Positions 1 to 64,000 of a stretch of 64,000 bases of DNA are shown here, one piece after another; positions within the stretch are counted from its first letter, which is position 1; every line of letters begins with the position of its first letter. Below the pieces are notes generated by a model. The model saw only the letters and a program-made list of their open reading frames with translations, searched no databases and was not told where the DNA came from. Source of the stretch: Marivita sp. S6314 (GTDB lineage: Bacteria; Pseudomonadota; Alphaproteobacteria; Rhodobacterales; Rhodobacteraceae); contig NZ_JALKAO010000003.1 in the NCBI RefSeq assembly GCF_023015985.1, positions 1 through 64,000 on the forward strand, written 5' to 3'. The translations under genes were made by a program, and so were the position numbers.

Positions 1-78
1 GTCACCGTCACCGTCACCGTCACCGTCACCGTCACCGTCACCGTCACCGTCACCGTCACCGTCACCGTCACCGTCACC
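1..78. repeat. (GTCACC)13 tandem hexanucleotide repeat
   Basis: Thirteen perfect, uninterrupted copies of GTCACC run from the first base of the window to base 78 and probably continue to the left. In the frame of the downstream flagellar gene the repeat reads as alternating Ser-Pro, so changes in copy number would lengthen or shorten the protein without shifting frame. The last copy forms a 6-bp stem with GGTGAC at 85-90. A repeat exactly at the window edge can also mark a contig end or assembly collapse. Confidence 0.95.
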
Positions 79-622
79 GTTCTTGGTGACCGCGACGACA
101 AATGTTCTTGACGACGGTCGTCACGTACCGGTCATGCATGATGCCTTGTTCGAAGCAGAGAGTGAATTGCCAGTTAGGACAGCGATCCACGAAGTTGTTG
201 GTTCGAAAAATGCGAGAGCGCATGCAATTCGAATGCACACTGGAGCGGGACCGATTGCTTCGATGGACCCATTGGTCGATTTGATTGCTGAGCGGAGCTT
301 GGTCGGTCGGGCTGCACAGACTGCATCAACCGCCGTTGAAGTTTTGACAAGCCCAACAGGTCTGGACATTGCATTCGTGGCCTCGAAACTTCCTGTATTG
401 GAGGCGCTTGCCAGGTATGAAGGCCAGTTGAAATCCGAATTGATGTCGGCGGACTTGTCCAATTCCACGTTTTCATTTTTTGGTAATCAAGATGAGGCAA
501 AGGATTGGAAGGCGGTTCAGGACGACCTCTTGACTGTTGAATTGCAAACTGCGCCAGCTTCGCGCGACGCCAGTCGGGTGACCCGGAACACAACCGAAGT
601 CGGCGTAGATATTAGACTTTAG
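1..622 (+). CDS. fliK: flagellar hook-length control protein FliK-like, C-terminal part (5' truncated)
   Basis: The reading frame is open from base 2 and begins in a Ser-Pro repeat, followed by about 180 residues. The last third (LDIAFVASKLPVLEALARYE, then a Leu-rich helix and an SFFG strand) has the alternating strand/helix pattern of the FliK C-terminal domain, which switches the export apparatus from hook to filament substrates. The Pro-rich low-complexity linker before it also fits FliK. The stop codon overlaps the ribosome-binding site of flgD 10 bp downstream, so the two are one operon. The identification rests on weak family resemblance plus the flgD neighbour. The 5' end lies outside the window. 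Confidence 0.6.
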   Translation, partial: SPSPSPSPSPSPSPSPSPSPSPSPSPFLVTATTNVLDDGRHVPVMHDALFEAESELPVRTAIHEVVGSKNARAHAIRMHTGAGPIASMDPLVDLIAERSLVGRAAQTASTAVEVLTSPTGLDIAFVASKLPVLEALARYEGQLKSELMSADLSNSTFSFFGNQDEAKDWKAVQDDLLTVELQTAPASRDASRVTRNTTEVGVDIRL

Positions 623-631
623 GAGTTCGCT

Positions 632-1288
632 GTGGACGTTGGAGATCTTGTTGCATCAGGCCGGAGCGGCACCTTCGTGCCACCCAAGGAAACCCCGGAT
701 GACTTTGAAACGTTTTTACGCATGTTGACCACGCAAATTCAGAATCAGGATCCTCTTAGTCCAATGGAGGCTGAGCAGTTTGCCAGCCAATTGGCGACAT
801 TCACGATGGTCGAGCAACAAACGCTGGCCAATCAGAAACTCGAAGTTCTGGTCAACGAATTGGCAGGCGGTGAACCTCTCTATGCATCCAGTTTGCTGGG
901 GCGCGAAGTGCTGCATGCGGGTGCTTTTGAGTTCAGCGGCGGGCCGATTACGTTCGAGGTCGATGAGGCTGGTTTGGGCCCGGATGTACGACTGCGGATT
1001 ATAGACAGTCTCGGCAATCTCGTTGCGGAAGCCGATACCAATGCCGGTGCGCAAAAAGTGATCTGGAATGGACAGGATTCCGACGGGCACGCCGTATCGG
1101 CGGGCGTGCTTGTTGGTGAATTATGGCGTGTGTCGGACAATCAGAAATTGGACGCGCCGGTGTATACCTCTGCCGTTGTTGAAGAGGTTCGTTTCGGCGG
1201 CGCGGAGCCGCAACTGCTGTTGTCCGATGGGACCGTTATCAACGAGAGTGGCGTCGCCAAACTGCGCGCGGCGGCGCAAAGTGAGTGA
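632..1288 (+). CDS. flgD: flagellar hook capping protein FlgD
   Basis: A 218-residue protein with the FlgD N-terminal signature: FETFLRMLTTQIQNQDPLSP near residues 27-46, then an MEAEQFASQLATFTMVEQQ helix. This is followed by a FlgD Ig/tudor-like beta domain (IDSLGNLVAEADTNAGAQ, WNGQDSDGHAVSAG). FlgD caps the growing hook and lets FlgE subunits polymerise; it is exported by the flagellar type III apparatus. The start is a GTG with AGGAG 6 bp upstream overlapping the fliK stop. Downstream flagellar genes are absent because the next gene (carB) is convergent, so this is the operon's 3' end. Confidence 0.93.
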   Translation: MDVGDLVASGRSGTFVPPKETPDDFETFLRMLTTQIQNQDPLSPMEAEQFASQLATFTMVEQQTLANQKLEVLVNELAGGEPLYASSLLGREVLHAGAFEFSGGPITFEVDEAGLGPDVRLRIIDSLGNLVAEADTNAGAQKVIWNGQDSDGHAVSAGVLVGELWRVSDNQKLDAPVYTSAVVEEVRFGGAEPQLLLSDGTVINESGVAKLRAAAQSE

Positions 1289-1294
1289 GATGTA

Positions 1295-1319
1295 AGCGCC
1301 CTGAGGAGAACCCAGGCGC
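1295..1319 (+). terminator. weak stem-loop between flgD and carB
   Basis: AGCGCCCTG and CCCAGGCGC flank a short loop 7 bp after the flgD stop, giving a stem with one bulge. It lies between two convergent genes and has no clear T-tract. The remainder of the 149-bp gap shows nothing else I recognise. Confidence 0.35.
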
Positions 1320-1437
1320 ACAATGAGATAGAGCGTGCAGCGGGCAATCAGATCCAGTCACGACACAGGCACAAAGTCTAGAGGTCGCAAGACCGATGCG
1401 CGCGTTTCTTTAGCCTCATTCGAAAAAGGCTGTGTGG

Positions 1438-4400
1438 CTACGCCTGCAGCGACTTCACGACCAGGTCGCCTTCTTCCCGTGCGCGCATGGCACGCGCGGC
1501 GGCGTGTGCGCCTGCAGCCGTCGTGAAATACGGGATTTTGTCGTAAAGAGCGACGGAGCGAATCTCGCGGCTGTCCGCAACAGCGGCAGACCCTTCAGTC
1601 GTGTTCATGACCAGATCGATGCCCCCGTCTTTCATCAGGTCCACCACGTTTGGTCGCCCTTCATAGACCTTTTTGGTGAGGTCACAGGAAATGCCATGTT
1701 CAGAGAGGAAAACCGCTGTGCCTGACGTCGCAACAATATCAAAGCCAAGATCCTTGAGAATCTGCGCTGTCTCAACAAGTTGCTCTGTTTTGTCGTCATC
1801 TTTGATCGAAAAGAACACCGTTCCCGATGTCGGCAAATGCGTTCCCGCGCCAAGTTGAGCTTTGAGGAAGGCGCGTGGGAAAGAGCGGTCCCATCCCATC
1901 ACTTCTCCGGTCGAACGCATTTCCGGCCCGAGGATGGTGTCGACGCCGGGGAAGCGGGCAAACGGCAACACGGCCTCTTTGACCGAGAACCAAGGCATCT
2001 TGGGATCCGCCAGTGTCATTGGATCGGCCAGCGGCAAGACAGTGTCGTAATCCGCGTTTTCAGGGTACGGGTCGCGCAGCGGGAAGTTTGTCAAAGGCTC
2101 GCCTGCCATGACGCGTGCCGCGATGCTGGCAATCGCGGAATCCGTCGCTTTTGCGACAAATGGCACAGTGCGGGAGGCGCGCGGATTGACTTCAATCAGG
2201 TAAATGTCGTCGCCTTTGATCGCGAATTGAACATTCATCAATCCACGCACGTTCAGCGCAAGCGCCAACGCTTCGGTCTGGGTTTTGATCTGCTCCAGCA
2301 CGGCATCCGACAGCGAATAGGGCGGCAACGAACAGGCACTGTCACCCGAATGTACCCCGGCCTCTTCGATGTGTTGCATGATCCCGGCGACATGGACCCG
2401 CGTTCCGTCGCAAAGCGCGTCAACATCCAGTTCGGTGGCACCCGACAGGTAGCTGTCGAGCAGAACCGGGCTGTCGCCGGAGACGACAACCGCCTCCTTG
2501 ATGTAGCGTTCCAGTTGTGGCATGTCGCGCACGATTTCCATGGCGCGGCCGCCCAGAACATAAGACGGCCGGATCACGAGCGGAAAGCCGATGTCTTCGG
2601 CAATTGCCAAAGCTTGTTCGTCGGTCGAGGCAATACCGTTGTGCGGCTGCTTGAGGCCAAGATCGTTAACCAGGGCCTGAAAGCGTTCGCGGTCTTCGGC
2701 AAGGTCGATCGCGTCGGGAGTAGTGCCCAGAATCGGGATGCCTTCAGCTTCGAGCGCGTTGGCGAGCTTGAGCGGCGTTTGACCACCGAATTGAACAATG
2801 ACGCCGTGCAGCGTGCCGTTTTCCTGTTCGACGCGCAGGATTTCCAGAACGTGCTCAAAGGTCAGTGGTTCGAAATACAACCGGTCGGACGTGTCATAAT
2901 CGGTCGACACGGTCTCGGGGTTGCAGTTCACCATGATTGTTTCGTACCCGGCGTCGGTCAGCGCGAAACAGGCGTGACAGCAGCAGTAGTCAAATTCGAT
3001 GCCTTGTCCGATGCGGTTCGGACCGCCGCCAAGAATGACAACTTTCTTGCGGTCCGACGGGCGGGCTTCGCATTCGACGTCACCCATCATCGGGGCTTCG
3101 TACGTTGAATACATATACGGCGTTTGCGCTTCGAATTCTGCGGCACAGGTGTCGATGCGTTTGAAGCTGGCTTTCACATTCAGTTTGAGCCGTTTTGATC
3201 GCACGGCCTTTTCCGTCTGGTCCACGAGCTTGGCCAACCGCGCGTCGGTAAAGCCCAGCATCTTGAGCGCCCGCATGCCCGCTTCGTCGTCGGGCAGGCC
3301 GTTCATACGAACATCTTCTTCTGCCTCGACGATTTCCCTGATCCGGGCAAGGAACCACGGGTCGAACATCGTGGTTGCGTGGATCTCATCATCGCTCAGC
3401 CCGTGCCGCATGGCTTGCGCAATCGTCCGCATACGGTCGGGTGTTTGCTGGCTGATCGCCTTGATGACGGCGGATTTCTCGGGGGCCCCTTCGATGTGGA
3501 CTTCGTCGAACCCGGTCAGGCCGGATTCCATCGACGCCAGCGCTTTTTGCAGGGATTCGTGGATCGTCCGGCCAATCGCCATCGCTTCACCGACCGATTT
3601 CATGGCGGTGGTCAGATGGGGTTCGGAGCCGGGGAATTTTTCAAATGCGAATTTCGGGATTTTCGTGACGACATAGTCGATGGTCGGCTCGAACGAGGCT
3701 GGTGTGACCTTGGTGATGTCGTTGTCGAGTTCGTCCAGCGTGTAGCCAACCGCCAGCTTCGCCGCGATCTTGGCAATGGGAAACCCCGTTGCCTTGGAGG
3801 CCAGCGCAGACGAGCGACTGACCCGCGGGTTCATTTCGATCACGACCATTCGGCCATCTTCGGGGTTGATGGCCCATTGCACGTTTGATCCGCCGGTTTC
3901 GACACCGATTTCGCGCAAGACGGCAATCGAGCCATTGCGCATGATCTGGTATTCCTTGTCGGTCAGCGTAAGGGCGGGTGCGACGGTGATCGAGTCGCCC
4001 GTGTGAACCCCCATTGGATCGACGTTTTCGATGGCGCAGACGATGATGGCGTTGTCGGCCTTGTCGCGGACAACTTCCATCTCGAACTCTTTCCAACCCA
4101 GAAGGGATTGATCCACCAGAATTTGATTGACCGGAGAGGCATCCATTCCGGACCGGCAGAAATGCACGAAGTCTTCACGGTTATACGCCACGCCACCGCC
4201 TGTGCCGCCAAGCGTGAAAGCGGGGCGGATGATGGCGGGCAGGCCAATGTCGTCCAGTTCGTTCAGGGCAAGCTGCACGCCTGCATCGAGGTCGGTGCTT
4301 CCGTTCGGCAACTTTGGCGCGGTGATGATGGTGGCCTTGGGGTTTTCCAGGCCGATCCGATCCATCGCTTCGCGGAACAGCTTGCGATCTTCGGCCATTT

Positions 4401-4770
4401 CAATGGCCTCGCGTTTCGCGCCGATCATCTCAACGCCGTATTTGTCGAGGATGCCCATCTCTTCCAGCGCCAGAGATGTGTTGAGGCCGGTCTGTCCCCC
4501 CATTGTCGGGAGCAGCGCGTCAGGGCGTTCTTTTTCGATGATCTTGGCGACGATTTCGGGCGTGATGGGTTCGATGTAGGTGGCGTCGGCCAATTCCGGG
4601 TCGGTCATGATCGTCGCCGGGTTTGAGTTCACGAGGATGACCCGGTACCCTTCCTCGCGCAGCGCTTTGCAGGCCTGCGCCCCGGAGTAATCAAATTCGC
4701 ATGCCTGTCCGATAACGATTGGACCGGCCCCGATGATCATGATCGACTTGATATCATCGCGCTTTGGCAT
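1438..4770 (-). CDS. carB: carbamoyl-phosphate synthase large subunit
   Basis: A 1110-residue CarB, normal length for alphaproteobacteria. It makes carbamoyl phosphate from bicarbonate, ATP and glutamine-derived ammonia for arginine and pyrimidine synthesis. The N-terminal half begins [20 protein letters not shown] with an ATP-grasp domain (TLGGTGGG loop, [20 protein letters not shown]). The oligomerisation region follows, then the second ATP-grasp half ([34 protein letters not shown]) and a C-terminal MGS-like allosteric domain. The start at 4770 was preferred over an upstream in-frame ATG because GAGGG lies just before it and the protein then starts at the conserved MPKR. carA is not in the window. 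It is divergent from aspS. Confidence 0.98.
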
Positions 4771-4883
4771 TGGTCGGCCCTCATCATGCAAACTGGCTGC
4801 GTTATAGGCATGGTGCAGAGGACTGCAAGCGGGGTGATTTTGTTTTTTCTATGCACCAGTTGGTCCGGGCGTCGGGGCACGGC

Positions 4884-4912
4884 TTGACTTCCCAAGGCGT
4901 AAAGGGTGTATC
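4884..4912 (+). promoter_or_regulatory. candidate aspS promoter
   Basis: TTGACT (4884-4889), a 17-bp spacer and TGTATC (4907-4912) lie 32 bp before the aspS ATG in the 174-bp carB-aspS divergent region. The -35 match is good and the -10 match is poor. I see no riboswitch-like structure here. Confidence 0.4.
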
Positions 4913-4944
4913 GAGCCAAATTTCTCCGCCCGAGGACAGTTATC

Positions 4945-6723
4945 ATGCACGCCTTTCGTTCCCATACTTGCGCCGATCTGACGGCCCAAAATGTCGGTGA
5001 GACCGTTCGCCTCTCTGGCTGGGTGCATCGCGTCCGCGATCATGGTGGCATCTTGTTCATTGATTTGCGGGACCACTATGGCGTGACACAGGTTTTGTGT
5101 GATCCGGACAGCCCGGTTTTTGCCGAGGTCGAAAAAGTGCGGTCGGAATGGTGTATCCGCATCGACGGCGAGGTGAAGGCGCGGGACGAAGGGTTGGTAA
5201 ACCCGAAACTGCCAACGGGCGAAATCGAAGTGTTCGTGCGCGACATGGAAGTTCTGGGTGCGGCGGAAGAACTGCCCTTGATCGTGTTCGGCGATCAGGA
5301 ATACCCCGAAGAGACCCGTCTGCGGTATCGCTTCCTTGATCTGCGGCGCGAGGCAATGCAGCAGAACATGACGCTGCGGTCCGATGTCGTGGCGTCGATC
5401 CGAAAGCGTATGTGGGATCAGGATTTCCGCGAGTACCAGACACCGATCATCACCGCGTCCAGCCCCGAAGGTGCGCGCGATTTCCTCGTGCCATCGCGCC
5501 TGCACCCAGGCAAGTTCTATGCGTTGCCGCAGGCACCGCAGCAGTTCAAGCAGCTGATCATGGTCAGCGGCTTTGACAAATATTTCCAGATCGCACCCTG
5601 TTTCCGCGATGAAGACCCGCGTGCAGACCGGTCGCCCACGGATTTCTACCAATTGGATTTGGAGATGTCCTTCGTCAGCCAGCAGGACGTGTTCGACACG
5701 ATCCAGCCGGTGATGCAGGGCGTTTTTGAAGAGTTCGGTGGCGGCCGCAAGGTGGACAGTGACTGGCCACAGATTTCGTACAAGGACGCTGCCCTTTGGT
5801 ACGGAACCGACAAGCCCGACTTGCGCAACCCGATCAAGATGCAGGTGGTGTCAGACCATTTCCGCGGTTCGGGCTTTGCGATTTTCGCCAAGCTGCTGGA
5901 ACAGGATGGCACAGAGATTCGCGCGATTCCCGCGCCGGGTGGCGGCAGCCGCAAGTTCTGTGACCGGATGAACGCTTTTGCGCAAAAAGAAGGTTTGCCC
6001 GGGATGGGCTACATCTTCTGGCGGGATCAGGGCAATGGCATGGAAGCGGCGGGGCCGCTGGCCAAGAACATCGGACCAGAGCGGACAGAAGCGATCCGCC
6101 AGCAACTGGGACTGGATGTCGGCGATGCGGCGTTTTTCCTGGGTGGCAAGCCGTCCAGCTTTGAAACCGTGGCTGGCAAGGCGCGTGTGGTCATCGGTGA
6201 TGAACTGGGCCTGACCGACAAAGACCGGTTTGCGTTCTGCTGGATTGTCGATTTCCCGATGTACGAAGCGGACGAAGAGACCGGCAAGGTGGATTTCAGC
6301 CACAACCCGTTCTCGATGCCGCAAGGCGGAATGGATGCGCTGAACGGCAATCCGTTGGATGTGCTGGGATACCAGTATGATCTGGCCTGTAACGGCTACG
6401 AACTGGTGTCTGGCGCGATCCGGAATCACAAGCCCGAAATCATGTTCAAGGCATTCGAGCTGGCCGGGTATGGTGAAGACGAGGTGCGCAAGCGGTTCGG
6501 CGGGATGGTCAATGCGTTCCGCTTCGGCGCGCCGCCGCACGGGGGATGCGCAGCCGGGATCGACCGGATGGTGATGCTGTTGGCGGATACGGCCAATATC
6601 CGCGAGGTGATCATGTTCCCGATGAACCAGCGGGCCGAAGACCTGATGATGGAAGCGCCGTCTGAACCGACCTCGGACCAGCTTATGGAACTGCACTTGC
6701 GGGTCATTCCTCAGGACGATTGA
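4945..6723 (+). CDS. aspS: aspartyl-tRNA synthetase
   Basis: A 592-residue bacterial-type class II synthetase charging tRNA-Asp (or both tRNA-Asp and tRNA-Asn if non-discriminating). It has an OB-fold anticodon-binding domain ([20 protein letters not shown]) in the first ~110 residues, class II motif 2 ([16 protein letters not shown]), a bacterial insertion (GAD) domain, and motif 3 near the end ([14 protein letters not shown]). The start MHAFRSH is the conserved family N-terminus; an upstream in-frame TTG/ATG extension was rejected. It ends at the strong G-rich hairpin downstream. Confidence 0.98.
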
Positions 6724-6757
6724 TCCGGGATCGAATTGGCGGGGCCAATCCGACGTA

Positions 6758-6777
6758 TTGGGGGGCCAGCCCCCCAA
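6758..6777 (+). terminator. rho-independent-type terminator after aspS
   Basis: A perfect 8-bp stem TTGGGGGG / CCCCCCAA with a CCAG loop, followed by a second C-run and CATATTTTGAAAAAG. This G-run/C-run hairpin plus ATATTTT tail is, from memory, a common terminator form in Rhodobacteraceae genomes. It closes aspS and lies before the convergent SulP gene. Confidence 0.75.
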
Positions 6778-6882
6778 ACCCCCCGGCATATTTTGAAAAA
6801 GAAGAATTGGTGGCGGGCAGTTGGGACAGTGTCTCTCCGGTGGCGCGCGCCGGATAAATGCGATGAAGCGCGGCCTGACAGG

Positions 6883-8619
6883 TCATTCTGCGGCCTTGGA
6901 CACATCGGGGTTCGACAGGGCGGCCCAGGCGTCATATTGCGACAGGAAAATTTCGCCGCCCATCGCATCGATAAAGTGCGAACGTTTGAGCCGATCCATC
7001 ACCGGGCCCTTCACCTCGGACAGGTGCAAGCGGATCCCCATGTCGATCAGGCGCTGGTTGATCGCTTCAAGGCTTTCAAGGGCTGAATAATCAACGTCAT
7101 TCACCGCGGAACACATCAGTACCACGTTTCGAACCGCGCAGCCTTCGGTCACCCGTTTCTGGATCAGGTCCTCAAGAAATCGCGCATTGACGAAGTAAAG
7201 ACTTTCGTCCACGCGCAGGGTGACAAGGCTGGGGTCGGTTTCGACCGAATGGCGATGAATGTTTCGGAAATGTTGTGTGTCGGGCACCAACCCCACCTCG
7301 GCAACATGCGGGCGCGAGGTTTTGTAGAGGTGCAGAAGCACCGAGATCGTCACGCCCGAGGCCACGCCGACCTCGACCCCCAGACCAAGGGTCAACAGGA
7401 TGGTTGCGGCGACCGCTGCGAAATCGGCGCGTGCATAGCCCCAGGTTTTTTGCAGGATTGACAGATCGACAAGGCTCAGCACCGCCACGATGATGGTCGC
7501 GGCCAATGTGGCATTGGGCAGGTAATAGACCAACGGCGTCAGCGCCATCGCCGCGATTGCAAGTCCGATGGCCGTATACGCCCCGGCTGCAGGGGTCTCG
7601 GCCCCGGCATCAAAGTTCACGACGGATCGGGAAAAGCCTCCGGTCACCGGGTATCCGCCGGTGAAGGCGGCACCAAGGTTGGCGGCGCCCAGACCGATCA
7701 GTTCCTGATCCGGGTCGATGCGCTGGCGCTTCTTTGCGGCGAGCGTCTGGGCCACCGACACGGATTCCACAAATCCGATGATGGAAATGAGGATGGCCGG
7801 CACCAGAAGCGCGCCCACAAGGTCTGGGGACAGGCCCGGTAAGGTGAGGGGCGGCAGGCTTTGCGGGACATCGCCGACGATGCGCACGCCCTGCGCGTCC
7901 AGATCAAAGACCCAAACTGCAAGCGTCGTGGTGACCACCGCCGCTACGGGTCCTGCCTTGGTCAGGATATCTGCCAAGAGCGGCCCGGCTCCAAGCCTGC
8001 GAAGGGTCGGCTTGAGATGCTTGCGCACCCAGAACAGAAACGTCGTTGCCGACAGGCCGATCACAACTGTAATCCAGTTGATCTCGCTCAGATGCGCGAA
8101 CAGGGACATCAGCATTTCCGGCAATGTGTGGCCATGCGCGCTGACCCCAAGAATATGTTTCAACTGGCTGGTGGCGATCAGGATGCCAGAGGCGGTGATG
8201 AAGCCCGCGATCACTGGATGGCTTAGGAAATTGGCCAGGAAACCCAGCCGGAATATCCCCATGAGAACCAGGAAACCGCCTGACAGAAATGCGAGCGTTA
8301 ATGCGGCAACGGCGTAGCCTGCTGTGCCTTGTTCGGCCACCTGCCCGATGGCGGATGCGGTCAGCAAGGACACCACCGCCACTGGCCCCACCGCCAGTGC
8401 CCGTGAGGTGCCGAAAATGGCGTAGAGGAGGATGGGCGCAATAGAGGCGTAAATCCCGGCCTCGGGTGGTAAACCGGCCAGCAAGGCGTACGCCAGCGAT
8501 TGCGGAATCAGCATGATCGTCACGATCACTGCGGCGATGACGTCGTTGGACAACGTCTGGCGCGTATAGGTGCGGCCCCAGTCGAAAACGGGAAGGTAGC
8601 GGCGAAGGTGCGTGTTCAT
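6883..8619 (-). CDS. SulP family inorganic anion transporter with STAS domain
   Basis: A 578-residue SLC26/SulP protein. The N-terminal ~400 residues hold about a dozen hydrophobic segments with family signatures (VTIMLIPQSLAYALLAGLPP, ASIAPILLYAIFGTSRALAV, PVTGGFSRSVVNFDAGAETP). The C-terminal ~120 residues form a cytoplasmic STAS domain (RVDESLYFVNARFLEDLI). SulP proteins move sulfate, bicarbonate or related anions. As last gene of an operon with persulfide-oxidising enzymes (90-bp gap from the flavoprotein), sulfate or sulfite movement is the likely role; direction cannot be read from sequence. A second, divergent SulP gene is at 46371. Confidence 0.93.
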   Translation of the reverse strand: MNTHLRRYLPVFDWGRTYTRQTLSNDVIAAVIVTIMLIPQSLAYALLAGLPPEAGIYASIAPILLYAIFGTSRALAVGPVAVVSLLTASAIGQVAEQGTAGYAVAALTLAFLSGGFLVLMGIFRLGFLANFLSHPVIAGFITASGILIATSQLKHILGVSAHGHTLPEMLMSLFAHLSEINWITVVIGLSATTFLFWVRKHLKPTLRRLGAGPLLADILTKAGPVAAVVTTTLAVWVFDLDAQGVRIVGDVPQSLPPLTLPGLSPDLVGALLVPAILISIIGFVESVSVAQTLAAKKRQRIDPDQELIGLGAANLGAAFTGGYPVTGGFSRSVVNFDAGAETPAAGAYTAIGLAIAAMALTPLVYYLPNATLAATIIVAVLSLVDLSILQKTWGYARADFAAVAATILLTLGLGVEVGVASGVTISVLLHLYKTSRPHVAEVGLVPDTQHFRNIHRHSVETDPSLVTLRVDESLYFVNARFLEDLIQKRVTEGCAVRNVVLMCSAVNDVDYSALESLEAINQRLIDMGIRLHLSEVKGPVMDRLKRSHFIDAMGGEIFLSQYDAWAALSNPDVSKAAE

Positions 8620-8709
8620 GTCAGCGTCCAGAAAGCTGGGCGGACAAAGCCCGAAAGCCTTGCCCGCCCTTGGTTGCGCCAGAAGGAGGGTTGCGCAATC
8701 GGGTGCCGG

Positions 8710-10389
8710 TTATTCGGCGGCGACTTTGATCTTTTCGGGCTTGGCCATCCATTCCTTACCCTTGAGCATGGCTTTCCAATAGATCGGCGGCAGAAGCGTT
8801 TCCTTGAGGAACCATGCCGCCCGGCTTGGTTTCGTGCCATCCAGCAGGAAAGACGGAAAGCTGGGCTTGAGCACACCGCCATATCCGAATTCGGCCAGAA
8901 CAATCTTGCCGCGTTCGACTGTCAGTGGGCAGGATCCGTAGCCGTCATACGCGGCTGTTGGAGAGCGCCCGGCGATGTCGGCCACGATATTGTCCGCCAC
9001 GGTGGGTGCCTGCTTGCGCGCGGCTGCTGCTGTCTTGGCGTTGGGGGCATTCATCACATCGCCCAGCGACCAGATGTTGTCATAGGTCTTGTGGCGCAGC
9101 GTGATTTGATCAACATCGACCCATCCGGCGGCATCGGCGAGCGGGGAGACGCGGATGAAATCCGGTGCGGTCTGTGGGGGGCAGACATGCATCATGTCAA
9201 ATTCCACGGTGACCTCAGTGGCTGCTGCGTCCGGTTTCGCCACCTTGAAGGTCGCGGTTTTTGCCGGGCCATCCACGGCAATCAGGTTATGGAAGAAATT
9301 CAGCGTGGCGTCGTATTTGCCAACATATTCCATCAAGGCTGGGACGTAATCCTTTACGCCGAAGAGCACAGCGCCAGCATTCATGAACTGGATGTCGATG
9401 TTGCCCAAAGCGCCAGAGCGGTGCCATGCATCGCCTGACAGATACATCGCCTTCTGCGGTGCGCCTGCGCATTTGATCGGCATCGGTGGCTGGGTAAAGA
9501 TCGCGCGGCCTTGTTTCAGGCCCTGCACCAATTCCCAGGTATAGGGTGCAAGGTCATAGCGGTAGTTGGATGTCACGCCATTGCGGCCCAGCGTCTCTTC
9601 GAGACCGTCAACAGCGGCCCAATCCAGCTTGAGCCCCGGACACACCACAAGGCGGTCGTATTTGATCACGCGACAGCCATCGAGGATGACGGCATTGTTG
9701 TCAGGCTCAAAAGCGGCGACGGCGGATTTGATCCAATGCACGCCTTTGGGGATCAGGCTGCCCATTGTTTTGGCTGTGGTCTGTGCGTCGAAGATGCCGC
9801 CGCCAACCATGGTCCAGCCGGGTTGGTAATAGTGAATATCGGCCGGGTCGATCACCGCGATGTTGAGACCGGAAGACCGGGCTTGCAAACCAGCGGCGAC
9901 CGAAATCCCGCCTGCGCCTGCGCCCACGATCACCACATCGAAATGCGCATCACCCGTATCGGTTGGGGTTTTGCCACCATTGGCGATGCGGCGCGCGACG
10001 CCGTTCATGTCAAACCCTGCCGCCTTGGTGGCGGCGAGGATTTCCGGCATCGGGCGTTTCTTGGATTCGTGGAATGACCAAAGCGTCGCAGAGCGTGTGC
10101 CCGTCCGGCAATACGCCAGAACAGGGCGCTGCAGTTCGGCCAAAGCCGCGCCAAATGCTTCGACATCCGCGTCCTTGACCATCCCGGATTGCACCGGCAC
10201 GTAGCGAACCTCGATCCCGACGGCCTTGGCCGCTGCCTCGATTTCCTCGAACACGGGTTGGTCTGCGCCCTCCCCATCGGGACGGTTGCAGATGATGGCG
10301 CGATAGCCAGCGATCTTGAGCGCAGGCAGGTCGCCCGGCGTGATCTGCGGGCTGACGGCGAATTTCGTGGTGATCTTCTTCAGGTCCAT
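8710..10389 (-). CDS. DUF442 (protein-tyrosine-phosphatase-like) domain fused to SQR/FCSD-like FAD oxidoreductase
   Basis: A 559-residue two-domain protein. Residues 1-~115 are the DUF442/BLH phosphatase-like domain with the thiol loop C94-RTGT-R99, a form often called rhodanese- or phosphatase-like. Residues ~150-559 are a pyridine-nucleotide-disulfide-type flavoprotein with the dinucleotide fold VIVGAGAGG near 154-161, a KCAGAP cysteine motif, a late SCP cysteine, and a C-terminal amphipathic WKAMLKG helix. These fit sulfide:quinone oxidoreductase or flavocytochrome-c-sulfide-dehydrogenase-like enzymes making persulfide or polysulfide. No signal peptide, so it is cytosolic or membrane-peripheral. 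It is 19 bp downstream of the MBL hydrolase, within one operon. In many bacteria DUF442 is instead fused to the MBL domain. Confidence 0.85.
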   Translation of the reverse strand: MDLKKITTKFAVSPQITPGDLPALKIAGYRAIICNRPDGEGADQPVFEEIEAAAKAVGIEVRYVPVQSGMVKDADVEAFGAALAELQRPVLAYCRTGTRSATLWSFHESKKRPMPEILAATKAAGFDMNGVARRIANGGKTPTDTGDAHFDVVIVGAGAGGISVAAGLQARSSGLNIAVIDPADIHYYQPGWTMVGGGIFDAQTTAKTMGSLIPKGVHWIKSAVAAFEPDNNAVILDGCRVIKYDRLVVCPGLKLDWAAVDGLEETLGRNGVTSNYRYDLAPYTWELVQGLKQGRAIFTQPPMPIKCAGAPQKAMYLSGDAWHRSGALGNIDIQFMNAGAVLFGVKDYVPALMEYVGKYDATLNFFHNLIAVDGPAKTATFKVAKPDAAATEVTVEFDMMHVCPPQTAPDFIRVSPLADAAGWVDVDQITLRHKTYDNIWSLGDVMNAPNAKTAAAARKQAPTVADNIVADIAGRSPTAAYDGYGSCPLTVERGKIVLAEFGYGGVLKPSFPSFLLDGTKPSRAAWFLKETLLPPIYWKAMLKGKEWMAKPEKIKVAAE

Positions 10390-10408
10390 GGCTGATTATC
10401 CCTCTGGC

Positions 10409-11293
10409 TCAAAGGCCGTTGACCGGTACTTTGAGCATCGGTTTGCCGTCTCGATCCGTCGGAATTTCCCCGGCCCGCATGTTCACCTGAAGCGAAGGAA
10501 TGATGAGCTTGGGCATATCCAGCTGCGCGTCCCGTTCGGTGCGGAACTTGATAAAGTCTTCCTTGGTCTTGCCGCGCCCAACGTGGATGTTGTGCTCTTT
10601 TTCTTCGGCCACGGTAGTTTCCCACGCGATGTCGCGGCCATTGGGGCCGTAATCGTGGCACATGAACAGGCGGGTTTCATCCGGCAGGGCCAGGACCTTC
10701 ATGATGCTCTCGTACAGGTCTTCCGCGCTACCGCCCGGGAAATCGCATCGTGCAGAGCCGCCATCCGGCATGAACAGCGTGTCGCCGACAAAGGCCGCAT
10801 CGCCCATCACATGCACCATGCAGGCGGGCGTGTGACCCGGTGTGTACATGGCAAAGCACTGCATCTCGCCCACCGTATAGGTGTCACCGTCTTCGAACAG
10901 GGCGTCGAACTGGCTGCCATCGCGCTGGAACTCGGTGCCTTCGTTGAACACCTTGCCAAACACGTCCTGCACCACGGTGATTTTGGAACCGACCCCGATC
11001 TTGCCGCCCAGTTTGCCCTGGATATAGGGCGCGGCGCTTAGATGGTCGGCGTGGACATGGGTTTCGATGATCCATTCCAGCTTGAGGCCTTGCGCCTCGA
11101 TCTGGCGGATCAATTCGTCGGCGTGGTCAAACGTGATGCGCCCTGCGGCGTAGTCGATATCCATCACGCTGTCGACAATCGCGCAGGCGTTCGATGCGGG
11201 GTCTTTGACGATGTAGCTGATGGTGTTCGTGGCGTCGTCGAAAAAGGCCTGAACTTCCGGTTTCACGGCCATGTTTACTGGATAGGGGGGCAT
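10409..11293 (-). CDS. MBL-fold persulfide dioxygenase-like hydrolase (Blh/ETHE1 type)
   Basis: A 294-residue metallo-beta-lactamase-fold protein with the metal-binding sequence H79-V-H81-A-D83-H84, a TPGHTPACMVH strand, a GDTLFMPDGG motif and CHDY near the end. The long helical C-terminal part matches the Blh group rather than glyoxalase II. Family members oxidise glutathione persulfide to sulfite at a single iron. GGAGAG 6-7 bp before the ATG supports this start. It follows the DUF2892 gene and precedes the DUF442-flavoprotein fusion, so the order small membrane protein / dioxygenase / SQR resembles known sulfide-detoxification operons. It lacks the N-terminal DUF442 domain of the classical Blh protein; that domain sits on the next gene. 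Confidence 0.87.
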   Translation of the reverse strand: MPPYPVNMAVKPEVQAFFDDATNTISYIVKDPASNACAIVDSVMDIDYAAGRITFDHADELIRQIEAQGLKLEWIIETHVHADHLSAAPYIQGKLGGKIGVGSKITVVQDVFGKVFNEGTEFQRDGSQFDALFEDGDTYTVGEMQCFAMYTPGHTPACMVHVMGDAAFVGDTLFMPDGGSARCDFPGGSAEDLYESIMKVLALPDETRLFMCHDYGPNGRDIAWETTVAEEKEHNIHVGRGKTKEDFIKFRTERDAQLDMPKLIIPSLQVNMRAGEIPTDRDGKPMLKVPVNGL

Positions 11294-11406
11294 TCAATTC
11301 TCTCCGCTGATCATCGGGGAAGGTGGTGGTGGCGATCCGTGCAGATGCGCATTGGCTTTGAACGCCACCTGCAGGCGGCGTTCAGAGTAAAGATGCAACG
11401 GATGTC

Positions 11407-11616
11407 TCAGCAGTCGCGGCAGGTCTTGAGGCCGACAAGGCTATAGAGCGGGCAGTTGCCCACGAACGCCGTCAGCGTGAACACGGCCGCTGCAATCAAT
11501 GCGAGCCAGAACAACAGGCCGCTGCCCAGTACAGACGTGCCCAAGGCCAGGAACACAAGAAGTGCTGCCACAACCAGACGGCCACCGCGATCGAGTTTTC
11601 CCATATTCGTTGTCAT
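11407..11616 (-). CDS. DUF2892 (YgaP-like) small membrane protein
   Basis: A 69-residue protein with two hydrophobic helices (RLVVAALLVFLALGTSVLGS and WLALIAAAVFTLTAFVG) and the C-terminal NCPLYSLVGLKTC signature of the YgaP transmembrane (DUF2892) family, including three cysteines. Family members sit beside rhodanese and persulfide genes and are thought to work in sulfur transfer at the membrane. Start MTTNMG was chosen because GGAG lies 5 bp upstream of it; the upstream ATG would place that ribosome site inside the gene. It is first gene of the operon ending with SulP, and two dyads lie upstream. Confidence 0.85.
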   Translation of the reverse strand: MTTNMGKLDRGGRLVVAALLVFLALGTSVLGSGLLFWLALIAAAVFTLTAFVGNCPLYSLVGLKTCRDC

Positions 11617-11625
11617 GTCAGTCTC

Positions 11626-11645
11626 CATTCAGAATCATTTGAATG
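11626..11645 (-). promoter_or_regulatory. inverted repeat CATTCA-N8-TGAATG next to DUF2892 start
   Basis: A perfect 6-bp inverted repeat with an 8-bp spacer, ending about 9 bp before the DUF2892 ATG and touching its ribosome-binding region. ATTC/GAAT half-sites recall, from memory, those bound by ArsR-type sulfide repressors (SqrR/BigR), but the ATTC-to-GAAT spacing here is 10. It could also be an RNA hairpin. Confidence 0.3.
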
Positions 11646-11670
11646 AGTGTGGCACGAAGCGGGACTGATC

Positions 11671-11691
11671 TTTGGTGACTTGGTCACCAAA
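11671..11691. promoter_or_regulatory. palindromic operator TTTGGTGAC-N3-GTCACCAAA
   Basis: A perfect 9-bp inverted repeat around TTG, 55-75 bp upstream of the DUF2892 start. The same core (TGGTGAC-N3-GTCACCA) occurs at 16410-16426 upstream of the second sulfur operon. GTGA half-sites fit a Crp/Fnr regulator with an R-E-x-x-x-R recognition helix, which both nearby regulators have. However, the half-sites are 5 bp apart (GTGA-N5-TCAC) rather than the canonical 6. Confidence 0.75.
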
Positions 11692-11748
11692 CTTGGAAAG
11701 CATGCGCTGCGACCGTGTTGGCGTCACGCGCGGTTGGGGTATTGTACC

Positions 11749-12444
11749 CTAAAGGTGCGCGCTCGAGGATTTCACCAAGCGTTCCAACCCGTCCTTGTTG
11801 ATCAGGCGAACTTCGCCACGCGATTGTTCGACCCAGCCGCGACGCTGAAATTCCGACAACGTGCGCGAGATCACTTCCCGCGCGGTGCCAAGTTCGGTGC
11901 CCAGAACCGCGTGCGTGGCGTGAACAACGTTGTCTTCATCCGCCAGCTCCAGCAAACGCGACGCCAGCCGCACATCCATGCGCTGGAAAACGATGTCGTC
12001 GATCAGGGTAAACAGATCGGTGATACGCCGCGAATAGGCCGTGAAGACAAATTCGCGGAACACAGGGGATTTCGCGACAAGGTCGTCAAAGGTCTTGCGA
12101 GGAATGGCGACCGCCTTGACGTCGGTCTCGGCCGTTCCTTCAGCAGAGTAATCCTCGAACGCCAGCATGCAGGCGGTTGTCAAAACACAGCTTTCGCCAG
12201 CGTGAACGCGATAGAGAAAGACCTCGCGTCCGGTTTCGGACTTTTGCTGCACCTTCACGGTGCCATCCAGCAACAGCCAAAGATTGTCCGCTGTCTGGCC
12301 CGGTGAAAAGATCTCGGTTCCCGAAGGCACAGAGACGATCTGGCTGCCTGCCTCAAGTTCCGCCCGGATATCCGCGGGCAAGCGGCTCAGTCCCTTGAAC
12401 TTGTTGATCCACGTGTCTGCCATATGCTTCATCCCAAGTGTCAT
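11749..12444 (-). CDS. Crp/Fnr family regulator with a Cys pair (CVLTTAC)
   Basis: A 231-residue regulator. The N-terminal cyclic-nucleotide-binding-like beta barrel (residues ~30-125) includes GESCVLTTACMLAF with C86 and C92, followed by the dimerisation helix and a winged HTH (LGTAREVISRTLSEFQRRGW) near residues 175-200. There is no Fnr-type N-terminal cysteine cluster. The recognition helix R-E-V-I-S-R would suit GTGA-containing sites. It lies between two sulfur operons, both with GGTGAC-N3-GTCACC upstream. A thiol-based (persulfide or redox) switch at C86/C92 is inference. Several ATGs near the N-terminus make the start uncertain by up to 7 residues. Confidence 0.85.
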   Translation of the reverse strand: MTLGMKHMADTWINKFKGLSRLPADIRAELEAGSQIVSVPSGTEIFSPGQTADNLWLLLDGTVKVQQKSETGREVFLYRVHAGESCVLTTACMLAFEDYSAEGTAETDVKAVAIPRKTFDDLVAKSPVFREFVFTAYSRRITDLFTLIDDIVFQRMDVRLASRLLELADEDNVVHATHAVLGTELGTAREVISRTLSEFQRRGWVEQSRGEVRLINKDGLERLVKSSSAHL

Positions 12445-12507
12445 TGCCCAGATGAACCGGCCCGTTCACCAAGGAAAGGGGCCGGTTTGCCTCACCCAAC
12501 GGGTCTG

Positions 12508-12531
12508 CGCCAATTCCCTATTCAATTGGCG
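12508..12531. promoter_or_regulatory. inverted repeat CGCCAATT-N8-AATTGGCG upstream of Crp/Fnr gene
   Basis: A perfect 8-bp inverted repeat, 64-87 bp before the first regulator's start, inside a 206-bp gap that otherwise shows nothing clear. It differs from the GGTGAC palindrome, so it could be the site of another regulator or a promoter-proximal dyad. Confidence 0.4.
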
Positions 12532-12650
12532 TAGGTCAGCGCAAATTTGAAGTGCTCCGAGGCAAGCTGTCGCGACCGCTTTCCTGTCACGCAAGAACGC
12601 CGCACGGGTGTTTCCCAAGCGGCGTTCCCAGAGATTTCAGGATGTCTGGA

Positions 12651-13091
12651 TCAGTAATTGAGAACCCGGGTGTCGTCATCCATCAGCCGTGCCGCCATCT
12701 CGGGCGGTTTCGCGACGCCGATTCCATCAAGAAGGACCGAGGGATCCGCGCCCTTGCCGGGCAGGTACAGCGCGCAGACCTCGACCGTGGTTCCGGTCTT
12801 TTCGCGGACCATCTGCATCAGCCCCTGTGGGCTCAGATCAAGCGGCGGTTGGCCCGCGGTGGCGTTCTGTGGTGCGTCTTTCAGCGCCAGATCACCTGCT
12901 GGGCCGCACAACATGATATGGGCTTTCGCGCCCTGTTGCGCCGCTTGCATCGTCAGGACCATGGCCATCAGCTGTGTTTGCGCATCGGGTGAAGTGACCA
13001 CCGTGACAAGCTTGTTTTCGGTGTCAGAGCTGGCAATGGCTGCGCCTGCGGTCATGGCCACAACGGCGACGGTCAGAAGAAATTTCTTCAT
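12651..13091 (-). CDS. exported DsrE/DsrF-like protein
   Basis: A 146-residue protein with a Sec signal peptide (MKKFLLTVAVVAMTAGAAIA). The mature part has the DsrE-like alternating alpha/beta order (KLVTVVTSPD, QLMAMVLTMQAAQQGAKAHI, MLCGPAGDLAL, VEVCALYLPG). It keeps two cysteines, one in LCGPAGD and one in EVCALYL, where DsrE relatives carry sulfur. A periplasmic sulfur-carrier role is inferred from fold, signal peptide and context. It is the last gene of the operon starting with the Tat-exported flavoprotein. Confidence 0.7.
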   Translation of the reverse strand: MKKFLLTVAVVAMTAGAAIASSDTENKLVTVVTSPDAQTQLMAMVLTMQAAQQGAKAHIMLCGPAGDLALKDAPQNATAGQPPLDLSPQGLMQMVREKTGTTVEVCALYLPGKGADPSVLLDGIGVAKPPEMAARLMDDDTRVLNY

Positions 13092-13115
13092 TGGGGGTCT
13101 CCTTTTAAGGCCGGA

Positions 13116-14090
13116 TCACTCCGGCTGGCAAATCTCTCCTGCGACTGCGGCCCGGAGAGTCCGGATGCACAGCGCAAGGATGGTGAAAACAAGCAGGACC
13201 AACAGCGCCAAACCGGCGAGGCGGTAGGGCTGTGTCTGCGTTATCTCGGCATATCGAAACAGCGCTGTCGTGAGCGCGGCGAGCGGAAAGGACAGCGCCC
13301 AGAACGACATTGCAAAGGGCAGGCGCAACAGGCTTGGCACCTGCACGGCGACAAGCGCGGCAAAGAACACGCCAATGCTCAGCAGGATATGCGCCATGGG
13401 ATCAATCCCGCCGCCATTCAGTGCGGTCCAGGCAAGGAAGGCGACCGAGGGTGGCGCAATCAGGATCACCAGGGTCGGACGCAATTTCCCGGGGAGCGGA
13501 TCGTGAAAAATCAGGCGATTGAACACCAGCGTCAGCAGGACCAGCCAGAACAGCATCCCGACCGAAAAGAAGTACCAACTGACGTCATTAAACCCGAGGT
13601 GAACGCCGCCCAAAGGCACGATCACATTCGCCACTGCAGGGATGAACCACGCAGGCGACATCATGGCCGGTCCAAACGGGCGATGTGAAATCCATGCCGA
13701 GATTATGACGATTGTCAGGATCGCCTGCACAACCGCGCTGATGATCCACAAGGCCGCAGAAACGCCGGGAAAACCGGGGTTCAGCAACAAGGACAGCAGC
13801 AGCACCGAGATGTTTGCAGCTGGAAAGAAGGCCAGACGCACCGGGTGGTTCCATTCCCCCGCAACGTGCGACGGGTGCCGCACGGCTTTCAGCGCGTAAA
13901 GTGCTAATAGGCTGAACAACACCGCCGCGCCAACCCAGGTTGTCAGTGTCGAGGCCATTGCAAATCCACCAGCGCGGAAGGCCAGTGCCAAGCCCAGAAG
14001 GCCCATCGTGGACCCAAACAGCGTGATCGGGAAATGCGCCAGCCAAACGTGTTGTGCGGTGGCGTCGGGCGCAGGAGTGGATGCTGTCAT
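13116..14090 (-). CDS. SLAC1/TehA-like anion channel or transporter
   Basis: A 324-residue integral membrane protein with about ten hydrophobic segments in the TDT/SLAC1 arrangement (HFPITLFGSTMGLLGLALAF at the N-terminus, GEWNHPVRLAFFPAANIS, PAWFIPAVANVIVPLGG). Relatives conduct small anions, and some are sulfite exporters (Ssu1) or tellurite-resistance proteins. The ATG at 14090 gives a classic ATGA overlap with the cytochrome b stop, so it was chosen over a start 7 codons upstream. With sulfide-oxidising neighbours, sulfite or another sulfur oxyanion is the likely substrate; this is inference. Confidence 0.85.
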   Translation of the reverse strand: MTASTPAPDATAQHVWLAHFPITLFGSTMGLLGLALAFRAGGFAMASTLTTWVGAAVLFSLLALYALKAVRHPSHVAGEWNHPVRLAFFPAANISVLLLSLLLNPGFPGVSAALWIISAVVQAILTIVIISAWISHRPFGPAMMSPAWFIPAVANVIVPLGGVHLGFNDVSWYFFSVGMLFWLVLLTLVFNRLIFHDPLPGKLRPTLVILIAPPSVAFLAWTALNGGGIDPMAHILLSIGVFFAALVAVQVPSLLRLPFAMSFWALSFPLAALTTALFRYAEITQTQPYRLAGLALLVLLVFTILALCIRTLRAAVAGEICQPE

Positions 14091-14596
14091 CTCGCGCCGC
14101 CTTTCATCCACATGCGCTTTGGCGACATCCGGATCAAGACATCTGTCTTGAACCAGATCTTTTGTGTAATGGCCCCCACAACATGCAGGGCGATAAGGCC
14201 CAGCAGGATCTTGGCCGCCACGCCATGCACATCAGCAGGCACCGCTATTCCTGCGACCCAGGCAACCGCGCCAGAGATCGGCATCCCGATCAAGAGGGCG
14301 TAAAAAGCCAGATGAACAGCCTTGGCGACCAGCTTTAGACCGGCCGGTTCCTTTTCAGGCAGCGCAGGCGCGCCATGCCGAACGCGCAGACCCACGCGCC
14401 AGAGTGCCAGCACAAAGATGATCAGGCCAACAATGGTATGAGGGTTCGGAAACGGTTCGTTCGGGATGCTCCCCTCCATCCGCGCCGCCCAGGCCGCCTC
14501 GATCCCGCCGTGCAGCAGATATTGGCCAAGTAGCAGGACAACGATCGCCCAGTGCAATGCAATCTGGGTCCGCGAGTATTCAATTTGGTTTTGCAT
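14087..14596 (-). CDS. cytochrome b561-type membrane protein
   Basis: A 169-residue four-helix protein with histidines placed for two b hemes: TQIALHWAIVVLLLGQYLLH in helix 1, NPHTIVGLIIFVLALW in helix 2, KAVHLAFYALLIGMPISGAV in helix 3 and ALHVVGAITQKIW in helix 4. Such proteins pass electrons between periplasmic donors and the quinone pool. As it sits two genes after an exported FAD sulfide-oxidase-like protein with no cytochrome c partner, it could be that enzyme's electron acceptor; this is inference. The start was set at MQNQIEYSRTQ. It overlaps its upstream neighbour by 17 bp and the downstream one by 4. Confidence 0.87.
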   Translation of the reverse strand: MQNQIEYSRTQIALHWAIVVLLLGQYLLHGGIEAAWAARMEGSIPNEPFPNPHTIVGLIIFVLALWRVGLRVRHGAPALPEKEPAGLKLVAKAVHLAFYALLIGMPISGAVAWVAGIAVPADVHGVAAKILLGLIALHVVGAITQKIWFKTDVLIRMSPKRMWMKGGAR

Positions 14597-14960
14597 CTGT
14601 GCCCCCCTCCAACGTGCGTTTAGACCCCAGAAGGGATTCCACCGTGTAGACAAAAACAGCCATGCCAAGCGCGCCTGCCGCCGCGATGCCAAGAAACAGG
14701 ATGACGTCAATCGGGCCACCCAGATCGGACAGGCGGGATTTGGTCATGACCATGACAAACCAGACGGCCAGTACCGCACCCACAGGCATGGAAAGCTGCG
14801 CAAACAGGAACTTGCGCCAACTGACTGACCGGTCACGGATCAGGACGTACAGGTATCCAAGCGTGATCACGACAGCCGCCACAACCATGACCCAGAACAG
14901 GGTCGGCCCGAAAATCTCTTCGAAGACGGCCAGAAGGGTTTCAAACGTGAGGTCTTTCAT
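14580..14960 (-). CDS. small four-helix membrane protein (possibly DUF5368)
   Basis: A 126-residue protein with three or four hydrophobic segments (TLFWVMVVAAVVITLGYLYV, FAQLSMPVGAVLAVWFVMVM, DVILFLGIAAAGALGMAVFV). It recalls the DUF5368 group seen beside SQR-like genes in Rhodobacteraceae, but that is from memory. It is placed 12 bp after the exported flavoprotein and overlaps the cytochrome b gene, so it may be a subunit of the same membrane complex. No catalytic motif is visible. Confidence 0.65.
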   Translation of the reverse strand: MKDLTFETLLAVFEEIFGPTLFWVMVVAAVVITLGYLYVLIRDRSVSWRKFLFAQLSMPVGAVLAVWFVMVMTKSRLSDLGGPIDVILFLGIAAAGALGMAVFVYTVESLLGSKRTLEGGTDAKPN

Positions 14961-14972
14961 TGGGTGTCCTCC

Positions 14973-16274
14973 TTAGGCCTTGCCGCGCAACATCGCGTTG
15001 TAGGTGGCCTTGAGCGCCACCTCTTTCATCAGCCAGCTGATCCACAGCTCTTCGAGCGGTGCAATCATGCCGGGGAACGACGGGACAAGGTTGTTGTTGT
15101 AATCGAACTCCACAAGCATCGCGCGACCGATGCGGGTGATCATCGGGCACGAGGTATAGCCGTTATAGGTTTCGGTGCCGTCGCGCCCTTCGATGGCGGC
15201 AACGATGTGATCCTCGACCACGGGCACCTGCCATTTGACCGATGCGGCGGTTTTGCCTTTCGGCACACCAGCCACATCCCCCAGCGCAAAGATGTCTGGA
15301 TATCGAAGGTGGCGCAGTGTGGCCATGTCACATTCAACCCAGCCCTGATCGGTCCATTTGTTCGCCCAGGACAGGCCGGACTGGCGGACGAAATCCGGTG
15401 CGCGTTGTGGCGGGATGACGTGGATGTAGTCGTAGTCCACCTCTTCTGTGCCGGATTGGGTCGCGAAAGTCGCCCGCTTGGCACCGGCATCGATGGATGT
15501 CAGCGTTCGGTTCATCAATGTCTCGACGCCGCGGTCCTGAAACAGCATCCGCACCTTTTCCGCGACGATTGGCACACCGAACAGGGACGATTGCGGCGCG
15601 GTGTAGACCATGTTCATTTTGCCCGCATTGCCCGCCCGCCGGGCGATGTCGTCAATCAGAAACGTGTGTTTGAGCGGCGCACCGGCGCATTTCATTTCCG
15701 TTGCGGGGCGCGTGAACACGCCCGTTCCACCGTCTTCGGTGAACCGAGCGGCGGCCTGCCACGTGCGCGCCGCGTAGTCCGGTCCGGCATACAGCGCGCC
15801 AATCCCGTTCTCCCCAACCATATCAAGGGTGAAGCCATCAATCGCGTCGTGGTCCAGCGTCAGCCCCGGGGCGACGACCAGCCAGTCATATCCCAAGGTG
15901 GTGCCATTCTCCGTGGACACGATCTTGGTTTCCGGATCAACAGCGGCCACGCGCTCGGATAGCCATGTGACGCCGTCCGGCAACCATTGCGCGGTGTCGG
16001 ACACCACGTAGTTCGCAGGCTTCAGACCTGTTGCAACAAGCGTCAGACCGGGTTGATAAAGATGGTTCTGGCGTGGATCGATCAGAGTGATCTGAGCACC
16101 GTCCAACCGTTCGACAAGACGGTTGGCAAGCGCGGTGCCACCAGCCCCTGCGCCGATGATAACGATGCGCGCGGATGTCTGAACAGGTTGTGCCTGGGCT
16201 GCACTTTCAGCGGAGAGGAGTGACGCCGCCGCACCCCCGGCAAGCGCTGCCGTCAGGAAATGCCGTCTATCCAT
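14973..16274 (-). CDS. Tat-exported FAD oxidoreductase, FCSD/SQR-like
   Basis: A 433-residue flavoprotein with a twin-arginine signal (MDRRHFLTAALAGG, cleavage near AQA) and then RIVIIGAGAGGTALANRLVE. It shares EMKCAGAP, IPPQRAPDF, YNGYTSCP and a C-terminal YNAMLRGKA helix with the flavoprotein half of the gene at 8710, so the two are paralogues on opposite sides of the membrane. The cysteines fit sulfide:quinone or flavocytochrome-c sulfide oxidation. No fccA-like cytochrome c is adjacent; membrane helices and a b561 cytochrome follow instead. The start at 16274 puts AAAGGGG before the ATG and the RR motif at the N-terminus. Confidence 0.85.
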   Translation of the reverse strand: MDRRHFLTAALAGGAAASLLSAESAAQAQPVQTSARIVIIGAGAGGTALANRLVERLDGAQITLIDPRQNHLYQPGLTLVATGLKPANYVVSDTAQWLPDGVTWLSERVAAVDPETKIVSTENGTTLGYDWLVVAPGLTLDHDAIDGFTLDMVGENGIGALYAGPDYAARTWQAAARFTEDGGTGVFTRPATEMKCAGAPLKHTFLIDDIARRAGNAGKMNMVYTAPQSSLFGVPIVAEKVRMLFQDRGVETLMNRTLTSIDAGAKRATFATQSGTEEVDYDYIHVIPPQRAPDFVRQSGLSWANKWTDQGWVECDMATLRHLRYPDIFALGDVAGVPKGKTAASVKWQVPVVEDHIVAAIEGRDGTETYNGYTSCPMITRIGRAMLVEFDYNNNLVPSFPGMIAPLEELWISWLMKEVALKATYNAMLRGKA

Positions 16275-16409
16275 GAGATCCCCTTTCATTGAAAAACGGC
16301 GCAGCATCGTCTGTGCGGCCATGTTGACTGGATGCTGTCACGGTCGGCATGCACCTTCGCGTGCCGCGTGACGTTCGCTGCCAGTATAGGGTGGCCTGCG
16401 CATCAACCT

Positions 16410-16426
16410 TGGTGACTTAGTCACCA
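16410..16426. promoter_or_regulatory. palindromic operator TGGTGAC-N3-GTCACCA
   Basis: A perfect 7-bp inverted repeat around TTA, about 140 bp upstream of the exported flavoprotein start. Its core is identical to the palindrome at 11671-11691. The rest of the 229-bp gap holds no other clear signal. Confidence 0.7.
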
Positions 16427-16503
16427 TGTCGGGAGGCTATTTTCGGTCGATCTCCCGTTCCGCAAGCCGCGCGATGGGCGGCTGCAGACCTGTTCCGCCG
16501 CCG

Positions 16504-17235
16504 TTAAAGCGCCGGGTGGTGCGGCGCGGGGTATTTGAGCGAAAACACACCTTTGGCGACCCGGGACAGGGCGGCGGGGGCGTCGATCAAGATGCGTCCG
16601 CGCCGCTGTTCGATCCACCCTTTGGTGGCAAACTCCTTGAGGCGGCGGGTCACAACCTCTCGTGCTGTCAAAAGATCGGCGGCAATGTCTGAATGGGTCG
16701 CGCGGACCTCGTTCTCCTTGGCGTGGCTGAGCAGCCAATCCGCAATTCTTTGATCAAGCCCCACCGCGTTCTTTGTGGAAATCCGCGAAAAGAATGCTGG
16801 AAGACGCCGCGCGTGGCCCGCAAACAAGGCACGGCGAAACGCCGGTTGATCATGCACCAGCAAGACAAGACTGGCAGGCGACAGTTCGATCCATGTCGTC
16901 GGGGCCATACACACGGCCCGAACCGAAATGGCCCGTTTCGAAAGAATGGCGGCCGTGACGGGCATGCAGTCCTGCCCACCCACCGCCCGGCATTCTGTCC
17001 AGAGCATGGGATGATCCGTGGTTTTGAAATGCACTGACATCTTGCCGGTTTTCACCAGAACAAAGGCGCGGGGAAGGCCTCGCCAATCGTAGGCAACACG
17101 GCCTTCTGGCGCGGAACGAAGAATACCGCCTGCATCCAGAACGGCACGGTCCAGCGCCAATGCGGGGGATTGCGTTCGCATGTTGGCCTCCGGACTCCCG
17201 GCCTGCATCGTGCCGGGAGCGGCGTTGCGTGTCAT
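16504..17235 (-). CDS. second Crp/Fnr family regulator
   Basis: A 243-residue protein. The beta-barrel sensor region is divergent but keeps the order of the family, with cysteines C82, C90 and C109. C90 in GGQDCMPVTAAIL aligns with C86 in GESCVLTTACML of the first regulator. The winged HTH (LLTAREVVTRRLKEFATKGW) has the R-E-x-x-x-R contact residues. It begins inside the stop codon of the upstream membrane gene (ATGA overlap), so it is translationally coupled to it. Likely target: the palindrome just downstream at 16410; not demonstrated. Confidence 0.8.
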   Translation of the reverse strand: MTRNAAPGTMQAGSPEANMRTQSPALALDRAVLDAGGILRSAPEGRVAYDWRGLPRAFVLVKTGKMSVHFKTTDHPMLWTECRAVGGQDCMPVTAAILSKRAISVRAVCMAPTTWIELSPASLVLLVHDQPAFRRALFAGHARRLPAFFSRISTKNAVGLDQRIADWLLSHAKENEVRATHSDIAADLLTAREVVTRRLKEFATKGWIEQRRGRILIDAPAALSRVAKGVFSLKYPAPHHPAL

Positions 17236-18446
17236 TCCGCCGGAACAGATTGCAAGGGTGCGCGACGGCCAAAGTGCCGGTGGTTGAGGATGAACACGAG
17301 CACGATCATGGCGATCTGGCTTGCGATGGCCAAAGAGGTCAAAGACCAGTAGGCGACGCCAAACTTGGCAATCAGGCCCGCGCCCACAAGGCCCTTGTTG
17401 ATCCAGAAGTGCAGCATCACACTCAGCGCGACGCCGGGGCAGACAAGTGCATAGGCTCCGGCTGAATTTCCATCACCGCGCAGATAGCTGTCCGCATATT
17501 TCTGACGCTTGAGAACCAAAAGACCCAGCGCCAGAAAGACGCCCTGAACCGCAAGGATCGTGGTGGTCAGAAGCAGGGAATCCGCAACGCCCCCATGTGC
17601 CTGGAATGTTGTGTGCAGGCCGTGTTCCTGCCGCAAGGTCATGATGCCCAACACCGTCAGGATCGGCACGACGATCATCAAGGTTGGCGCGCTTTCCTTG
17701 GCGGTGCCATGGTGCAACATCGAATTGAAGGCAAGAATGGCCGCGACAATGGCATAAAGCGCAGCAATCGTACCCAGCATGATCGACAGCACCAGAGACA
17801 GACCAACGATCAGCGGCACCGTGCTCATTGCTGCGGGGGCGGACATGCCGACGGCAATCATCGACAGGGCAAAGGCTGGCAGAAGCTGTGCGAAGGAGTT
17901 GTTTGCGGTCACGTCAAAAACGCCGCCTTCGCTGAGCACGCGCCCAAGGAAACCTCCAATGCGCCGGAAGGCCAGCACTGCGATCAGACCAAAGGCGATC
18001 ATGGCCAACGGAAACAGGTATTCGACGACGCTCCAAAGCCCCGGCACGAACACCAGACCAAGGATGAAACCCGCGTTCACGGTCATCGCAAGGGCCAGCG
18101 GCATGGCCAGAAACTGTGTCTCTCCATTGGAGGTCACGAGCTTTGTATAGCTCTCGGTTTTCCGGAAACTGGCGAACTGTGTCAGGTTCCAGACGAGAAG
18201 TTTGATGTTCAAAAAGGCAAAGCCAGCGGTCCCGGTCACAGCGATCAGGATCGCGGCTTTCATTGGAAGCGTCCCTGTTGTGAACGCTTTCAGGATGTCT
18301 TCGAAGACAGGCACCGGTTGATCCGGGTGCGGGACCCAAAACATGAGAAACATGAAGAAGGTGACAACAAGCCCGCCAGCCCCAAGCGAGGCCAGAAAGT
18401 ATAGCGGCGACCAGGTGTCGGCAGGACGATGATGAGACGTGTTCAT
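17232..18446 (-). CDS. multi-pass membrane protein (TsoY-like?)
   Basis: A 404-residue protein with about ten hydrophobic segments (YFLASLGAGGLVVTFFMFLM, FLAMPLALAMTVNAGFILGL, AFALSMIAVGMSAPAAMS and others) and short polar loops. There is no signal peptide or nucleotide-binding motif. It vaguely recalls the TsoY membrane family and the TDT transporters, but I would not assign it firmly. The start MNTSHH was set by the hydrophilic-to-membrane transition and by AGGAG about 6 bp upstream; an upstream frame extension overlaps the divergent AraC gene. It forms a two-gene unit with the second Crp/Fnr regulator, suggesting a membrane protein and its own regulator. Confidence 0.6.
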   Translation of the reverse strand: MNTSHHRPADTWSPLYFLASLGAGGLVVTFFMFLMFWVPHPDQPVPVFEDILKAFTTGTLPMKAAILIAVTGTAGFAFLNIKLLVWNLTQFASFRKTESYTKLVTSNGETQFLAMPLALAMTVNAGFILGLVFVPGLWSVVEYLFPLAMIAFGLIAVLAFRRIGGFLGRVLSEGGVFDVTANNSFAQLLPAFALSMIAVGMSAPAAMSTVPLIVGLSLVLSIMLGTIAALYAIVAAILAFNSMLHHGTAKESAPTLMIVVPILTVLGIMTLRQEHGLHTTFQAHGGVADSLLLTTTILAVQGVFLALGLLVLKRQKYADSYLRGDGNSAGAYALVCPGVALSVMLHFWINKGLVGAGLIAKFGVAYWSLTSLAIASQIAMIVLVFILNHRHFGRRAPLQSVPAE

Positions 18447-18500
18447 GGCGATTCTCCTGTAGTAATGACGGAGATATGGCACGGTGCTCCACGGCTTGAC

Positions 18501-18515
18501 GGTGACATGATCACA
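18501..18515. promoter_or_regulatory. degenerate copy of the GTGA-N5-TCAC dyad
   Basis: GGTGAC-ATG-ATCACA keeps GTGA and TCAC at the same 5-bp spacing as the two perfect palindromes. It lies 55-70 bp upstream of the membrane protein/Crp operon. Only four of six arm positions pair, so it is a weaker candidate. Confidence 0.4.
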
Positions 18516-18639
18516 AACATCCAGATCGGGAGTGGGGCGGTTTACCCTGTCCGGCGCGGGAACAGGGTGGTTTGGCACTAGATGTGATCTGTAAGATGAC
18601 TTCTGTGCCCCTGCATACGATGATAGCAGTCGGCACAAG

Positions 18640-19668
18640 ATGACCCGTTCCACGCCCACGATCTATTCGACCGTTTCGCAAGCGTTCATCGCTGACTGGC
18701 TGGCGGCGCTCCGACCATTGTGTTCGCAGGCGCAATTTGCATCACTGATGGAGCGTTCGGACCTCACGGCGGATCACGGCCACGCGCAGGGCCGCGTCAC
18801 GCTGGATCAAATCGTTTGTCTGTACCAACTGGCGGCGGTGGAAACCGGTGACGAAATGATGGGATTGTGGGGGCGTCCTATCCGGCCCCGCGCTTTGCAG
18901 CATTTGCTGACATCCGTGCGCGAGGCCACAACACTCTCATCTGCCCTGTATCGGTTCTCGACGTTCTGGAACCTGCTGCTTGACGACTACCAGTTCCATC
19001 TGACTGACGCGGACAAGGCCCTGACGCTGACGCTGCAGCCACAGGGCGATGTTCAGGTTCGCCGATTTGGGCACACGTTGATCCTTAAACTGGCGCATGG
19101 CTTGATGTCGTGGTTGGCGCGATCCGAAGTGCCGGTCACGCGGGTGGGTTTCGCATTTGGTGCGCCCAGCTTTGCAGAGGATTACGCTGTCATCTTCCCC
19201 GCACCGGTGATCTTTGATCAGCCGGCAACCTCGATTGTTTTCGATCCGGGCGCGCTGGGCCCGGTTCAGCCGCGCAGCGCCACCGATCTTGATGCGTTCC
19301 TCCAGACGGCCCCGAGGGACTGGATATTCACAAGTTCCCGCGAACACACGCAATCGCTGCGCGTTCGAACCTATCTTAGCCAAACTGATTGGAGCACGGC
19401 GAACCTGACGCAGACGGCCAGCGCCATGCATGTCACACCGCGCACCCTGATCCGCAAATTGCAGGCAGACGGGACATCGTTCCAGGCCATCAAGGATGCC
19501 CTGCGCCGCGACATCGCGATCCGGCATCTCAAGTCAGGTCGTATGAGCATCGAAGCCGTTGCGCAGGAGGTCGGGTTTTCCTCGGCGGCCAATTTTCACC
19601 GCGCGTTTCAGAGATGGACCGGCAATGCGCCAAGTGCGTATCGCAGCTCATCAGACCATGACGGATAG
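18640..19668 (+). CDS. AraC family transcriptional regulator
   Basis: A 342-residue regulator. The first ~200 residues match the arabinose-binding-like domain of the OruR/ArgR-type AraC group (LYQLAAVETGDEMMGLWGRP, RFSTFWNLLLDDYQFHL). The C-terminal ~90 residues hold two HTH motifs (TQTASAMHVTPRTLIRKLQA and IEAVAQEVGFSSAANFHRAF, then the WTGNAPSAYR signature). It is divergent from the membrane protein/Crp unit and points toward the acyl-CoA dehydrogenase 175 bp downstream. Targets and ligand cannot be inferred. Confidence 0.93.
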   Translation: MTRSTPTIYSTVSQAFIADWLAALRPLCSQAQFASLMERSDLTADHGHAQGRVTLDQIVCLYQLAAVETGDEMMGLWGRPIRPRALQHLLTSVREATTLSSALYRFSTFWNLLLDDYQFHLTDADKALTLTLQPQGDVQVRRFGHTLILKLAHGLMSWLARSEVPVTRVGFAFGAPSFAEDYAVIFPAPVIFDQPATSIVFDPGALGPVQPRSATDLDAFLQTAPRDWIFTSSREHTQSLRVRTYLSQTDWSTANLTQTASAMHVTPRTLIRKLQADGTSFQAIKDALRRDIAIRHLKSGRMSIEAVAQEVGFSSAANFHRAFQRWTGNAPSAYRSSSDHDG

Positions 19669-19843
19669 TTTTGTCACTTTTGGACAATAATCTGTCACTG
19701 CCAGAGATCGTGTCCCTTGCGGATCAGGGTTAGATTTCAGTCGTAAATCAGAACTCAAGTACTCCAGTCGCGCTTTTTGCCTTTGACCTTCTGCCAACCG
19801 CAGATGGCGCGATCGGATGTGCCTATACGAAAGGACCTGCCCG

Positions 19844-21049
19844 ATGTCAGACAAGCTTACGCAAATTCTGGACGCTGCCCGTGACCACGCGATGTCTGTT
19901 ATTCTGCCGAATGTTGATGCGTGGAATGCCGCAAAAACCTGGCCGCGAGAGGCATCAGATGCGGCAGGAGCTGCGGGGCTGACCGGGCTTTACGCGCCAG
20001 AAGACTTTGGCGGTCAGGGGCTTTCGCTGTCAGACGGCATTCAGGTTTATGAACAACTGGGTCTTGGGGATGGGGCGTATGCGTTTGCGCTGTCGATGCA
20101 CAATATCTGCACCTACGCGGCGTGCGGCTATGGCACCGACGTTTTCAAGAACGCTTGGGCACATGATCTGACCTCTGGGCGCAAACTGGCGAATTTTGCC
20201 CTGACAGAACCGCAATCCGGGTCGGACCCGATGCGCATGTACACGCGCGCCACGATCAATGGCGATGGAACGTGGACGATCAACGGATCGAAAGCTTGGG
20301 TCAGCCTTGCGGGGGAGGCCGATATTTACTTCACCGTGGTCAAGACGAGCGACGCACCGGGCCACAAGGACATGGCGATGATCGCGATCCCGGCAGATGC
20401 CCCGGGTGTCAGCTTTGGCCCCCGATACGACACGCCGTCGTATTCGTTCCTGCCGATGTCAGAGATGTATCTGAACAATGTTGTGGTCAGCGAAGACAAT
20501 ATCATCCTGCCCATCGGTCAGGGCTTGCAAGGCTCTCTGATGGCGATTGATATTGCACGGGTGTCCATCGCTTCGGGGTGCTGTGGTCTGATGCAAGCGG
20601 CACTGGACACGGCATTGTCCTACTCCAAGAACCGCAAGATGTTTGGTGGAAAGACCCTTGATCTTGATGGTATCCAATGGATGCTGGGCGAGGTTGCGAC
20701 GGATCTTGAGGCGTCCAAGCTGTTATATCGCAAAGCCGCCGAAGCGCTTGGCACCCCCGAAGGTCCGCTGATGGCGGCACATGCAAAACGATTTGTGCCG
20801 GATGCTGCGGTCAAAGCTGCAAACACCTGCACGCAGGTTCTAGGTGGGATGGGGCTTTTGCAGCCTTATGGCCTCGACCGTTTGTCGCGGCTTGCGCAGA
20901 TGTTGCGGATCGTGGACGGGACAACCGAAATCAGCCGTGTTGTCATCGGACGGGCTTTGCAAAAACGCGCCGCAGGGTTGCCGGACCTGCCCGTCCCATT
21001 GGGATTTGGCGAAACCACACAGACGCAGGAATCTGTCGCCGCAGAATAG
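19844..21049 (+). CDS. acyl-CoA dehydrogenase
   Basis: A 401-residue FAD enzyme catalysing alpha,beta-desaturation of an acyl-CoA with electron transfer to ETF. It has the ACAD signatures [15 protein letters not shown] (residues ~115-130), W-V-S-L-A at the flavin contact, [17 protein letters not shown], and a late [20 protein letters not shown] with the [15 protein letters not shown] tail. Start MSDKLT has AAGGACC 7 bp upstream. Substrate chain is not evident. No neighbouring beta-oxidation genes; the methylmalonyl-CoA epimerase lies nearby on the same strand but beyond a convergent gene. Confidence 0.93.
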
Positions 21050-21072
21050 GCGGTCATGTCTATCCATGCTGG

Positions 21073-21092
21073 CCCGCGCCGTATGGCGCGGG
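21073..21092. terminator. bidirectional hairpin between convergent genes
   Basis: A perfect 8-bp stem CCCGCGCC / GGCGCGGG with a GTAT loop, midway between the acyl-CoA dehydrogenase stop and the stop of the convergent response regulator gene. There is no long T-tract. Confidence 0.6.
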
Positions 21093-21127
21093 TGTCACTC
21101 CGGGTTGTTTGCGACGTATCGAAACAC

Positions 21128-21844
21128 CTACACCGCGACGGCGTCGCTCAACCTGGCCTCTACCAATCCTGCAATGCGCATGACCTGCCCTCTGAGCGGC
21201 ATGCCCTTGGATCGGGCTGTGGCGAGGTCGAGCGCGGCGCTTTCAAGGGCTTCATCCGCTGCGGTGCTGGCCACGCCGCGCAGGAACAGGGCGACATAGT
21301 CAATGGTACGGTCGTCGACCGGCCCCTCAAGAATCTCTGCCATGTGAGCCATGTCTTCGCGGAACGCAATCGGGTCGGGTTCTATGGATCCGTTGTCGAT
21401 CGCGCGCAGGCCGCAGGGCTGACGCTCTTCAGGCAGATGCTGAAGAATCGCGTTCTGGAAACTGCCAAGGTTCGTGATGGGTTTGGACAAAAAGCCGTCC
21501 GCACCCGCCGCAAAGGCAATATCTTCGGCAAAGCTGTCGCCGCTGGTTCCCAACAAAACCGAAACGCGCGGCAGAGAAGTGGACAATTCGAAGATCAGGT
21601 CCGCGCCGCTGCCGTCCGGCAACCCCATATCCACGACCACGACGGACGGGCGGTACACCTGCAAATGCCGTCGTGCGGATTTCAGGCAATCGGCGCGTCG
21701 CAATCGCGCCCCGCTGTGCATGCACATCAGCCTGAGCGCATCGCAGGCGTAGCGACTGTCCTCTACCGCCAGGATCGTCAGCCCAAGCAAGGGGCGTGCG
21801 ACCGTTGGCCTGTGCATTTGGTCTAAAGCTTGATCATCCATCAT
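21128..21844 (-). CDS. response regulator (receiver domain with non-DNA-binding C-terminal region)
   Basis: A 238-residue protein. Residues ~20-135 form a CheY-like receiver with the acidic pair E28-D29, phospho-acceptor D72 in VVVDMGLPDGSG, and K121 in GFLSKPIT. The last ~100 residues are helical and acidic with no recognisable HTH, GGDEF or HD motif; they may be an Hpt-like or interaction module. The start at the double ATG (21844) follows GGAGGG. No cognate histidine kinase is adjacent. It is convergent with the acyl-CoA dehydrogenase. Confidence 0.85.
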   Translation of the reverse strand: MMDDQALDQMHRPTVARPLLGLTILAVEDSRYACDALRLMCMHSGARLRRADCLKSARRHLQVYRPSVVVVDMGLPDGSGADLIFELSTSLPRVSVLLGTSGDSFAEDIAFAAGADGFLSKPITNLGSFQNAILQHLPEERQPCGLRAIDNGSIEPDPIAFREDMAHMAEILEGPVDDRTIDYVALFLRGVASTAADEALESAALDLATARSKGMPLRGQVMRIAGLVEARLSDAVAV

Positions 21845-21972
21845 GTTGCCCTCCGTGAGTCGCTTCACTGTGCGACGCGTTGCCTAACAGGTGGTTAATG
21901 ACGCTTCGCCCTCTTGTCTGGACCCACGGGGCAGGGGATAAGCGCGCCAGATGCTTTGATGGAGAGACCCAG

Positions 21973-22377
21973 ATGATCGGACGTTTGAACCACGTGGCCA
22001 TTGCAGTGCCGGACCTTGAGGCGGCCGCGAACCAGTATCGGTCAGCGCTGGGCGCGAATGTTGGTGAGCCGCAGGATGAACCGGACCACGGCGTGACCGT
22101 GATTTTCATCGAACTGCCCAACACCAAGATCGAACTGTTGTACCCGTTGGGAGATAACAGCCCGATCAACGGGTTTCTTGAGAAAAACCCGGCTGGCGGC
22201 ATCCACCATGTTTGCTACGAGGTGGACGACATTCTGGCCGCGCGCGATCACCTCAAAGAAACAGGCGCGCGTGTTTTGGGTGACGGCACGCCAAAGATCG
22301 GTGCGCATGGCAAGCCGGTGCTGTTTCTGCATCCCAAAGATTTCAACGGATGCCTTGTCGAACTGGAACAAGTCTGA
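21973..22377 (+). CDS. mce: methylmalonyl-CoA epimerase
   Basis: A 134-residue VOC-fold protein interconverting (R)- and (S)-methylmalonyl-CoA in propionate metabolism. It has the family's two beta-alpha-beta units with metal ligands in LNHVAIAVPDLEAAANQY, IELPNTKIELLYPLG, IHHVCYEVDDI and CLVELEQV. The length is normal. The start MIGRLNH is conserved; an in-frame upstream extension was rejected. It is followed 35 bp later by a DUF1467 gene, a pairing I recall from Rhodobacteraceae genomes. Confidence 0.95.
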   Translation: MIGRLNHVAIAVPDLEAAANQYRSALGANVGEPQDEPDHGVTVIFIELPNTKIELLYPLGDNSPINGFLEKNPAGGIHHVCYEVDDILAARDHLKETGARVLGDGTPKIGAHGKPVLFLHPKDFNGCLVELEQV

Positions 22378-22412
22378 CGCCGCCCCACATTAGGGACTAA
22401 AGGAGAAGCACC

Positions 22413-22709
22413 ATGTCTATCACATCCGCGCTCGTTCTTTATGCCGTGATCTGGTTCATGGTGTTCCTGATCGTGATTCCCATTCGGCTTCAGACGCAAG
22501 GCGATGTGGGGCAGATCGTTCCCGGTACACATGCCGGATCGCCCGAGGTGCATAACCTGAAAAAGAAGGCCTGGATCACAACCTGGGTTGGATTGGGCCT
22601 TTGGGTGGTGATCGCCGGGATTATCCTGTCGGGATGGATCACGATTCGCGATATCGATGTCTTTGACCGGATGGGTCCTGCGCCTGAATTTGGTGATACA
22701 AGTGGGTAA
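22413..22709 (+). CDS. DUF1467 family membrane protein
   Basis: A 98-residue protein with two transmembrane helices (ALVLYAVIWFMVFLIVIPIR and TWVGLGLWVVIAGIILSGWI) separated by a QGDVGQIVPGTHAGSPEVH loop typical of the family. Function unknown. AAGGAGAAGC lies before the ATG. Its last 24 codons overlap the convergent CysZ-like gene, which is unusual but both frames look genuine. Confidence 0.88.
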   Translation: MSITSALVLYAVIWFMVFLIVIPIRLQTQGDVGQIVPGTHAGSPEVHNLKKKAWITTWVGLGLWVVIAGIILSGWITIRDIDVFDRMGPAPEFGDTSG

Positions 22710-23364
22710 AGGTCGCGGCACCTAGGATCGGGATCACGAGGTTCACCAACGGCAGCGACAAGGGCATCGCCATCAGGATGCCCGCCAGCCAGATCTTGCC
22801 AAGATGACGTTTGCGCAAGGCCCGTGCCCCGGCACGGCCTTCACGGCGCATCGCGGCGAGTGTGAAATATTCCCGGCCCAGCAAGAACCCGTTCAATCCC
22901 CAAAAAATGAATAGGGCAAAGGGTGGGAAGAAGACGTAGAGGATAAAGGCAAGAACGTTTGCCGTAATCAGCACACCAAGAAAATTCACCGTATCGCGCA
23001 ATCCGTCGCCCCAGGACACTCGCTCGGCCTTTGGCAGGTGCGGGTAATGCTTGTCCTCGACCGCATCGGCCACATCGTCAAGAAACAGCGATGTGATGGC
23101 CGAGGCGACGGGAACCATCAGAAAAACCGATAGCACGATCATCGAGATCAGCGCGGTCCAGCTGACCAGATCATTCAACCAGGTCACTTCACCGATAAAG
23201 GGCAGGGTCGCTTCGGGCCCGAAGGCTGCATTCAGCACCCAGAGCAGCGCGGCGAAAAACGCGACAAGCAGGGCAATTCCCAATCCGATGCCAAGGAGTA
23301 GGACACGCCGGAACCGTGGGTCCCCCAACTGGCCCAGCGTGAGGAGGAAACTGCGTAGGATCAT
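22639..23364 (-). CDS. EI24/CysZ-like membrane protein
   Basis: A 241-residue membrane protein with the EI24 family pattern: four or more hydrophobic stretches (LLGIGLGIALLVAFFAALLW, SMIVLSVFLMVPVASAITSL, FPPFALFIFWGLNGFLLGRE, LPLVNLVIPILGAATFTHLY) and the charged DDVADAVEDKHYP loop. CysZ proteins import sulfate, but many EI24 members have unknown roles, so the substrate is not claimed. It is coupled to the upstream nitroreductase gene by an ATGA overlap and overlaps DUF1467 tail to tail by 71 bp. Confidence 0.85.
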   Translation of the reverse strand: MILRSFLLTLGQLGDPRFRRVLLLGIGLGIALLVAFFAALLWVLNAAFGPEATLPFIGEVTWLNDLVSWTALISMIVLSVFLMVPVASAITSLFLDDVADAVEDKHYPHLPKAERVSWGDGLRDTVNFLGVLITANVLAFILYVFFPPFALFIFWGLNGFLLGREYFTLAAMRREGRAGARALRKRHLGKIWLAGILMAMPLSLPLVNLVIPILGAATFTHLYHQIQAQDPSGQRHRYRES

Positions 23365-23939
23365 GCGTCAATCCATGTCGTGATTGCGGTGATATCGGGG
23401 CGGGGGCGTTCCGGTGGCACCGCGGAGGCGGTACCGATGTGAATGAAGCCGGCAACGCGTTCGGCGTTGCTCAGACCCAGATGATCGGCACAGAACTGCG
23501 TGTCGTGGGACGGCCAGCCGCTGAGCCAATTGGCACCCCAGCCCGAGGCCAGGGAGGCGTTCAGCAAGGCAAGACACACGGCACCTGCCGAATAGGTTTG
23601 TTCAATCGCGGGGATCTTTTCAGACGGTTTCTGGACTTCGATCACGGCGACGCAAAGGGGGCTGTCATCAAACTGACTACGGGCCTTGGCGACGTCTTCG
23701 GGCGCGAGGCCATTTGACGTACCGCGCGCGTCGATGGCGTTAGCCAATCGGGTCAAGGCCGGTTTTTCAAGAACGATGAACCGCCAGGGTTCGAGCTTGC
23801 CATGGTCCGGCGTGCGGCCCGCAGCCGTGAGGATGGGCATCAAGGCCTCCCGGTCTGGCGCAGGCGCGCGCAGCAATTTGGCGGGCCGCGATCTGCGGGT
23901 CTGCAAGAACTCCAACACGGGCTTGTTTGCTTCGGGCAT
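23361..23939 (-). CDS. nitroreductase family protein
   Basis: A 192-residue FMN-dependent nitroreductase-fold protein resembling the YdjA subgroup: FLQTRRSRPAKLL at the N-terminus binds FMN phosphate, then GRTPDHGKLEPWRFIV, then GWGANWLSGWPSHD in the middle, and an FIHIGTA strand near the end. Start MPEANKP has GAAGGAGG upstream. It likely reduces an unknown electrophile or quinone with NAD(P)H. Operon partner of the CysZ-like gene. Confidence 0.9.
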   Translation of the reverse strand: MPEANKPVLEFLQTRRSRPAKLLRAPAPDREALMPILTAAGRTPDHGKLEPWRFIVLEKPALTRLANAIDARGTSNGLAPEDVAKARSQFDDSPLCVAVIEVQKPSEKIPAIEQTYSAGAVCLALLNASLASGWGANWLSGWPSHDTQFCADHLGLSNAERVAGFIHIGTASAVPPERPRPDITAITTWIDA

Positions 23940-24131
23940 GATCCCTCCTTCGGTTCGATGGCACGGGTGCGCTGTCTTTGGCATCCGCTTAGGGCGTGAT
24001 AAAGCCTGACCTTGACGAAGAACAGCCTTGCCGGACTTGCGTGTTCATGACGGACCTGCCGTGAGCATGTGACGCCAAACGCGGTGATCCTGTTGGGTCA
24101 AAGGTCATCCGGGAGATGGGATACGAACAGA

Positions 24132-24371
24132 CTAATCGGCGCTGTCTTCGCGGGAATAGACCCCTTCCGGAAGGGAAATGGCAGCCGCCAGATCCCGCAT
24201 TTGCGACATTGAGAATGTGATCTTGTTAACGCGATCAGTGCGGGGGTCATATTGTTCAACCGTGATGCATTCTTCGAACCCGTTGACGATCACGTCTTCC
24301 TGAAGCGGTTTGCTGCCTTCATCGACCAGCGTCACAACTGTCGAGTCAAATTCGTGTTCGATGCTAAACAT
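24132..24371 (-). CDS. small conserved hypothetical protein
   Basis: A 79-residue acidic protein (MFSIEHEFDSTVVTLVDEGS, then VNGFEECITVEQYDP and KITFSMSQMRDLAAAISLPE) predicted as mixed beta strand plus one helix. I do not recognise a named family. It is single, with its own gap on both sides (192 and 131 bp, no other signal seen), and divergent from the M48 lipoprotein gene. Codon use looks like its neighbours, which supports a real gene. Confidence 0.65.
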   Translation of the reverse strand: MFSIEHEFDSTVVTLVDEGSKPLQEDVIVNGFEECITVEQYDPRTDRVNKITFSMSQMRDLAAAISLPEGVYSREDSAD

Positions 24372-24502
24372 TTGTTAAGCGTACCTCGCAAGTTTGAGGC
24401 TTGCCAAGCCGCATCTGCAAAAAACCACCGACCGGAAATCGGGGCTGGCGAGGGTCCGGAATTGACCCTATTTCTAGGGGCAACGTGACAAGGACACCAT
24501 TT

Positions 24503-25222
24503 ATGCGCTGGATACTCGTTTTGGCATTTGCTGCAGTGGCCGCATGCGATGTCGCGCCGTCGTCGACATCCTCTGCCCAGCGGCCGCAGGCCAGCCAACC
24601 ACAGCTGACCCAGCAAGACGCCCGGACGCGGGCAGGACGCGCCGCGCGGCAGTTCGTTACGGTTGTCTCTACCGTGGAGCCGGTCGCAGAGCGCGAATGC
24701 CGACGGCGTGCGCCGCGCGCCAATTGCGATTTCCAGATCGTCGTTGATGACCGCCCAAGCCAGGCCCCGAACGCCTTTCAGACGGTAGACCGCAACGGGC
24801 GACCGATTCTGGCCTTCAATCTTGCCTTGATCTCCTCGGTCGACAACGCGGATGAACTGGCCTTTGTCATGGGGCACGAGGCGGCACATCACATTCTTGG
24901 GCATTTGGGCCGCACGCAACAGAATGCGGCTGTCGGGGCGGTCATCCTGTCGGGTCTTGCTGCGCTGGGCGGTGCGGATGCGGCTGCGGTTCAATCCGCC
25001 GAACAGATCGGCGCGACCATCGGCGCCCGTCGGTACTCTAAAGATTTTGAGCTTGAGGCCGACAGACTGGGCACGATTGTCACGGCGAATGCGGGCTATA
25101 ATCCGGTGCGTGGGGCAGAGTTCTTCAACAGGATTCCAGACCCCGGAAACCGCTTTCTTGGCACGCACCCGCCCAATGCGGCCCGAATGGAAATCGTGCG
25201 CCGGACCGCCGAACAGCTCTGA
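24503..25222 (+). CDS. M48 family metallopeptidase lipoprotein
   Basis: A 239-residue lipoprotein with a short signal peptide and lipobox AVAAC (Cys ~15). A Ser/Gln-rich linker follows, then an M48 catalytic domain with HEAAHH (HExxH zinc site) near residue 127 and a downstream FELEADRLGT third-ligand motif. Relatives such as LoiP and BepA act in outer-membrane quality control. Start MRWILV was chosen because it exposes the signal sequence; a longer in-frame start is implausible. Confidence 0.9.
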   Translation: MRWILVLAFAAVAACDVAPSSTSSAQRPQASQPQLTQQDARTRAGRAARQFVTVVSTVEPVAERECRRRAPRANCDFQIVVDDRPSQAPNAFQTVDRNGRPILAFNLALISSVDNADELAFVMGHEAAHHILGHLGRTQQNAAVGAVILSGLAALGGADAAAVQSAEQIGATIGARRYSKDFELEADRLGTIVTANAGYNPVRGAEFFNRIPDPGNRFLGTHPPNAARMEIVRRTAEQL

Positions 25223-25276
25223 TTGACCTGCATCAAGGCTTCACTTTTGGATGCGCCTTAAATTGAGGGTGCAACA

Positions 25277-25543
25277 ATGGGGAGCATTGTCATGCACACT
25301 GAATCAAAACGGGCCCATCATACGAAGCTGGTTCTGGATATGGCAGATCAGCAAGGCGTTGATCTCGCGGAACTCTTCATGCGCGCCGAACTGACTGAAG
25401 ACCAGCTGGACAACGCTGTTGACCGGTGTGTCGGCTGTACCAATCCGAACGCGTGTCGCAGCCTGCTCGACAGCGCCGCGCATCCGGTTGACCTGCCCGA
25501 CTACTGCCGAAACGGCGATCTGTTCCGATCTTTAAAGGCGTAA
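25277..25543 (+). CDS. DUF6455-like Cys-rich small protein (copy 1)
   Basis: An 88-residue protein with an N-terminal helical half (LVLDMADQQGVDLAELFMRA) and the motif CVGCTNPNAC (C-x2-C-x5-C), then DYCRNGDLF with a fourth Cys. It resembles the DUF6455 family, whose function is unknown. Four cysteines at conserved spacing suggest metal or Fe-S binding. First of three tandem paralogues; 11 bp separate it from the second. The start may be at 25277 (GAGGGTG upstream) or five codons later. Confidence 0.75.
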   Translation: MGSIVMHTESKRAHHTKLVLDMADQQGVDLAELFMRAELTEDQLDNAVDRCVGCTNPNACRSLLDSAAHPVDLPDYCRNGDLFRSLKA

Positions 25544-25554
25544 AGGACGGGTCA

Positions 25555-25842
25555 ATGCACTTCGGACAATGGCACCCTTTGGGAGAAACAGGGGTCCACT
25601 ATTGGCGTGTTCAACGCATGGCAAAGTCGTGCGACGTGAACACAGCCTGTGCCGCCGCCGACGGACGTCTGGACCAAGAGGCATGGGCCGACATGGTGCA
25701 GCGATGTCGTGGTTGCGCATGGGTGGACGGCTGTGAACGCTGGTTGCACAGCAAAGAATACGAAACGGATGTCGCACCGCCAAACACTTGTTTGAATGCC
25801 GACATTCTAACCGAACTGGCGCAAGGACAGAAGCAATGTTGA
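25555..25842 (+). CDS. DUF6455-like Cys-rich small protein (copy 2)
   Basis: A 95-residue paralogue with CRGCAWVDGC (C-x2-C-x5-C), then PPNTCLNADIL. It has extra cysteines at KSCDVNTAC and at the very C-terminus (KQC). AAGGACGGG precedes the ATG. Its stop overlaps the start of the third copy by 7 bp, so translation is coupled. Confidence 0.72.
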   Translation: MHFGQWHPLGETGVHYWRVQRMAKSCDVNTACAAADGRLDQEAWADMVQRCRGCAWVDGCERWLHSKEYETDVAPPNTCLNADILTELAQGQKQC

Positions 25843-26102
25843 CGAGTCGTCTTGGAGATCCAGAACTGCACTTTTGGCTGACCCGCAGCGTCGCGCGGGT
25901 GATGGGTGTAAGCCTGTCGGAAGCACTGGCGAGCGAAAGGCTGTCCGCCAAAGACTATGCCGATCTTGTCACCGAATGCCGGGGATGTGCTCTGGTTGAG
26001 ACATGCAAGGGGTGGCTCGGGGGGCAATCGACGGTTGTGCGCAAGGCACCGCCGGGATGCGCCAATTCAACCACTCTGGAGCAACTCGCACAGACCCATT
26101 AG
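25836..26102 (+). CDS. DUF6455-like Cys-rich small protein (copy 3)
   Basis: An 88-residue paralogue: a helical half (LHFWLTRSVARVMGVSLSEA), then CRGCALVETC (C-x2-C-x5-C) and PPGCANSTTLEQL. The start MLTSRLGD has AAGGACAG upstream, inside the end of copy 2. It is the last gene before the convergent NDUFA9-like gene; a hairpin lies between them. Confidence 0.72.
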   Translation: MLTSRLGDPELHFWLTRSVARVMGVSLSEALASERLSAKDYADLVTECRGCALVETCKGWLGGQSTVVRKAPPGCANSTTLEQLAQTH

Positions 26103-26108
26103 CACGCC

Positions 26109-26126
26109 GCGCGCCCTTAGGCGCGC
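26109..26126. terminator. hairpin between DUF6455 trio and convergent NDUFA9-like gene
   Basis: A perfect 7-bp stem GCGCGCC / GGCGCGC with a CTTA loop. The loop contains most of the reverse-strand stop codon of the NDUFA9-like gene. Probably serves both directions; no T-tract. Confidence 0.45.
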
Positions 26127-27097
26127 AGGTTCTTCGCGCTTTCCTTGATTTCGGAATACTGACCCGACGGGCGGAAACGCCAGAGATAGTCCGGCAGCAC
26201 CGCTTCAAGCGCCACTGGTTTGATGTTCAGATCGTCAAACGATTTCGCCCCGTCCGACACCACGTTGTCGTTGCGCAGGTTCTTGACCTGATCCCGTGTG
26301 ATCATGCTGGGAATCACACCAAGGCTGATCTTGTTCACAAGGTCCGACACCCCGGCCATGATACCTGCAAAAAAGAACGGGATATTCAGGATCAGCCGGC
26401 GACGTCGAATGACAGTCAGCATTTGCTCCATCAACTCGCGGAACGTGCTTACATCCGGGCCGCCCAACTCATAGATGCCGGGGGCCGCATTCCCGTTGAG
26501 GATCAGGCCAGCCGCCTTTGCGATATCATCCACGTAGACCGGCTGAAACTTTGTGTCAGCGCCCACAACGGGCAGGACGGGTCCGAACCGTGTCATGCCT
26601 GCAAAGCGATTGAAAAACGCGTCTTCCGGTCCGAACACAATCGACGGACGCAGGATTGCGGCGTTTGGCATATGCTCAAGAACGCCGGACTCCCCAAGCG
26701 CCTTGGTGCGCTGGTAATCGCTGTCGCCGTCTGCATCCGCGCCAATCGCAGAGATATGCACAAGCGTCTCGATCCCCTGGCTCGCAGCCAGCCGCGCGAC
26801 GCGTTCCGCGCCATCGGCTTGAATCGCGTCGAACGTGTTCTTGCCAGCTTCGGCCAGGATGCCAACGCAATTCACAACAGCATCCGCACCCTGCATCGCA
26901 GCCAGAACGCTCGCATCGTCGCGGATATTGCAGAGAATCGGTTCGACCTGACCCACCACACCATAGGGTTTGACAAAGATCGCCTCATTCGGTCGTCGAA
27001 CCGCAACGCGCACGCGCCATCCGTCTTTCGCCATACGGCGCGCGATATAGCGCCCAATGAACCCCGAGCCGCCGTAAATTGTGACGAGTTTGGACAT
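26117..27097 (-). CDS. NDUFA9-like NAD(P)-binding protein (atypical SDR)
   Basis: A 326-residue atypical short-chain dehydrogenase with the N-terminal dinucleotide fold TIYGGSGFIGRYIARRMAKD and the DYQRTKALGE and LRPSIVFGPEDAFFNRFAGM stretches typical of the complex I NDUFA9 subunit family. In alphaproteobacteria this protein supports complex I assembly or stability, but relatives also act in other reactions. Start MSKLVTI was set at the Rossmann strand. A single gene; complex I genes are not in the window. Confidence 0.88.
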   Translation of the reverse strand: MSKLVTIYGGSGFIGRYIARRMAKDGWRVRVAVRRPNEAIFVKPYGVVGQVEPILCNIRDDASVLAAMQGADAVVNCVGILAEAGKNTFDAIQADGAERVARLAASQGIETLVHISAIGADADGDSDYQRTKALGESGVLEHMPNAAILRPSIVFGPEDAFFNRFAGMTRFGPVLPVVGADTKFQPVYVDDIAKAAGLILNGNAAPGIYELGGPDVSTFRELMEQMLTVIRRRRLILNIPFFFAGIMAGVSDLVNKISLGVIPSMITRDQVKNLRNDNVVSDGAKSFDDLNIKPVALEAVLPDYLWRFRPSGQYSEIKESAKNLRA

Positions 27098-27200
27098 CTG
27101 AATGCTCCTGGCCAGATCTTGAATGACCTCTATCCCCGTCACGTGCGACGGGCAAGATGAAGGATTGCCGCAAAGGGCACAGGTTCTGTCAAAAAGGTCG

Positions 27201-27228
27201 TTGACACCCATTGGGGACAAGATTAAAC
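27201..27228 (+). promoter_or_regulatory. promoter of tRNA-Leu
   Basis: Consensus TTGACA (27201-27206), a 16-bp spacer and TTAAAC (27223-27228), ending 18 bp before the mature tRNA 5' end. The placement fits a stable-RNA promoter. Confidence 0.6.
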
Positions 27229-27246
27229 GCCTGCCTCACGACACCT

Positions 27247-27333
27247 GCCCAGGTGGCGGAATTGGTAGACGCGCTAGCTTCAGGTGCTAGTGTCTGTATG
27301 GACGTGGAGGTTCGAGTCCTCTCCTGGGCACCA
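27247..27333 (+). tRNA. tRNA-Leu (anticodon CAG)
   Basis: A full cloverleaf with long variable arm. Acceptor GCCCAGG pairs with CCTGGGC before discriminator A; CCA is encoded. The anticodon stem CTAGC/GCTAG carries loop TTCAGGT, giving anticodon CAG (reads CUG). The T arm contains GGTTCGAGTCC. No integrase or attachment-site duplication follows. Confidence 0.97.
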
Positions 27334-27339
27334 AAAAAC

Positions 27340-27363
27340 GTAAGAGCATCGCCTTACACGTGT
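27340..27363 (+). terminator. possible terminator after tRNA-Leu
   Basis: CGTAAG and CTTACACG can pair around AGCATCGC just after the CCA end, followed by CGTTTTCTTT. The stem is short (5-6 bp), so confidence is low. Confidence 0.35.
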
Positions 27364-27458
27364 CGCGTTTTCTTTACCAATCCGTTCGACGCATGCACCA
27401 CAGAAGTGTGCGGTCCATCTTAGCCATCTGGCAAAGAAGACGCTCCGACCCTTCCGTC

Positions 27459-28241
27459 TTAGTCGAATGCTGAATCGCGTCCCTCGGGATGGACGGTTTG
27501 GTAGTAATCGCGGAGCGCCAACGCGCCTGCTGCTGCCTCATCCAGAACAATTGTCGCGCGGGCATGGAGTTGAAGCGCGGACGCAGGGCACACCGCAGTC
27601 AGCGGGCCCTCGATCATGTCAGCCACTGCCTTGGCCTTGGCCTCACCGGTTGCGATCAACAGGCACATGCGGGATTCCAGTATCGTCGCGACACCTGTGG
27701 TGATCGCGTATTTCGGTGTCTCGTCGAAGGATGCGAAATAGCGCTGGTTGGCTTGCCTGGTGCTGTGGGTCAGGGTTTTGACGCGAGTGCGCGAACCAAG
27801 GCTGGCGGTGGGTTCGTTGAATCCGATATGCCCGTTTTGACCGATTCCCAACAGCTGCAGGTCAATGCCCCCGGCCTTTGCGATCAGGGCCTCATAGGCA
27901 TCCGATGCGATCCGGGGATCCGGTGCATCACCTTTGGGTAAATGCGTGCGGGACGGATCGATGTCGACGTGATCAAAAAACGTCTCCTGCATGAAATGGT
28001 GATACGAGCAGGGATGGTCCGGCGACAGGCCGATGTATTCGTCCAGGTTGAAGCTGGTGGTCTGCGCGAATGACAGTCCCGCCTCGCGGTGCCGCTGCGC
28101 CAGTTCGGAATAAAGCGGCACCATCGTGCCGCCAGTGGCCAGACCCAGAACCGCGTCAGGCTGCTTGGTCACTGTGTCGGCAACAATATCCGCCGCGCGG
28201 GTGATGGCGGTTTGCTGGTCGGGAAGGATCAGTACTTTCAT
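27459..28241 (-). CDS. nagB: glucosamine-6-phosphate deaminase
   Basis: A 260-residue NagB that isomerises and deaminates GlcN6P to Fru6P and ammonia, feeding glycolysis. Signatures: LGLATGGTMVPLY (phosphate loop), FNLDEYIGL with the catalytic Asp, GIGQNGHIGFNEP, and an A-T-G-E-A-K-A late motif. It is the last gene of the sialic acid operon, overlapping nanK by an ATGA. It consumes the product of NagA, which is not encoded in this window. Confidence 0.95.
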   Translation of the reverse strand: MKVLILPDQQTAITRAADIVADTVTKQPDAVLGLATGGTMVPLYSELAQRHREAGLSFAQTTSFNLDEYIGLSPDHPCSYHHFMQETFFDHVDIDPSRTHLPKGDAPDPRIASDAYEALIAKAGGIDLQLLGIGQNGHIGFNEPTASLGSRTRVKTLTHSTRQANQRYFASFDETPKYAITTGVATILESRMCLLIATGEAKAKAVADMIEGPLTAVCPASALQLHARATIVLDEAAAGALALRDYYQTVHPEGRDSAFD

Positions 28242-29146
28242 ACGCTTTCCTTTCGCAGATGCGCGGCCAGCGCACCGATCAATGGCGCGCCATGCCCCAA
28301 ACTGGCGTGCACGATTTTGGGCCGGAACAATTCGGGTTCTTCGCGCATCGCGGCGGCCACCTTGTCCAGATATCCCGGTGCCAGCCCGATACTGCCCCCC
28401 AGCGCGACGGTGTCGAGGCCAAGTATCGCCGTGAGATCACCAATCAACGTGGCAACGGCGCGGGCTGATGTGGTCACGATCCGGCTGGCCCAATCCTGTC
28501 CGTCGGCGGCCGCTTCAAAGACATTGCGGGCGTCGATCCCTTGTTTGCCAAATGCAGCGGCGGCGGCAGCAATCCCGCGTCCGCCAGCGATGCTTTCGAC
28601 CGTGGCCTGACGCCCGCTGCCGCAGACGGCATCGGCGAACCGGCTGGACACGAAACCCACATGCCCGGCAAGCCCATTGGCGCAGGACAGGAGGCGTTTG
28701 TTGATCACCAAGCCACCGCCGACGCCGGTCGATACCGTGATGTAGGCAAAGCTATCGCTTTCTGCGCCAGCGCCGAACAATGCTTCGGCAACCGCCGCGG
28801 CCCCGGCATCGTTCAGACAGGTTGCCGCCCCAATGGTGCGGTTAAGCTCTGTTGTCAGGTCAACATCCTGAATGGCGGACAACGTGCCCGTGTTCACCGC
28901 GTGCCATTTGCCGGACCGATCAATTCGTCCCGCCACGGCCACACCCAGCGGTGCGCCGCGCGTGTGACCCAACTCCTTCAGCAATGCCTCAATGGCAGCG
29001 ATTTGCGCGGCAGGGTCGGCGGCCCCATCGGTCGGTGAAAGCCGCCGATCCACCACGATGCCTTTCTCGATCCGGGCAACAGCGGTTTTTGTGCCGCCAA
29101 GATCGGCGGCGAACCCTTTCAGGGCAGTGCGGGCAATGTCAGTCAT
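28238..29146 (-). CDS. nanK: N-acetylmannosamine kinase (ROK family)
   Basis: A 302-residue ROK kinase phosphorylating ManNAc at C6. It has the phosphate loop ADLGGTKTAVA, the TCLNDAGAAAVAEA catalytic stretch, and VSTGVGGGLVI. The usual ROK zinc motif (C-x-C-G-x-x-G-C type) is degenerate: VCGSGRQATVESIAGG keeps only one Cys. Gene order between nanE and nagB supports NanK over a generic glucokinase. Four-base gap after nanE; ATGA overlap with nagB. Confidence 0.9.
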   Translation of the reverse strand: MTDIARTALKGFAADLGGTKTAVARIEKGIVVDRRLSPTDGAADPAAQIAAIEALLKELGHTRGAPLGVAVAGRIDRSGKWHAVNTGTLSAIQDVDLTTELNRTIGAATCLNDAGAAAVAEALFGAGAESDSFAYITVSTGVGGGLVINKRLLSCANGLAGHVGFVSSRFADAVCGSGRQATVESIAGGRGIAAAAAAFGKQGIDARNVFEAAADGQDWASRIVTTSARAVATLIGDLTAILGLDTVALGGSIGLAPGYLDKVAAAMREEPELFRPKIVHASLGHGAPLIGALAAHLRKESV

Positions 29147-29150
29147 GGCT

Positions 29151-29834
29151 TTATCTCAAGGCCTGTCTGATCTCTGTGGCAAACCATCCTGTCATAATCT
29201 CCAACCGCGTCAGCGCAGTGCCAACGGTGACGGCATCCGCCCCTGCCTGCAAGGCCTGCGCCGCCAATGCGGGTGTGTTCACGCGGCCTTCGGCCATGAC
29301 AAAGCTGTCCAGCGCGCGGAAGGCGCGGATCAGGTCCGTGTCCAGGCCATCTGCCCGATCAGCGGTCTCGTCTGTATAGCCCGAAAGGGTTGTTCCAAGG
29401 ATGCTGGCCCCTTCGCGCAAGGCACGTTCGCCATCCGCGCGCGTCGAACAATCGGCCATTGCCAGGACACCCGCCTCGCGGATCGCTTGCACGATGACAG
29501 CCGATGTTTCGGGACGGGGTCGGTCGGTTGCATCATAGGCGATGATGTCGGCCCCGGCTTCGGCCAGCGCTTTGACATCCGCCACGTAGGGCGTGATGCG
29601 GACCGGGCTGTCCGCCAGATCGCGTTTGAGGATGGCGATGATCGGCACCGACACGGTGGGCCGAACGGCCTTCAGGTTGTCTACGCCTTCGATCCGCAAA
29701 CCCTGCGCGCCCCCGGCGACGGCGGCTTGCGCCATGGCTGCGACGATGTCGGGCCGGTCCAGCGGGCCGTCATCAACGGGCTGGCACGACACAACGAGAC
29801 CGCCGCGCAAGTGTTTCAAAACGTCCATGTGCAT
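29151..29834 (-). CDS. nanE: N-acetylmannosamine-6-phosphate 2-epimerase
   Basis: A 227-residue TIM-barrel epimerase converting ManNAc6P to GlcNAc6P. Signatures: LVVSCQPVDDGPLD, GAQGLRIEGVDNLKAVR, PIIAILKRDL, ADIIAYDATDRPRP, MADCSTRADGERAL, and AEGRVNTPALAAQALQAGAD with VTVGTALTR. The start at 29834 shares one base with the siaM stop (TGATG), indicating translational coupling; an ATG two codons later is equally possible. Confidence 0.95.
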   Translation of the reverse strand: MHMDVLKHLRGGLVVSCQPVDDGPLDRPDIVAAMAQAAVAGGAQGLRIEGVDNLKAVRPTVSVPIIAILKRDLADSPVRITPYVADVKALAEAGADIIAYDATDRPRPETSAVIVQAIREAGVLAMADCSTRADGERALREGASILGTTLSGYTDETADRADGLDTDLIRAFRALDSFVMAEGRVNTPALAAQALQAGADAVTVGTALTRLEIMTGWFATEIRQALR

Positions 29835-31108
29835 CAATCCATCAGGCTTGGAAGGCCGGTGACCAGAATTGGAAACACGCAGATCAGGATCAGCACAACG
29901 AAGGGCGGGATCAGCCAGGGCAGGATCGCCTTGGCCAGCCGCTGATACGGGATGCCCCCGACCTGCGCGACCACGAACAAAGCCATCCCCATCGGCGGTG
30001 TCAGGATCGAAATCATCAGGTTCAGGACGGTGATGATCCCAAAATGCACCGGGTCAATCCCAAAGCCCATGGCGACCGGCACAAGGATCGGCACGACGAC
30101 AAGCAGGATGACCAAGGCCTCGATAAAGCAGCCAAGGAAAAAGATCATCACGTTGACGGCGATCAGGAAGGTGAGCGGGCTGTCCGCGATGGACAGGAAG
30201 AAGGTTGCGATCTGTTGCGGAGCCTGTTCGCGCGCCATGATGAAGCTGAGCAATCCCACACCTGCCACGATGGTCGCGATGGAGGCGGAAGTGACTGTGG
30301 TCTCGTAGATCGAATCCCACAGCTTGCGCCACGTCAGTTCGCGGTAAAACACAAGGTCGATCAGGATCGCATAGAGCACGGTGATTGCCGCGGCCTCCGT
30401 CGGCGAGAACAGCCCCGAAAAGATGCCGCCGACGATGACAACAGGTGTCATCAGTGCGGGCAGGGATTTGACAAAAAGGGTCCCGATTTCGCCCGCACTG
30501 CTGCGCGGATCGGTGGGGTAGTTGCGCTTGCGGGCAATAAACCAGACCATTGTCATCAGCGCGATGGCGCACATGACACCCGGCACGATGCCGCCAAGAA
30601 AGAGCTTGCCGATCGAGACATTCGCGATCACGCCGTACAGCACCATGGTGATCGACGGCGGCACCAGCGGGCCAATCATCGACGATGCGGCGGTGACGGC
30701 ACCGGCGAAATCATCATCGTAGCCCGCCTTGCGCATGGCTTCGATTTCCATCTTTCCAAGGCCACCGGCATCTGCCAGGGCCGACCCGGACATGCCGGAA
30801 AAGAACAGCGAGGCCAGCACGTTCACATGGCCCAACCCACCGGTGATGTGACCCACAAGCGACCGTGCAAAACCGAACAGATGGTTGGTGATCCCGGCCG
30901 AGTTCAACACGCCTGCGGCAAGGATAAAGAGGGGCACCGCCAACAGCGGAAAGCTGTTGAGCCCATCCACCATCCGCTGCGCAGCAAAGCTGATCCCCAT
31001 GCCGGTGTAGTAGAAATACCCCATGGACACGAAGATCATCGCGATACCAATCGGCACGCCGATCAGTACGAAAACGAGCCACATGATACCGACAACGGCA
31101 AGGGTCAT
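29834..31108 (-). CDS. siaM: TRAP transporter large permease (sialic acid type)
   Basis: A 424-residue DctM-type permease with about 12 hydrophobic segments. Family motifs: LFFSGMSGSALADAGGLGKM, SMIGPLVPPSITMVLYG, IFSGLFSPTEAAAITVLYA, ILTPPMGMALFVVAQVG. Sits between siaQ and nanE with 4-bp and 1-bp overlaps, so N-acetylneuraminate or a related sugar acid is the inferred substrate. Works with SiaP and SiaQ as a Na+-coupled secondary transporter. Confidence 0.93.
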   Translation of the reverse strand: MTLAVVGIMWLVFVLIGVPIGIAMIFVSMGYFYYTGMGISFAAQRMVDGLNSFPLLAVPLFILAAGVLNSAGITNHLFGFARSLVGHITGGLGHVNVLASLFFSGMSGSALADAGGLGKMEIEAMRKAGYDDDFAGAVTAASSMIGPLVPPSITMVLYGVIANVSIGKLFLGGIVPGVMCAIALMTMVWFIARKRNYPTDPRSSAGEIGTLFVKSLPALMTPVVIVGGIFSGLFSPTEAAAITVLYAILIDLVFYRELTWRKLWDSIYETTVTSASIATIVAGVGLLSFIMAREQAPQQIATFFLSIADSPLTFLIAVNVMIFFLGCFIEALVILLVVVPILVPVAMGFGIDPVHFGIITVLNLMISILTPPMGMALFVVAQVGGIPYQRLAKAILPWLIPPFVVLILICVFPILVTGLPSLMD

Positions 31109-31584
31109 AGCGTGGGTTCCCGTGTGACAGATACATCGCGGCGTCCAAGCAGGCGACGGATGATCCGGTGCAGGATCAGGACAAACCCAACAAGCGCCGA
31201 TGCATAAAGCACGGCATCCGTGGTGGGCAGCGTGACACTGATGTTGTTGGCGGTCCGCAGAACGGTCTTGTACCCGATCCAGATCAGGTGGCCGACCAGA
31301 CCAAGAAAGACGAGGTCGATGAGCGTGTAAAGGACCAATCGGAATTTTTCCGGCAGCATCTCAGCCAGAAACGCCATTTTCAGCTGGCCGTCCTGACGTT
31401 CAACCTCGGCAATGCCGATGAAGGCCATCCAGACCCAGATCCAGCGCGCCGCTTCTTCGGTCCAGACAGGGCCGCGCAAGATCGGTGTGCGTCCGAAGAT
31501 CTGAAGAAGAACAACGCCGATCAGCACGATAAAGAGGATCGACGCGATGATGCCCTCGATGCTGTATGTGCGGGGTGGTTTCAT
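31105..31584 (-). CDS. siaQ: TRAP transporter small permease
   Basis: A 159-residue four-helix DctQ-type protein (IIASILFIVLIGVVLLQIFG, ARWIWVWMAFIGIAEVERQD, LIDLVFLGLVGHLIWIGYKT, VLYASALVGFVLILHRIIRR). The W-T-E-E-A-A-R motif before helix 2 is typical. The start codon lies 27-33 bp downstream of a strong intercistronic hairpin; the stop overlaps siaM. Confidence 0.92.
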   Translation of the reverse strand: MKPPRTYSIEGIIASILFIVLIGVVLLQIFGRTPILRGPVWTEEAARWIWVWMAFIGIAEVERQDGQLKMAFLAEMLPEKFRLVLYTLIDLVFLGLVGHLIWIGYKTVLRTANNISVTLPTTDAVLYASALVGFVLILHRIIRRLLGRRDVSVTREPTL

Positions 31585-31616
31585 CGTCGCCGCTCCTTGC
31601 GGGTTTGCCTGTGATG

Positions 31617-31641
31617 TCTGCGGGGGCGGAACCCCCGCAGA
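31617..31641 (-). terminator. intercistronic stem-loop between siaP and siaQ
   Basis: A perfect 10-bp stem TCTGCGGGGG / CCCCCGCAGA with a CGGAA loop, 9 bp after the siaP stop and 33 bp before siaQ. No T-tract, so it more likely stabilises the binding-protein mRNA or attenuates read-through than ends the operon. Confidence 0.7.
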
Positions 31642-31649
31642 CCGATGTG

Positions 31650-32612
31650 TTATTCGCCGCGGATACGGGCGATGGCCCCTTCGCCGAACTGCTCTTCAAG
31701 CGTGTCGTAGTAAGGCTGCATTGCCGCGCGGAACGGCGCAAGGTCGGGACGGGTGATCGTCAGACCGCGCTCTTCGAACGTGGCAACCAGATCTTCCTCG
31801 GCCTGAACCGTGCGGGAGTTGTTCAGCTCGCCACCGGCGGCGACAGCTTCCATGATCCAGCCCTTTTCCTCGTCTGAAAGCGAGGTCCACAAGTCGTTCG
31901 CGATCTGCACCGCAGCGGACGCCACAAAGTGGTTGGTCATCGCGACATGGCTCTGCACTTCGTAGAACTTCATCGCTTCGATGGTGGGCAGCGGGTTTTC
32001 CTGCGCATCAACCTGATTGGTCTGCAGTGCGAGGTAGACCTCGGCAAAAGCCACCGGAGCCGGGGTCGCGCCGACGTTTTCGGCATATGCGATCAGGAAC
32101 GGGACGTTGGGTGTGCGCATGCGCAGGCCGGCCATGTCATCCATGGATTCAACCGCGCGGTTGGCCGTTGTCTGACGGGTGCCATAGTACCAGACATCCA
32201 AAAGATGTACGCCATTCGCTTGGAACTTGGTTGCCATCTCCTGGCCCCAATCCCCCGCGATGATCTCTTTCAGGTGATCGAAATCGTCGGCCACGTAGGG
32301 CGCTCCGATGAGGTTCAGTTCCGGGATGATGTAGGACATGTCCGGATAGCCGGTGATCACCATGTCCAGTTCGCCCGCCTGAAGCTGGGCCACCATGGCT
32401 TTGAAATCACCAAGGGTCGAGGACGGGAACAGGTTGACCGTCAACTCACCGCCGGACACCTCTGCCAGCGTGCTGGCGAACGCTTGTGCGCCTGCATAGA
32501 CGTTGCTGGCTTCGTTGTCCTGCATGCCGAAGGTTAGTTCGCGTTCGGCGAGCGCCGGTACCGCAAAAGCCAGTGTGGTCGCACAGGCGAGTAGGGTGGT
32601 TCTAAGTGTCAT
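31650..32612 (-). CDS. siaP: TRAP transporter substrate-binding protein (sialic acid type)
   Basis: A 320-residue DctP-family protein with signal peptide (TLLACATTLAFAVPALA) and the order QDNEASNVYAGAQAFASTLA, LFPSSTLGDFKAMVAQLQAG, GLRMRTPNVPFLIAY (containing the conserved Arg that binds the substrate carboxylate), and LQTNQVDAQENPLPTI. Start MTLRTT follows AAGGAGG. Its placement directly downstream of nanR and upstream of siaQM-nanEK-nagB suggests N-acetylneuraminate, but the binding residues were not modelled. Confidence 0.9.
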   Translation of the reverse strand: MTLRTTLLACATTLAFAVPALAERELTFGMQDNEASNVYAGAQAFASTLAEVSGGELTVNLFPSSTLGDFKAMVAQLQAGELDMVITGYPDMSYIIPELNLIGAPYVADDFDHLKEIIAGDWGQEMATKFQANGVHLLDVWYYGTRQTTANRAVESMDDMAGLRMRTPNVPFLIAYAENVGATPAPVAFAEVYLALQTNQVDAQENPLPTIEAMKFYEVQSHVAMTNHFVASAAVQIANDLWTSLSDEEKGWIMEAVAAGGELNNSRTVQAEEDLVATFEERGLTITRPDLAPFRAAMQPYYDTLEEQFGEGAIARIRGE

Positions 32613-32664
32613 CGGGTCCTCCTTGATGTTCGATGAACGGCGACACGTCTCGTCGCCTGTCGTT

Positions 32665-33408
32665 TCAGTGTTGCGGTGGGTCATCCCCGTTGGATGACAG
32701 CCGTGGGGCCTGCAATCGGGCGCGGTAGGAGCGCGTCAGGTGGCGGTCCATGACGTCCGTTGCAGTCAGCACTTCGCCGTCCAGAACTGCCTGGTAGATC
32801 TGACGGTGTTCTTCGTAAGCGATCTGGTCATACCGCATCGCATCATCCGTCGGCGGGCGATGGGCAATCATCGTGCTGACGAACATGTCGTGCAGCGCCA
32901 GGATGATCGGGTTTCCGACAACCGACACAAGGGCGCGATGAAACGCGATATCTGTCGTTGCGAAATGGGCGGTGCCGATGGCATCAAAGTTTTCTTCAAG
33001 CGCGCATTTCAGTTTCGTCAACTGTGTGTTGTCGGCCCGTTTTGCCGCCTCGCGCGCAGCACCGGTTTCGATGAACTGGCGCATCTGCTCAAGATGAGCA
33101 CCGCTTTCCGCATCGCCAAAGATCTCGCGGATGTGATCACCGGCCCCTTTCAGAACGTTGGTGATCGATGGCAGGGCCGCGCGGGGGCGCTTGCCTGCGC
33201 CCGAAATGGCGTACCCCCGCATCTGCAATTGGGCGAGTGCCTCGCGCACAGTGGGGCGCGAGGCGGAGAACCGTTCGCATAGGTCGCGTTCGGTCGGCAA
33301 CGGTGTATCGGGAGGGAATCCGCCGCGCCGGATGTCAGCGATCAATGCGTCCGCGATCACGTCAGGCGTGTTGCGCGGTGCCGTGTCGGACGTGTTGGTC
33401 ACTGGCAT
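32665..33408 (-). CDS. nanR: GntR/FadR-type (FCD) repressor NanR
   Basis: A 247-residue regulator: an N-terminal winged HTH (LPTERDLCERFSASRPTVRE, residues ~37-56) and a C-terminal FCD ligand domain with metal-ligand histidines (FHRALVSVVGN, EEHRQIYQAVL, DRHLTRSYRARL). It is adjacent to and divergent from nanA, and the intergenic region contains two sites of the TNGT-N3-ACNA type bound by this subfamily. A sialic-acid-responsive repressor of nanA and siaPQM-nanEK-nagB is the likely role. Confidence 0.9.
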   Translation of the reverse strand: MPVTNTSDTAPRNTPDVIADALIADIRRGGFPPDTPLPTERDLCERFSASRPTVREALAQLQMRGYAISGAGKRPRAALPSITNVLKGAGDHIREIFGDAESGAHLEQMRQFIETGAAREAAKRADNTQLTKLKCALEENFDAIGTAHFATTDIAFHRALVSVVGNPIILALHDMFVSTMIAHRPPTDDAMRYDQIAYEEHRQIYQAVLDGEVLTATDVMDRHLTRSYRARLQAPRLSSNGDDPPQH

Positions 33409-33428
33409 TTGGTCTCTCCTCTCGCATT

Positions 33429-33443
33429 TTTGGTAAGACCAAA
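33429..33443. promoter_or_regulatory. NanR operator candidate 1 (TTTGGT-N3-ACCAAA)
   Basis: A perfect 6-bp inverted repeat around AAG, containing TGGT-N3-ACCA, which fits the TNGT-N3-ACNA consensus of FCD-type GntR regulators. It lies 20-35 bp before the nanR start, positioned for autoregulation. Confidence 0.7.
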
Positions 33444-33451
33444 CATAATTC

Positions 33452-33462
33452 TTGTCAAACTA
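33452..33462. promoter_or_regulatory. NanR operator candidate 2 (TTGT-N3-ACTA)
   Basis: Fits TNGT-N3-ACNA exactly. Its centre is 21 bp, about two helical turns, from the first site, allowing cooperative binding on one DNA face. A third near-match (TTGT-AAG-GCTA) lies at 33506-33516. Confidence 0.55.
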
Positions 33463-33569
33463 AAATTGGCCGTTGTATTGATGTGCATAATATCCATCCG
33501 TGCTTTTGTAAGGCTAAGCCGCTCACCGGTAGGCAACTCTAGCATGAGAACAAAAGGGGTGAGACAGCG

Positions 33570-34472
33570 ATGACCAAGACACTGACCGGCATGTATGCCG
33601 CATTGATGACGGGCCTGTCGGATGACGCGGAATTCGACGAGGCGCGCCAAACAAAGCTGACCGAGTACGTTCTCAAACAAGGGTTGGCGGGGCTGTATGT
33701 CGGGGGCAGCAGCGGCGAAGCCGGATTGCTGGGCGTAGACGAATTGTCGGTGCAGCAAGGCATTGTTGCCGATTGCGCCAAGGATAGCGGAACGCGCCTG
33801 ATCGCCCATGTCGGTATGCCAAACCTGCGCGATTCCATTCGTCTGGCCACGCAAGCCGCAGATCTGGGATACGAGGCGCTGTCTGCCCTGCCGCCACATT
33901 CCTATCCGTTCAGCGATGAAGAAATCGAAAGCTACTACCGTGACCTCGCCGCAGCCACGGACCTGCCATTGATCGTATACGAAGTGCCGATCCGCACGGG
34001 ACGCCCGATCCCGCTCGACTCTCTGGTGCGGATCCTCGGCTTTCCGAATGTCTCGGGCATCAAGTTCACGTCGACCGACATGTTCAAGTTCTCCATGCTG
34101 CGCCGCAGATGCCCGGACAGCAGCTATTTCTTCGGGTTTGACGAAATTTACCTGACCGGAGGCGTGCTTGGCGCTGATGGCGGCATTGGCACGACCTACA
34201 ACGTGTTGGGCAAACTCTACGTCGCACTTGATGCCGCGATGCGGGCCGGCGATTTGCCCCGCGCGCAGGAATTGCAGGATGTCTCGCAGATCTTTGTCGA
34301 AGCGCTGCTGGAAACCGGTGTCCTGCCCGGCATGAAAACCGCGCTGCGCCTTCTGGGCATCGAATGCGGCCCGACCCGCACACCGATGTTGCTACGAATG
34401 TCACAAGACAAGGCCGACGCCCACATGCGCGCGGTGCTTGACCGGCCTGAGGTCATAGCCTGGCTTGTTTAA
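33570..34472 (+). CDS. nanA: N-acetylneuraminate lyase
   Basis: A 300-residue DapA/NanA-family aldolase cleaving sialic acid to ManNAc and pyruvate. It has the carboxylate-binding loop YVGGSSGEAG (residues ~43-52), catalytic Tyr137 in LIVYEVPIRTG and Schiff-base Lys165 in GIKFTSTD. GGSSGEA replaces the GSTGE form common in E. coli NanA. Divergent from nanR and the uptake genes, with operators between. Context makes NanA far likelier than DapA. Confidence 0.93.
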   Translation: MTKTLTGMYAALMTGLSDDAEFDEARQTKLTEYVLKQGLAGLYVGGSSGEAGLLGVDELSVQQGIVADCAKDSGTRLIAHVGMPNLRDSIRLATQAADLGYEALSALPPHSYPFSDEEIESYYRDLAAATDLPLIVYEVPIRTGRPIPLDSLVRILGFPNVSGIKFTSTDMFKFSMLRRRCPDSSYFFGFDEIYLTGGVLGADGGIGTTYNVLGKLYVALDAAMRAGDLPRAQELQDVSQIFVEALLETGVLPGMKTALRLLGIECGPTRTPMLLRMSQDKADAHMRAVLDRPEVIAWLV

Positions 34473-34714
34473 GCTGGTGCGATTGCTCCTTTGCGTAAAA
34501 CGCTATCATTTTGAGCAGGCAACACTTGCATGCACGTGCGGATTACTGTCAGCGGAAATTTCGACGCGCCAAGCATGTGGTTATTTGGCCTCGTGTCTTT
34601 CCTGAACAAGGCCGTTTTCCCCGATACAGGATAATCTCGTCAGTCCCCGGCGTTCGGGTAATTCAGATCAGCCAAAGGTATTTCCCGCATGCAGGAGCCA
34701 TCAGGGATCAGAAG

Positions 34715-34745
34715 ACACCCGCCGCAGTCGTGCTGCGGCGGGTGT
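34715..34745. terminator. hairpin closing the fahA operon
   Basis: A perfect 13-bp stem ACACCCGCCGCAG / CTGCGGCGGGTGT with a 5-base loop, 5 bp past the fahA stop (reverse strand). It probably ends the hmg operon and could also stop read-through from nanA. The rest of the 278-bp gap from nanA (34473-34714) shows no gene or clear motif. Confidence 0.8.
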
Positions 34746-34750
34746 GGTGT

Positions 34751-36001
34751 TTAATCCAATGCGGGCGCAGGGCGCAATGTGCCGGTGCACTCTCCAAACC
34801 CGATGCGATAGCCGTCGCCATTGGCCGCGCCCCGCAGGGTCAGGGTGTCGCCGTCTTCAAGGAACGTCCGGGTCTCGCCGGTGTCCAGCGTCAGCGGTTC
34901 TTTCCCGCCCCAGCTGAGTTCCAGGAGGCTGCCCCGGTTTTCCTTTTCCGGGCCGGAGATCGTGCCGGAGCCCAGAAGATCACCGACGCGCATCGGGCAG
35001 CCGCTGGTGGTGTGGTGGGTCAGTTGCTGGGCTGCCGAATAGTACATCACGTTGTAATTCGTGCGCGACAGGATCGTCTCGCTTTTGCCTTCCGGGGCGA
35101 GGCCCACTTCGAGGTCGATGTCGTAAAGCATCGGACCCGGCTCTGCGAGGTAGGGCAACAGCTCCTTCTCACGCGGCGGGGTGGAGGCACGGAAGGGCTC
35201 AAGGGCCGCTTTGGTCACGATCCACGGGCTGATGGTGGTTGCCGTCGCCTTGGCTTGGAACGGGCCGAGCGGCTGGTATTCCCACGCCTGAATGTCGCGC
35301 GCGGACCAGTCGTTCAGCAGGACGTAGCCGAAGATCATGTCGTCGGCCTCTTGCACGGACACGCGACCCTTGGACGGTTTGCCGACAATGGCACCCATTT
35401 CCAGTTCCAGATCGAAGCGCTTGGAGGCGGCGAAGACCGGCATGTCCATATCCGGTGCTTTCAGCTGGCCATTGGGACGCGTCACATCTGTGCCGCTGAC
35501 CACAACCGAAGACGCGCGACCGTTGTAGCCGATGGGGATATGCAGCCAGTTCGGCGGTAGGGCATTCGCTGGATCGCGGAAAAGCGAACCCACGTTAAAC
35601 GCGTGATGGCGGCCTGCATAGAAATCGGTGAATTCGGTCACGGTGAAGGGCATCTCAAGCGTGGCATCAGCCATCGCAACCAGATGTGCTTCGAGATCGG
35701 ATCGATGCGATGCACCTTCAGACAGCGCCTTTGTCAGGTGCTCGCGAAAGCTGGCCCAGACATCCGCGCCAAGCGCCATGAAGTCGTTCCATGTGCCCCG
35801 GGCAAAGACGCCGCTTTCGGGCAGGTCCAGCAGACCGGCCTGCTCAAGCGCTGTCACGTCAAGGATGCGATCGCCAATCGCGACACCCGCATGCAGGTCG
35901 CCGCCGCCGATGCGGAACGCCCCGTAGGGCAGGTTGTTGAGTGGAAAGTCGGTATCGGCCGAATTGGCGCTTTCGACCCAAGAGCGGAGAAGCTTTGTCA
36001 T
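34751..36001 (-). CDS. fahA: fumarylacetoacetase
   Basis: A 416-residue FAH-family hydrolase performing the last step of tyrosine/phenylalanine degradation: fumarylacetoacetate to fumarate and acetoacetate. Signatures: FTDFYAGRHHAFNVGSLFRD, PNWLHIPIGYNGRASSVVVS, DLELEMGAIVGKPSKG (metal-binding acidic residues), FGYVLLNDWSARDIQAWEY and GSGTISGPEKENRGSLLELS. Start MTKLLRSW follows AAGGAACCCCC (10-bp gap to maiA). Product acetoacetate may go to the CoA-transferase at 38834. Confidence 0.96.
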   Translation of the reverse strand: MTKLLRSWVESANSADTDFPLNNLPYGAFRIGGGDLHAGVAIGDRILDVTALEQAGLLDLPESGVFARGTWNDFMALGADVWASFREHLTKALSEGASHRSDLEAHLVAMADATLEMPFTVTEFTDFYAGRHHAFNVGSLFRDPANALPPNWLHIPIGYNGRASSVVVSGTDVTRPNGQLKAPDMDMPVFAASKRFDLELEMGAIVGKPSKGRVSVQEADDMIFGYVLLNDWSARDIQAWEYQPLGPFQAKATATTISPWIVTKAALEPFRASTPPREKELLPYLAEPGPMLYDIDLEVGLAPEGKSETILSRTNYNVMYYSAAQQLTHHTTSGCPMRVGDLLGSGTISGPEKENRGSLLELSWGGKEPLTLDTGETRTFLEDGDTLTLRGAANGDGYRIGFGECTGTLRPAPALD

Positions 36002-36011
36002 GGGGGTTCCT

Positions 36012-36647
36012 TCAAGTGGCGTCTGGCTGGTTTTCGGGGCGCGCGGCGTCAAAGGCCGGCAGTTTCAGGGCCTGTTCTTCGATCTGAAGCAGGCGGGCAA
36101 AGGGCGTCATGTCAACGCCCCAGCGATGTGCGTTATAAAGCTGCGCAACAAGGCAGATGTCACACAGCAGCGGTGCGTCCGTGAAGCTATAGGTCGGACC
36201 ATCCGGCAGCAGTGCCTGATACGCCTGCAAGCCCTCGCTCATCCAATGGCGCATCCATGCAATACCATCGTCGTCCGACAAACCATGTTCGGACTTCAGC
36301 CGCATGACGACTTTGAGGTTGTTCACCGGATGAACGTCGAGCGCCATGATCTGTGCCGCAGCTTGTACCTTGGCTCGCAACAGCGGATCGTCCGGCAAGA
36401 GCGCAGGATCTGGCGCGATGTGATCCAGATAGTCGAGGATCGCCAGCGATTGCGTTAGCACGGTGCCGTCTTCCAGCACCAACGCAGGCACACCTTTGCT
36501 TGGATTCTTGGCGACATAGTCCGGCGCGCGCTGCGCCCCGGCAACAAGGTCTACCGGGACCGTCTTGTAAGACAGCCCCTTGAGGTTCAGCGCCACACGC
36601 ACCCGGTAGGACGTGGTGGACCGCCAGTAAGAATAGAGCGTCAGCAT
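36012..36647 (-). CDS. maiA: maleylacetoacetate isomerase
   Basis: A 211-residue zeta-class glutathione transferase isomerising maleylacetoacetate to fumarylacetoacetate. Signature active site YSYWRSTTSYRVRVALNLKG at the N-terminus (SSCxWRVR region of the class; here STTSYRVR lacks the Cys), NPSKGVPALVLEDG for GSH binding, and DVHPVNNLKV. The frame stays open far upstream of this ATG, across hmgA, but the conserved N-terminus fixes the start. 5 bp after hmgA. Confidence 0.95.
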   Translation of the reverse strand: MLTLYSYWRSTTSYRVRVALNLKGLSYKTVPVDLVAGAQRAPDYVAKNPSKGVPALVLEDGTVLTQSLAILDYLDHIAPDPALLPDDPLLRAKVQAAAQIMALDVHPVNNLKVVMRLKSEHGLSDDDGIAWMRHWMSEGLQAYQALLPDGPTYSFTDAPLLCDICLVAQLYNAHRWGVDMTPFARLLQIEEQALKLPAFDAARPENQPDAT

Positions 36648-36652
36648 CCGGT

Positions 36653-38002
36653 TCACTTCTTGCCTGGCGTGCCGTCGAATTTCTTCTCCATATCCGCCCA
36701 GCAGTCGATGTAATCGTCCTGAAGCGGGGCTTCCTTGCCTGCGAACTGGGTCAGTTGTTGCGGGAAGCGTGTCTCGAACATAAAGGACATGGTGTTGTCG
36801 AGCTTGTCTGGGCCAAGGTTTGCGTTCGACGCCTTCTCGAACGCCTCGCGGTCGGGCCCGTGGGGCAGCATCATGTTGTGCAGACTGATCCCGCCGGGGA
36901 TAAAGCCCTGCGGCTTGGCATCGTATTCGCCGTAAATGTTGCCCATGAGTTCGGACATGATGTTCTTGTGATACCATGGCGGGCGGAACGTATCTTCCAT
37001 CACCATCCAGCGCTCGCGGAACAGCACGAAGTCGATATTCGCGGTGCCGGGCTGGCCGGACGGCGCGGTCAGAACGGTGAAGATCGAGGGGTCGGGGTGA
37101 TCGAACAGAATCGCGCCGACCGGGCAGTAGTTGCGCAGATCGTATTTGTAAGGCGCGTAATTGCCGTGCCATGCCACCACGTCCAGCGGGCTTTGACCGA
37201 TCTTGGTTTCATGGAATTGTCCGCACCATTTCACGGTCAGGGTCGAAGGGACCTCGCGGTCTTCATAGGCCGCCACCGGGGCTTTGAAATCACGCGGGTT
37301 GGCCATGCAGTTGGCACCGATCGGACCGCGGCCGGGCAGTTCGAATTTCTGGCCGTAGTTTTCGCACACAAAGCCGCGCGCTGGGCCATCCAGCAATTCG
37401 ACCCGGTAGACGAGGCCGCGGGGAAGGATCGCGATTTCCTTCGGCTCCAGGTCGATGATGCCCAGTTCAGTGGCAAAGCGCAGGCGGCCTTCCTGCGGAA
37501 CCACAAGCATCTCGCTGTCGGCTGAGAAGAAGTACTCGTCCTGCATGGACTCGGTCACCAAATAGACGTGGCTCGCCATACCCACCTGTGTGTTGACGTC
37601 GCCTGCTGTGGTCATGGTGCGCATGCCGGTCAGCCAGGTCAGCCCTTCATCGGTATGCGGGATCGGGTCCCAGCGGTACTGGCCGAGGCTGGTCACATCC
37701 GGGTGGATATCCGGCGCAGAGCGGAAATGTGGCAGGTCGATCTTTTTGTAGCGGTGCGAGTGCTTGACCGACGGGCGGATGCGATAGCACCAAGTGCGTT
37801 CGGGGCGCACGTCGGTGAACGCGGTGCCGGACAACTGTTCGCCGTAAAGGCCGTAGTTGCATTTCTGCGGGCTGTTCATGCCTTGTGGCAAAGCACCGGG
37901 AAGGGCTTCGGTTTCGAAATCATTGCCAAAACCGGGCATATAGCCGGGCGTGGTCGTGCTGCCGTCGGCCTGAATCAATGGGCTGATATCAACGTCTTTC
38001 AT
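36653..38002 (-). CDS. hmgA: homogentisate 1,2-dioxygenase
   Basis: A 449-residue non-heme iron dioxygenase opening homogentisate to maleylacetoacetate. Signatures: [44 protein letters not shown], and the iron-site region [20 protein letters not shown], with [18 protein letters not shown] near the end. First gene of hmgA-maiA-fahA. The start MKDVDISP was chosen at the conserved N-terminus. The upstream region holds repeated MarR-type operators. Confidence 0.97.
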
Positions 38003-38087
38003 CTGTGTTCCCTTCCTTCGATGCTGTCGGTGTCCAGCCACCAGCGCCAGGTTTTGGCAGGTGGCGGCAAGTCAGTCAGAAAATTCG

Positions 38088-38149
38088 TTTCACTTGCAAC
38101 GATTATCAGTTCGTGCAATGCTGAGTCAAGGTCATTTCACTTGCAACGA
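38088..38149. promoter_or_regulatory. direct-repeat operator pair TTTCACTTGCAACGA (hmgA/MarR)
   Basis: Two identical 15-bp copies at 38088-38102 and 38135-38149 (47 bp start to start) lie in the 167-bp divergent region. Each contains TTGCAA and is a near palindrome (the second extends to TTTC...GAAA). Most likely binding sites for the MarR protein encoded immediately to the right. Confidence 0.7.
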
Positions 38150-38169
38150 AATATCAGAGGCCCAGACAC

Positions 38170-38679
38170 ATGGCACCAGGCGACTTCAAACTGTCCGATT
38201 TTCTGCCTTACAAACTGTCGGTTTTGTCGTCACGCATCACCAAGATGTTCTCGAAAGTCTACGGTGAAAAATATGGTCTATCGACGCCGGAATGGCGGGT
38301 TCTGGTCCATGTCGCGCGCCGGGAAAAGATGTCGGTCCGTGAAATCCACGACAGTGTTTATCTTGAAAAACCTGCCGTCAGCCGGGCGGTTGCCAAACTC
38401 GAAAAAGCGGGGCTTTTGGCAAAGTCCGTTTGCGACCTGGATCATCGCCTTGTCGAAATTGAAATCACCGATGCGGGACTCACCGTCTTCCACGGGATCG
38501 TTCCAGAAGCCTTGTCATTTGAAGACGCTCTTTTGAGCGCGTTTTCAGATGCGGAGCGGGACCAATTGAACACTCTGATGGAGCGTTTGCATGATGTCTT
38601 GGACACGCACCCCACCGCACCCCGCCGTCCGCAAATGGACCGTGACGTCTCAAAAACAGTGTCTGATGGCGTAGGCTAA
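38170..38679 (+). CDS. hmgR: MarR family regulator (HmgR-like)
   Basis: A 169-residue winged-helix regulator: helix-rich N-terminus (YKLSVLSSRITKMFSKVYGE), EWRVLVHVARREKMSVREIH, recognition helix KPAVSRAVAKLEKAGLL, and the wing CDLDHRLVEIEITDAG. It is divergent from hmgA with shared repeated operators, so it likely represses the homogentisate operon and itself. The ligand is probably homogentisate or an analogue, by analogy. 154 bp before the CoA-transferase on the same strand. Confidence 0.85.
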   Translation: MAPGDFKLSDFLPYKLSVLSSRITKMFSKVYGEKYGLSTPEWRVLVHVARREKMSVREIHDSVYLEKPAVSRAVAKLEKAGLLAKSVCDLDHRLVEIEITDAGLTVFHGIVPEALSFEDALLSAFSDAERDQLNTLMERLHDVLDTHPTAPRRPQMDRDVSKTVSDGVG

Positions 38680-38833
38680 CCGAAGCGTGACGCGCGATTG
38701 GCGCTCGAATCAAGAGACAGCCCGAGGAACAGAACATGACGGATCCGATCTGCAAAACAGCCGCAATACGCGGCCAAATGTCCAGCAATAGAGTTCGGCT
38801 GGCTCTTACGATCCGTGATGGGTGGACAGCGTC

Positions 38834-40768
38834 ATGAAGGCGAGCAAGGTCGTTTCCCCGTCTGAAGCTGTCGCCCTGATCAAGGATGGCGATACGATTA
38901 CAACATCCGGTTTCGTCGGCATTGGCGTGCCGGACGAGCTTTTGGCGGCGATCGAGGCACGGTTTGTCGAAACGGGTCATCCCCGAGATCTGTCGCTGGT
39001 CTTTGCAGCGGGGCAGGGCGACGGCAAGGAGCGCGGCCTGAACAGGCTGGGTCACGAGGGCCTGCTGCGGCGCGTCGTCGGCGGGCATTGGGGGCTGATC
39101 CCCAAGGTCGCGAAACTGGCCACCGAAGGCAAGATCGAGGGCTGGAACCTGCCGCAGGGCGTGATCAGCCAGCTGTATCGCGATATCGCGGCGGGCAAGC
39201 CGGGGATGCTGTCCAAGGTCGGTCTGGAAACCTTTGTCGATCCCCGAAACGGGGGTGGCGCGATCAATGCGATATCGACCGAGCCGCAGGTCGAGTTGAT
39301 GGAAATGGGCGGTGAGGAGATCCTGTTCTACCCGTCTCAGAAACTGACCGTTGCTCTACTGCGCGGGACCACCGCAGATGAGGCGGGCAATGTCACAATG
39401 GAGCGTGAAGCGCTCACGATTGACAACCTTGCGCAAGCGATGGCCGTGCACAATGCGGGCGGCGTGGTAATTGTACAGGTCGAACGGGTGGCGCGTGCGG
39501 GGTCGCTGCCTGCGCGCGAGGTGCACATCCCGGGCATTCTAGTCGACGCCGTCGTGGTCGCGAAACCGGAAAACCATCTGCAAACCTACAGCACGGCATT
39601 CAGTCAGGCCTTTACCAACCGGATCAAGCCACCTTTGGGTGAAATGCCGGTGATGCCGCTGGCCGCGCGCAAGGTGATCGCGCGGCGTTGTGCGTTTGAG
39701 CTGCCCGTCAATGGCGTCGTCAACCTTGGCATTGGGATGCCCGAAGGCGTCGCATCGGTCGCGGCCGAAGAGGGGCTGCTGGAGCATCTGACGCTGACCG
39801 CTGAACCGGGTGTCATTGGCGGACAACCAGCCTCGGGGCTCGATTTCGGTGCGGCGGTCAACACCGATGCCGTGATCCCGCAAAACAACCAGTTTGATTT
39901 CTATGATGGCGGCGGTCTTGATCTGGCTTGCCTCGGACTTGCCCAAGCGGATGCAGCAGGCAACGTGAATGTTTCCCGGTTCGGGCCGCGTCTTGCCGGG
40001 GCGGGCGGGTTTATCAACATCAGTCAAAACGCCCGCGCCGTGGTGTTTGCGGGCACGTTCACCGCCCAAGGTCTGGATGTGCAGATCGCCGACGGCGAAG
40101 TACACATCCGCCAAGAGGGCAGGGCGCGGAAATTCCTTGACCATGTCGAGCAAATTTCCTTTTCCGGCGCGCGCGCGGCGCGTTTGGGTCAGCCGGTGCT
40201 TTATGTCACCGAACGCTGCGTGTTCGAATTGACCTCCGGTGGTCTCAAACTGATCGAAATCGCCCCAGGCATTGATCTTGAGCGCGATATTCTGCGGCTT
40301 ATGGATGTGGCCCCGATTATGGACGATGTGCAGGTGATGGACCCGCGCATATTCCGCGAGGAAGAGATGGACCTGCGCACCGATCTATTGCACCTCGATC
40401 TGCCGGATCGTGTGGCGATCGACAGCAAGCTTGGTCAGTTGTTCCTGAATTTCGAAAAGATGCGCATCCGCACACAAGACGAAATCGATCTTGTGCGCGA
40501 TGCTGTCACACGGACCTGTGAAGCCCATGGGGAACCGGTGGATGTTATCGTGAACTATGACGGGTTTCGGATCGACGAAGCACTTGAGAGCAATTGGGCC
40601 GACATGGTGAGCGACTTGACGGACCGCTACTATGCGCAGGTTTCGCGCTATTCGGGGTCCGCCTTTATGCGTATGAAGCTGGGCGAGGTCTTCCCCGACG
40701 CGCGCACCCATATCTTTGAAACAGGGGCTCAGGCGCAGGCCTTTCTCGGGGCTGAAAAAGTGTCGTGA
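38834..40768 (+). CDS. fused acyl-CoA:acetate/3-ketoacid CoA-transferase with C-terminal extension
   Basis: A 644-residue single-chain class I CoA-transferase, with subunits A and B fused as in YdiF. The A half starts VVSPSEAVALIKDGDTITTS GFVGIGVPDEL (shown in two parts). The B half has NLGIGMPEGVASVAAEEG and catalytic Glu324 in AEPGVIGGQPASG. Residues beyond ~530 form an extra ~110-residue segment (FLNFEKMRIRTQDEIDLVRD, VDVIVNYDGFRIDEALE) not needed for catalysis in YdiF. It moves CoA between acids such as acetoacetate and acetate. The location beside hmgA-maiA-fahA suggests activation of acetoacetate. The ATG at 38834 is preferred over a GTG four codons earlier. Confidence 0.88.
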   Translation: MKASKVVSPSEAVALIKDGDTITTSGFVGIGVPDELLAAIEARFVETGHPRDLSLVFAAGQGDGKERGLNRLGHEGLLRRVVGGHWGLIPKVAKLATEGKIEGWNLPQGVISQLYRDIAAGKPGMLSKVGLETFVDPRNGGGAINAISTEPQVELMEMGGEEILFYPSQKLTVALLRGTTADEAGNVTMEREALTIDNLAQAMAVHNAGGVVIVQVERVARAGSLPAREVHIPGILVDAVVVAKPENHLQTYSTAFSQAFTNRIKPPLGEMPVMPLAARKVIARRCAFELPVNGVVNLGIGMPEGVASVAAEEGLLEHLTLTAEPGVIGGQPASGLDFGAAVNTDAVIPQNNQFDFYDGGGLDLACLGLAQADAAGNVNVSRFGPRLAGAGGFINISQNARAVVFAGTFTAQGLDVQIADGEVHIRQEGRARKFLDHVEQISFSGARAARLGQPVLYVTERCVFELTSGGLKLIEIAPGIDLERDILRLMDVAPIMDDVQVMDPRIFREEEMDLRTDLLHLDLPDRVAIDSKLGQLFLNFEKMRIRTQDEIDLVRDAVTRTCEAHGEPVDVIVNYDGFRIDEALESNWADMVSDLTDRYYAQVSRYSGSAFMRMKLGEVFPDARTHIFETGAQAQAFLGAEKVS

Positions 40769-40803
40769 AGATGCCGTGACGGCCTACGGTAGCGCCGGAA
40801 CAC

Positions 40804-41589
40804 TCAGACCACGTGCGATGAGAATTGAACACCGATTGCGTGTGCCGTCGCGGTCAGCCGTCCCAGATGCGTTTGCGCGACTTCCTCGACGCTGCGCGTC
40901 TCGGCCAGCCAAACCAAACTCACCGCCCCCACAACCTGATCTTCCGCGCGAATGGCAACGCCAATCGCACTTGGGATGCCGCCGTAATCCACTGCACGCC
41001 CCCAATATCCGGGTTCCCGACTGGCAAACCCCCGCGTTCGGATTTCCTTGAGCTTGGTCGGGAGTTCCAGAGCAGCGGCGCGATCCTTGCCTTTCATATG
41101 GGCGGTCAGTGTGTCCGAATGCTCGACCATTTGATCGGGCCTCAAGGCCGACAGAAAAGCACCGCCCAATGCAGAGCGGAACGGGGAGGGGCGGTAGCCG
41201 ATACAGTCGGGGAAAATTCCATGGACATCGAACCGCCGGGTGGTATCGACGATCTCGACCCGTCCATTGCCAACGGACGCCGCCAGATCGACGCCAAGCC
41301 CGGTTGCGGCGGATAATTCCATGATATGTCCACTGCCCGCTTCGACCAGCGTATCAATCGAATCGGCGGCTTCGCTCAGACGCGGAAACCGGGATCCAAT
41401 CCGGTATCGTCCGTCACTTCGGCTTTGAATAAGCCATCTTTGCCCAACCAGAGTCGCGCAGATTCTCAGGATCGTCGGCTTTGGCAGCCCTGTCTGATCC
41501 GCCAAAAAAGCCAATGAACACACGCCACTACCCGAAACGACTTCGAGTATCTTCATGCTGCGTTCGACAGAGCGATTTAGTTTCGTCAT
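40804..41589 (-). CDS. IclR family regulator
   Basis: A 261-residue regulator with an N-terminal winged HTH (SVERSMKILEVVSGSGVCSL, FLADQTGLPKPTILRICATL) and a C-terminal IclR effector domain (GLGVDLAASVGNGRVEIVDT, RSALGGAFLSALRPDQ, REPGYWGRAVDYGGIPSAIG). Start MTKLNRS follows AGGTGG. Divergent from the TAXI transporter-sulfatase-SulP unit, which it probably controls. The 121-bp region between them shows no clear palindrome. Confidence 0.9.
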   Translation of the reverse strand: MTKLNRSVERSMKILEVVSGSGVCSLAFLADQTGLPKPTILRICATLVGQRWLIQSRSDGRYRIGSRFPRLSEAADSIDTLVEAGSGHIMELSAATGLGVDLAASVGNGRVEIVDTTRRFDVHGIFPDCIGYRPSPFRSALGGAFLSALRPDQMVEHSDTLTAHMKGKDRAAALELPTKLKEIRTRGFASREPGYWGRAVDYGGIPSAIGVAIRAEDQVVGAVSLVWLAETRSVEEVAQTHLGRLTATAHAIGVQFSSHVV

Positions 41590-41710
41590 GCGTTCCACCT
41601 AGTGAAACGTACAATCGACCAAACATGCATTTCTGTCTAGCTTTTGATGAAACCGCGCAGAAACCGGGCCGAGACATGCCCGTTTTCGCGGGATGATGAG
41701 GAGGGGACCA

Positions 41711-43570
41711 ATGCAAAACGTGCTGTCGAAATCCGTGAGCGGGCTGAACTCGGCTTTGTGCGCGTTGGTCATCGTCGTCGTCTTCTACGTTTCGGTCTTT
41801 GGTGTCTTTAGTGAATCGTACCTTCGGGTTGGAATGTTGCTGGTCGGTGGCCTGCTGATCCTGCTGGCCCAGATCGAAGGCAGCCAAAGCTCCCTTGGAA
41901 AGGTCTTTGCGCTCGTTACAGCGGCGTTCCTGAGTGTTGCGGTCTACCAGTATTTCCGCGCGGCTGCCGAGATTGAGACAGGCCTCTATTTCCTGACCTC
42001 TACCGACATCTGGCTTGGTACGCTGGGACTAATCGCGGTGATCGAACTGACGCGCCGGTCCGTCGGCATGGTCATGGCCTGCGTCGCGGCATTTGTTCTG
42101 ATCTATGGCGCGTTCGGGCAGTATGCCCCCGGTTTCATGCGCCATGCCGGGATGACGTCCGAGGAACTGATCCAGGTTCTTTGGTATTCCTTTGACGGCG
42201 TTTTCGGGCGTCCGATGGCGACGGTTGTTTCGACCATCCTCATCTTTATCATCTTCGGTGCGATCCTTGAGTTTCTGACCATCGATAAGGTTCTGGTGAA
42301 ACTGGCGCTGGCTGCCACCGGTCGCGTCCGGTCCGGCCCCGCCGCCGCCGCAACGATTGCGAGCGGATTGTTCGGGACGATCTCGGGCAGTGCCGTGGCA
42401 AATGTCGTCGGCACCGGGGTCATCACCATTCCGCTGATCAAGAAACGCGGTTTCAAGGCGCATTTCGCTGGCGCGGTCGAGGCTGCGGCCTCAAGCGGTG
42501 GGCAGATCACACCGCCGATCATGGGCGCGGTCGCCTTTATCATGGCCGACGTCACGGGCGAGCCGTACCTGACGATCTGTGTTGCCGCCGCTGTGCCCGC
42601 GATCCTCTATTACGCGGGCCTGTTCATGGCGACCTCCAGCGCGGCGCGCGACATGGATCTGGATGTGTCCGAACAGCCCAAGTTGAATTTTGCCTGGCGC
42701 GAAGTGGCGCAGATCATTGTCTTCATGCTGTCGCTGACCGCGATTGTTGTGGCCATGGTGGGCGGATCGTCCCCTGCATATGCCGGGTTCATCGGCGTTG
42801 CCTTCGCGATTGTGTTCGGCTTCGCCCTGAAGCCGGGTCTTCTGACAGACCGTGCATCGTGGATGAAGTTCATTCGCTCAGCAGGCATGATCTCTGCACA
42901 ACTCGTGGTCATCGTGGGCGCAGTCGGCATCATCATCGGTATCCTGAACCTCACCGGTGTGGGACTGCGGTTTGCCTCTCTTGTGGGCAGCTACGCAGAC
43001 GGGCAACTGGCCGTATCGCTGCTGCTCATGGCGTTGGCCTGCCTGTTGCTGGGTATGGGGATGCCAACCGTTCCTGCCTATCTGATCATCGTGCTGGTCA
43101 TGGGCCCCGCGCTGCAACAGCTTGGCGTGCCGATCATCCATACGCACATGTTTGTGCTCTACTTTGGCGTGCTGTCCGCTGTGACCCCGCCCGTTGCCCT
43201 TGCGGCCTTTGCCGCCGCGCCCATTGCCGGGGCAGGGGCCATGCGCACCGCCGTGGAGGCCTCCCGGCTGGCTTTGCCCGGTTTCGTGATCCCCTTCGCG
43301 TTCATCTACCAACCCGCGATGTTGCTGGGCACCGGATACCCGCTGGCGGAATCCGCACAGTCGATCCTGTTCGTGACCCTCGCCGTGCTGCACATCTCGC
43401 GCGCGTGCTACCCGGCAAAAGGCAAGGCACGCTACGCGCCGATTGGCGTGGCGCTGGCCTTTGCGCTGCTGTTTATGGGGCCGCTTGTGGCATGGGGCGC
43501 AGTTGCTGCCACCATCGCGATGTGGTCCGTCGTCAAATTCGGAAACTTCATGACACCCGAGAATTCTTAA
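41711..43570 (+). CDS. TAXI-type TRAP transporter fused permease (4TM/12TM)
   Basis: A 619-residue fused DctQ-DctM permease with about 17-18 hydrophobic segments. The N-terminal ~180 residues form the small-permease part. The rest carries DctM-like motifs (TIASGLFGTISGSAVANVVG, AAASSGGQITPPIMGAVAF, LLLGMGMPTVPAYLIIVLVM, VTPPVALAAFAAAPIAGAGA). It partners the TAXI binding protein 19 bp downstream. Start MQNVLSK follows GAGGGGA. Substrate unknown; context is a sulfatase and SulP. Confidence 0.94.
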   Translation: MQNVLSKSVSGLNSALCALVIVVVFYVSVFGVFSESYLRVGMLLVGGLLILLAQIEGSQSSLGKVFALVTAAFLSVAVYQYFRAAAEIETGLYFLTSTDIWLGTLGLIAVIELTRRSVGMVMACVAAFVLIYGAFGQYAPGFMRHAGMTSEELIQVLWYSFDGVFGRPMATVVSTILIFIIFGAILEFLTIDKVLVKLALAATGRVRSGPAAAATIASGLFGTISGSAVANVVGTGVITIPLIKKRGFKAHFAGAVEAAASSGGQITPPIMGAVAFIMADVTGEPYLTICVAAAVPAILYYAGLFMATSSAARDMDLDVSEQPKLNFAWREVAQIIVFMLSLTAIVVAMVGGSSPAYAGFIGVAFAIVFGFALKPGLLTDRASWMKFIRSAGMISAQLVVIVGAVGIIIGILNLTGVGLRFASLVGSYADGQLAVSLLLMALACLLLGMGMPTVPAYLIIVLVMGPALQQLGVPIIHTHMFVLYFGVLSAVTPPVALAAFAAAPIAGAGAMRTAVEASRLALPGFVIPFAFIYQPAMLLGTGYPLAESAQSILFVTLAVLHISRACYPAKGKARYAPIGVALAFALLFMGPLVAWGAVAATIAMWSVVKFGNFMTPENS

Positions 43571-43589
43571 TCCAGAGGAGGAACACCCT

Positions 43590-44615
43590 ATGACAACTTT
43601 GACCCGTCGGTCCCTATTGGGAACTGCCGCAGGCGCCGCCGCCATAGCGGCATTGCCTCGCGCCGCTTTTGCCAAGGAACTCTTGCGCATGTCGACGCTT
43701 GGACCGGGCACCAGCCCCAACCTTGTGATGACCACGTTTGCGAACATCGTGAACGGCGCGTTGCCGGCTTATGAAATCCAGCTGAACGCCACAGGCGCTG
43801 CCACGCGTCACGTCCTTGAAGTGGCCATGGGCCGCAGCGATTTCTGCATGTCGTCGCCTGCCATCCACGCTCTGATGCGCAACAAGGCGGCGATGTACGC
43901 CAAGATCGACGAAGCGCCGGAACTGGTCAAGAAACTGCGCACCGTGCTGAACTTCCCGATGGGCGTTTACCACATCGCCGTGTACGGAGATTCCGGCATC
44001 ACGTCGATGGACCAGATCGCCGGTAAGCGCGTCTTCCTTGGCCCTCCTGGCGGTGCGGCCTTCGCCACTATGAACCGATTGTTCAAAGCGGTGGCAGGAC
44101 TGGAAGAAGGCAAAGACTACGAAGCGGTCAAGCTGGGTTGGGATGCTGCCGCGGCGGCGTTCCAGGATGGCAACATCGACGTCTATTGCAACCCGACCAA
44201 CGCACCAAGCCCTGCGCTGACCCAAATCGCCGTGACAAACGAGATCCGGTTCCTGGGCATTCCGGCAGACAAGCTTGAAACCGAAGCGGTCCAAAAGCTG
44301 GTGGGCCGTCCGGGCTTCAGCGCGGCTGTCCTCCCTGCGGGTGTTTATGGTGACAACCAGCTCAACGACAGCGACGCAACAACGCTGGGCGTTACTGTTG
44401 GGATCGTGGCCAACGAGAACGCGGACGAGGAAATGATCTACCAGATGACCAAAGCGTTCTACGCCGGCGTCGAAGAGGCAGGTGAAAGCGCACCTTGGCT
44501 GCGCGCCGTCACGCCCGCCGCTGCTGTGAAGGACATCAACCTCGCCCTGCATCCGGGGTCGCTGCGCGCACTGACGGAACTGGGTGTCGAGATCCCAGAC
44601 GCCGCGCAAGGCTAA
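43590..44615 (+). CDS. TAXI family TRAP substrate-binding protein
   Basis: A 341-residue periplasmic protein with a twin-arginine-like signal (TLTRRSLLGTAAGAAAIAAL, then AFA). Family features: TLGPGTSPNLVMTTFANIVN, QLNATGAATRHVLEVAMGRS, FPMGVYHIAVYGDSGITSMD, GKRVFLGPPGGAAF, and YQMTKAFYAGVEE near the C-terminus. AGGAGG precedes the ATG. A strong hairpin follows the gene. Delivers substrate to the fused permease upstream. Confidence 0.92.
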   Translation: MTTLTRRSLLGTAAGAAAIAALPRAAFAKELLRMSTLGPGTSPNLVMTTFANIVNGALPAYEIQLNATGAATRHVLEVAMGRSDFCMSSPAIHALMRNKAAMYAKIDEAPELVKKLRTVLNFPMGVYHIAVYGDSGITSMDQIAGKRVFLGPPGGAAFATMNRLFKAVAGLEEGKDYEAVKLGWDAAAAAFQDGNIDVYCNPTNAPSPALTQIAVTNEIRFLGIPADKLETEAVQKLVGRPGFSAAVLPAGVYGDNQLNDSDATTLGVTVGIVANENADEEMIYQMTKAFYAGVEEAGESAPWLRAVTPAAAVKDINLALHPGSLRALTELGVEIPDAAQG

Positions 44616-44629
44616 CACACCACCAAACG

Positions 44630-44654
44630 GGTCGGGGCTGTTATGGCCCCGACC
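44630..44654 (+). terminator. stem-loop after TAXI binding-protein gene
   Basis: A perfect 9-bp stem GGTCGGGGC / GCCCCGACC with a 7-base loop, then TTGTCACCTGTTTTC. It lies between the binding protein and the sulfatase gene (82-bp gap), so it may be a partial terminator or mRNA-stabilising hairpin. Confidence 0.7.
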
Positions 44655-44697
44655 TTGTCACCTGTTTTCTATCTATTGCTTGATCCCGGGGTCTCTC

Positions 44698-46326
44698 ATG
44701 ACAAAAAATGTGCTCTTCATCATGTGTGATCAACTGCGGTGGGACTACCTGTCCTGCGCCGGACATCCGGGGCTTCAGACACCGCATATCGACGCGCTGG
44801 CCAAACGCGGTGTGCGTTTTGATCGGGCCTATGTGCAATCACCGATCTGCGGGCCAAGCCGGATGTCCTTCTACACCGGGCGCTATGTAAGCTCGCACGG
44901 ATCAACGTGGAACAGCATTCCGCTGAAGGTTGGCGAGATGACCCTTGGCGATCACCTGCGACCGCTTGGTGTGCGGACTGCCTTGTGTGGCAAAACTCAT
45001 ATGGCCGCCGATGCCGAAGGGATGAAGCGTCTTGGCCTAGCACCTGACAGCACGATTGGCGCGTTGGTGTCGGAATGTGGGTTTGAACCTTACGAACGGG
45101 ATGACGGGCTGCACCCGAGCACGGCGTACGGCAAGCGGAACAAGAAGTACGACGACTATATGAAGGAACGCGGTTGGGAGGATGAAAATCCTTGGGACAG
45201 CGTGACAAACAGCGGCGAAGATGAAGATGGCAACATCCTGAGCGGTTGGTTTCTCGACAATTCCGATCTCAAGGCGCGCGCTGCTGACGAAGAAAGCGAA
45301 ACGCCCTATATCACACGCCGCGCGATGGAGTTTATTGACGAGGCTGGCGACACGCCCTGGTGCCTGCACCTGAGCTTCATCAAGCCGCATTGGCCCTACA
45401 TCGTGCCGGCCCCCTACCACGACATGTATGGTCAAAATACCCATATGCCCGTTGTGCGCAGCGACGAGGAAAAGGCCGATCCGCATCCCGTCTTTGGCGC
45501 GTTTATGCAAGAGCGTGTCTCCAAGGCGTTCACCAACGAAACCACACGCGCCAAAGTGATCGGGGCTTATATGGGCCTGATCAAACAGATCGACGACCAG
45601 ATGGGCGAATTGATGGCGTTTCTCGATGCCAAGGGGCTGACCGATGAAACGATGATCATCTTCACCTCGGATCATGGCGACTACCTGGGCGATCACTGGC
45701 TGGGCGAAAAGGAGCTGTTCCACGATCCCTCTGCCCGCATCCCGCTGATCGTCGTGGACCCAAGCCCCGAGGCCGACGCAACACGTGGCACGGTTTCAGA
45801 AGCGCTGGTCGAAGCGATTGATCTGACGCCAACCTTCCTTGAGTATTTCGGCGGGCAGAACGTGCCCCATATCATCGAAGGCAAATCCCTGCTGCCGCTG
45901 CTGCACGGCAAGACGGACGCCCTGCGCGATTTCGTTGTCTCGGAATATGACTACTCCTTCCGCCAGGTCCGCCGTCGCCTTGGTGTCAGCGTGTCGGATG
46001 CCAAGCTGACAATGGTGTTCGATGGCCGCTGGAAATACATCTTTGCCGAGGGCTTCCGCCCGATGCTGTTCGATCTGGAAACCGATCCGAATGAGTTCAT
46101 CGATTTGGGCAACAACCCCGCTTACGCGCAGGAATGCGACCGGCTTCAGGCGCTGTTCTTCCAATGGACCCGCCGCATTAGCCAGCGCACCACGATGTCC
46201 GACGCCGAGATCGAGCGGCGTAGTCAGGACCTGAACGAGGCGCGGGCAGGCATTCTCATCGGCTTCCCGACCGAAGCTCACTTGGACGCCGCGTTCGAGG
46301 CGGCGAAAAAGCAGCAAGAAAACTGA
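44698..46326 (+). CDS. sulfatase / phosphonate-monoester-hydrolase-like enzyme
   Basis: A 542-residue type I sulfatase-superfamily hydrolase. N-terminal metal motif VLFIMCDQLRWDYLSC, formylglycine motif C51-G-P-S-R with TGRY, LCGKTHM, FIKPHWPYIVPAPYHDMY and FTSDHGDYLGDH. The order and C-terminal block (SEYDYSFRQVRRRLG, FDLETDPNEFIDLGNNP) are closer to phosphonate monoester hydrolases/choline-sulfatase relatives than to classic arylsulfatases. No signal peptide at the chosen start, so it is likely cytosolic and acts after import by the TAXI transporter. The Cys needs oxidation by a maturase not in this window. Confidence 0.88.
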   Translation: MTKNVLFIMCDQLRWDYLSCAGHPGLQTPHIDALAKRGVRFDRAYVQSPICGPSRMSFYTGRYVSSHGSTWNSIPLKVGEMTLGDHLRPLGVRTALCGKTHMAADAEGMKRLGLAPDSTIGALVSECGFEPYERDDGLHPSTAYGKRNKKYDDYMKERGWEDENPWDSVTNSGEDEDGNILSGWFLDNSDLKARAADEESETPYITRRAMEFIDEAGDTPWCLHLSFIKPHWPYIVPAPYHDMYGQNTHMPVVRSDEEKADPHPVFGAFMQERVSKAFTNETTRAKVIGAYMGLIKQIDDQMGELMAFLDAKGLTDETMIIFTSDHGDYLGDHWLGEKELFHDPSARIPLIVVDPSPEADATRGTVSEALVEAIDLTPTFLEYFGGQNVPHIIEGKSLLPLLHGKTDALRDFVVSEYDYSFRQVRRRLGVSVSDAKLTMVFDGRWKYIFAEGFRPMLFDLETDPNEFIDLGNNPAYAQECDRLQALFFQWTRRISQRTTMSDAEIERRSQDLNEARAGILIGFPTEAHLDAAFEAAKKQQEN

Positions 46327-46370
46327 CGCCTTCGACCTGCACGGCTTGAAGCACAGGCCCGGAGGCCCCC

Positions 46371-48134
46371 ATGCACCACAGGTTCACAGCGCTGGCGTCG
46401 TCGCTTAGCCCGGTGCGTCCGTGGTTCAGCCGCGTCAATCGCGACACCCTCAAGGCCGACGCGATTGCAGGTCTGACAAACGCCGCCATCGTCCTTCCGC
46501 AGGGCGTGGCCTTTGCCATCATTGCCGGGCTGCCGCCTGAATTTGGCTTGTTCACGGCTGTTGTCGTGGCCCTGATCGCAGGGATCTGGGGCTCATCCAT
46601 GATCATGGTGTCGGGTCCGACCACCGCAATTTCCGCCGTGATCTTTGCGTCGATGTCGCAATTCGCATCGCCGGGCTCCGAAACCTACATCGCGATGGTC
46701 TTTACCCTGACGTTGATGGTCGGCGTGATCCAGATCATCGCGGGGATCTTCAAACTGGGTGGGCTGATTTCGTTCATCTCCCACTCCGTCCTGATCGGAT
46801 TTACGGCTGCTGCCGCGTTCCTCATTGGCTCCAGCCAGCTTGGCGGTGCGCTTGGGTTGGACAGAGGGGACGGCGATGGCGTTCTGGAGCGGCTGATCCA
46901 AGTCGCCGAACATTTCGAGCAGGTGAATGTCACCGCCGTGATCATCGCGGGGGCCACGATCCTGACACTCGTTCTTCTGTCCCGGTTCAGCAAGAAGGTG
47001 CCGTCCTACATCATCGCGCTGACGATTGGGTCCGGCGTGGCCTGGCTGCTCGACGCACCAGCGCAAGGCGTTGCGATGTTCTCGCCGCTTGCCTCGATCT
47101 TCCCGACGATCGGCGCGCCGGATCTGTCCTTTGGGCTCATCGCAGAACTCCTCCCCGTCGCCGCGACGGTGGCTTTCGTTGGGCTGTTAGAGGCGATCTC
47201 TATCGGGCGTTCCTTTGCCTTGCGCCGCGATGAACCTTACGATTCCAACCAGGAGATGGTTGGTCAGGGTCTTTCCAACACGGTTGGATCGTTTTTCCAG
47301 TGCTACGCCGGGTCAGGGTCGTTCACGAGATCAGGGTTAAATGCTGATGCAGGCGCGCAGACGCCGGTGTCCACCATCTTTGCGGCGGGCTTTCTGGTGG
47401 TTCTGTTGCTGGTACTGGCACCGTATCTGGAATTTGTCCCCGTGCCCGCGATGGCGGGTGTGATCCTGTTCGTCTCGTACCGGCTGATCAATTTACAGGA
47501 AATCCGCCACGTTCTGACGTCAAACAAAAGCGAAACGGCCATTCTGGCGGCAACCTTTCTGACGGGGATTTTCACTGAACTCGATCTGGCCATCGTCGTC
47601 GGCGTCATCACCTCTTTGTGCGTTTTCCTTTATGACAGCGCCCACCCCGTCGTGGCGATCGGTGCACCCACGCATATCAACGGACGGCGGGTGTTCAAGA
47701 ACGCGGCCACCTACGGCCTGCCCGAATGCCCGCAGATTTCCGTGATCCGTGTCGATGGGCCGCTGTTTTTTGCATCGGTCGAAAATGTTGAACGGCAGTT
47801 CAGGGAAGCCGAGGCCGCAAGCCCTGTGCCCAAGACCAAGCTGATGGGTTTGAAGGGTTTGTGGAAAATCGACCTTTCGGGTGCCAGTCTGTTGCTGAAA
47901 GAAATCAGGCCCGCGCGCAAGGCAGGTGCGGACTTTCGCATCTTCACCACAAACGCGCCTGCGATGCTGATCCTGAAGCGTTTGCGCGTGTTCGATGAGT
48001 TGGGACCGGAAAACCTGCACAACAACAAGGGCGAGGCGATTGCGGCTGCGGTAGAGGCTGCGGATGACAACATTTGCAGAGAGTGCAAGCTGCGCGTGTT
48101 TCTGGAATGCGCCCAGAAACCGGGGCCGCGTTAG
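46371..48134 (+). CDS. SulP family anion transporter with STAS domain (second copy)
   Basis: A 587-residue SulP protein: AGLTNAAIVLPQGVAFAIIA, GLPPEFGLFTAVVVALIAGI, GSFTRSGLNADAGAQTPVST in the membrane part, and a C-terminal STAS domain (SVIRVDGPLFFASVENVERQ, KIDLSGASLLLKEI). It ends in a Cys-containing tail (CRECKLRVFLEC). It lies 44 bp after the sulfatase with GGAGG upstream, so it probably disposes of or retains the released sulfate. It is clearly different from the SulP at 6883. Confidence 0.92.
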   Translation: MHHRFTALASSLSPVRPWFSRVNRDTLKADAIAGLTNAAIVLPQGVAFAIIAGLPPEFGLFTAVVVALIAGIWGSSMIMVSGPTTAISAVIFASMSQFASPGSETYIAMVFTLTLMVGVIQIIAGIFKLGGLISFISHSVLIGFTAAAAFLIGSSQLGGALGLDRGDGDGVLERLIQVAEHFEQVNVTAVIIAGATILTLVLLSRFSKKVPSYIIALTIGSGVAWLLDAPAQGVAMFSPLASIFPTIGAPDLSFGLIAELLPVAATVAFVGLLEAISIGRSFALRRDEPYDSNQEMVGQGLSNTVGSFFQCYAGSGSFTRSGLNADAGAQTPVSTIFAAGFLVVLLLVLAPYLEFVPVPAMAGVILFVSYRLINLQEIRHVLTSNKSETAILAATFLTGIFTELDLAIVVGVITSLCVFLYDSAHPVVAIGAPTHINGRRVFKNAATYGLPECPQISVIRVDGPLFFASVENVERQFREAEAASPVPKTKLMGLKGLWKIDLSGASLLLKEIRPARKAGADFRIFTTNAPAMLILKRLRVFDELGPENLHNNKGEAIAAAVEAADDNICRECKLRVFLECAQKPGPR

Positions 48135-48305
48135 GGCTGAAGCATACTGCCCCTCGCGCTATCCAGTAATCGCTTCGGATCGCGAATGCGGGCGCAACAC
48201 CGTTTGGGCCAGCATTGACCCGCCACAGTCCTGCAGGCGCGCCTTCTTCAGCACATTTGCTTGAATAGCCTGAAGACTTGACAGGTGCCCGGTATTGAGA
48301 CAATC

Positions 48306-48336
48306 TATATTTGAACAGTAAGTTCATATATGAACA
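48306..48336. promoter_or_regulatory. three-half-site operator GAAC-N5-GTTC-N6-GAAC (copy 1)
   Basis: TATATTTGAACAGTA, then AGTTCATATATGAACA. The last part contains the perfect 14-bp palindrome GTTCATATATGAAC. Ends 19 bp before the alpha/beta hydrolase ATG. The same array occurs at 55810-55840 with identical spacing. Likely bound by the IclR protein encoded at 54938. The rest of the 221-bp gap from SulP holds a TTGACA (48278-48283) and nothing else clear. Confidence 0.75.
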
Positions 48337-48355
48337 ATTGGATCTGCGAACTGTC

Positions 48356-49228
48356 ATGTCTCAGCAAGACGCCACATTTGACCCCGGCCTGCTTCGGCAT
48401 TTCGAAGTAGGAGGGATCCATGCGCTGGAGCGGCCCGGCACTGGTCCGGCGGTCGTTTTTCTGCATGGCATCGGGTCGAACTCGGACTCGTTTCAAGCGC
48501 TGTTCAACGCCATTCCACTAGGGGCGCGCCTGATTGCGTGGAATGCGCCGGGGTATCTTTCGTCGTCCGCTCTGGACGTTGCGTTCCCAACGGCCAGAGA
48601 TTATGCGCGCGCGCTGACGGGTTTTCTCGACGCTTTGGGCTTGGACCAAGTGCATCTCGTGGGGCATTCCCTCGGCACGCTCATTGCCGCAGAGTTCGCC
48701 TTGCATGCGCCAACGCGGATTGCGTCGCTCACGCTCGCCGCCGCAGCCCAAGGGTATGAAATCCCTGCAGGTCAGCCGATGCCCGAGAAGGTGGCGCGCA
48801 GGCTGGATGACCTCAAGGCCCTTGGTATCGCCGCCTTTGCGGAAACGCGCGCGCCGGGTCTGGTTTTCGAGCCCGAGAACAACCCACACGTCGTTGCGCA
48901 GGTGCGCGCCGGGATGGAGCGGATCAATCCCGAAGGTTACGCGCAAGCGGTGCGGATGCTGGCGTCCGGGAGCCTCTCGGCCATGGTGGCCCGCCTTCAG
49001 GTAAAGCCTGCATTCATACTGGGTGCCGAAGACCGGATCACGCCGATGACCCAAACGCAGGCCGCCATGGATGCGTGGGCCAAGACGCATGGCGCCGTTC
49101 CCAAATGCCTGACCATCCCCGGTGCAGGGCACGCGGTTTACATCCAGGCACCCGAAGCCTTTGCGGCGGCTCTGCAACGCCTGATCCCGGCTCTGAACGC
49201 CGAAGCACAACCATTTGTCAAAGGATAG
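48356..49228 (+). CDS. alpha/beta hydrolase (possible C-C or ester hydrolase)
   Basis: A 290-residue alpha/beta hydrolase with oxyanion HG in VFLHGIGSNSDSF, nucleophile Ser105 in VGHSLGT, Asp226 in GAEDRITP and His259 in PGAGHAVYI. The size and cap match meta-cleavage product hydrolases and deformylases. First gene of a six-gene unit ending with the aldehyde dehydrogenase; the extradiol dioxygenase starts 4 bp later. An earlier TTG start would lie inside the operator and was rejected. No strong ribosome site is visible before the ATG. Confidence 0.88.
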   Translation: MSQQDATFDPGLLRHFEVGGIHALERPGTGPAVVFLHGIGSNSDSFQALFNAIPLGARLIAWNAPGYLSSSALDVAFPTARDYARALTGFLDALGLDQVHLVGHSLGTLIAAEFALHAPTRIASLTLAAAAQGYEIPAGQPMPEKVARRLDDLKALGIAAFAETRAPGLVFEPENNPHVVAQVRAGMERINPEGYAQAVRMLASGSLSAMVARLQVKPAFILGAEDRITPMTQTQAAMDAWAKTHGAVPKCLTIPGAGHAVYIQAPEAFAAALQRLIPALNAEAQPFVKG

Positions 49229-49232
49229 TGCC

Positions 49233-50141
49233 ATGACAGAAGAACTGAGAATGGGACACTTACGCGGCATCGTTATGCGCGCGCCGGACATGACGCAGAC
49301 GGCGGAATTTTACACTGATCTTTGGGGGCTGAATATCGCGCATGAGGAAGACGGCATCGTCTACCTGCGCGGCACGGGGCCGGAGCCGTTTATCTATGGC
49401 CTGAAAGACGACAGCACCTACGGCATCGAATACATCCATTTCGGCCAGCCAGATCGCGAAACCATCGACGCCTTCTATAAGCAGGTTAAAGAACGCGGCG
49501 CGACAGTGCTTGGTGCGCCTGCGCCCATTGAGGGGCCGTTTGGCGGCTATGGATTTGAGATCCTTGACCCTGACAACCGCCGCCTTCGTGTGACAGCAGA
49601 TCTGAAGATGCGCGAGCCGGAGGATGTGTATTCCTACCCGCGCAAGATCAGCCATGTGGTCCTGAACACGGTCGATATGGAAGGGCTGCAGGCCTGGTAC
49701 GAGCGTGTCCTTGGGTTCCGCACAAGCGATTACTCCGCCGATCAGATGGTGTTCATGCGCTGCAGCACCGACCACCATTCCATCGCGCTGGTGCGCAACA
49801 AATACCCGGCGATCAACCATGTCGCCTTTGAGATGCCGGGCATTGACGACTACATGCGCGGGATCGGTCGGATGAAGCAAAAGGGGCAGGTGCCCAGCTG
49901 GGGTCCGGGTCGCCATGGTCCGGGGAACAACCCGTTTGCCTATTTCGTGTCGCCCTCTGGCTACGTGATCGAATTCGTCGCGGAATTGCAGCAGATCGAC
50001 GAGGCCACACACGAACCGAAAGTCTGGTCGCGCACCGACCCCGAGGCGATGGACCAGTGGATGACTGCTGGCCCGCCCACACCTGCGCAACGCGCGGTCA
50101 TGGCAGGACGTCCAGACCCCGGCTTCCCGGTCGAGGAGTGA
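49233..50141 (+). CDS. VOC-fold extradiol-type dioxygenase
   Basis: A 302-residue two-domain type I extradiol dioxygenase-like protein. The second domain carries the 2-His-1-carboxylate triad: His141 (KISHVVLNT), His196 (INHVAFEM) and Glu247 (GYVIEFVAE). His181/182 (DHHSIAL) and Tyr237 (FAYFVSPSG) are near the expected active site. Family members cleave catechol-like rings next to the diol. The exact substrate is unknown; the C-terminal PEAMDQWMTAGPP extension recalls homoprotocatechuate/2,3-dihydroxybiphenyl-like relatives only weakly. In an operon with a hydrolase, SDR, TPP enzyme and ALDH. Confidence 0.9.
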   Translation: MTEELRMGHLRGIVMRAPDMTQTAEFYTDLWGLNIAHEEDGIVYLRGTGPEPFIYGLKDDSTYGIEYIHFGQPDRETIDAFYKQVKERGATVLGAPAPIEGPFGGYGFEILDPDNRRLRVTADLKMREPEDVYSYPRKISHVVLNTVDMEGLQAWYERVLGFRTSDYSADQMVFMRCSTDHHSIALVRNKYPAINHVAFEMPGIDDYMRGIGRMKQKGQVPSWGPGRHGPGNNPFAYFVSPSGYVIEFVAELQQIDEATHEPKVWSRTDPEAMDQWMTAGPPTPAQRAVMAGRPDPGFPVEE

Positions 50142-50144
50142 TCA

Positions 50145-50936
50145 GTGGACCTGGGGCTTGAAAACAAAACCGTAGTTGTCACTGGCGGGTCGTCCGGCAT
50201 CGGGCTTGCAACGGTACGGGCTTGTCTTGAAGACGGTGCCAATGTCGCGCTTTGCGCCCGTGGGGCTGACCGGCTTCAAGAGGTTCACAAGACGCTTGCG
50301 GACGCGTACGGCGAGGCCCGCGTGTTCGCCAGTGCCTTCTCGGTTCTGGACAAGGATGCGGTTGATGCCTTTGCCATAGATGTCGCTGAGCGCTTTGGCG
50401 GCTGCGACGCGCTGGTGACGAACGCCGGTCAAGGCCGCGTGTCCACGTTTGCCGATACGTCCGACGCGGATTGGCGTGAAGAGCTTGAGCTGAAGTTCTT
50501 CAGCCAGTTGCACCCGATCCGCGCTTTTGAGGCGATGCTGCGGAAAAGCGACAGCGGCGCAATTGCCGCCGTGAACTCTCTGCTCGCCTATCAGCCGGAA
50601 CCGCACATGGTCTGTACCTCTGCCGCCCGTGCGGGTGTTCAGAACCTGCTGAAATCCCTTGCAACCGAGCTGGCGCCCGACATCCGGGTCAATTCCATTC
50701 TGCTGGGGCTGGTCGACAGCAACCAATGGCAAAAACGCTTTGAAGCGCGGGACGACCAAGAGCAAAGCCGCGACGATTGGTATGCCGCGCTGGCCCGCAA
50801 GAAGAACATCCCGTTGGGCCGTCTTGGCCGCGCGGAAGAAGCCGCGCGTGCGCTGGTTTTCCTGGCATCCCCCGCCGCGAGTTACATCACCGGCGCAAGG
50901 CTGGAAATCTCCGGCGGCGTTTCGAGGTTCTCATAA
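50145..50936 (+). CDS. SDR-fold protein with substituted catalytic Tyr and Lys
   Basis: A 263-residue SDR with intact cofactor motif VVVTGGSSGIG (residues ~10-20), NAG at 93-95, and C-terminal SYITGARLEISGG. Ser145 is present (AAVNSLLAY). At the positions of the catalytic Tyr (+13) and Lys (+17) it has Thr158 and Arg162 (TSAARAG instead of YSAAKAG). Either it uses a different mechanism or it is not a classical oxidoreductase. GTG start 4 bp after the dioxygenase stop. Confidence 0.87.
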   Translation: MDLGLENKTVVVTGGSSGIGLATVRACLEDGANVALCARGADRLQEVHKTLADAYGEARVFASAFSVLDKDAVDAFAIDVAERFGGCDALVTNAGQGRVSTFADTSDADWREELELKFFSQLHPIRAFEAMLRKSDSGAIAAVNSLLAYQPEPHMVCTSAARAGVQNLLKSLATELAPDIRVNSILLGLVDSNQWQKRFEARDDQEQSRDDWYAALARKKNIPLGRLGRAEEAARALVFLASPAASYITGARLEISGGVSRFS

Positions 50937-50964
50937 AATGCGCGATTTGAAGGAACATGATCTC

Positions 50965-52617
50965 ATGACACAGACCGTCGGACACCAGATCGCGGAAGGG
51001 CTCGCGGATGCGGGCATCACGGTGATTTTCGGGGTGATCTCGATTCACAACATGCCAATCCTGGATGCGGTGGCCGAACAGGGGCGCATCCGCTTTATCC
51101 CGGCGCGTGGCGAAGCAGGCGCGATGAACATGGCAGACGCGTTTTCGCGGGTGTCGGGTGAAGTTGGCGTCGCGCTGACATCAACGGGCACAGCCGCCGG
51201 CAATGCGGCAGGCGGGCAGGCCGAGGCGTTGACCGCGGGCAGTCGTGTGCTGCACATCACCACGCAGGTGGACCGTCAGTTCATGGACCGGGATCGCGCC
51301 GCGATCCACGATGTCCCAAAACAGCCCGAGATGCTGCGTGGTGTGTCCAAGGCCGTGTTCCGTGTCTGGGACGAACAGAACGCCATGGGTGCGTTGGCAG
51401 CCGCGTTAAGAGCAGCGGTTACGCCTCCGGCCGGGCCTGTGAGCCTTGAGGTGCCTGTCGATGTTCAGCGCGTACCGGCTGTCGGCAGCGCGCGCCTCGC
51501 GCCGATCGTGCCAGCGCGTCCTGCACCTGATCCCGACGCGCTCGACAGGCTGGCGGAGCAGATCCGTGGGGCCAAACGCCCCATGCTCTGGCTCGGCGGA
51601 GGCGCGCGGGGCGCACAAGCCGAGGCGACAGCGCTTGCGCAGCTTGGCATCGGGATCGTCACATCCACACAAGGCCGCGCAACCGTGGATGAAGGCCATC
51701 CCGGGACACTCGGCGCGTTCAACATGACGCCCGAGGCCGAAGCGGTCTACAAGACCAGCGATCTGATGATCGTGGTCGGCTCGCGCCTGCGCGGCAACGA
51801 GACCAAGAACAACAAGATGGCGCTACCGTCACCGCTGTTTCAGATCGACGCGGAACCGACGCAGGCAGGGCGCAATTATCCCGTGGATGGTTTCATCTGC
51901 GCCGATGCGCAATTGGCGCTCAAAGGCCTTTTGGATCGCTTGCCGGACAGTCTTGATATTGACCCGAACTTTCAACACGACATCGCCGTAGCGCGCGCGA
52001 AATCCGAAGGCGCGCTGCGCGGGCGATTGGGGCCGTACCAGATGGTCGCCGATCACCTTCTGGCGCGGGTTCCCGCCGGAAAGCACCCGTGGGTGCGCGA
52101 TGTCACGATTTCCAACTCGACCTTTGGCAACCGTTATGTGCAGGTGGCTGCGCCGAACCTGGGCGTGCACGCTCTGGGTGGCGGGATTGGGCAAGGCATC
52201 GCCATGGCCATCGGTGCCGCCGCCGGGTCGCCCGACGCGCGCACCATCGCGCTGGTCGGGGACGGCGGTGCACAGCTTGGCATTGCCGAACTGATCACGG
52301 CGGTCGATGAAAACCTGCCGATCACCTACGTTCTGATGAACGATTCTGCGTATGGCGTGATTGAGAACATCCAGGATGCGCAATATGATGGGCGTCGGCA
52401 TTATTCCAAACTGAAGACACCGAATTTCGGGCTGCTGTGCCAATCCATCGACATGCCGCACCACAAGGTCACGGATATCGAGGCGTTTGCAGACACGTTT
52501 GATCAGACGTTGACCACCACAGGCCCCGCCGTCGTCGAAGTGGACATGACGGCGATCGGGCCCTTTGCTGAAGCCTTCGCCGGTCCACCCGCCGGTGCCG
52601 CTGGGCAAAAGACATGA
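50965..52617 (+). CDS. thiamine-diphosphate-dependent enzyme (acetolactate synthase/decarboxylase-like)
   Basis: A 550-residue ThDP enzyme with three domains. Pyr domain: FGVISIHNMPILDAVAEQ, with catalytic Glu50 in ARGEAGAMNMADAF. Central domain: PMLWLGGGARGAQAEATAL. PP domain: GDGGAQLGIAELITAVDENL at ~432, ending in MNDSAYG. Relatives include acetolactate synthase, benzoylformate decarboxylase and glyoxylate carboligase. Here a 2-oxo-acid decarboxylase or carboligase acting on a ring-cleavage product is likely. The start may also be at 50938. Its stop overlaps the next gene by ATGA. Confidence 0.88.
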   Translation: MTQTVGHQIAEGLADAGITVIFGVISIHNMPILDAVAEQGRIRFIPARGEAGAMNMADAFSRVSGEVGVALTSTGTAAGNAAGGQAEALTAGSRVLHITTQVDRQFMDRDRAAIHDVPKQPEMLRGVSKAVFRVWDEQNAMGALAAALRAAVTPPAGPVSLEVPVDVQRVPAVGSARLAPIVPARPAPDPDALDRLAEQIRGAKRPMLWLGGGARGAQAEATALAQLGIGIVTSTQGRATVDEGHPGTLGAFNMTPEAEAVYKTSDLMIVVGSRLRGNETKNNKMALPSPLFQIDAEPTQAGRNYPVDGFICADAQLALKGLLDRLPDSLDIDPNFQHDIAVARAKSEGALRGRLGPYQMVADHLLARVPAGKHPWVRDVTISNSTFGNRYVQVAAPNLGVHALGGGIGQGIAMAIGAAAGSPDARTIALVGDGGAQLGIAELITAVDENLPITYVLMNDSAYGVIENIQDAQYDGRRHYSKLKTPNFGLLCQSIDMPHHKVTDIEAFADTFDQTLTTTGPAVVEVDMTAIGPFAEAFAGPPAGAAGQKT

Positions 52618-53432
52618 CGCAGCCCGTCGGTATCATCGGATTCGGTGCAATCGCGCAGGACCTTGTCGCCGTGCTCATGGGTCAGTCCGCACAGCCGCGT
52701 ATCTCTGTCCTGGTCCGGGATGGCCGCGAAACCGCCGCGCGTGCGGCTTTGGGTGCGGTGGGTCTACCGGACGAAGCGGTGATCACCAGTGATCTGTCGG
52801 CATTCCTGGCAACCCGTCCCACGGTTGTTGCGGAATGCGCCGGGCATGCTGCGGTTGGCGCTTATGGCACGCAGGTGCTGGAGGCAGGAAGCGATCTGGT
52901 GGTGGCGTCGGTTGGCGCGCTGGCGGATGCCGCGCTGTTTGACCGTCTGAAAAGTGTTGCACAGGCGCAGGCACGGCAGGTCGTGGTGCCTTCGGGTGCA
53001 ATTGGGGGCATTGATGTGCTCGCCGCTGCACACCTGTCCGACCTGACCTCTGTGCGCTACACCGGTCGCAAGCCACCGGGCGCGTGGGCGGGAACCCCCG
53101 CAGAGGCCAAACATGACCTGTCACGCGTGGACACGCCGACGATCATCTTCGAAGGCTCCGCACGGGCCGCCGCCGAAGCCTACCCCAAGAATGCGAATGT
53201 TGCGGCGACGCTGGCCTTGGCCGGGCTGGGCATGGACCACACGCAAGTGACATTGGTGGCGGATCCGACCACAGCGGACAACATCCACGAATTCACCCTC
53301 GCATCATCCGCTGTCGAAGCATCCGTTCAGCTTGTGGGCAAACCGTCGCCGCGCAATCCGAAAACATCGCAGACCACGGCGCTGAGCATCGCGCGTGCGG
53401 TGCTTAACCGCAGTGCCGCAATCGTCATCTGA
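52614..53432 (+). CDS. aspartate dehydrogenase-like protein
   Basis: A 272-residue Rossmann protein beginning VGIIGFGAIAQDLVAVLMGQ. It has the aspartate-dehydrogenase signatures YPKNANVAATLALAGLGMD and ADNIHEFTL, where the His is catalytic in NadX-type enzymes, plus VPSGAIGGIDVLAAA. NadX oxidises aspartate to iminoaspartate, but no nad genes are here; in this operon an amino-acid or imine substrate linked to the ring-cleavage pathway is more likely. ATGA overlap with the ThDP gene. Confidence 0.85.
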   Translation: MTQPVGIIGFGAIAQDLVAVLMGQSAQPRISVLVRDGRETAARAALGAVGLPDEAVITSDLSAFLATRPTVVAECAGHAAVGAYGTQVLEAGSDLVVASVGALADAALFDRLKSVAQAQARQVVVPSGAIGGIDVLAAAHLSDLTSVRYTGRKPPGAWAGTPAEAKHDLSRVDTPTIIFEGSARAAAEAYPKNANVAATLALAGLGMDHTQVTLVADPTTADNIHEFTLASSAVEASVQLVGKPSPRNPKTSQTTALSIARAVLNRSAAIVI

Positions 53433-53439
53433 GGACCTT

Positions 53440-54933
53440 ATGGATCAGCAATTTCCGAACGATCAGATCTTTGTCGCCGGTGAATGGCAAAAGGGGCGCG
53501 GTGCGGAAATCCGCTCTGACTTCGCGGCTGAGGGGACAGAAAACACGGTCATCTCTGGGGCGTCCGCTGACGATGTGGATGCCGCAATCGAACGCGCGAA
53601 AGCCGCACAAGCTCACGCAGGCTGGAGCGGGTTGAAGCCGCATGAACGTGCCAGCTACCTCTACCGCATTTCCGACGGCATCACCGCCAATATTGAGCGG
53701 ATCGCCTGGGTGCAAAGCCGCGACACGTCGAAGACGCTGACCGAAACACGGGCCCTTGCCACGTCCGCCGCCGCGACGTTCCGGTATTTCGGCGCGGTTC
53801 TGGAAACCTCTGACGATCTGCTGACGGCACCGCGCGGGGCGTACCAGACGCTTTCCGTCTACGAACCGCTGGGTGTTGTTGCCGCGATCACGCCGTGGAA
53901 TTCGCCGATTGCGTCTGATGCACAAAAGGTGGCGCCTGCGCTTGCGGCTGGCAATGCCGTAGTTCTGAAACCTGCCAGCTGGTCGCCCTTGGTCAGTCTG
54001 GAACTGGCCCGTATCGTCGAAGAAGCAGGCCTGCCGCGCGGGCTGTTTTCGGTTTTGCCCGGATCAGGACGAGAGGTCGGTAACCGGCTGGTCGAGCATC
54101 CCGACATTGCAAAGGTGTCGTTCACCGGGGGCACGTCGACCGGACGGCACCTTGCGCTGGCGGCGGCCAGGAAATTGATGCCGGTTTCGCTGGAACTGGG
54201 CGGCAAGTCCCCGACAATCGTGTTCGAGGATTGCGACGAAGACCTTGCCATTGCGGGGATCCTGTTCGGCATCTTCTCGTCATCGGGCCAAAGCTGCATC
54301 GCTGGATCGCGATTGTTTGTACAGCGGTCGATCTATGATCGTTTTGTCGCGCGACTGGTAGAGGCGACGAACCGTCTGCGCGTCGGGCACCCGTTCGATG
54401 CCGCAACACAGGTGTCGTCGCTTGTGCACCCGGATCACCGGGAATCGGTCGAAGACTATGTGCGCCTTGGTCTGGACGAAGGCGCAGAGCTTTTGACAGG
54501 CGGCACGCGCCCCGACGCGCCCGAGCTTACCAATGGCGCATTTTACGCGCCGACGATCCTGGCAGGTGTGTCCAATACGGCCCGGATCTGCCGCGAAGAG
54601 GTGTTCGGACCGGTTCTGGTCGTGATGCCGTTTGACGACGAAGCGGATGTCATCGCGCAAGGCAACGACAATGACTACGGGCTCGCCTGCGGGATCTGGA
54701 CGCGGGATTACCCAAAAGCCATGCGCGTCGGCCATGCGATTCAGGCGGGAACGGTCTGGATCAACACGTACAAACAGTTTTCCATCTCGACGCCCTTCGG
54801 CGGCGATGGCGACAGCGGCATAGGCCGGGAAAAGGGCCGAAGCGGGTTGCGGGCCTATCAACGACAAAAGTCGTTCTATACTGATCTGAGCGGCCAACCA
54901 CACCCTTGGGCGCGTTGGCCCGCAGATGACTGA
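53440..54933 (+). CDS. NAD(P)-dependent aldehyde dehydrogenase
   Basis: A 497-residue ALDH with Asn154 (TPWNSP), Glu252 in LELGGKSP and nucleophile Cys286 in SSGQSCIAGSRL, then EEVFGPVLVVMPFDDE and FGGDGDSGIGREKG. It resembles betaine/semialdehyde (2-hydroxymuconate or aminomuconate type) dehydrogenases. A role oxidising the semialdehyde formed by the extradiol dioxygenase is inferred. Last gene of the unit; only 4 bp from the convergent IclR stop, with no hairpin between. Confidence 0.93.
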   Translation: MDQQFPNDQIFVAGEWQKGRGAEIRSDFAAEGTENTVISGASADDVDAAIERAKAAQAHAGWSGLKPHERASYLYRISDGITANIERIAWVQSRDTSKTLTETRALATSAAATFRYFGAVLETSDDLLTAPRGAYQTLSVYEPLGVVAAITPWNSPIASDAQKVAPALAAGNAVVLKPASWSPLVSLELARIVEEAGLPRGLFSVLPGSGREVGNRLVEHPDIAKVSFTGGTSTGRHLALAAARKLMPVSLELGGKSPTIVFEDCDEDLAIAGILFGIFSSSGQSCIAGSRLFVQRSIYDRFVARLVEATNRLRVGHPFDAATQVSSLVHPDHRESVEDYVRLGLDEGAELLTGGTRPDAPELTNGAFYAPTILAGVSNTARICREEVFGPVLVVMPFDDEADVIAQGNDNDYGLACGIWTRDYPKAMRVGHAIQAGTVWINTYKQFSISTPFGGDGDSGIGREKGRSGLRAYQRQKSFYTDLSGQPHPWARWPADD

Positions 54934-54937
54934 CGCG

Positions 54938-55735
54938 TTACGCTCTGTTCGGTGCCCCCAGAAGCGCCGAGGCTTCGGCGGCGGCTTTGCAGACGGCCTC
55001 GATGATGGCCGTGCTGCTGTCGGGGTCGGCAAAACGGTTGTCCGGCCCGGACACGTTCAGTGCGCCAACGGCGCGACCAACATGATCAAAGACGGCCGCG
55101 CCACACGATCCGATGCCTGCCTCGAAATTTCCGACACTCCAGGCGTAACCCAATGCGCGGTCAGCGTCGGCCTGCGCGATGACGCCCTCAATCGTCGTCG
55201 GTGTCTTCGGCGTCACCGCTTCGAGCGTCGCGCCCGCAAGCAGCGCTGTGATCTCTTCTGGTGCCATCTGCGCCAGGATTGCGCGCCCGATCGAAGAGGC
55301 ATGCGCGCGCAGGCGTGCCCCGGCATGAATGTTGCTGACAAGATGCGAATTCGGGGCCACGCGGCTGAGATAGACAATGTCGGTCCCGTCCAGAATCCCG
55401 AAATGCGCCGACATGGAGGTCGCTTCGCACAGCCGCTGAAGCACGGGTTGGCAGGTCTGGACAAGATCACGCCCGGCGATTGCCTGCGCCCCCAGCGTCA
55501 CAAGGCCAACACCCAATCGGTAGCCGCGCCCGTCGCCCAGCTCTTCGATCAGACGCTCTGCAAGAAGCGTGTGAATAAGGCGGATCAGCGTTGTGCGATT
55601 GATACTCAGATCGCTGGCGGCCGTGCTCAGGTTTCGGCATGTGTTGTTGTCACCGATGTAGCGCAACAGTTTGATGGCGCGTTCAACGGGCGGGACGGCG
55701 TAGGCGGTGGTGCTGCTATCTTCTTTTACATTCAT
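54938..55735 (-). CDS. IclR family regulator of the aromatic island
   Basis: A 265-residue regulator: winged HTH (VPPVERAIKLLRYIGDNNTC, LSINRTTLIRLIHTLLAERL) followed by an IclR effector domain (TSMSAHFGILDGTDIVYLSR, RLRAHASSIGRAILAQMAPE, ALGYAWSVGNFEAGIGSCGA). Start MNVKEDSS was chosen because an upstream extension crosses the divergent promoter. Located between the two forward units whose promoters share the GAAC/GTTC array, making it the prime candidate to bind them. Confidence 0.92.
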   Translation of the reverse strand: MNVKEDSSTTAYAVPPVERAIKLLRYIGDNNTCRNLSTAASDLSINRTTLIRLIHTLLAERLIEELGDGRGYRLGVGLVTLGAQAIAGRDLVQTCQPVLQRLCEATSMSAHFGILDGTDIVYLSRVAPNSHLVSNIHAGARLRAHASSIGRAILAQMAPEEITALLAGATLEAVTPKTPTTIEGVIAQADADRALGYAWSVGNFEAGIGSCGAAVFDHVGRAVGALNVSGPDNRFADPDSSTAIIEAVCKAAAEASALLGAPNRA

Positions 55736-55786
55736 GTCCTTACCCTGCTTTTGCAGTTGTGGCGCCGGCGCCTTCTGACAAAATCG

Positions 55787-55815
55787 TTGACCGATTTCTC
55801 GCGTCAGCTTATATT
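55787..55815 (+). promoter_or_regulatory. promoter of the FAD monooxygenase operon
   Basis: TTGACC (55787-55792), a 17-bp spacer and TATATT (55810-55815). The -10 box is the first part of the operator array, so a bound IclR protein would sit on and just downstream of the -10. Confidence 0.65.
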
Positions 55816-55840
55816 TGAACAGTATGTTCAATATAGAACA
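55810..55840. promoter_or_regulatory. three-half-site operator GAAC-N5-GTTC-N6-GAAC (copy 2)
   Basis: TATATTTGAACAGTA (identical to copy 1 for 15 bp), then TGTTCAATATAGAACA. Half-site spacings match copy 1 exactly. It ends 21 bp before the monooxygenase GTG. Confidence 0.78.
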
Positions 55841-55861
55841 TAAGACAAGGGGAAAACTCTC

Positions 55862-56992
55862 GTGACCGGGTTGAAAATAGCGATATGCGGCGGTGGCATC
55901 GGAGGTCTTTCGGCAGCCATTGCGTTGATGCAAGTCGGACATGACGTGACGGTTTTCGAAAAGACCCGCGCGTTCAATCGTGTCGGTGCAGACATCAACC
56001 TGACTCCGAACGCCGTCTTTGCCGTCGACCGTCTTGGTGTGGGTAACGTGCTCCGCAAGACGGCCGCGCGTCCGACATTCCGCATCAGCCGCGATGGGGA
56101 GACCGGCGAAGAAACCTCTCGTCTCCCGATGAGTTCAGCCGCCGAAGAGAAATACGGCGCACCCCAGTTGACAATCCACCGCGCCGATCTTTTGGAAGCG
56201 CTTCGGGATCGCCTTCCTGCGGACAGGCTCCAGCTTGGCAAGGCTGTCTCGGGTGTGGTCACAGACGACACCTCGGCCACGGTCACCTTTGATGACGGCA
56301 GCGAACAGGCGTTCGATCTTGTGGTTGGCGCCGACGGCATTCATTCGGCCGTGCGCACCGCGCTTTGGGGGCAGGATCACCCGAAATACACCGGTATGGT
56401 GTCGTATCGCGGCGTGTTCCCCCGCGAAACAGCCCCCGACCTGCCGGATCTTGATGCCTTTACCAAGTGGTGGGGCGAAGTGCCGGAAAAGCAGATCGTT
56501 GTGTTTCCCCTGACGGGTGGGAAGGAAATTTTCGTGTTTTCCACCATCCCGCAATCGGACTGGTCCGAAGAGGGCTGGACACTGCCCGGGGATGTCGAGG
56601 ACCTGCGCGCGGCTTATCAGAACTTCCATGCGGATGCCCGCAGCATTCTGGACCACTTGACCGATGTGACGCGCTCTGCGCTGCACGTGCGCGATCCCAT
56701 GACGCAATGGGCCAAGGGACGCGCGACGCTTCTGGGCGACGCGGCGCATCCGATGGTTCCGTTCATGGCGCAAGGGGCCTGTATGGCAATCGAAGATGCC
56801 GTGGTTCTGGCGCGCGCGCTGGACGGCGCGGGCAACGACACCGTGTCCGAGGCGCTGGCCCGCTACGAAGAAGAGCGCAAACCCCGCACGGCACAAATTC
56901 AAGAAAGCTCGTTGGCCAATGAATGGCTGAAAAAGGGCTCAAACGCCGACTGGGTGTATGGCTACAATGCCTGGAACACACCTTTGAAATAA
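55862..56992 (+). CDS. FAD-dependent aromatic monooxygenase (salicylate/6-hydroxynicotinate hydroxylase-like)
   Basis: A 376-residue class A flavoprotein hydroxylase: IAICGGGIGGLSAA at the N-terminus, GADGIHSAVR (DG motif) in the middle and LLGDAAHPMVPFMAQGACMA (GD motif), ending in WVYGYNAWNTPLK. This ending and the length fit salicylate 1-monooxygenase and NicC-like enzymes, which hydroxylate ortho/para to a ring substituent, often with decarboxylation. It may create the diol for the VOC dioxygenase. GTG start with GGGG 9 bp upstream. First gene of the second forward unit. Confidence 0.9.
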   Translation: MTGLKIAICGGGIGGLSAAIALMQVGHDVTVFEKTRAFNRVGADINLTPNAVFAVDRLGVGNVLRKTAARPTFRISRDGETGEETSRLPMSSAAEEKYGAPQLTIHRADLLEALRDRLPADRLQLGKAVSGVVTDDTSATVTFDDGSEQAFDLVVGADGIHSAVRTALWGQDHPKYTGMVSYRGVFPRETAPDLPDLDAFTKWWGEVPEKQIVVFPLTGGKEIFVFSTIPQSDWSEEGWTLPGDVEDLRAAYQNFHADARSILDHLTDVTRSALHVRDPMTQWAKGRATLLGDAAHPMVPFMAQGACMAIEDAVVLARALDGAGNDTVSEALARYEEERKPRTAQIQESSLANEWLKKGSNADWVYGYNAWNTPLK

Positions 56993-57013
56993 GACGTCTA
57001 ACAGGGAGAAACC

Positions 57014-57982
57014 ATGAAACATCTATTCAAAAGCGCACTTGTCGCCGCAACTCTGGCCGCTGCACCAGCCTTCGCGGACGCGGTCAATATCAACGCGGTG
57101 ACGCTGGCACCAAAGCCGGTTTACATCAACGGACCTTTCAAGAGTTTCGTCGAGGAAGTGAACGAAAAATTCGCTGGCAAGGTTGAGATCAACTGGCGCG
57201 GTGGCCCCGAGGTCATGCCGCCGTTCAAACAGGCCGAAGGTGTGCGCAACGGCGCAATGGACATGACCTACACCAGCCCGAGCTACTATCAGGGCCTTGT
57301 CCCGACATCGGGCACGATGAACCTGTCGTTCAAAACCTACGAAGAAATCGCTGCCACCGACTACCACGAGCGCATGACCGAGCTGCACGCCGAGAAAGAC
57401 CTTGTGTATCTTGGCGAAATTCCGGCGACCGAGCTGAACTTCTTCATTTACATGGGCGAAGAGGTGGCCAGCCTTGATGATCTCAAAGGCAAGCGCATCC
57501 GCGTTTTCCCGACCCTGCTTCCGCTGGCGCAAGCGCTTGGCGCAGAGCCGATTGTTCTGCCGATGGGCGAGATCTACACCGCCATGGAGCGCGGCGCGAT
57601 CGACGGCTTCATGCAAGGCCCGCTTGGTCAGGCCGAACAATTCGGTGATCTCGTGAAAACGGTTGTCGCACCGGGCGTTTACCGTGCGGGCTTCCCGGTT
57701 CTGGTGAATCCCGATACCTGGGCCGAGATCCCAGCGGATGTTCAGGCCGAACTGACCACGTTCCTGCGCGAAGATTTCGCGCCCCGCATGGATACGATCT
57801 GGGCCCAGCCGATTGCCGACAGCCAGGCGCAGATGCGCGAAAAGGGCTGGACGTTCCTTGAACTGTCCGGCGACGACGCCGCTGCCTATGAAAAAATGGC
57901 GATGGACGCGGCCTGGGCCGTCACAGCCGAAACAGCAGGCGCAGACATCGCCGCTGAATTGCGGGCCATGCTGGACCGCTAA
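57014..57982 (+). CDS. TRAP transporter substrate-binding protein (DctP type)
   Basis: A 322-residue periplasmic binding protein with signal peptide (LVAATLAAAPAFA). Features: YINGPFKSFVEEVNEKFAGK, GGPEVMPPFKQAEGVRNGAM, GKRIRVFPTLLPLAQALGAE (with the conserved carboxylate-binding Arg) and MERGAIDGFMQGPLGQAEQF. An aromatic or sulfated acid is a plausible ligand given the neighbours. GGGAGAA precedes the ATG. A hairpin follows the gene. Confidence 0.92.
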   Translation: MKHLFKSALVAATLAAAPAFADAVNINAVTLAPKPVYINGPFKSFVEEVNEKFAGKVEINWRGGPEVMPPFKQAEGVRNGAMDMTYTSPSYYQGLVPTSGTMNLSFKTYEEIAATDYHERMTELHAEKDLVYLGEIPATELNFFIYMGEEVASLDDLKGKRIRVFPTLLPLAQALGAEPIVLPMGEIYTAMERGAIDGFMQGPLGQAEQFGDLVKTVVAPGVYRAGFPVLVNPDTWAEIPADVQAELTTFLREDFAPRMDTIWAQPIADSQAQMREKGWTFLELSGDDAAAYEKMAMDAAWAVTAETAGADIAAELRAMLDR

Positions 57983-58000
57983 AAAAAGGGGTCTCCCTGT

Positions 58001-58026
58001 CGGTGCCGGGCTCTGTCCCGGTGCCG
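58001..58026 (+). terminator. stem-loop between dctP-type and dctQ-type genes
   Basis: A 10-bp stem CGGTGCCGGG / CCCGGTGCCG with two G-T wobbles and a CTCTGT loop, followed by AATTTT, 18 bp after the binding-protein stop and 25 bp before dctQ. Same placement as the siaP-siaQ hairpin. Confidence 0.6.
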
Positions 58027-58051
58027 AATTTTCTCCAGCCAAGGAAACACG

Positions 58052-58552
58052 ATGACGCGGGCAGTTCATCCGGTATGGGCGTTTTTTCAACGTATTAACC
58101 TGATTTGCGCAATCGTTGGTGCGATCCTTCTGTTTGGAATCGCGGCCATCGTGTGCTTCGAGGTTCTGGGCCGCGCCTTGGGGGCGTCGTCCCGCCTCTG
58201 GGTGATCGAAGCCAGCGAATACGCATTGCTGTTCATCACGTTTCTGGGCGCACCTTACCTGCTGCAGCTCAAGCACCATGTCGTCATGGATCTGCTGGTC
58301 AACGGCCTGACCGGTGTCCAGAAACGGATATCGCAATTCGTCAACGCGCTGATCGGTTTGCTGGTGTGCCTGGTGCTGACCTATGTCGGCGTGCAGATCG
58401 TGCTGGACCAGCTCGATCTGGGCACGCGTGAGGTCACGGTAATGCGCCCCTTAAGCTGGTGGATCACCTCTGCGATGCCGCTTGGAACGGGGCTGATGGC
58501 CATCCAGTTCCTGCATGCGTTGATCCTGAGCTATACCGGCGAGGACGTTTGA
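58052..58552 (+). CDS. TRAP transporter small permease (DctQ type)
   Basis: A 166-residue four-helix protein (INLICAIVGAILLFGIAAIV, LWVIEASEYALLFITFLGAP, FVNALIGLLVCLVLTYVGVQ, SWWITSAMPLGTGLMAIQFL). The V-I-E-A-S-E-Y motif in helix 2 is typical. Two base pairs separate it from the large permease. Confidence 0.92.
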   Translation: MTRAVHPVWAFFQRINLICAIVGAILLFGIAAIVCFEVLGRALGASSRLWVIEASEYALLFITFLGAPYLLQLKHHVVMDLLVNGLTGVQKRISQFVNALIGLLVCLVLTYVGVQIVLDQLDLGTREVTVMRPLSWWITSAMPLGTGLMAIQFLHALILSYTGEDV

Positions 58553-58554
58553 CC

Positions 58555-59871
58555 ATGGAGTGGTACTTTACCCTACTCGTGATCCTTGGCCCGCTGTTCA
58601 TGCTGATGCTGATGGGCTTGCCCGTGGCCTTTGCCTTTTTCGCGGTGAACCTTGTTGGGGCCTACATCCTGATGGGCGGCATTGCCGGGATCGAGCAACT
58701 GGTCCTGAACACGGTCGACAGCATCAGCAGCTTCACGCTGATCCCAATCGCGCTTTTCATGATCATGGGCGAGGCGATGTTCCAGTCGCGGATCGCCGTT
58801 GATCTGATGGACACGCTCGACAAATGGTTCGGAAAACTTCGGGGACGGCTTGCCCTGATGGCTGTTGGGGGCGGTGTTCTGTTCTCGACGCTGACGGGCA
58901 ACTCGATGGGGTCCATTGCGCTCTTGGGGTCTTCCCTGACGCCAGAAATGGAAAAGCGCGGCTACAAGAAAGAAATGTCGCTTGGCCCCATTCTCGGTTC
59001 GTCTGGCCTTGCGATCATGATCCCGCCCTCGTCGCTGGCCGTTGTCCTTGGTGTTATCGCCGAGATTTCAATTGGACAGATCCTGATCGGGATCATCGTG
59101 CCGGGCCTCCTGATGGCGGTGCTTTACGTGGTCTACATCATCGGGCGCTGCACAATCAGCCCCGAGCTTGCGCCTGCCTTTGATGTCCAACCGGTGCCGC
59201 TGTCAGAGAAGATCAGCTCCACCATTGTGAATATTGTCCCGCTGACACTCGTTGTCTTCTGCGTTGTCGGCGTGATCTTCCTCGGTATCGCGACGCCAAG
59301 CGAGGCGGCGGCCACCGGGGCGTTTGCCACGTTGTTCCTTGCCCTGATCAAACGGCGTCTGACGCCGCAAGTCTTCGGACGAACGATGCTGGCAAGCTCG
59401 AACATCTCGGTCATGGTCCTGCTGATCGTTTCGGGTGCCGTCACCTTTTCCCAGCTTCTCGCGTTCACCGGCGCAACCTATGACATGGTGGATGCGGTCC
59501 TGAGCCTTGATGTGTCGCCATCCACCATTGTTTTCCTCATGGTCATGACCGTTGTGCTGATGGGTATGTTCATGGGTCCGTTGTCGATCATGCTGATCAC
59601 GCTGCCGATCTTCGTGCCCGTGGTCATTCAGCTTGGGTTCGATCCGATCTGGTTCGCCGCGCTGTTTCTGGTGGCCATTGAAACCGGCGCAACCTCCCCG
59701 CCGTTCGGCGCTGCCTTGTTCGTGATGAAAGCGGTGGCCCCTAGGGGGACGACGATGGGCGAAATCTACAAGGCTGCCGTGCCGTTTATCATCCTTGATC
59801 TGGCGGCGATCCTGATCCTGTTCTTCTTTCCTGTTCTGGTGACCGGGCCGGTTGGCCTGATGTTCGATTAG
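58555..59871 (+). CDS. TRAP transporter large permease (DctM type)
   Basis: A 438-residue permease with about 12 hydrophobic segments and family motifs STLTGNSMGSIALLGSSLTP, GSSGLAIMIPPSSLAVVLGV, IFLGIATPSEAAATGAFATL, GATSPPFGAALFVMKAVAP. Start MEWYFTL directly after the dctQ stop. Works with the preceding two genes. Confidence 0.94.
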   Translation: MEWYFTLLVILGPLFMLMLMGLPVAFAFFAVNLVGAYILMGGIAGIEQLVLNTVDSISSFTLIPIALFMIMGEAMFQSRIAVDLMDTLDKWFGKLRGRLALMAVGGGVLFSTLTGNSMGSIALLGSSLTPEMEKRGYKKEMSLGPILGSSGLAIMIPPSSLAVVLGVIAEISIGQILIGIIVPGLLMAVLYVVYIIGRCTISPELAPAFDVQPVPLSEKISSTIVNIVPLTLVVFCVVGVIFLGIATPSEAAATGAFATLFLALIKRRLTPQVFGRTMLASSNISVMVLLIVSGAVTFSQLLAFTGATYDMVDAVLSLDVSPSTIVFLMVMTVVLMGMFMGPLSIMLITLPIFVPVVIQLGFDPIWFAALFLVAIETGATSPPFGAALFVMKAVAPRGTTMGEIYKAAVPFIILDLAAILILFFFPVLVTGPVGLMFD

Positions 59872-59878
59872 ACCAACA

Positions 59879-61447
59879 ATGAAAAAGCGCCCCAATTTCC
59901 TTGTCATCATGACCGACCAGCAGCGGGCGGATCATCTTGGCTGCTACGGGAACCCGATTGTTCAGACCCCGAACCTTGATGCGTTGGCGGCGCGCGGAAC
60001 CCGCTTTGATCGGTTCTACGTCGCCAACCCGATTTGCCAACCGAACCGAGCCGCGCTTGCGACGGGGCAGTTGACAACTGTCAACGGGTGCCGAAAAAAC
60101 GGCATCCCGGTTTCTTGTGACAGTACGACCTATGCGGACGTGCTGCGCGCTGCGGGCTATCGCACCGGGCTGGTGGGCAAGGCGCATTTCCAGAATGTGT
60201 CGCCGATCGAAGCCAAACCACCCGCGTTGCGCGGGACAGGCGATGCGCCCGAGCCGCCGTTTGACCGCGCACGGCGCCGTCAGCGCTCCGGCCCCGAGTA
60301 CGAACACGAGATCCGTTCAAACTGGATCAAGACCCCGGACCGGGACGTGCCGCGCCCGTATTACGGGTTTGATGAGTTGGCGTTGTGCATCGGCCACGGC
60401 GATCAGGTGGAAGGGCATTATACAGGCTGGTTGCGAGACCGGCTAAACGGTGCGCCGGACCCGCGTGGACGCGACAATGCGGCAGATGACGGGTTTGGCA
60501 AAACGCCCCAGGTCTGGCGCACGGCACTGCCGGAAGAGCTTTATCCGACAAGCTTTGTTGGGGAACAGGCCTGCGCCTTTCTTGAACAGACCGACGACCG
60601 CCCGTTTCTGCTGCTGGCGTCATTTCCCGACCCGCACCATCCGTTCACGCCGCCCGGTCGCTATTTTGACATGTACGACCCGGCACAGATCCCGTTGCCA
60701 GAAAGCTTTGCGTACAAGACCGGGGACCGGAACGACCTGCCCGCACATCTGAAACGCGTCTACCAGTTCGGCGACGAAAAGCCGGACGCCTACTGGCCGT
60801 TCCACGCAGAGGCCGACACGATCCGCCGAATGATCGCGCTGAACTACGGGGCGATCACCATGGTTGATGATTGGGTCGGACGCATTCTGCAGGTGCTTGA
60901 GCGAACCGGGCTTTCCGAAAACACGCACGTGATCTTCATGTCCGACCACGGCGACTACATGGGCGATCACGGGACAACCCTGAAGCATGGGGTACACAGC
61001 CACGGCCTGATCCGCGTGCCGATGATCTGGGCGGATCCGACGCGCAAGACCGGCGTATCGAGTGAGATACAGGGCAGCGCCATTGACTTCGCCCCGACGC
61101 TTCTGGCCCGCGCGGGGCTGCAAGAACCCGTTGGCATGCAGGGGCGGGATTTGCTTGCGGAGGACGCCGAAAACCTGCCGGTGCTGATCGAAGATGCGGG
61201 GCTGTCCTTTGCCGATCCTGACGGCAAGACGGCGAGTCGAACGCTGGTGCACGAAGGCTGGCGCATGACGGTCTTCGAAGGGTCAGAACTGGGTGAACTA
61301 TACGATCTTGAAAAAGACCCGTCGGAGTTGTCCAACCTCTGGAGCGATGGGTCTGCAGCACAACGCAGGGTGCGGATGCTTTATCTGCTCGCAGACCGGC
61401 AGATGGCGCTTCAGGACGCGTCTTTGGTCCCGACCCATCAGGCCTGA
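59879..61447 (+). CDS. sulfatase (CxPxR type, C-Q-P-N-R motif)
   Basis: A 522-residue type I sulfatase: N-terminal metal motif FLVIMTDQQRADHLGCYGN, formylglycine site C53-Q-P-N-R with a downstream TGQ, GKAHF, FPDPHHPFTPPGRYFDMY and FMSDHGDYMGDHGTTLKHG. Asn at the +3 position replaces the common Ser/Ala, but the C-x-P-x-R core needed for formylglycine formation is intact. No signal peptide, so likely cytosolic, acting on a sulfate ester imported by the TRAP system 7 bp upstream. It resembles the 44698 enzyme only in motifs. Confidence 0.9.
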   Translation: MKKRPNFLVIMTDQQRADHLGCYGNPIVQTPNLDALAARGTRFDRFYVANPICQPNRAALATGQLTTVNGCRKNGIPVSCDSTTYADVLRAAGYRTGLVGKAHFQNVSPIEAKPPALRGTGDAPEPPFDRARRRQRSGPEYEHEIRSNWIKTPDRDVPRPYYGFDELALCIGHGDQVEGHYTGWLRDRLNGAPDPRGRDNAADDGFGKTPQVWRTALPEELYPTSFVGEQACAFLEQTDDRPFLLLASFPDPHHPFTPPGRYFDMYDPAQIPLPESFAYKTGDRNDLPAHLKRVYQFGDEKPDAYWPFHAEADTIRRMIALNYGAITMVDDWVGRILQVLERTGLSENTHVIFMSDHGDYMGDHGTTLKHGVHSHGLIRVPMIWADPTRKTGVSSEIQGSAIDFAPTLLARAGLQEPVGMQGRDLLAEDAENLPVLIEDAGLSFADPDGKTASRTLVHEGWRMTVFEGSELGELYDLEKDPSELSNLWSDGSAAQRRVRMLYLLADRQMALQDASLVPTHQA

Positions 61448-61974
61448 AGCGCGTCCCAATTGCTGCGCCTGCCATGTAGGTCGCAGCCGTTTGTTGTGAC
61501 GGTCCCAAGCTGTGCTCCATCTGCCCAGAACCCGCCAAGAAACTCGCTGTTTGAAAGGTTTGTTTCGCTGGCAATCTGTGCGTTCTCCAGCGTCAGATTT
61601 GCCATGATGAGGGCGTTCAATAGCGAGATCCTTTGCGCCCGAACGCGCTCAAGGTCCAGCACGCCGCGCACCTGCACCTCGTCAAGGCAAAGCGTGTCGG
61701 CTGTCAGCCCTTCGGCCCGGCAATCAATCATGAAACGCGCGCCTGTCAGGTCGAGCGTTCCGTCAATTGTTGCATTCATCAGCCACGCAAGACCGAGAAA
61801 CGTTGTGCCCCGCGCGCTGACGTTCCCCTTGAACGCTGCGCCGCTGAGATCAAAACCGCGCAGCACCATGCCGTCGAGAACCAAAGGCCCGTCGATCACT
61901 GCAGCGCGGCCATCGAAATGCTCTCCGTGGTGCCACGGTTTTTGCAGCTCTGCGATGAGCGCGTCTGGCGTCAT
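61438..61974 (-). CDS. pentapeptide-repeat-like right-handed beta-helix protein
   Basis: A 178-residue protein of tandem five-residue A(D/N)LxX-like units (LDGMVLRGFDLSGAAFKGNV, then ANLTLENAQIASETNLSNSE), predicted to fold as a right-handed beta-helix. Function unknown. It overlaps the convergent sulfatase by 10 bp and begins within 4 bp of the upstream SDR stop, so it belongs to the minus-strand Rieske-SDR unit. A structural or scaffolding role is possible. Confidence 0.7.
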   Translation of the reverse strand: MTPDALIAELQKPWHHGEHFDGRAAVIDGPLVLDGMVLRGFDLSGAAFKGNVSARGTTFLGLAWLMNATIDGTLDLTGARFMIDCRAEGLTADTLCLDEVQVRGVLDLERVRAQRISLLNALIMANLTLENAQIASETNLSNSEFLGGFWADGAQLGTVTTNGCDLHGRRSNWDALQA

Positions 61975-62699
61975 GTGAACACGAAGCCCCGGTTGACCGG
62001 CAACACTTGTCCGGTCAGCGTCAGCGCGGCCTCGCTCAGCAGAAAGGCAACGGTGCCTGCAATATCTTCGGGAGGCTGCGCGCCGGGCACGGCTCGACCG
62101 TCCTCGTACTGCGCATGGCGCGCGCGTGGGACGTAGTCTGTGCTTTCGGTCGTCAGGATACCTGGCGCAATCGCGGTGACCCCGACCCCGTCAGGCCCCA
62201 ACTCGCGCGCCAGTGACCGGGTCATGGAAATGACCGCACCCTTGGAGGCGGTGTAGGAAATCAGGTTGGGCGCGCCCCAAAGCGCAGTGTCCGACGCGAC
62301 GTTGACGATCCGCCCGCTGCCCGATTGCCTGAGCAGCGCGGCGGTGGCTTTGATCATCAACCACGTGCCGCGCACGTTCACTTCCATCACGCGGTCCCAT
62401 GTGTCGATGTCGACATCTTCGAACCCGATGCCGCCAATGCCGGTGGCGATTGCACCATTGTTGACAAGACCGTGCAGCGGGCCGCCCACGGCGTCCGCCA
62501 GCGCGGTGATGCTCCCGGGGTCGCGCAAATCGACGGGGTGAAACCGCGCGCCCAGCTTTTCAGCCACGGCTCGGCCCTCGTCCTCCAGGATATCTGCAAG
62601 GATCAGGTCCGCACCGGCGTCGGCCAGATGGGTCGCCAGAGTCGCGCCCAATCCGCGCGCCGCGCCGGTGACCAGAATGCGCCGTGCCTGCAGGCTCAT
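61971..62699 (-). CDS. short-chain dehydrogenase/reductase (classical SDR)
   Basis: A 242-residue SDR with TGAARGLGATLA, NNGA, the catalytic S-Y-K set (NVASDTALWGAPNLISYTASK) and the C-terminal ALTLTGQVLPVNRGF. Unlike the SDR at 50145 it keeps Tyr and Lys. 4-bp overlaps with both neighbours put it in one unit with the Rieske oxygenase; a dihydrodiol or alcohol dehydrogenase role is plausible. Confidence 0.92.
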   Translation of the reverse strand: MSLQARRILVTGAARGLGATLATHLADAGADLILADILEDEGRAVAEKLGARFHPVDLRDPGSITALADAVGGPLHGLVNNGAIATGIGGIGFEDVDIDTWDRVMEVNVRGTWLMIKATAALLRQSGSGRIVNVASDTALWGAPNLISYTASKGAVISMTRSLARELGPDGVGVTAIAPGILTTESTDYVPRARHAQYEDGRAVPGAQPPEDIAGTVAFLLSEAALTLTGQVLPVNRGFVFT

Positions 62700-63739
62700 T
62701 CAGCCGCAACCTTCGCAGCATCCTCGGCCGCGATCTGTTCCTTGGCAGCGCGGTGCAGCGCCCGGCGCAGATGGGCGACGCCGATGTCGTGCTGATAGAG
62801 CATTTCGCGGGTCCGCGCGTCGTCGGGCATGCCTTCCAGCATCACGCGGTCCTGCTCAAGTACGTTCCAGTGCCGCTCTTCCAGACACGCGCGATAGAGA
62901 AAGCGCCAACTGTCGCGGTCAAATCCTTCGACCTTGCGCATCCGCCAGAAGAAGACCTTGCATTTCTGCGGTCCGATCGGGGTCACGTAGCCAAGGATCC
63001 GCATGTGCCCACCGGGTCCGGCGGCAGGCGGGTAGGGGATGTCGAGGAAACAGAACATGCCCCCATCGGCTACCGAAAATTCCGTCCAGTCGAAATTCTC
63101 GCCCACCTGGCCCACGCGGCTGACCCGGAACCCGTCTTCGCGGTTGTCGAGTTCCAGCAGGTCCTGCTTGGAGCCGAAGGCCAGTGTAAAGCTTTCCGCG
63201 TGCAGGTAGCAGCCGTGCATCGGGTCGGCGAGGTTGTCCAGCGCATAGCGATAGTTGACGCCCCACTCGGCGGTGCACAGGAAACCGGTCCAGGCCGGGT
63301 CCGACAGTTCGACCGGCAAGGGCAAGTCGTGCGGTTCGTCGTCCTCGTTGTCAGACACGAAGACGAACACGGCGTCGCTGGCCTCTTGCACCTTGTAAGA
63401 GCGCAGCGCCTTGCGGCCTTCCATCGGGCAGTCCGGCATGGCCGGAACACGTTGGACCGTGCCGGTCCCGTCAACGATCACGCCGTGGTAGCGGCAGCCG
63501 ATATTGCCGTCATGTATCTCGCCATAGCTCAGCGGCGCGCCACGATGCGGGCAGAAGTCCTCGATGCAGCGGATATCCCCGGTGCCATCGCGCCAAAGCA
63601 CCAGTTTGCGACCCAGAGCAACCGCGCCGTAAGGCCGGTCACTTTTGATCTCGACAGATTTCGCGACCGGGTACCATTGGTTCCGCAGGCCTTCATTAAC
63701 CCGCTCTTCAACCCGGGTTTTCATATCGGCGGTCATCAT
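62696..63739 (-). CDS. Rieske non-heme iron oxygenase, alpha subunit
   Basis: A 347-residue aromatic ring-hydroxylating or demethylating oxygenase. Rieske cluster ligands C63/H65 (CPHRGAPLSYG) and C82/H85 (CRYHG); mononuclear iron motif N169-x2-D172-x2-H175-x4-H180 (DNLADPMHGCYLH). The size fits the vanillate O-demethylase/phthalate oxygenase class. No reductase or ferredoxin gene is visible to the right edge. GGAGG precedes the first ATG. A G-run/C-run hairpin sits upstream at the neighbouring gene's stop. Confidence 0.93.
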   Translation of the reverse strand: MMTADMKTRVEERVNEGLRNQWYPVAKSVEIKSDRPYGAVALGRKLVLWRDGTGDIRCIEDFCPHRGAPLSYGEIHDGNIGCRYHGVIVDGTGTVQRVPAMPDCPMEGRKALRSYKVQEASDAVFVFVSDNEDDEPHDLPLPVELSDPAWTGFLCTAEWGVNYRYALDNLADPMHGCYLHAESFTLAFGSKQDLLELDNREDGFRVSRVGQVGENFDWTEFSVADGGMFCFLDIPYPPAAGPGGHMRILGYVTPIGPQKCKVFFWRMRKVEGFDRDSWRFLYRACLEERHWNVLEQDRVMLEGMPDDARTREMLYQHDIGVAHLRRALHRAAKEQIAAEDAAKVAAE

Positions 63740-63764
63740 CTTTCAAATCCTCCCTGATCGGCCC

Positions 63765-63779
63765 GGGGGGTTACCCCCC
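63765..63779. terminator. G6-TTA-C6 hairpin at the stop of the partial gene
   Basis: Perfect GGGGGG / CCCCCC pairing with TTA loop, where TTA is the reverse-strand stop codon of the partial gene at the right edge. It separates that gene from the Rieske gene (25 bp further). Confidence 0.5.
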
Positions 63780-64000
63780 GAAGCCGTTTTCCGCATATGC
63801 CGCATCCAGATCGGCGTTAAGGGCTGCAAGTTCCTGCGCAAGGCTGTCGGCTGTCCAATCGGCCTTACCAGAACTCGGGCACTCGACACCTTTTTGTGCA
63901 AGCGCCGCAGCCAAAGCATCCGGCCCCGATACGCCGGACGCGTAAAGCTCCATCAACGCGTCCGCCAGCGCCTCTTCCTGCGCGGTCAACGCCCGGCCCC
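63771..64000 (-). CDS. small helical protein, recombinase-like HTH domain type (partial, 5' end outside window)
   Basis: At least 72 residues with the frame still open to the right edge; the apparent start is an internal TTG. The visible part is helical (LADALMELYASGVSGPDALA, ADWTADSLAQELAALNADLD, ending AAYAENGFGG) and recalls small 'recombinase-like helix-turn-helix' proteins encoded beside Rieske oxygenases. No catalytic motif is visible. It may be an accessory or regulatory subunit of the Rieske system. Confidence 0.55.
   Translation of the reverse strand, partial: GRALTAQEEALADALMELYASGVSGPDALAAALAQKGVECPSSGKADWTADSLAQELAALNADLDAAYAENGFGG

Follow-up and report, generated by a model that had tools for sequence, protein, structure and literature searches.

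A widespread gene cluster of Marivita sp. S6314: very probably an aromatic catabolic regulon, possibly for kynurenate-type quinoline carboxylates

Positions 48356 to 64000 of a 64 000-nt stretch of Marivita sp. S6314 (contig NZ_JALKAO010000003.1, positions 1 to 64 000; hereafter the window) carry genes for oxygenases, dehydrogenases, a transporter and a sulfatase. The original prediction could not place this set in a named pathway, and likewise no gene-for-gene match to a characterized pathway was found in the open-access literature. Here we ask whether the genes belong together and which compound they might degrade. Gene content, catalytic residues, conservation, the common operator, the alternative entries and the type of aspartate dehydrogenase were derived from sequence. 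We consider it very probable that the cluster is an aromatic catabolic regulon.

Gene content and recurrence of the cluster

By open reading frame and domain scans of the window we observed that all genes of the predicted list, from the hydrolase to the Rieske oxygenase, are intact frames with the expected domains. The hydrolase operon lies on the forward strand and begins with an alpha/beta hydrolase (48356-49228), whose catalytic S105, D226 and H259 are kept in at least 95% of 65 sequences. It is followed by a VOC type I extradiol dioxygenase (49233-50141), assigned by domain match and conserved residues: H142, H197, E248, H183 and Y238 (the numbering counts one residue before Met) are conserved, and with a 2-His-1-Glu metal site plus an acid-base His and Tyr the extradiol active site is complete. 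We take the spacing of these residues to be HPCD-like, and the enzyme is the probable site of catechol ring cleavage. The next gene (SDR1, 50145-50936; PRK07062 above cut-off) had been described as a non-classical SDR, and rightly so, as Thr158 and Arg162 replace the classical Tyr and Lys, each in at least 95% of 81 aligned sequences; Ser145 is kept, leaving an incomplete Ser-Tyr-Lys triad. A ThDP enzyme (50965-52617; PRK07064 above cut-off, E52 kept), probably a 2-oxo-acid decarboxylase, an L-aspartate dehydrogenase (AspDH, 52614-53432) and a BADH/HpaE-like aldehyde dehydrogenase (ALDH, 53440-54933; domain and family matches) follow. The genes of the extradiol dioxygenase, the predicted 2-oxo-acid decarboxylase and the ALDH co-occur within 49233-54933 with their residues kept.

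An IclR-family regulator is encoded on the reverse strand from 54938 to about 55735, its start being inferred from homologues. Divergently from it, the forward strand carries an FAD monooxygenase (FMO, 55862-56992), the TRAP solute-binding protein DctP (57014-57982), the small and large TRAP permeases (58052-58552 and 58549-59871, both named after the annotated homologues in L076) and an S1-type sulfatase (59879-61447) in which no signal peptide was evident by eye. The CQPNR sequence of the sulfatase at residues 53-57 matches the CxPxR motif, with C53 and R57 in at least 95% of 17 sequences. In the Marivita genome we found no FGE (PF03781) and no anaerobic sulfatase maturase (TIGR03942) above cut-off; formylglycine maturation of the sulfatase is not supported by these searches. 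On the reverse strand a pentapeptide-repeat protein (61438-61974) is followed by a classical SDR (SDR2, 61971-62699), a probable cis-dihydrodiol dehydrogenase with Y149 and K153 kept in 48 aligned sequences, and by a Rieske oxygenase alpha subunit (62696-63739; domain match and residues). This dioxygenase and dehydrogenase pair (61971-63739) shows conserved residues and is linked in most genomes. A two-domain cupin gene (G000:C32:64119-65063) extends the cluster of the Marivita genome past the window, and a cupin was present at the cluster in all 11 genomes examined; PDB scans gave only weak matches for the cupins. On the other side of the hydrolase operon, the forward strand carries a TAXI-type TRAP transporter (41693-44615, named by eye), a second sulfatase (44698-46326) and a SulP-type anion transporter (46371-48134, family assigned by eye). 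This block (41693-48134) is the same neighbour as in L026, where the three are 71%, 78% (in the same place) and 60% identical, respectively; we regard it as a linked block and, at most, a candidate part of the regulon.

The original prediction had proposed a gene-cluster search across genomes. Using the ThDP enzyme of the cluster to collect loci, we found the cluster, with some losses, in 69 loci of alpha-, beta- and gammaproteobacteria, among them marine, soil and animal-associated ones. Because the block recurs in this way, the grouping of the genes is more than chance, and the cluster is widespread and not peculiar to the Marivita genome. Many loci end early; SDR1 was present in 68 of the 69 and AspDH in 64, and the counts for the other three genes were 62 (hydrolase), 60 (VOC) and 52 (ALDH). 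For the 43 loci with full flanks (all chosen by ThDP) the values were 39 for VOC (absent in 4) and 35 for ALDH (absent in 8). The 69 include the near-copies L064 and L065, each counted. Excluded were L001-L010, which are short or lack the cluster, L073-L075, where the matches are partial and weak, and L083, a Variovorax locus lacking the cluster; L001, L002, L084-L112 and L116-L120 lie outside the set. By eye, an FprA-like reductase recurs in 15 loci and a Rid-like frame (imine/enamine hydrolase family) in 5 of the 69, and other unassigned families of at least 120 aa recur in at most 4.

Common operator and alternative entry enzymes

The pattern GAAC-N5-GTTC-N6-GAAC precedes both main operons. 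Putative operator 1 (48313-48335, forward strand) lies 20 bases before the hydrolase operon, and putative operator 2 (55817-55839, forward strand) lies in the divergent region between the IclR and FMO genes, where it adjoins a promoter-like TTGACC-N17-TATATT. These two sites in the window compare with a chance mean of 0.00, and they were the only ones found in the whole genome when at most two mismatches were allowed (reversed control: 0). Among the 69 loci we observed 74 exact triple sites in 46 loci, and seven control patterns gave 0. An IclR orthologue (at least 40%) occurs in 42 of the 46 operator-bearing loci compared to 6 of the 23 remaining ones, and the operator is likely bound by the IclR regulator of the cluster. 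In two loci of the Thioglobus type (L050 and L052) a separate operator lies 46 bases before the TRAP-sulfatase operon, which agrees with the predicted membership of transporter and sulfatase in the regulon. For the Rieske unit of Marivita no such operator was found, and it adjoins a second IclR gene beyond the window (65154-65894). The proposal of one regulon is therefore retained for the two main operons, which share the operator, but not for the Rieske unit.

Next to these data on regulation, we analyzed the two oxygenases in 25 of 26 genomes or records, all but L016 (W01 being a plasmid record only). A Rieske orthologue was present in 21 and an FMO orthologue in 18; 14 have both, 7 the Rieske enzyme only, 4 the FMO only, and none has neither. 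Celeribacter halophilus (L041) is a Rieske-only case, whereas Sedimentitalea nanhaiensis and Limimaricola cinnabarinus (L014 and L028) carry the FMO only. The limit for FMO orthologues (at least 57%) was chosen post hoc from a gap, the next matches reaching at most 42%. Likewise, none of the 43 full-flank loci lacks both enzymes. The Rieske/SDR unit, predicted to be adjacent, is indeed a neighbour, but its occurrence at the cluster in 21 of 25 cases speaks against mere adjacency. Judged from this distribution, the Rieske dioxygenase and the FMO look like alternative entries, not successive steps. The sulfatase is also present in the Rieske-only Thioglobus-type clusters and hence occurs independently of the FMO.

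The best solved relative of the FMO is the 6-hydroxynicotinate 3-monooxygenase NicC (5eow, 284.5 bits). However, at the position of the active-site His of NicC (Gln in chain 8uiq) the FMO has Asn46, a residue that at least 95% of the 39 relatives in the alignment share.

Candidate substrate and rival readings

Both PF03447 and PF01958 are present in the AspDH, and its active-site N193 and H225 are found in at least 95% of 74 sequences. PMC5554190 describes assayed mesophilic L-aspartate dehydrogenases from Klebsiella pneumoniae, Ralstonia eutropha and Delftia, which used pyruvate and 2-oxoglutarate at less than 4%, and reports very little amination by the R. eutropha enzyme; the AspDH of the window is 43-46% identical to them. 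By length and/or ends and by reported identities, the only bases of this comparison, cluster relatives resemble the assayed enzymes as given there: the Klebsiella cluster L079 (254 aa, MKKVMLIGY to CRELA), the Cupriavidus-like L101 and L102 (ends MLHVSM to HAVSI) and L103, similar to the Delftia enzyme and ending in TAIAI. The cluster enzyme is thus probably a true L-aspartate dehydrogenase, which makes a nitrogen-bearing ring more likely, as had been hinted at originally.

We tentatively propose, at somewhat less than even probability, that the IclR-controlled regulon serves an anionic aromatic and that this is most likely a 4-hydroxyquinoline-2-carboxylate of the kynurenate/xanthurenate type, with sulfate esters of such acids as further substrates in the marine form of the cluster seen here. 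Aminophenols, hydroxynicotinate and salicylate, which had been named as candidates, fit less well than quinoline-2-carboxylates. We infer substrate, step order and product as follows. The TRAP transporter would import the acid, and the cytoplasmic sulfatase would release sulfate from esters. Kynurenate, with its unhydroxylated ring, would be converted to 7,8-dihydroxykynurenate by the Rieske oxygenase and the classical SDR, and the NicC-like FMO would form the same catechol from the phenol xanthurenate; against this, the FMO might instead attack the pyridine ring. The VOC dioxygenase would open the carbocycle at 8,8a, giving a dihydroxypicolinate ring bearing a four-carbon 2-oxo-acid side chain. 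The side-chain double bond may be handled by SDR1 or another enzyme, the ThDP enzyme would decarboxylate the 2-oxo acid, and the ALDH would oxidize the resulting aldehyde, leaving propionate as the side chain. Cupin and alpha/beta hydrolase would then open the pyridine ring, whose N-C(COOH)-C-C unit would correspond to the skeleton of iminosuccinate/aspartate, which AspDH could interconvert with oxaloacetate and ammonia. The earlier sequence of import, desulfation, hydroxylation, ring cleavage and decarboxylation needs revision, because the hydroxylase appears to be an alternative to the Rieske enzyme and the cupin had been missed.

A linkage to tryptophan genes was considered as proof of kynurenate and proved weak when tested. 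Tryptophan dioxygenase is present in 10 of 15 cluster genomes compared to 98 of 383 others (p 0.0013, uncorrected for kinship), but only one genome has it close to the cluster, at a distance of up to about 10 kb and with unrelated genes between. Kynureninase, which leads to anthranilate and not to kynurenate, lies 6-14 kb from the cluster in three lineages, outside the operon. No consistent linkage to tryptophan genes was observed among the cluster genomes examined.

A benzoate/salicylate-type pair would also explain the two entries: a Rieske/SDR unit and a salicylate-hydroxylase-type FMO form a classical alternative-entry pair. A monocyclic aromatic (either such a pair, akin to benzoate and salicylate, or a benzoate with an amino or a hydroxy group) would be turned by either entry into a substituted catechol, cleaved by VOC to a 2-hydroxymuconate-type product and processed by hydrolase, ALDH and ThDP enzyme in an unusual lower pathway. 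The ALDH resembles HpaE and BADH and the hydrolase, at low similarity, BphD; however, no 2-hydroxypentadienoate hydratase/aldolase family recurs by eye among the unassigned frames, and it is not apparent what an aspartate-specific dehydrogenase would do in such a route. We regard this explanation as unlikely. A further alternative, which we judge improbable, is that the same enzyme logic acts on another bicyclic N-heterocycle, either an indole-2-carboxylate (for example, a dihydroxyindole carboxylate) or a different quinoline. Cupin and VOC together suggest two ring openings, and indole-2-carboxylates also contain an N-C(COOH)-C-C unit, which would finally yield aspartate; our data do not separate these rings from kynurenate, but we know of no case among indole-2-carboxylates in which such steps follow a Rieske entry. 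It is similarly doubtful that the substrate lacks nitrogen and that the cells, while growing on it, use AspDH to assimilate ammonia or to balance their redox state: PMC5554190 reports faster amination than deamination for the assayed enzymes (Klebsiella, 26.5 versus 3.42 U/mg), but the Klebsiella Km for ammonium of 52.6 mM is high, which makes ammonium assimilation unlikely, and the gene stays in the same string wherever it occurs (64 of 69 loci).

If the kynurenate/xanthurenate reading is true, kynurenates, which are signal compounds of hosts and plankton, would gain a recognizable sink among bacteria that live in seawater, in soil or in association with animals, small Thioglobus-type genomes included, and enzymes so far known as activities only would gain genes. 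Irrespective of the substrate, the phylogenetically conserved operator marks the bounds of the regulon, so that the member genes of any genome can be listed, and L-aspartate dehydrogenases, previously studied as isolated biocatalysts, obtain a metabolic context.

Comparison with known systems

PA3501-PA3509 of Pseudomonas aeruginosa were considered as a named parallel to the cluster and set aside; literature searches turned up a listing and an essentiality table, but nothing on their function. Homarine, a substrate suggested by the marine hosts, was set aside since the literature gave no gene cluster of such type. The operon for lumichrome (riboflavin), as far as described in the accessible part of PMC12746152, also combines a Rieske enzyme, an extradiol dioxygenase and thiamin-dependent decarboxylation in one N-heterocycle operon. 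It differs in that its ThDP and Rieske enzymes have two subunits and that it includes a P450, an enzyme of the xanthine-oxidase type and amidases, and that part mentions no AspDH; we rejected it as a cluster match on this enzyme set. A1S_0956-0958 of Acinetobacter baumannii (AspDH, BADH and an acetolactate synthase-like protein), which are reported to be up 2.2- to 2.4-fold with mucin, resemble the gene string of L078 by description only.

For the regulator, the best-scoring profile was TIGR02431, the family of PcaR, PcaU and PobR, but with 137.8 bits the cluster IclR stays below its cut-off of 284.75. Operators of the PcaU/PobR style consist of an inverted repeat with a third, direct half-site, as does the cluster operator, and differ from it in the half-site itself, which is GAAC here.

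The closest parallel to the proposed pathway is the kynurenate (quinoline) pathway of tryptophan-degrading Pseudomonas, reportedly the work of Hayaishi and co-workers; a cited title of 1961 concerns a tracer study of this route. To our knowledge, kynurenate dihydroxylase, the dihydrodiol dehydrogenase and 7,8-dihydroxykynurenate dioxygenase have no assigned genes, and we found no genes or enzymes of this pathway in open-access papers. With rather less than even confidence we put forward that the cluster supplies these three missing genes of kynurenate/xanthurenate degradation, together with a second entry through the FMO, marine import and desulfation of conjugates, and the physiological role of mesophilic AspDH, which would process the aspartate/iminosuccinate unit once the pyridine ring has released it. 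In KEGG the classical Pseudomonas route starts with a Rieske enzyme and a dihydrodiol dehydrogenase, after which come extradiol cleavage, a reduction, decarboxylation of a 2-oxo acid and oxidation of an aldehyde. The same successive reaction types are predicted for the cluster, which differs from that route by adding the FMO entry, the sulfatase, the cupin and AspDH.

Gene content and surroundings of the cluster

Domain searches of the window placed three transcription units, with all genes intact, at 48356-63739. Unit 1 on the forward strand encodes an alpha/beta hydrolase, a VOC dioxygenase, a non-classical SDR (SDR1), a ThDP enzyme, an aspartate dehydrogenase (AspDH) and an ALDH, the genes being closely spaced or overlapping (4 bases of overlap between the ThDP and AspDH genes). 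Unit 2, also on the forward strand and divergent from an IclR gene, comprises the FAD monooxygenase (FMO), a TRAP transporter and a sulfatase, and unit 3 on the reverse strand a Rieske alpha subunit, a classical SDR (SDR2) and a pentapeptide protein. NCBIfam specific models scored above cut-off for only two members, SDR1 (PRK07062) and the ThDP enzyme (PRK07064), neither with a pathway. The nearest named locus is in a Maritimibacter MAG, whose ThDP enzyme is 85% identical.

We observed conservation of the full extradiol site of the VOC enzyme (56 sequences; nearest structure 3b59, uncharacterised), Glu52 of the ThDP enzyme (78), the classical residues of SDR2 (48), the hydrolase triad (65) and Asn193 and His225 of AspDH (74). 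SDR1 keeps Ser145, with Thr158 in place of Tyr and Arg162 in place of Lys (81 sequences). The sulfatase motif is CQPNR; a search of the genome found no FGE and no anaerobic maturase above cut-off.

Past the window end lie a two-domain cupin gene (contig C32:64119-65063) and a second IclR gene (C32:65154-65894). A cupin of this family, single- or two-domain, adjoins the cluster in all 11 cluster genomes examined, its members being 29-34% identical to one another; a cupin lies within the flanks in 35 of 43 loci with full flanks. Directly after the cluster follow guanine deaminase, purine permease, XdhC and xanthine dehydrogenase genes (G000:C32:66028-73835, in locus L098, beyond the window), a separate purine unit named by eye. 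The block upstream of the cluster, at 41693-48134, encodes a TAXI-type TRAP system, a second sulfatase and a SulP transporter and contains no operator; the three have the same position in a Rhodobacteraceae MAG (71%, 78% and 60% identity, respectively).

A shared operator and the extent of the regulon

The region before unit 1 and the IclR-FMO intergenic region have TATATTTGAACAGTAWGTTCA in common, corresponding to the operator GAAC-N5-GTTC-N6-GAAC at 48313..48335 and 55817..55839 (2 matches in the window versus a chance mean of 0.00). In its 17-base form the whole genome holds only those two sites at up to 2 mismatches (control 0). Across the 69 cluster loci (1.27 Mb) we counted 74 occurrences of the pattern, distributed over 46 loci, and 0 for seven control patterns; 69 of the 74 sites lie outside aligned genes and 5 inside the upstream end of the IclR alignment. 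Sites precede the hydrolase/cupin operon, ABC or TRAP genes, or the Rieske gene, or lie in the IclR-FMO intergenic region. An IclR relative of at least 40% identity is present in 42 of 46 operator loci versus 6 of 23 loci without operator (kinship not controlled, some loci cut), and we infer that the IclR protein binds the operator. No operator was found in the Caballeronia, Klebsiella and Novosphingobium clusters, whose IclR is 27-30% identical, and neither operator nor IclR in the Acinetobacter cluster. The single regulon of the original prediction is thus real for units 1 and 2, TRAP and sulfatase included; unit 3, like L098, has no operator site.

Distribution and probable alternative entry enzymes

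With the ThDP enzyme as query, a single scan across species genomes yielded 65 loci, and a plasmid search added further places, 8 of which were read with annotation first; 69 loci were compared after 4 without the cluster were left out. At set identity limits we counted SDR1 in 68, AspDH in 64, hydrolase in 62, VOC in 60, ALDH in 52, cupin and IclR in 48 each, Rieske in 40, SDR2 in 39, FMO in 37, NMT1-type ABC in 23, TRAP in 22 and sulfatase in 12. Hosts include Rhodobacterales, Rhizobiales, Roseomonas-type bacteria, Novosphingobium, Vibrio nigripulchritudo, Caballeronia, Acinetobacter baumannii, Klebsiella pneumoniae and Thioglobus-type gammaproteobacteria; when the phylum was sampled evenly, the ThDP enzyme exceeded its cut-off in 15 of 398 genomes. 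Very small genomes of the Thioglobus type (L045, L049, L050, L052) carry the whole cluster with TRAP, sulfatase and operator.

Among 25 genomes or records, a Rieske orthologue was found in 21 and an FMO orthologue (at least 57% identity) in 18: both in 14, Rieske only in 7, FMO only in 4 and neither in 0. FMO lies apart from the cluster in three genomes (G381, G255, G387) and Rieske in one (G460). Within the flanks of 43 loci the counts were 14, 16, 13 and 0, respectively, where a Rieske gene may sit beyond the flank. Such a pattern would be expected if a single substrate occurred in Ar-H and Ar-OH forms that are both converted to the same catechol.

In many clusters the Rieske gene is adjoined by ferredoxin, ferredoxin reductase, flavodoxin or FprA-like reductase genes, none of which was recognised in the window cluster. 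At 15 loci (e.g. L081 13983-16296) an FprA-like reductase, a flavodoxin and a pentapeptide protein adjoin it, where flavodoxin would take the place of ferredoxin. A small conserved HTH_62 'recombinase-like' protein (~100 aa) lies upstream of Rieske or ABC genes (L077 4692-5021 and other loci).

Substrate and comparison with known systems

The cluster best fits a bicyclic N-heteroaromatic acid, because dihydroxylation by either of two entries is combined with extradiol cleavage, with a 2-oxo-acid decarboxylase and an aldehyde dehydrogenase, and with a cupin and an aspartate-specific dehydrogenase, and no hydratase or aldolase recurs in the cluster loci. The classical kynurenate route (KEGG) has the cluster's reaction types in the same sequence of steps, and the aspartate skeleton is contained in the kynurenate ring as N1, C2 and its carboxyl, C3 and C4. 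Xanthurenate, with its 8-hydroxyl, fits entry by FMO, and sulfate esters fit the TRAP-sulfatase pair, which is conserved adjacent in 8 of 25 genomes; since two of these, of the Thioglobus type, are without FMO, the sulfate need not occupy the position that FMO attacks. A benzoate/salicylate-type monocyclic pair is a possible alternative.

Tryptophan dioxygenase is commoner with the cluster (10 of 15 cluster genomes versus 98 of 383 others, p 0.0013, kinship and genome size not controlled). One genome has the dioxygenase and kynureninase ~10 kb upstream, and kynureninase lies 6 to 14 kb from the cluster in the window's genome and L045/L050; in the genomes examined neither gene was ever inside the cluster operon. 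This linkage is loose and counts against the kynurenate reading. In L098 a kynureninase-like gene (18002-19198; G000:C32:78002-79198) lies 13 kb past the cupin, and the window's genome has its tryptophan dioxygenase on a separate contig, C34. Searches of an open-access library turned up neither a description of this cluster nor genes for kynurenate breakdown.

Two further neighbourhoods were recorded. A glutathione S-transferase, which might isomerise the product of ring cleavage, is encoded after the TRAP genes in L012 (12103-12867, before the sulfatase) and L076 (20318-21085). In Novosphingobium (L080 7957-9936) genes for a TonB receptor and for a GH3 glycosidase immediately precede the ThDP gene, an arrangement suggestive of a glycoside as substrate source.

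Among assayed L-aspartate dehydrogenases, that of Klebsiella pneumoniae agrees in length and both ends with AspDH of the Klebsiella cluster (L079), and that of Ralstonia eutropha shares its ends with AspDH of L101 and L102; L079 and L101 are 45% identical, against a published figure of 42% (PMC5554190). AspDH of L103 has nearly the ends of the Delftia enzyme and is 69% identical to that of L101, against 65% for Delftia in the same paper, and is therefore a near relative rather than the Delftia enzyme itself. According to that paper, the Klebsiella and Delftia enzymes use oxaloacetate or aspartate, with <6% activity on the other acids tested, and the Ralstonia enzyme shows slight amination (PMC5554190). 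The nearest relative of FMO among solved structures is NicC, but the active-site His of NicC is replaced by Asn46 in FMO.
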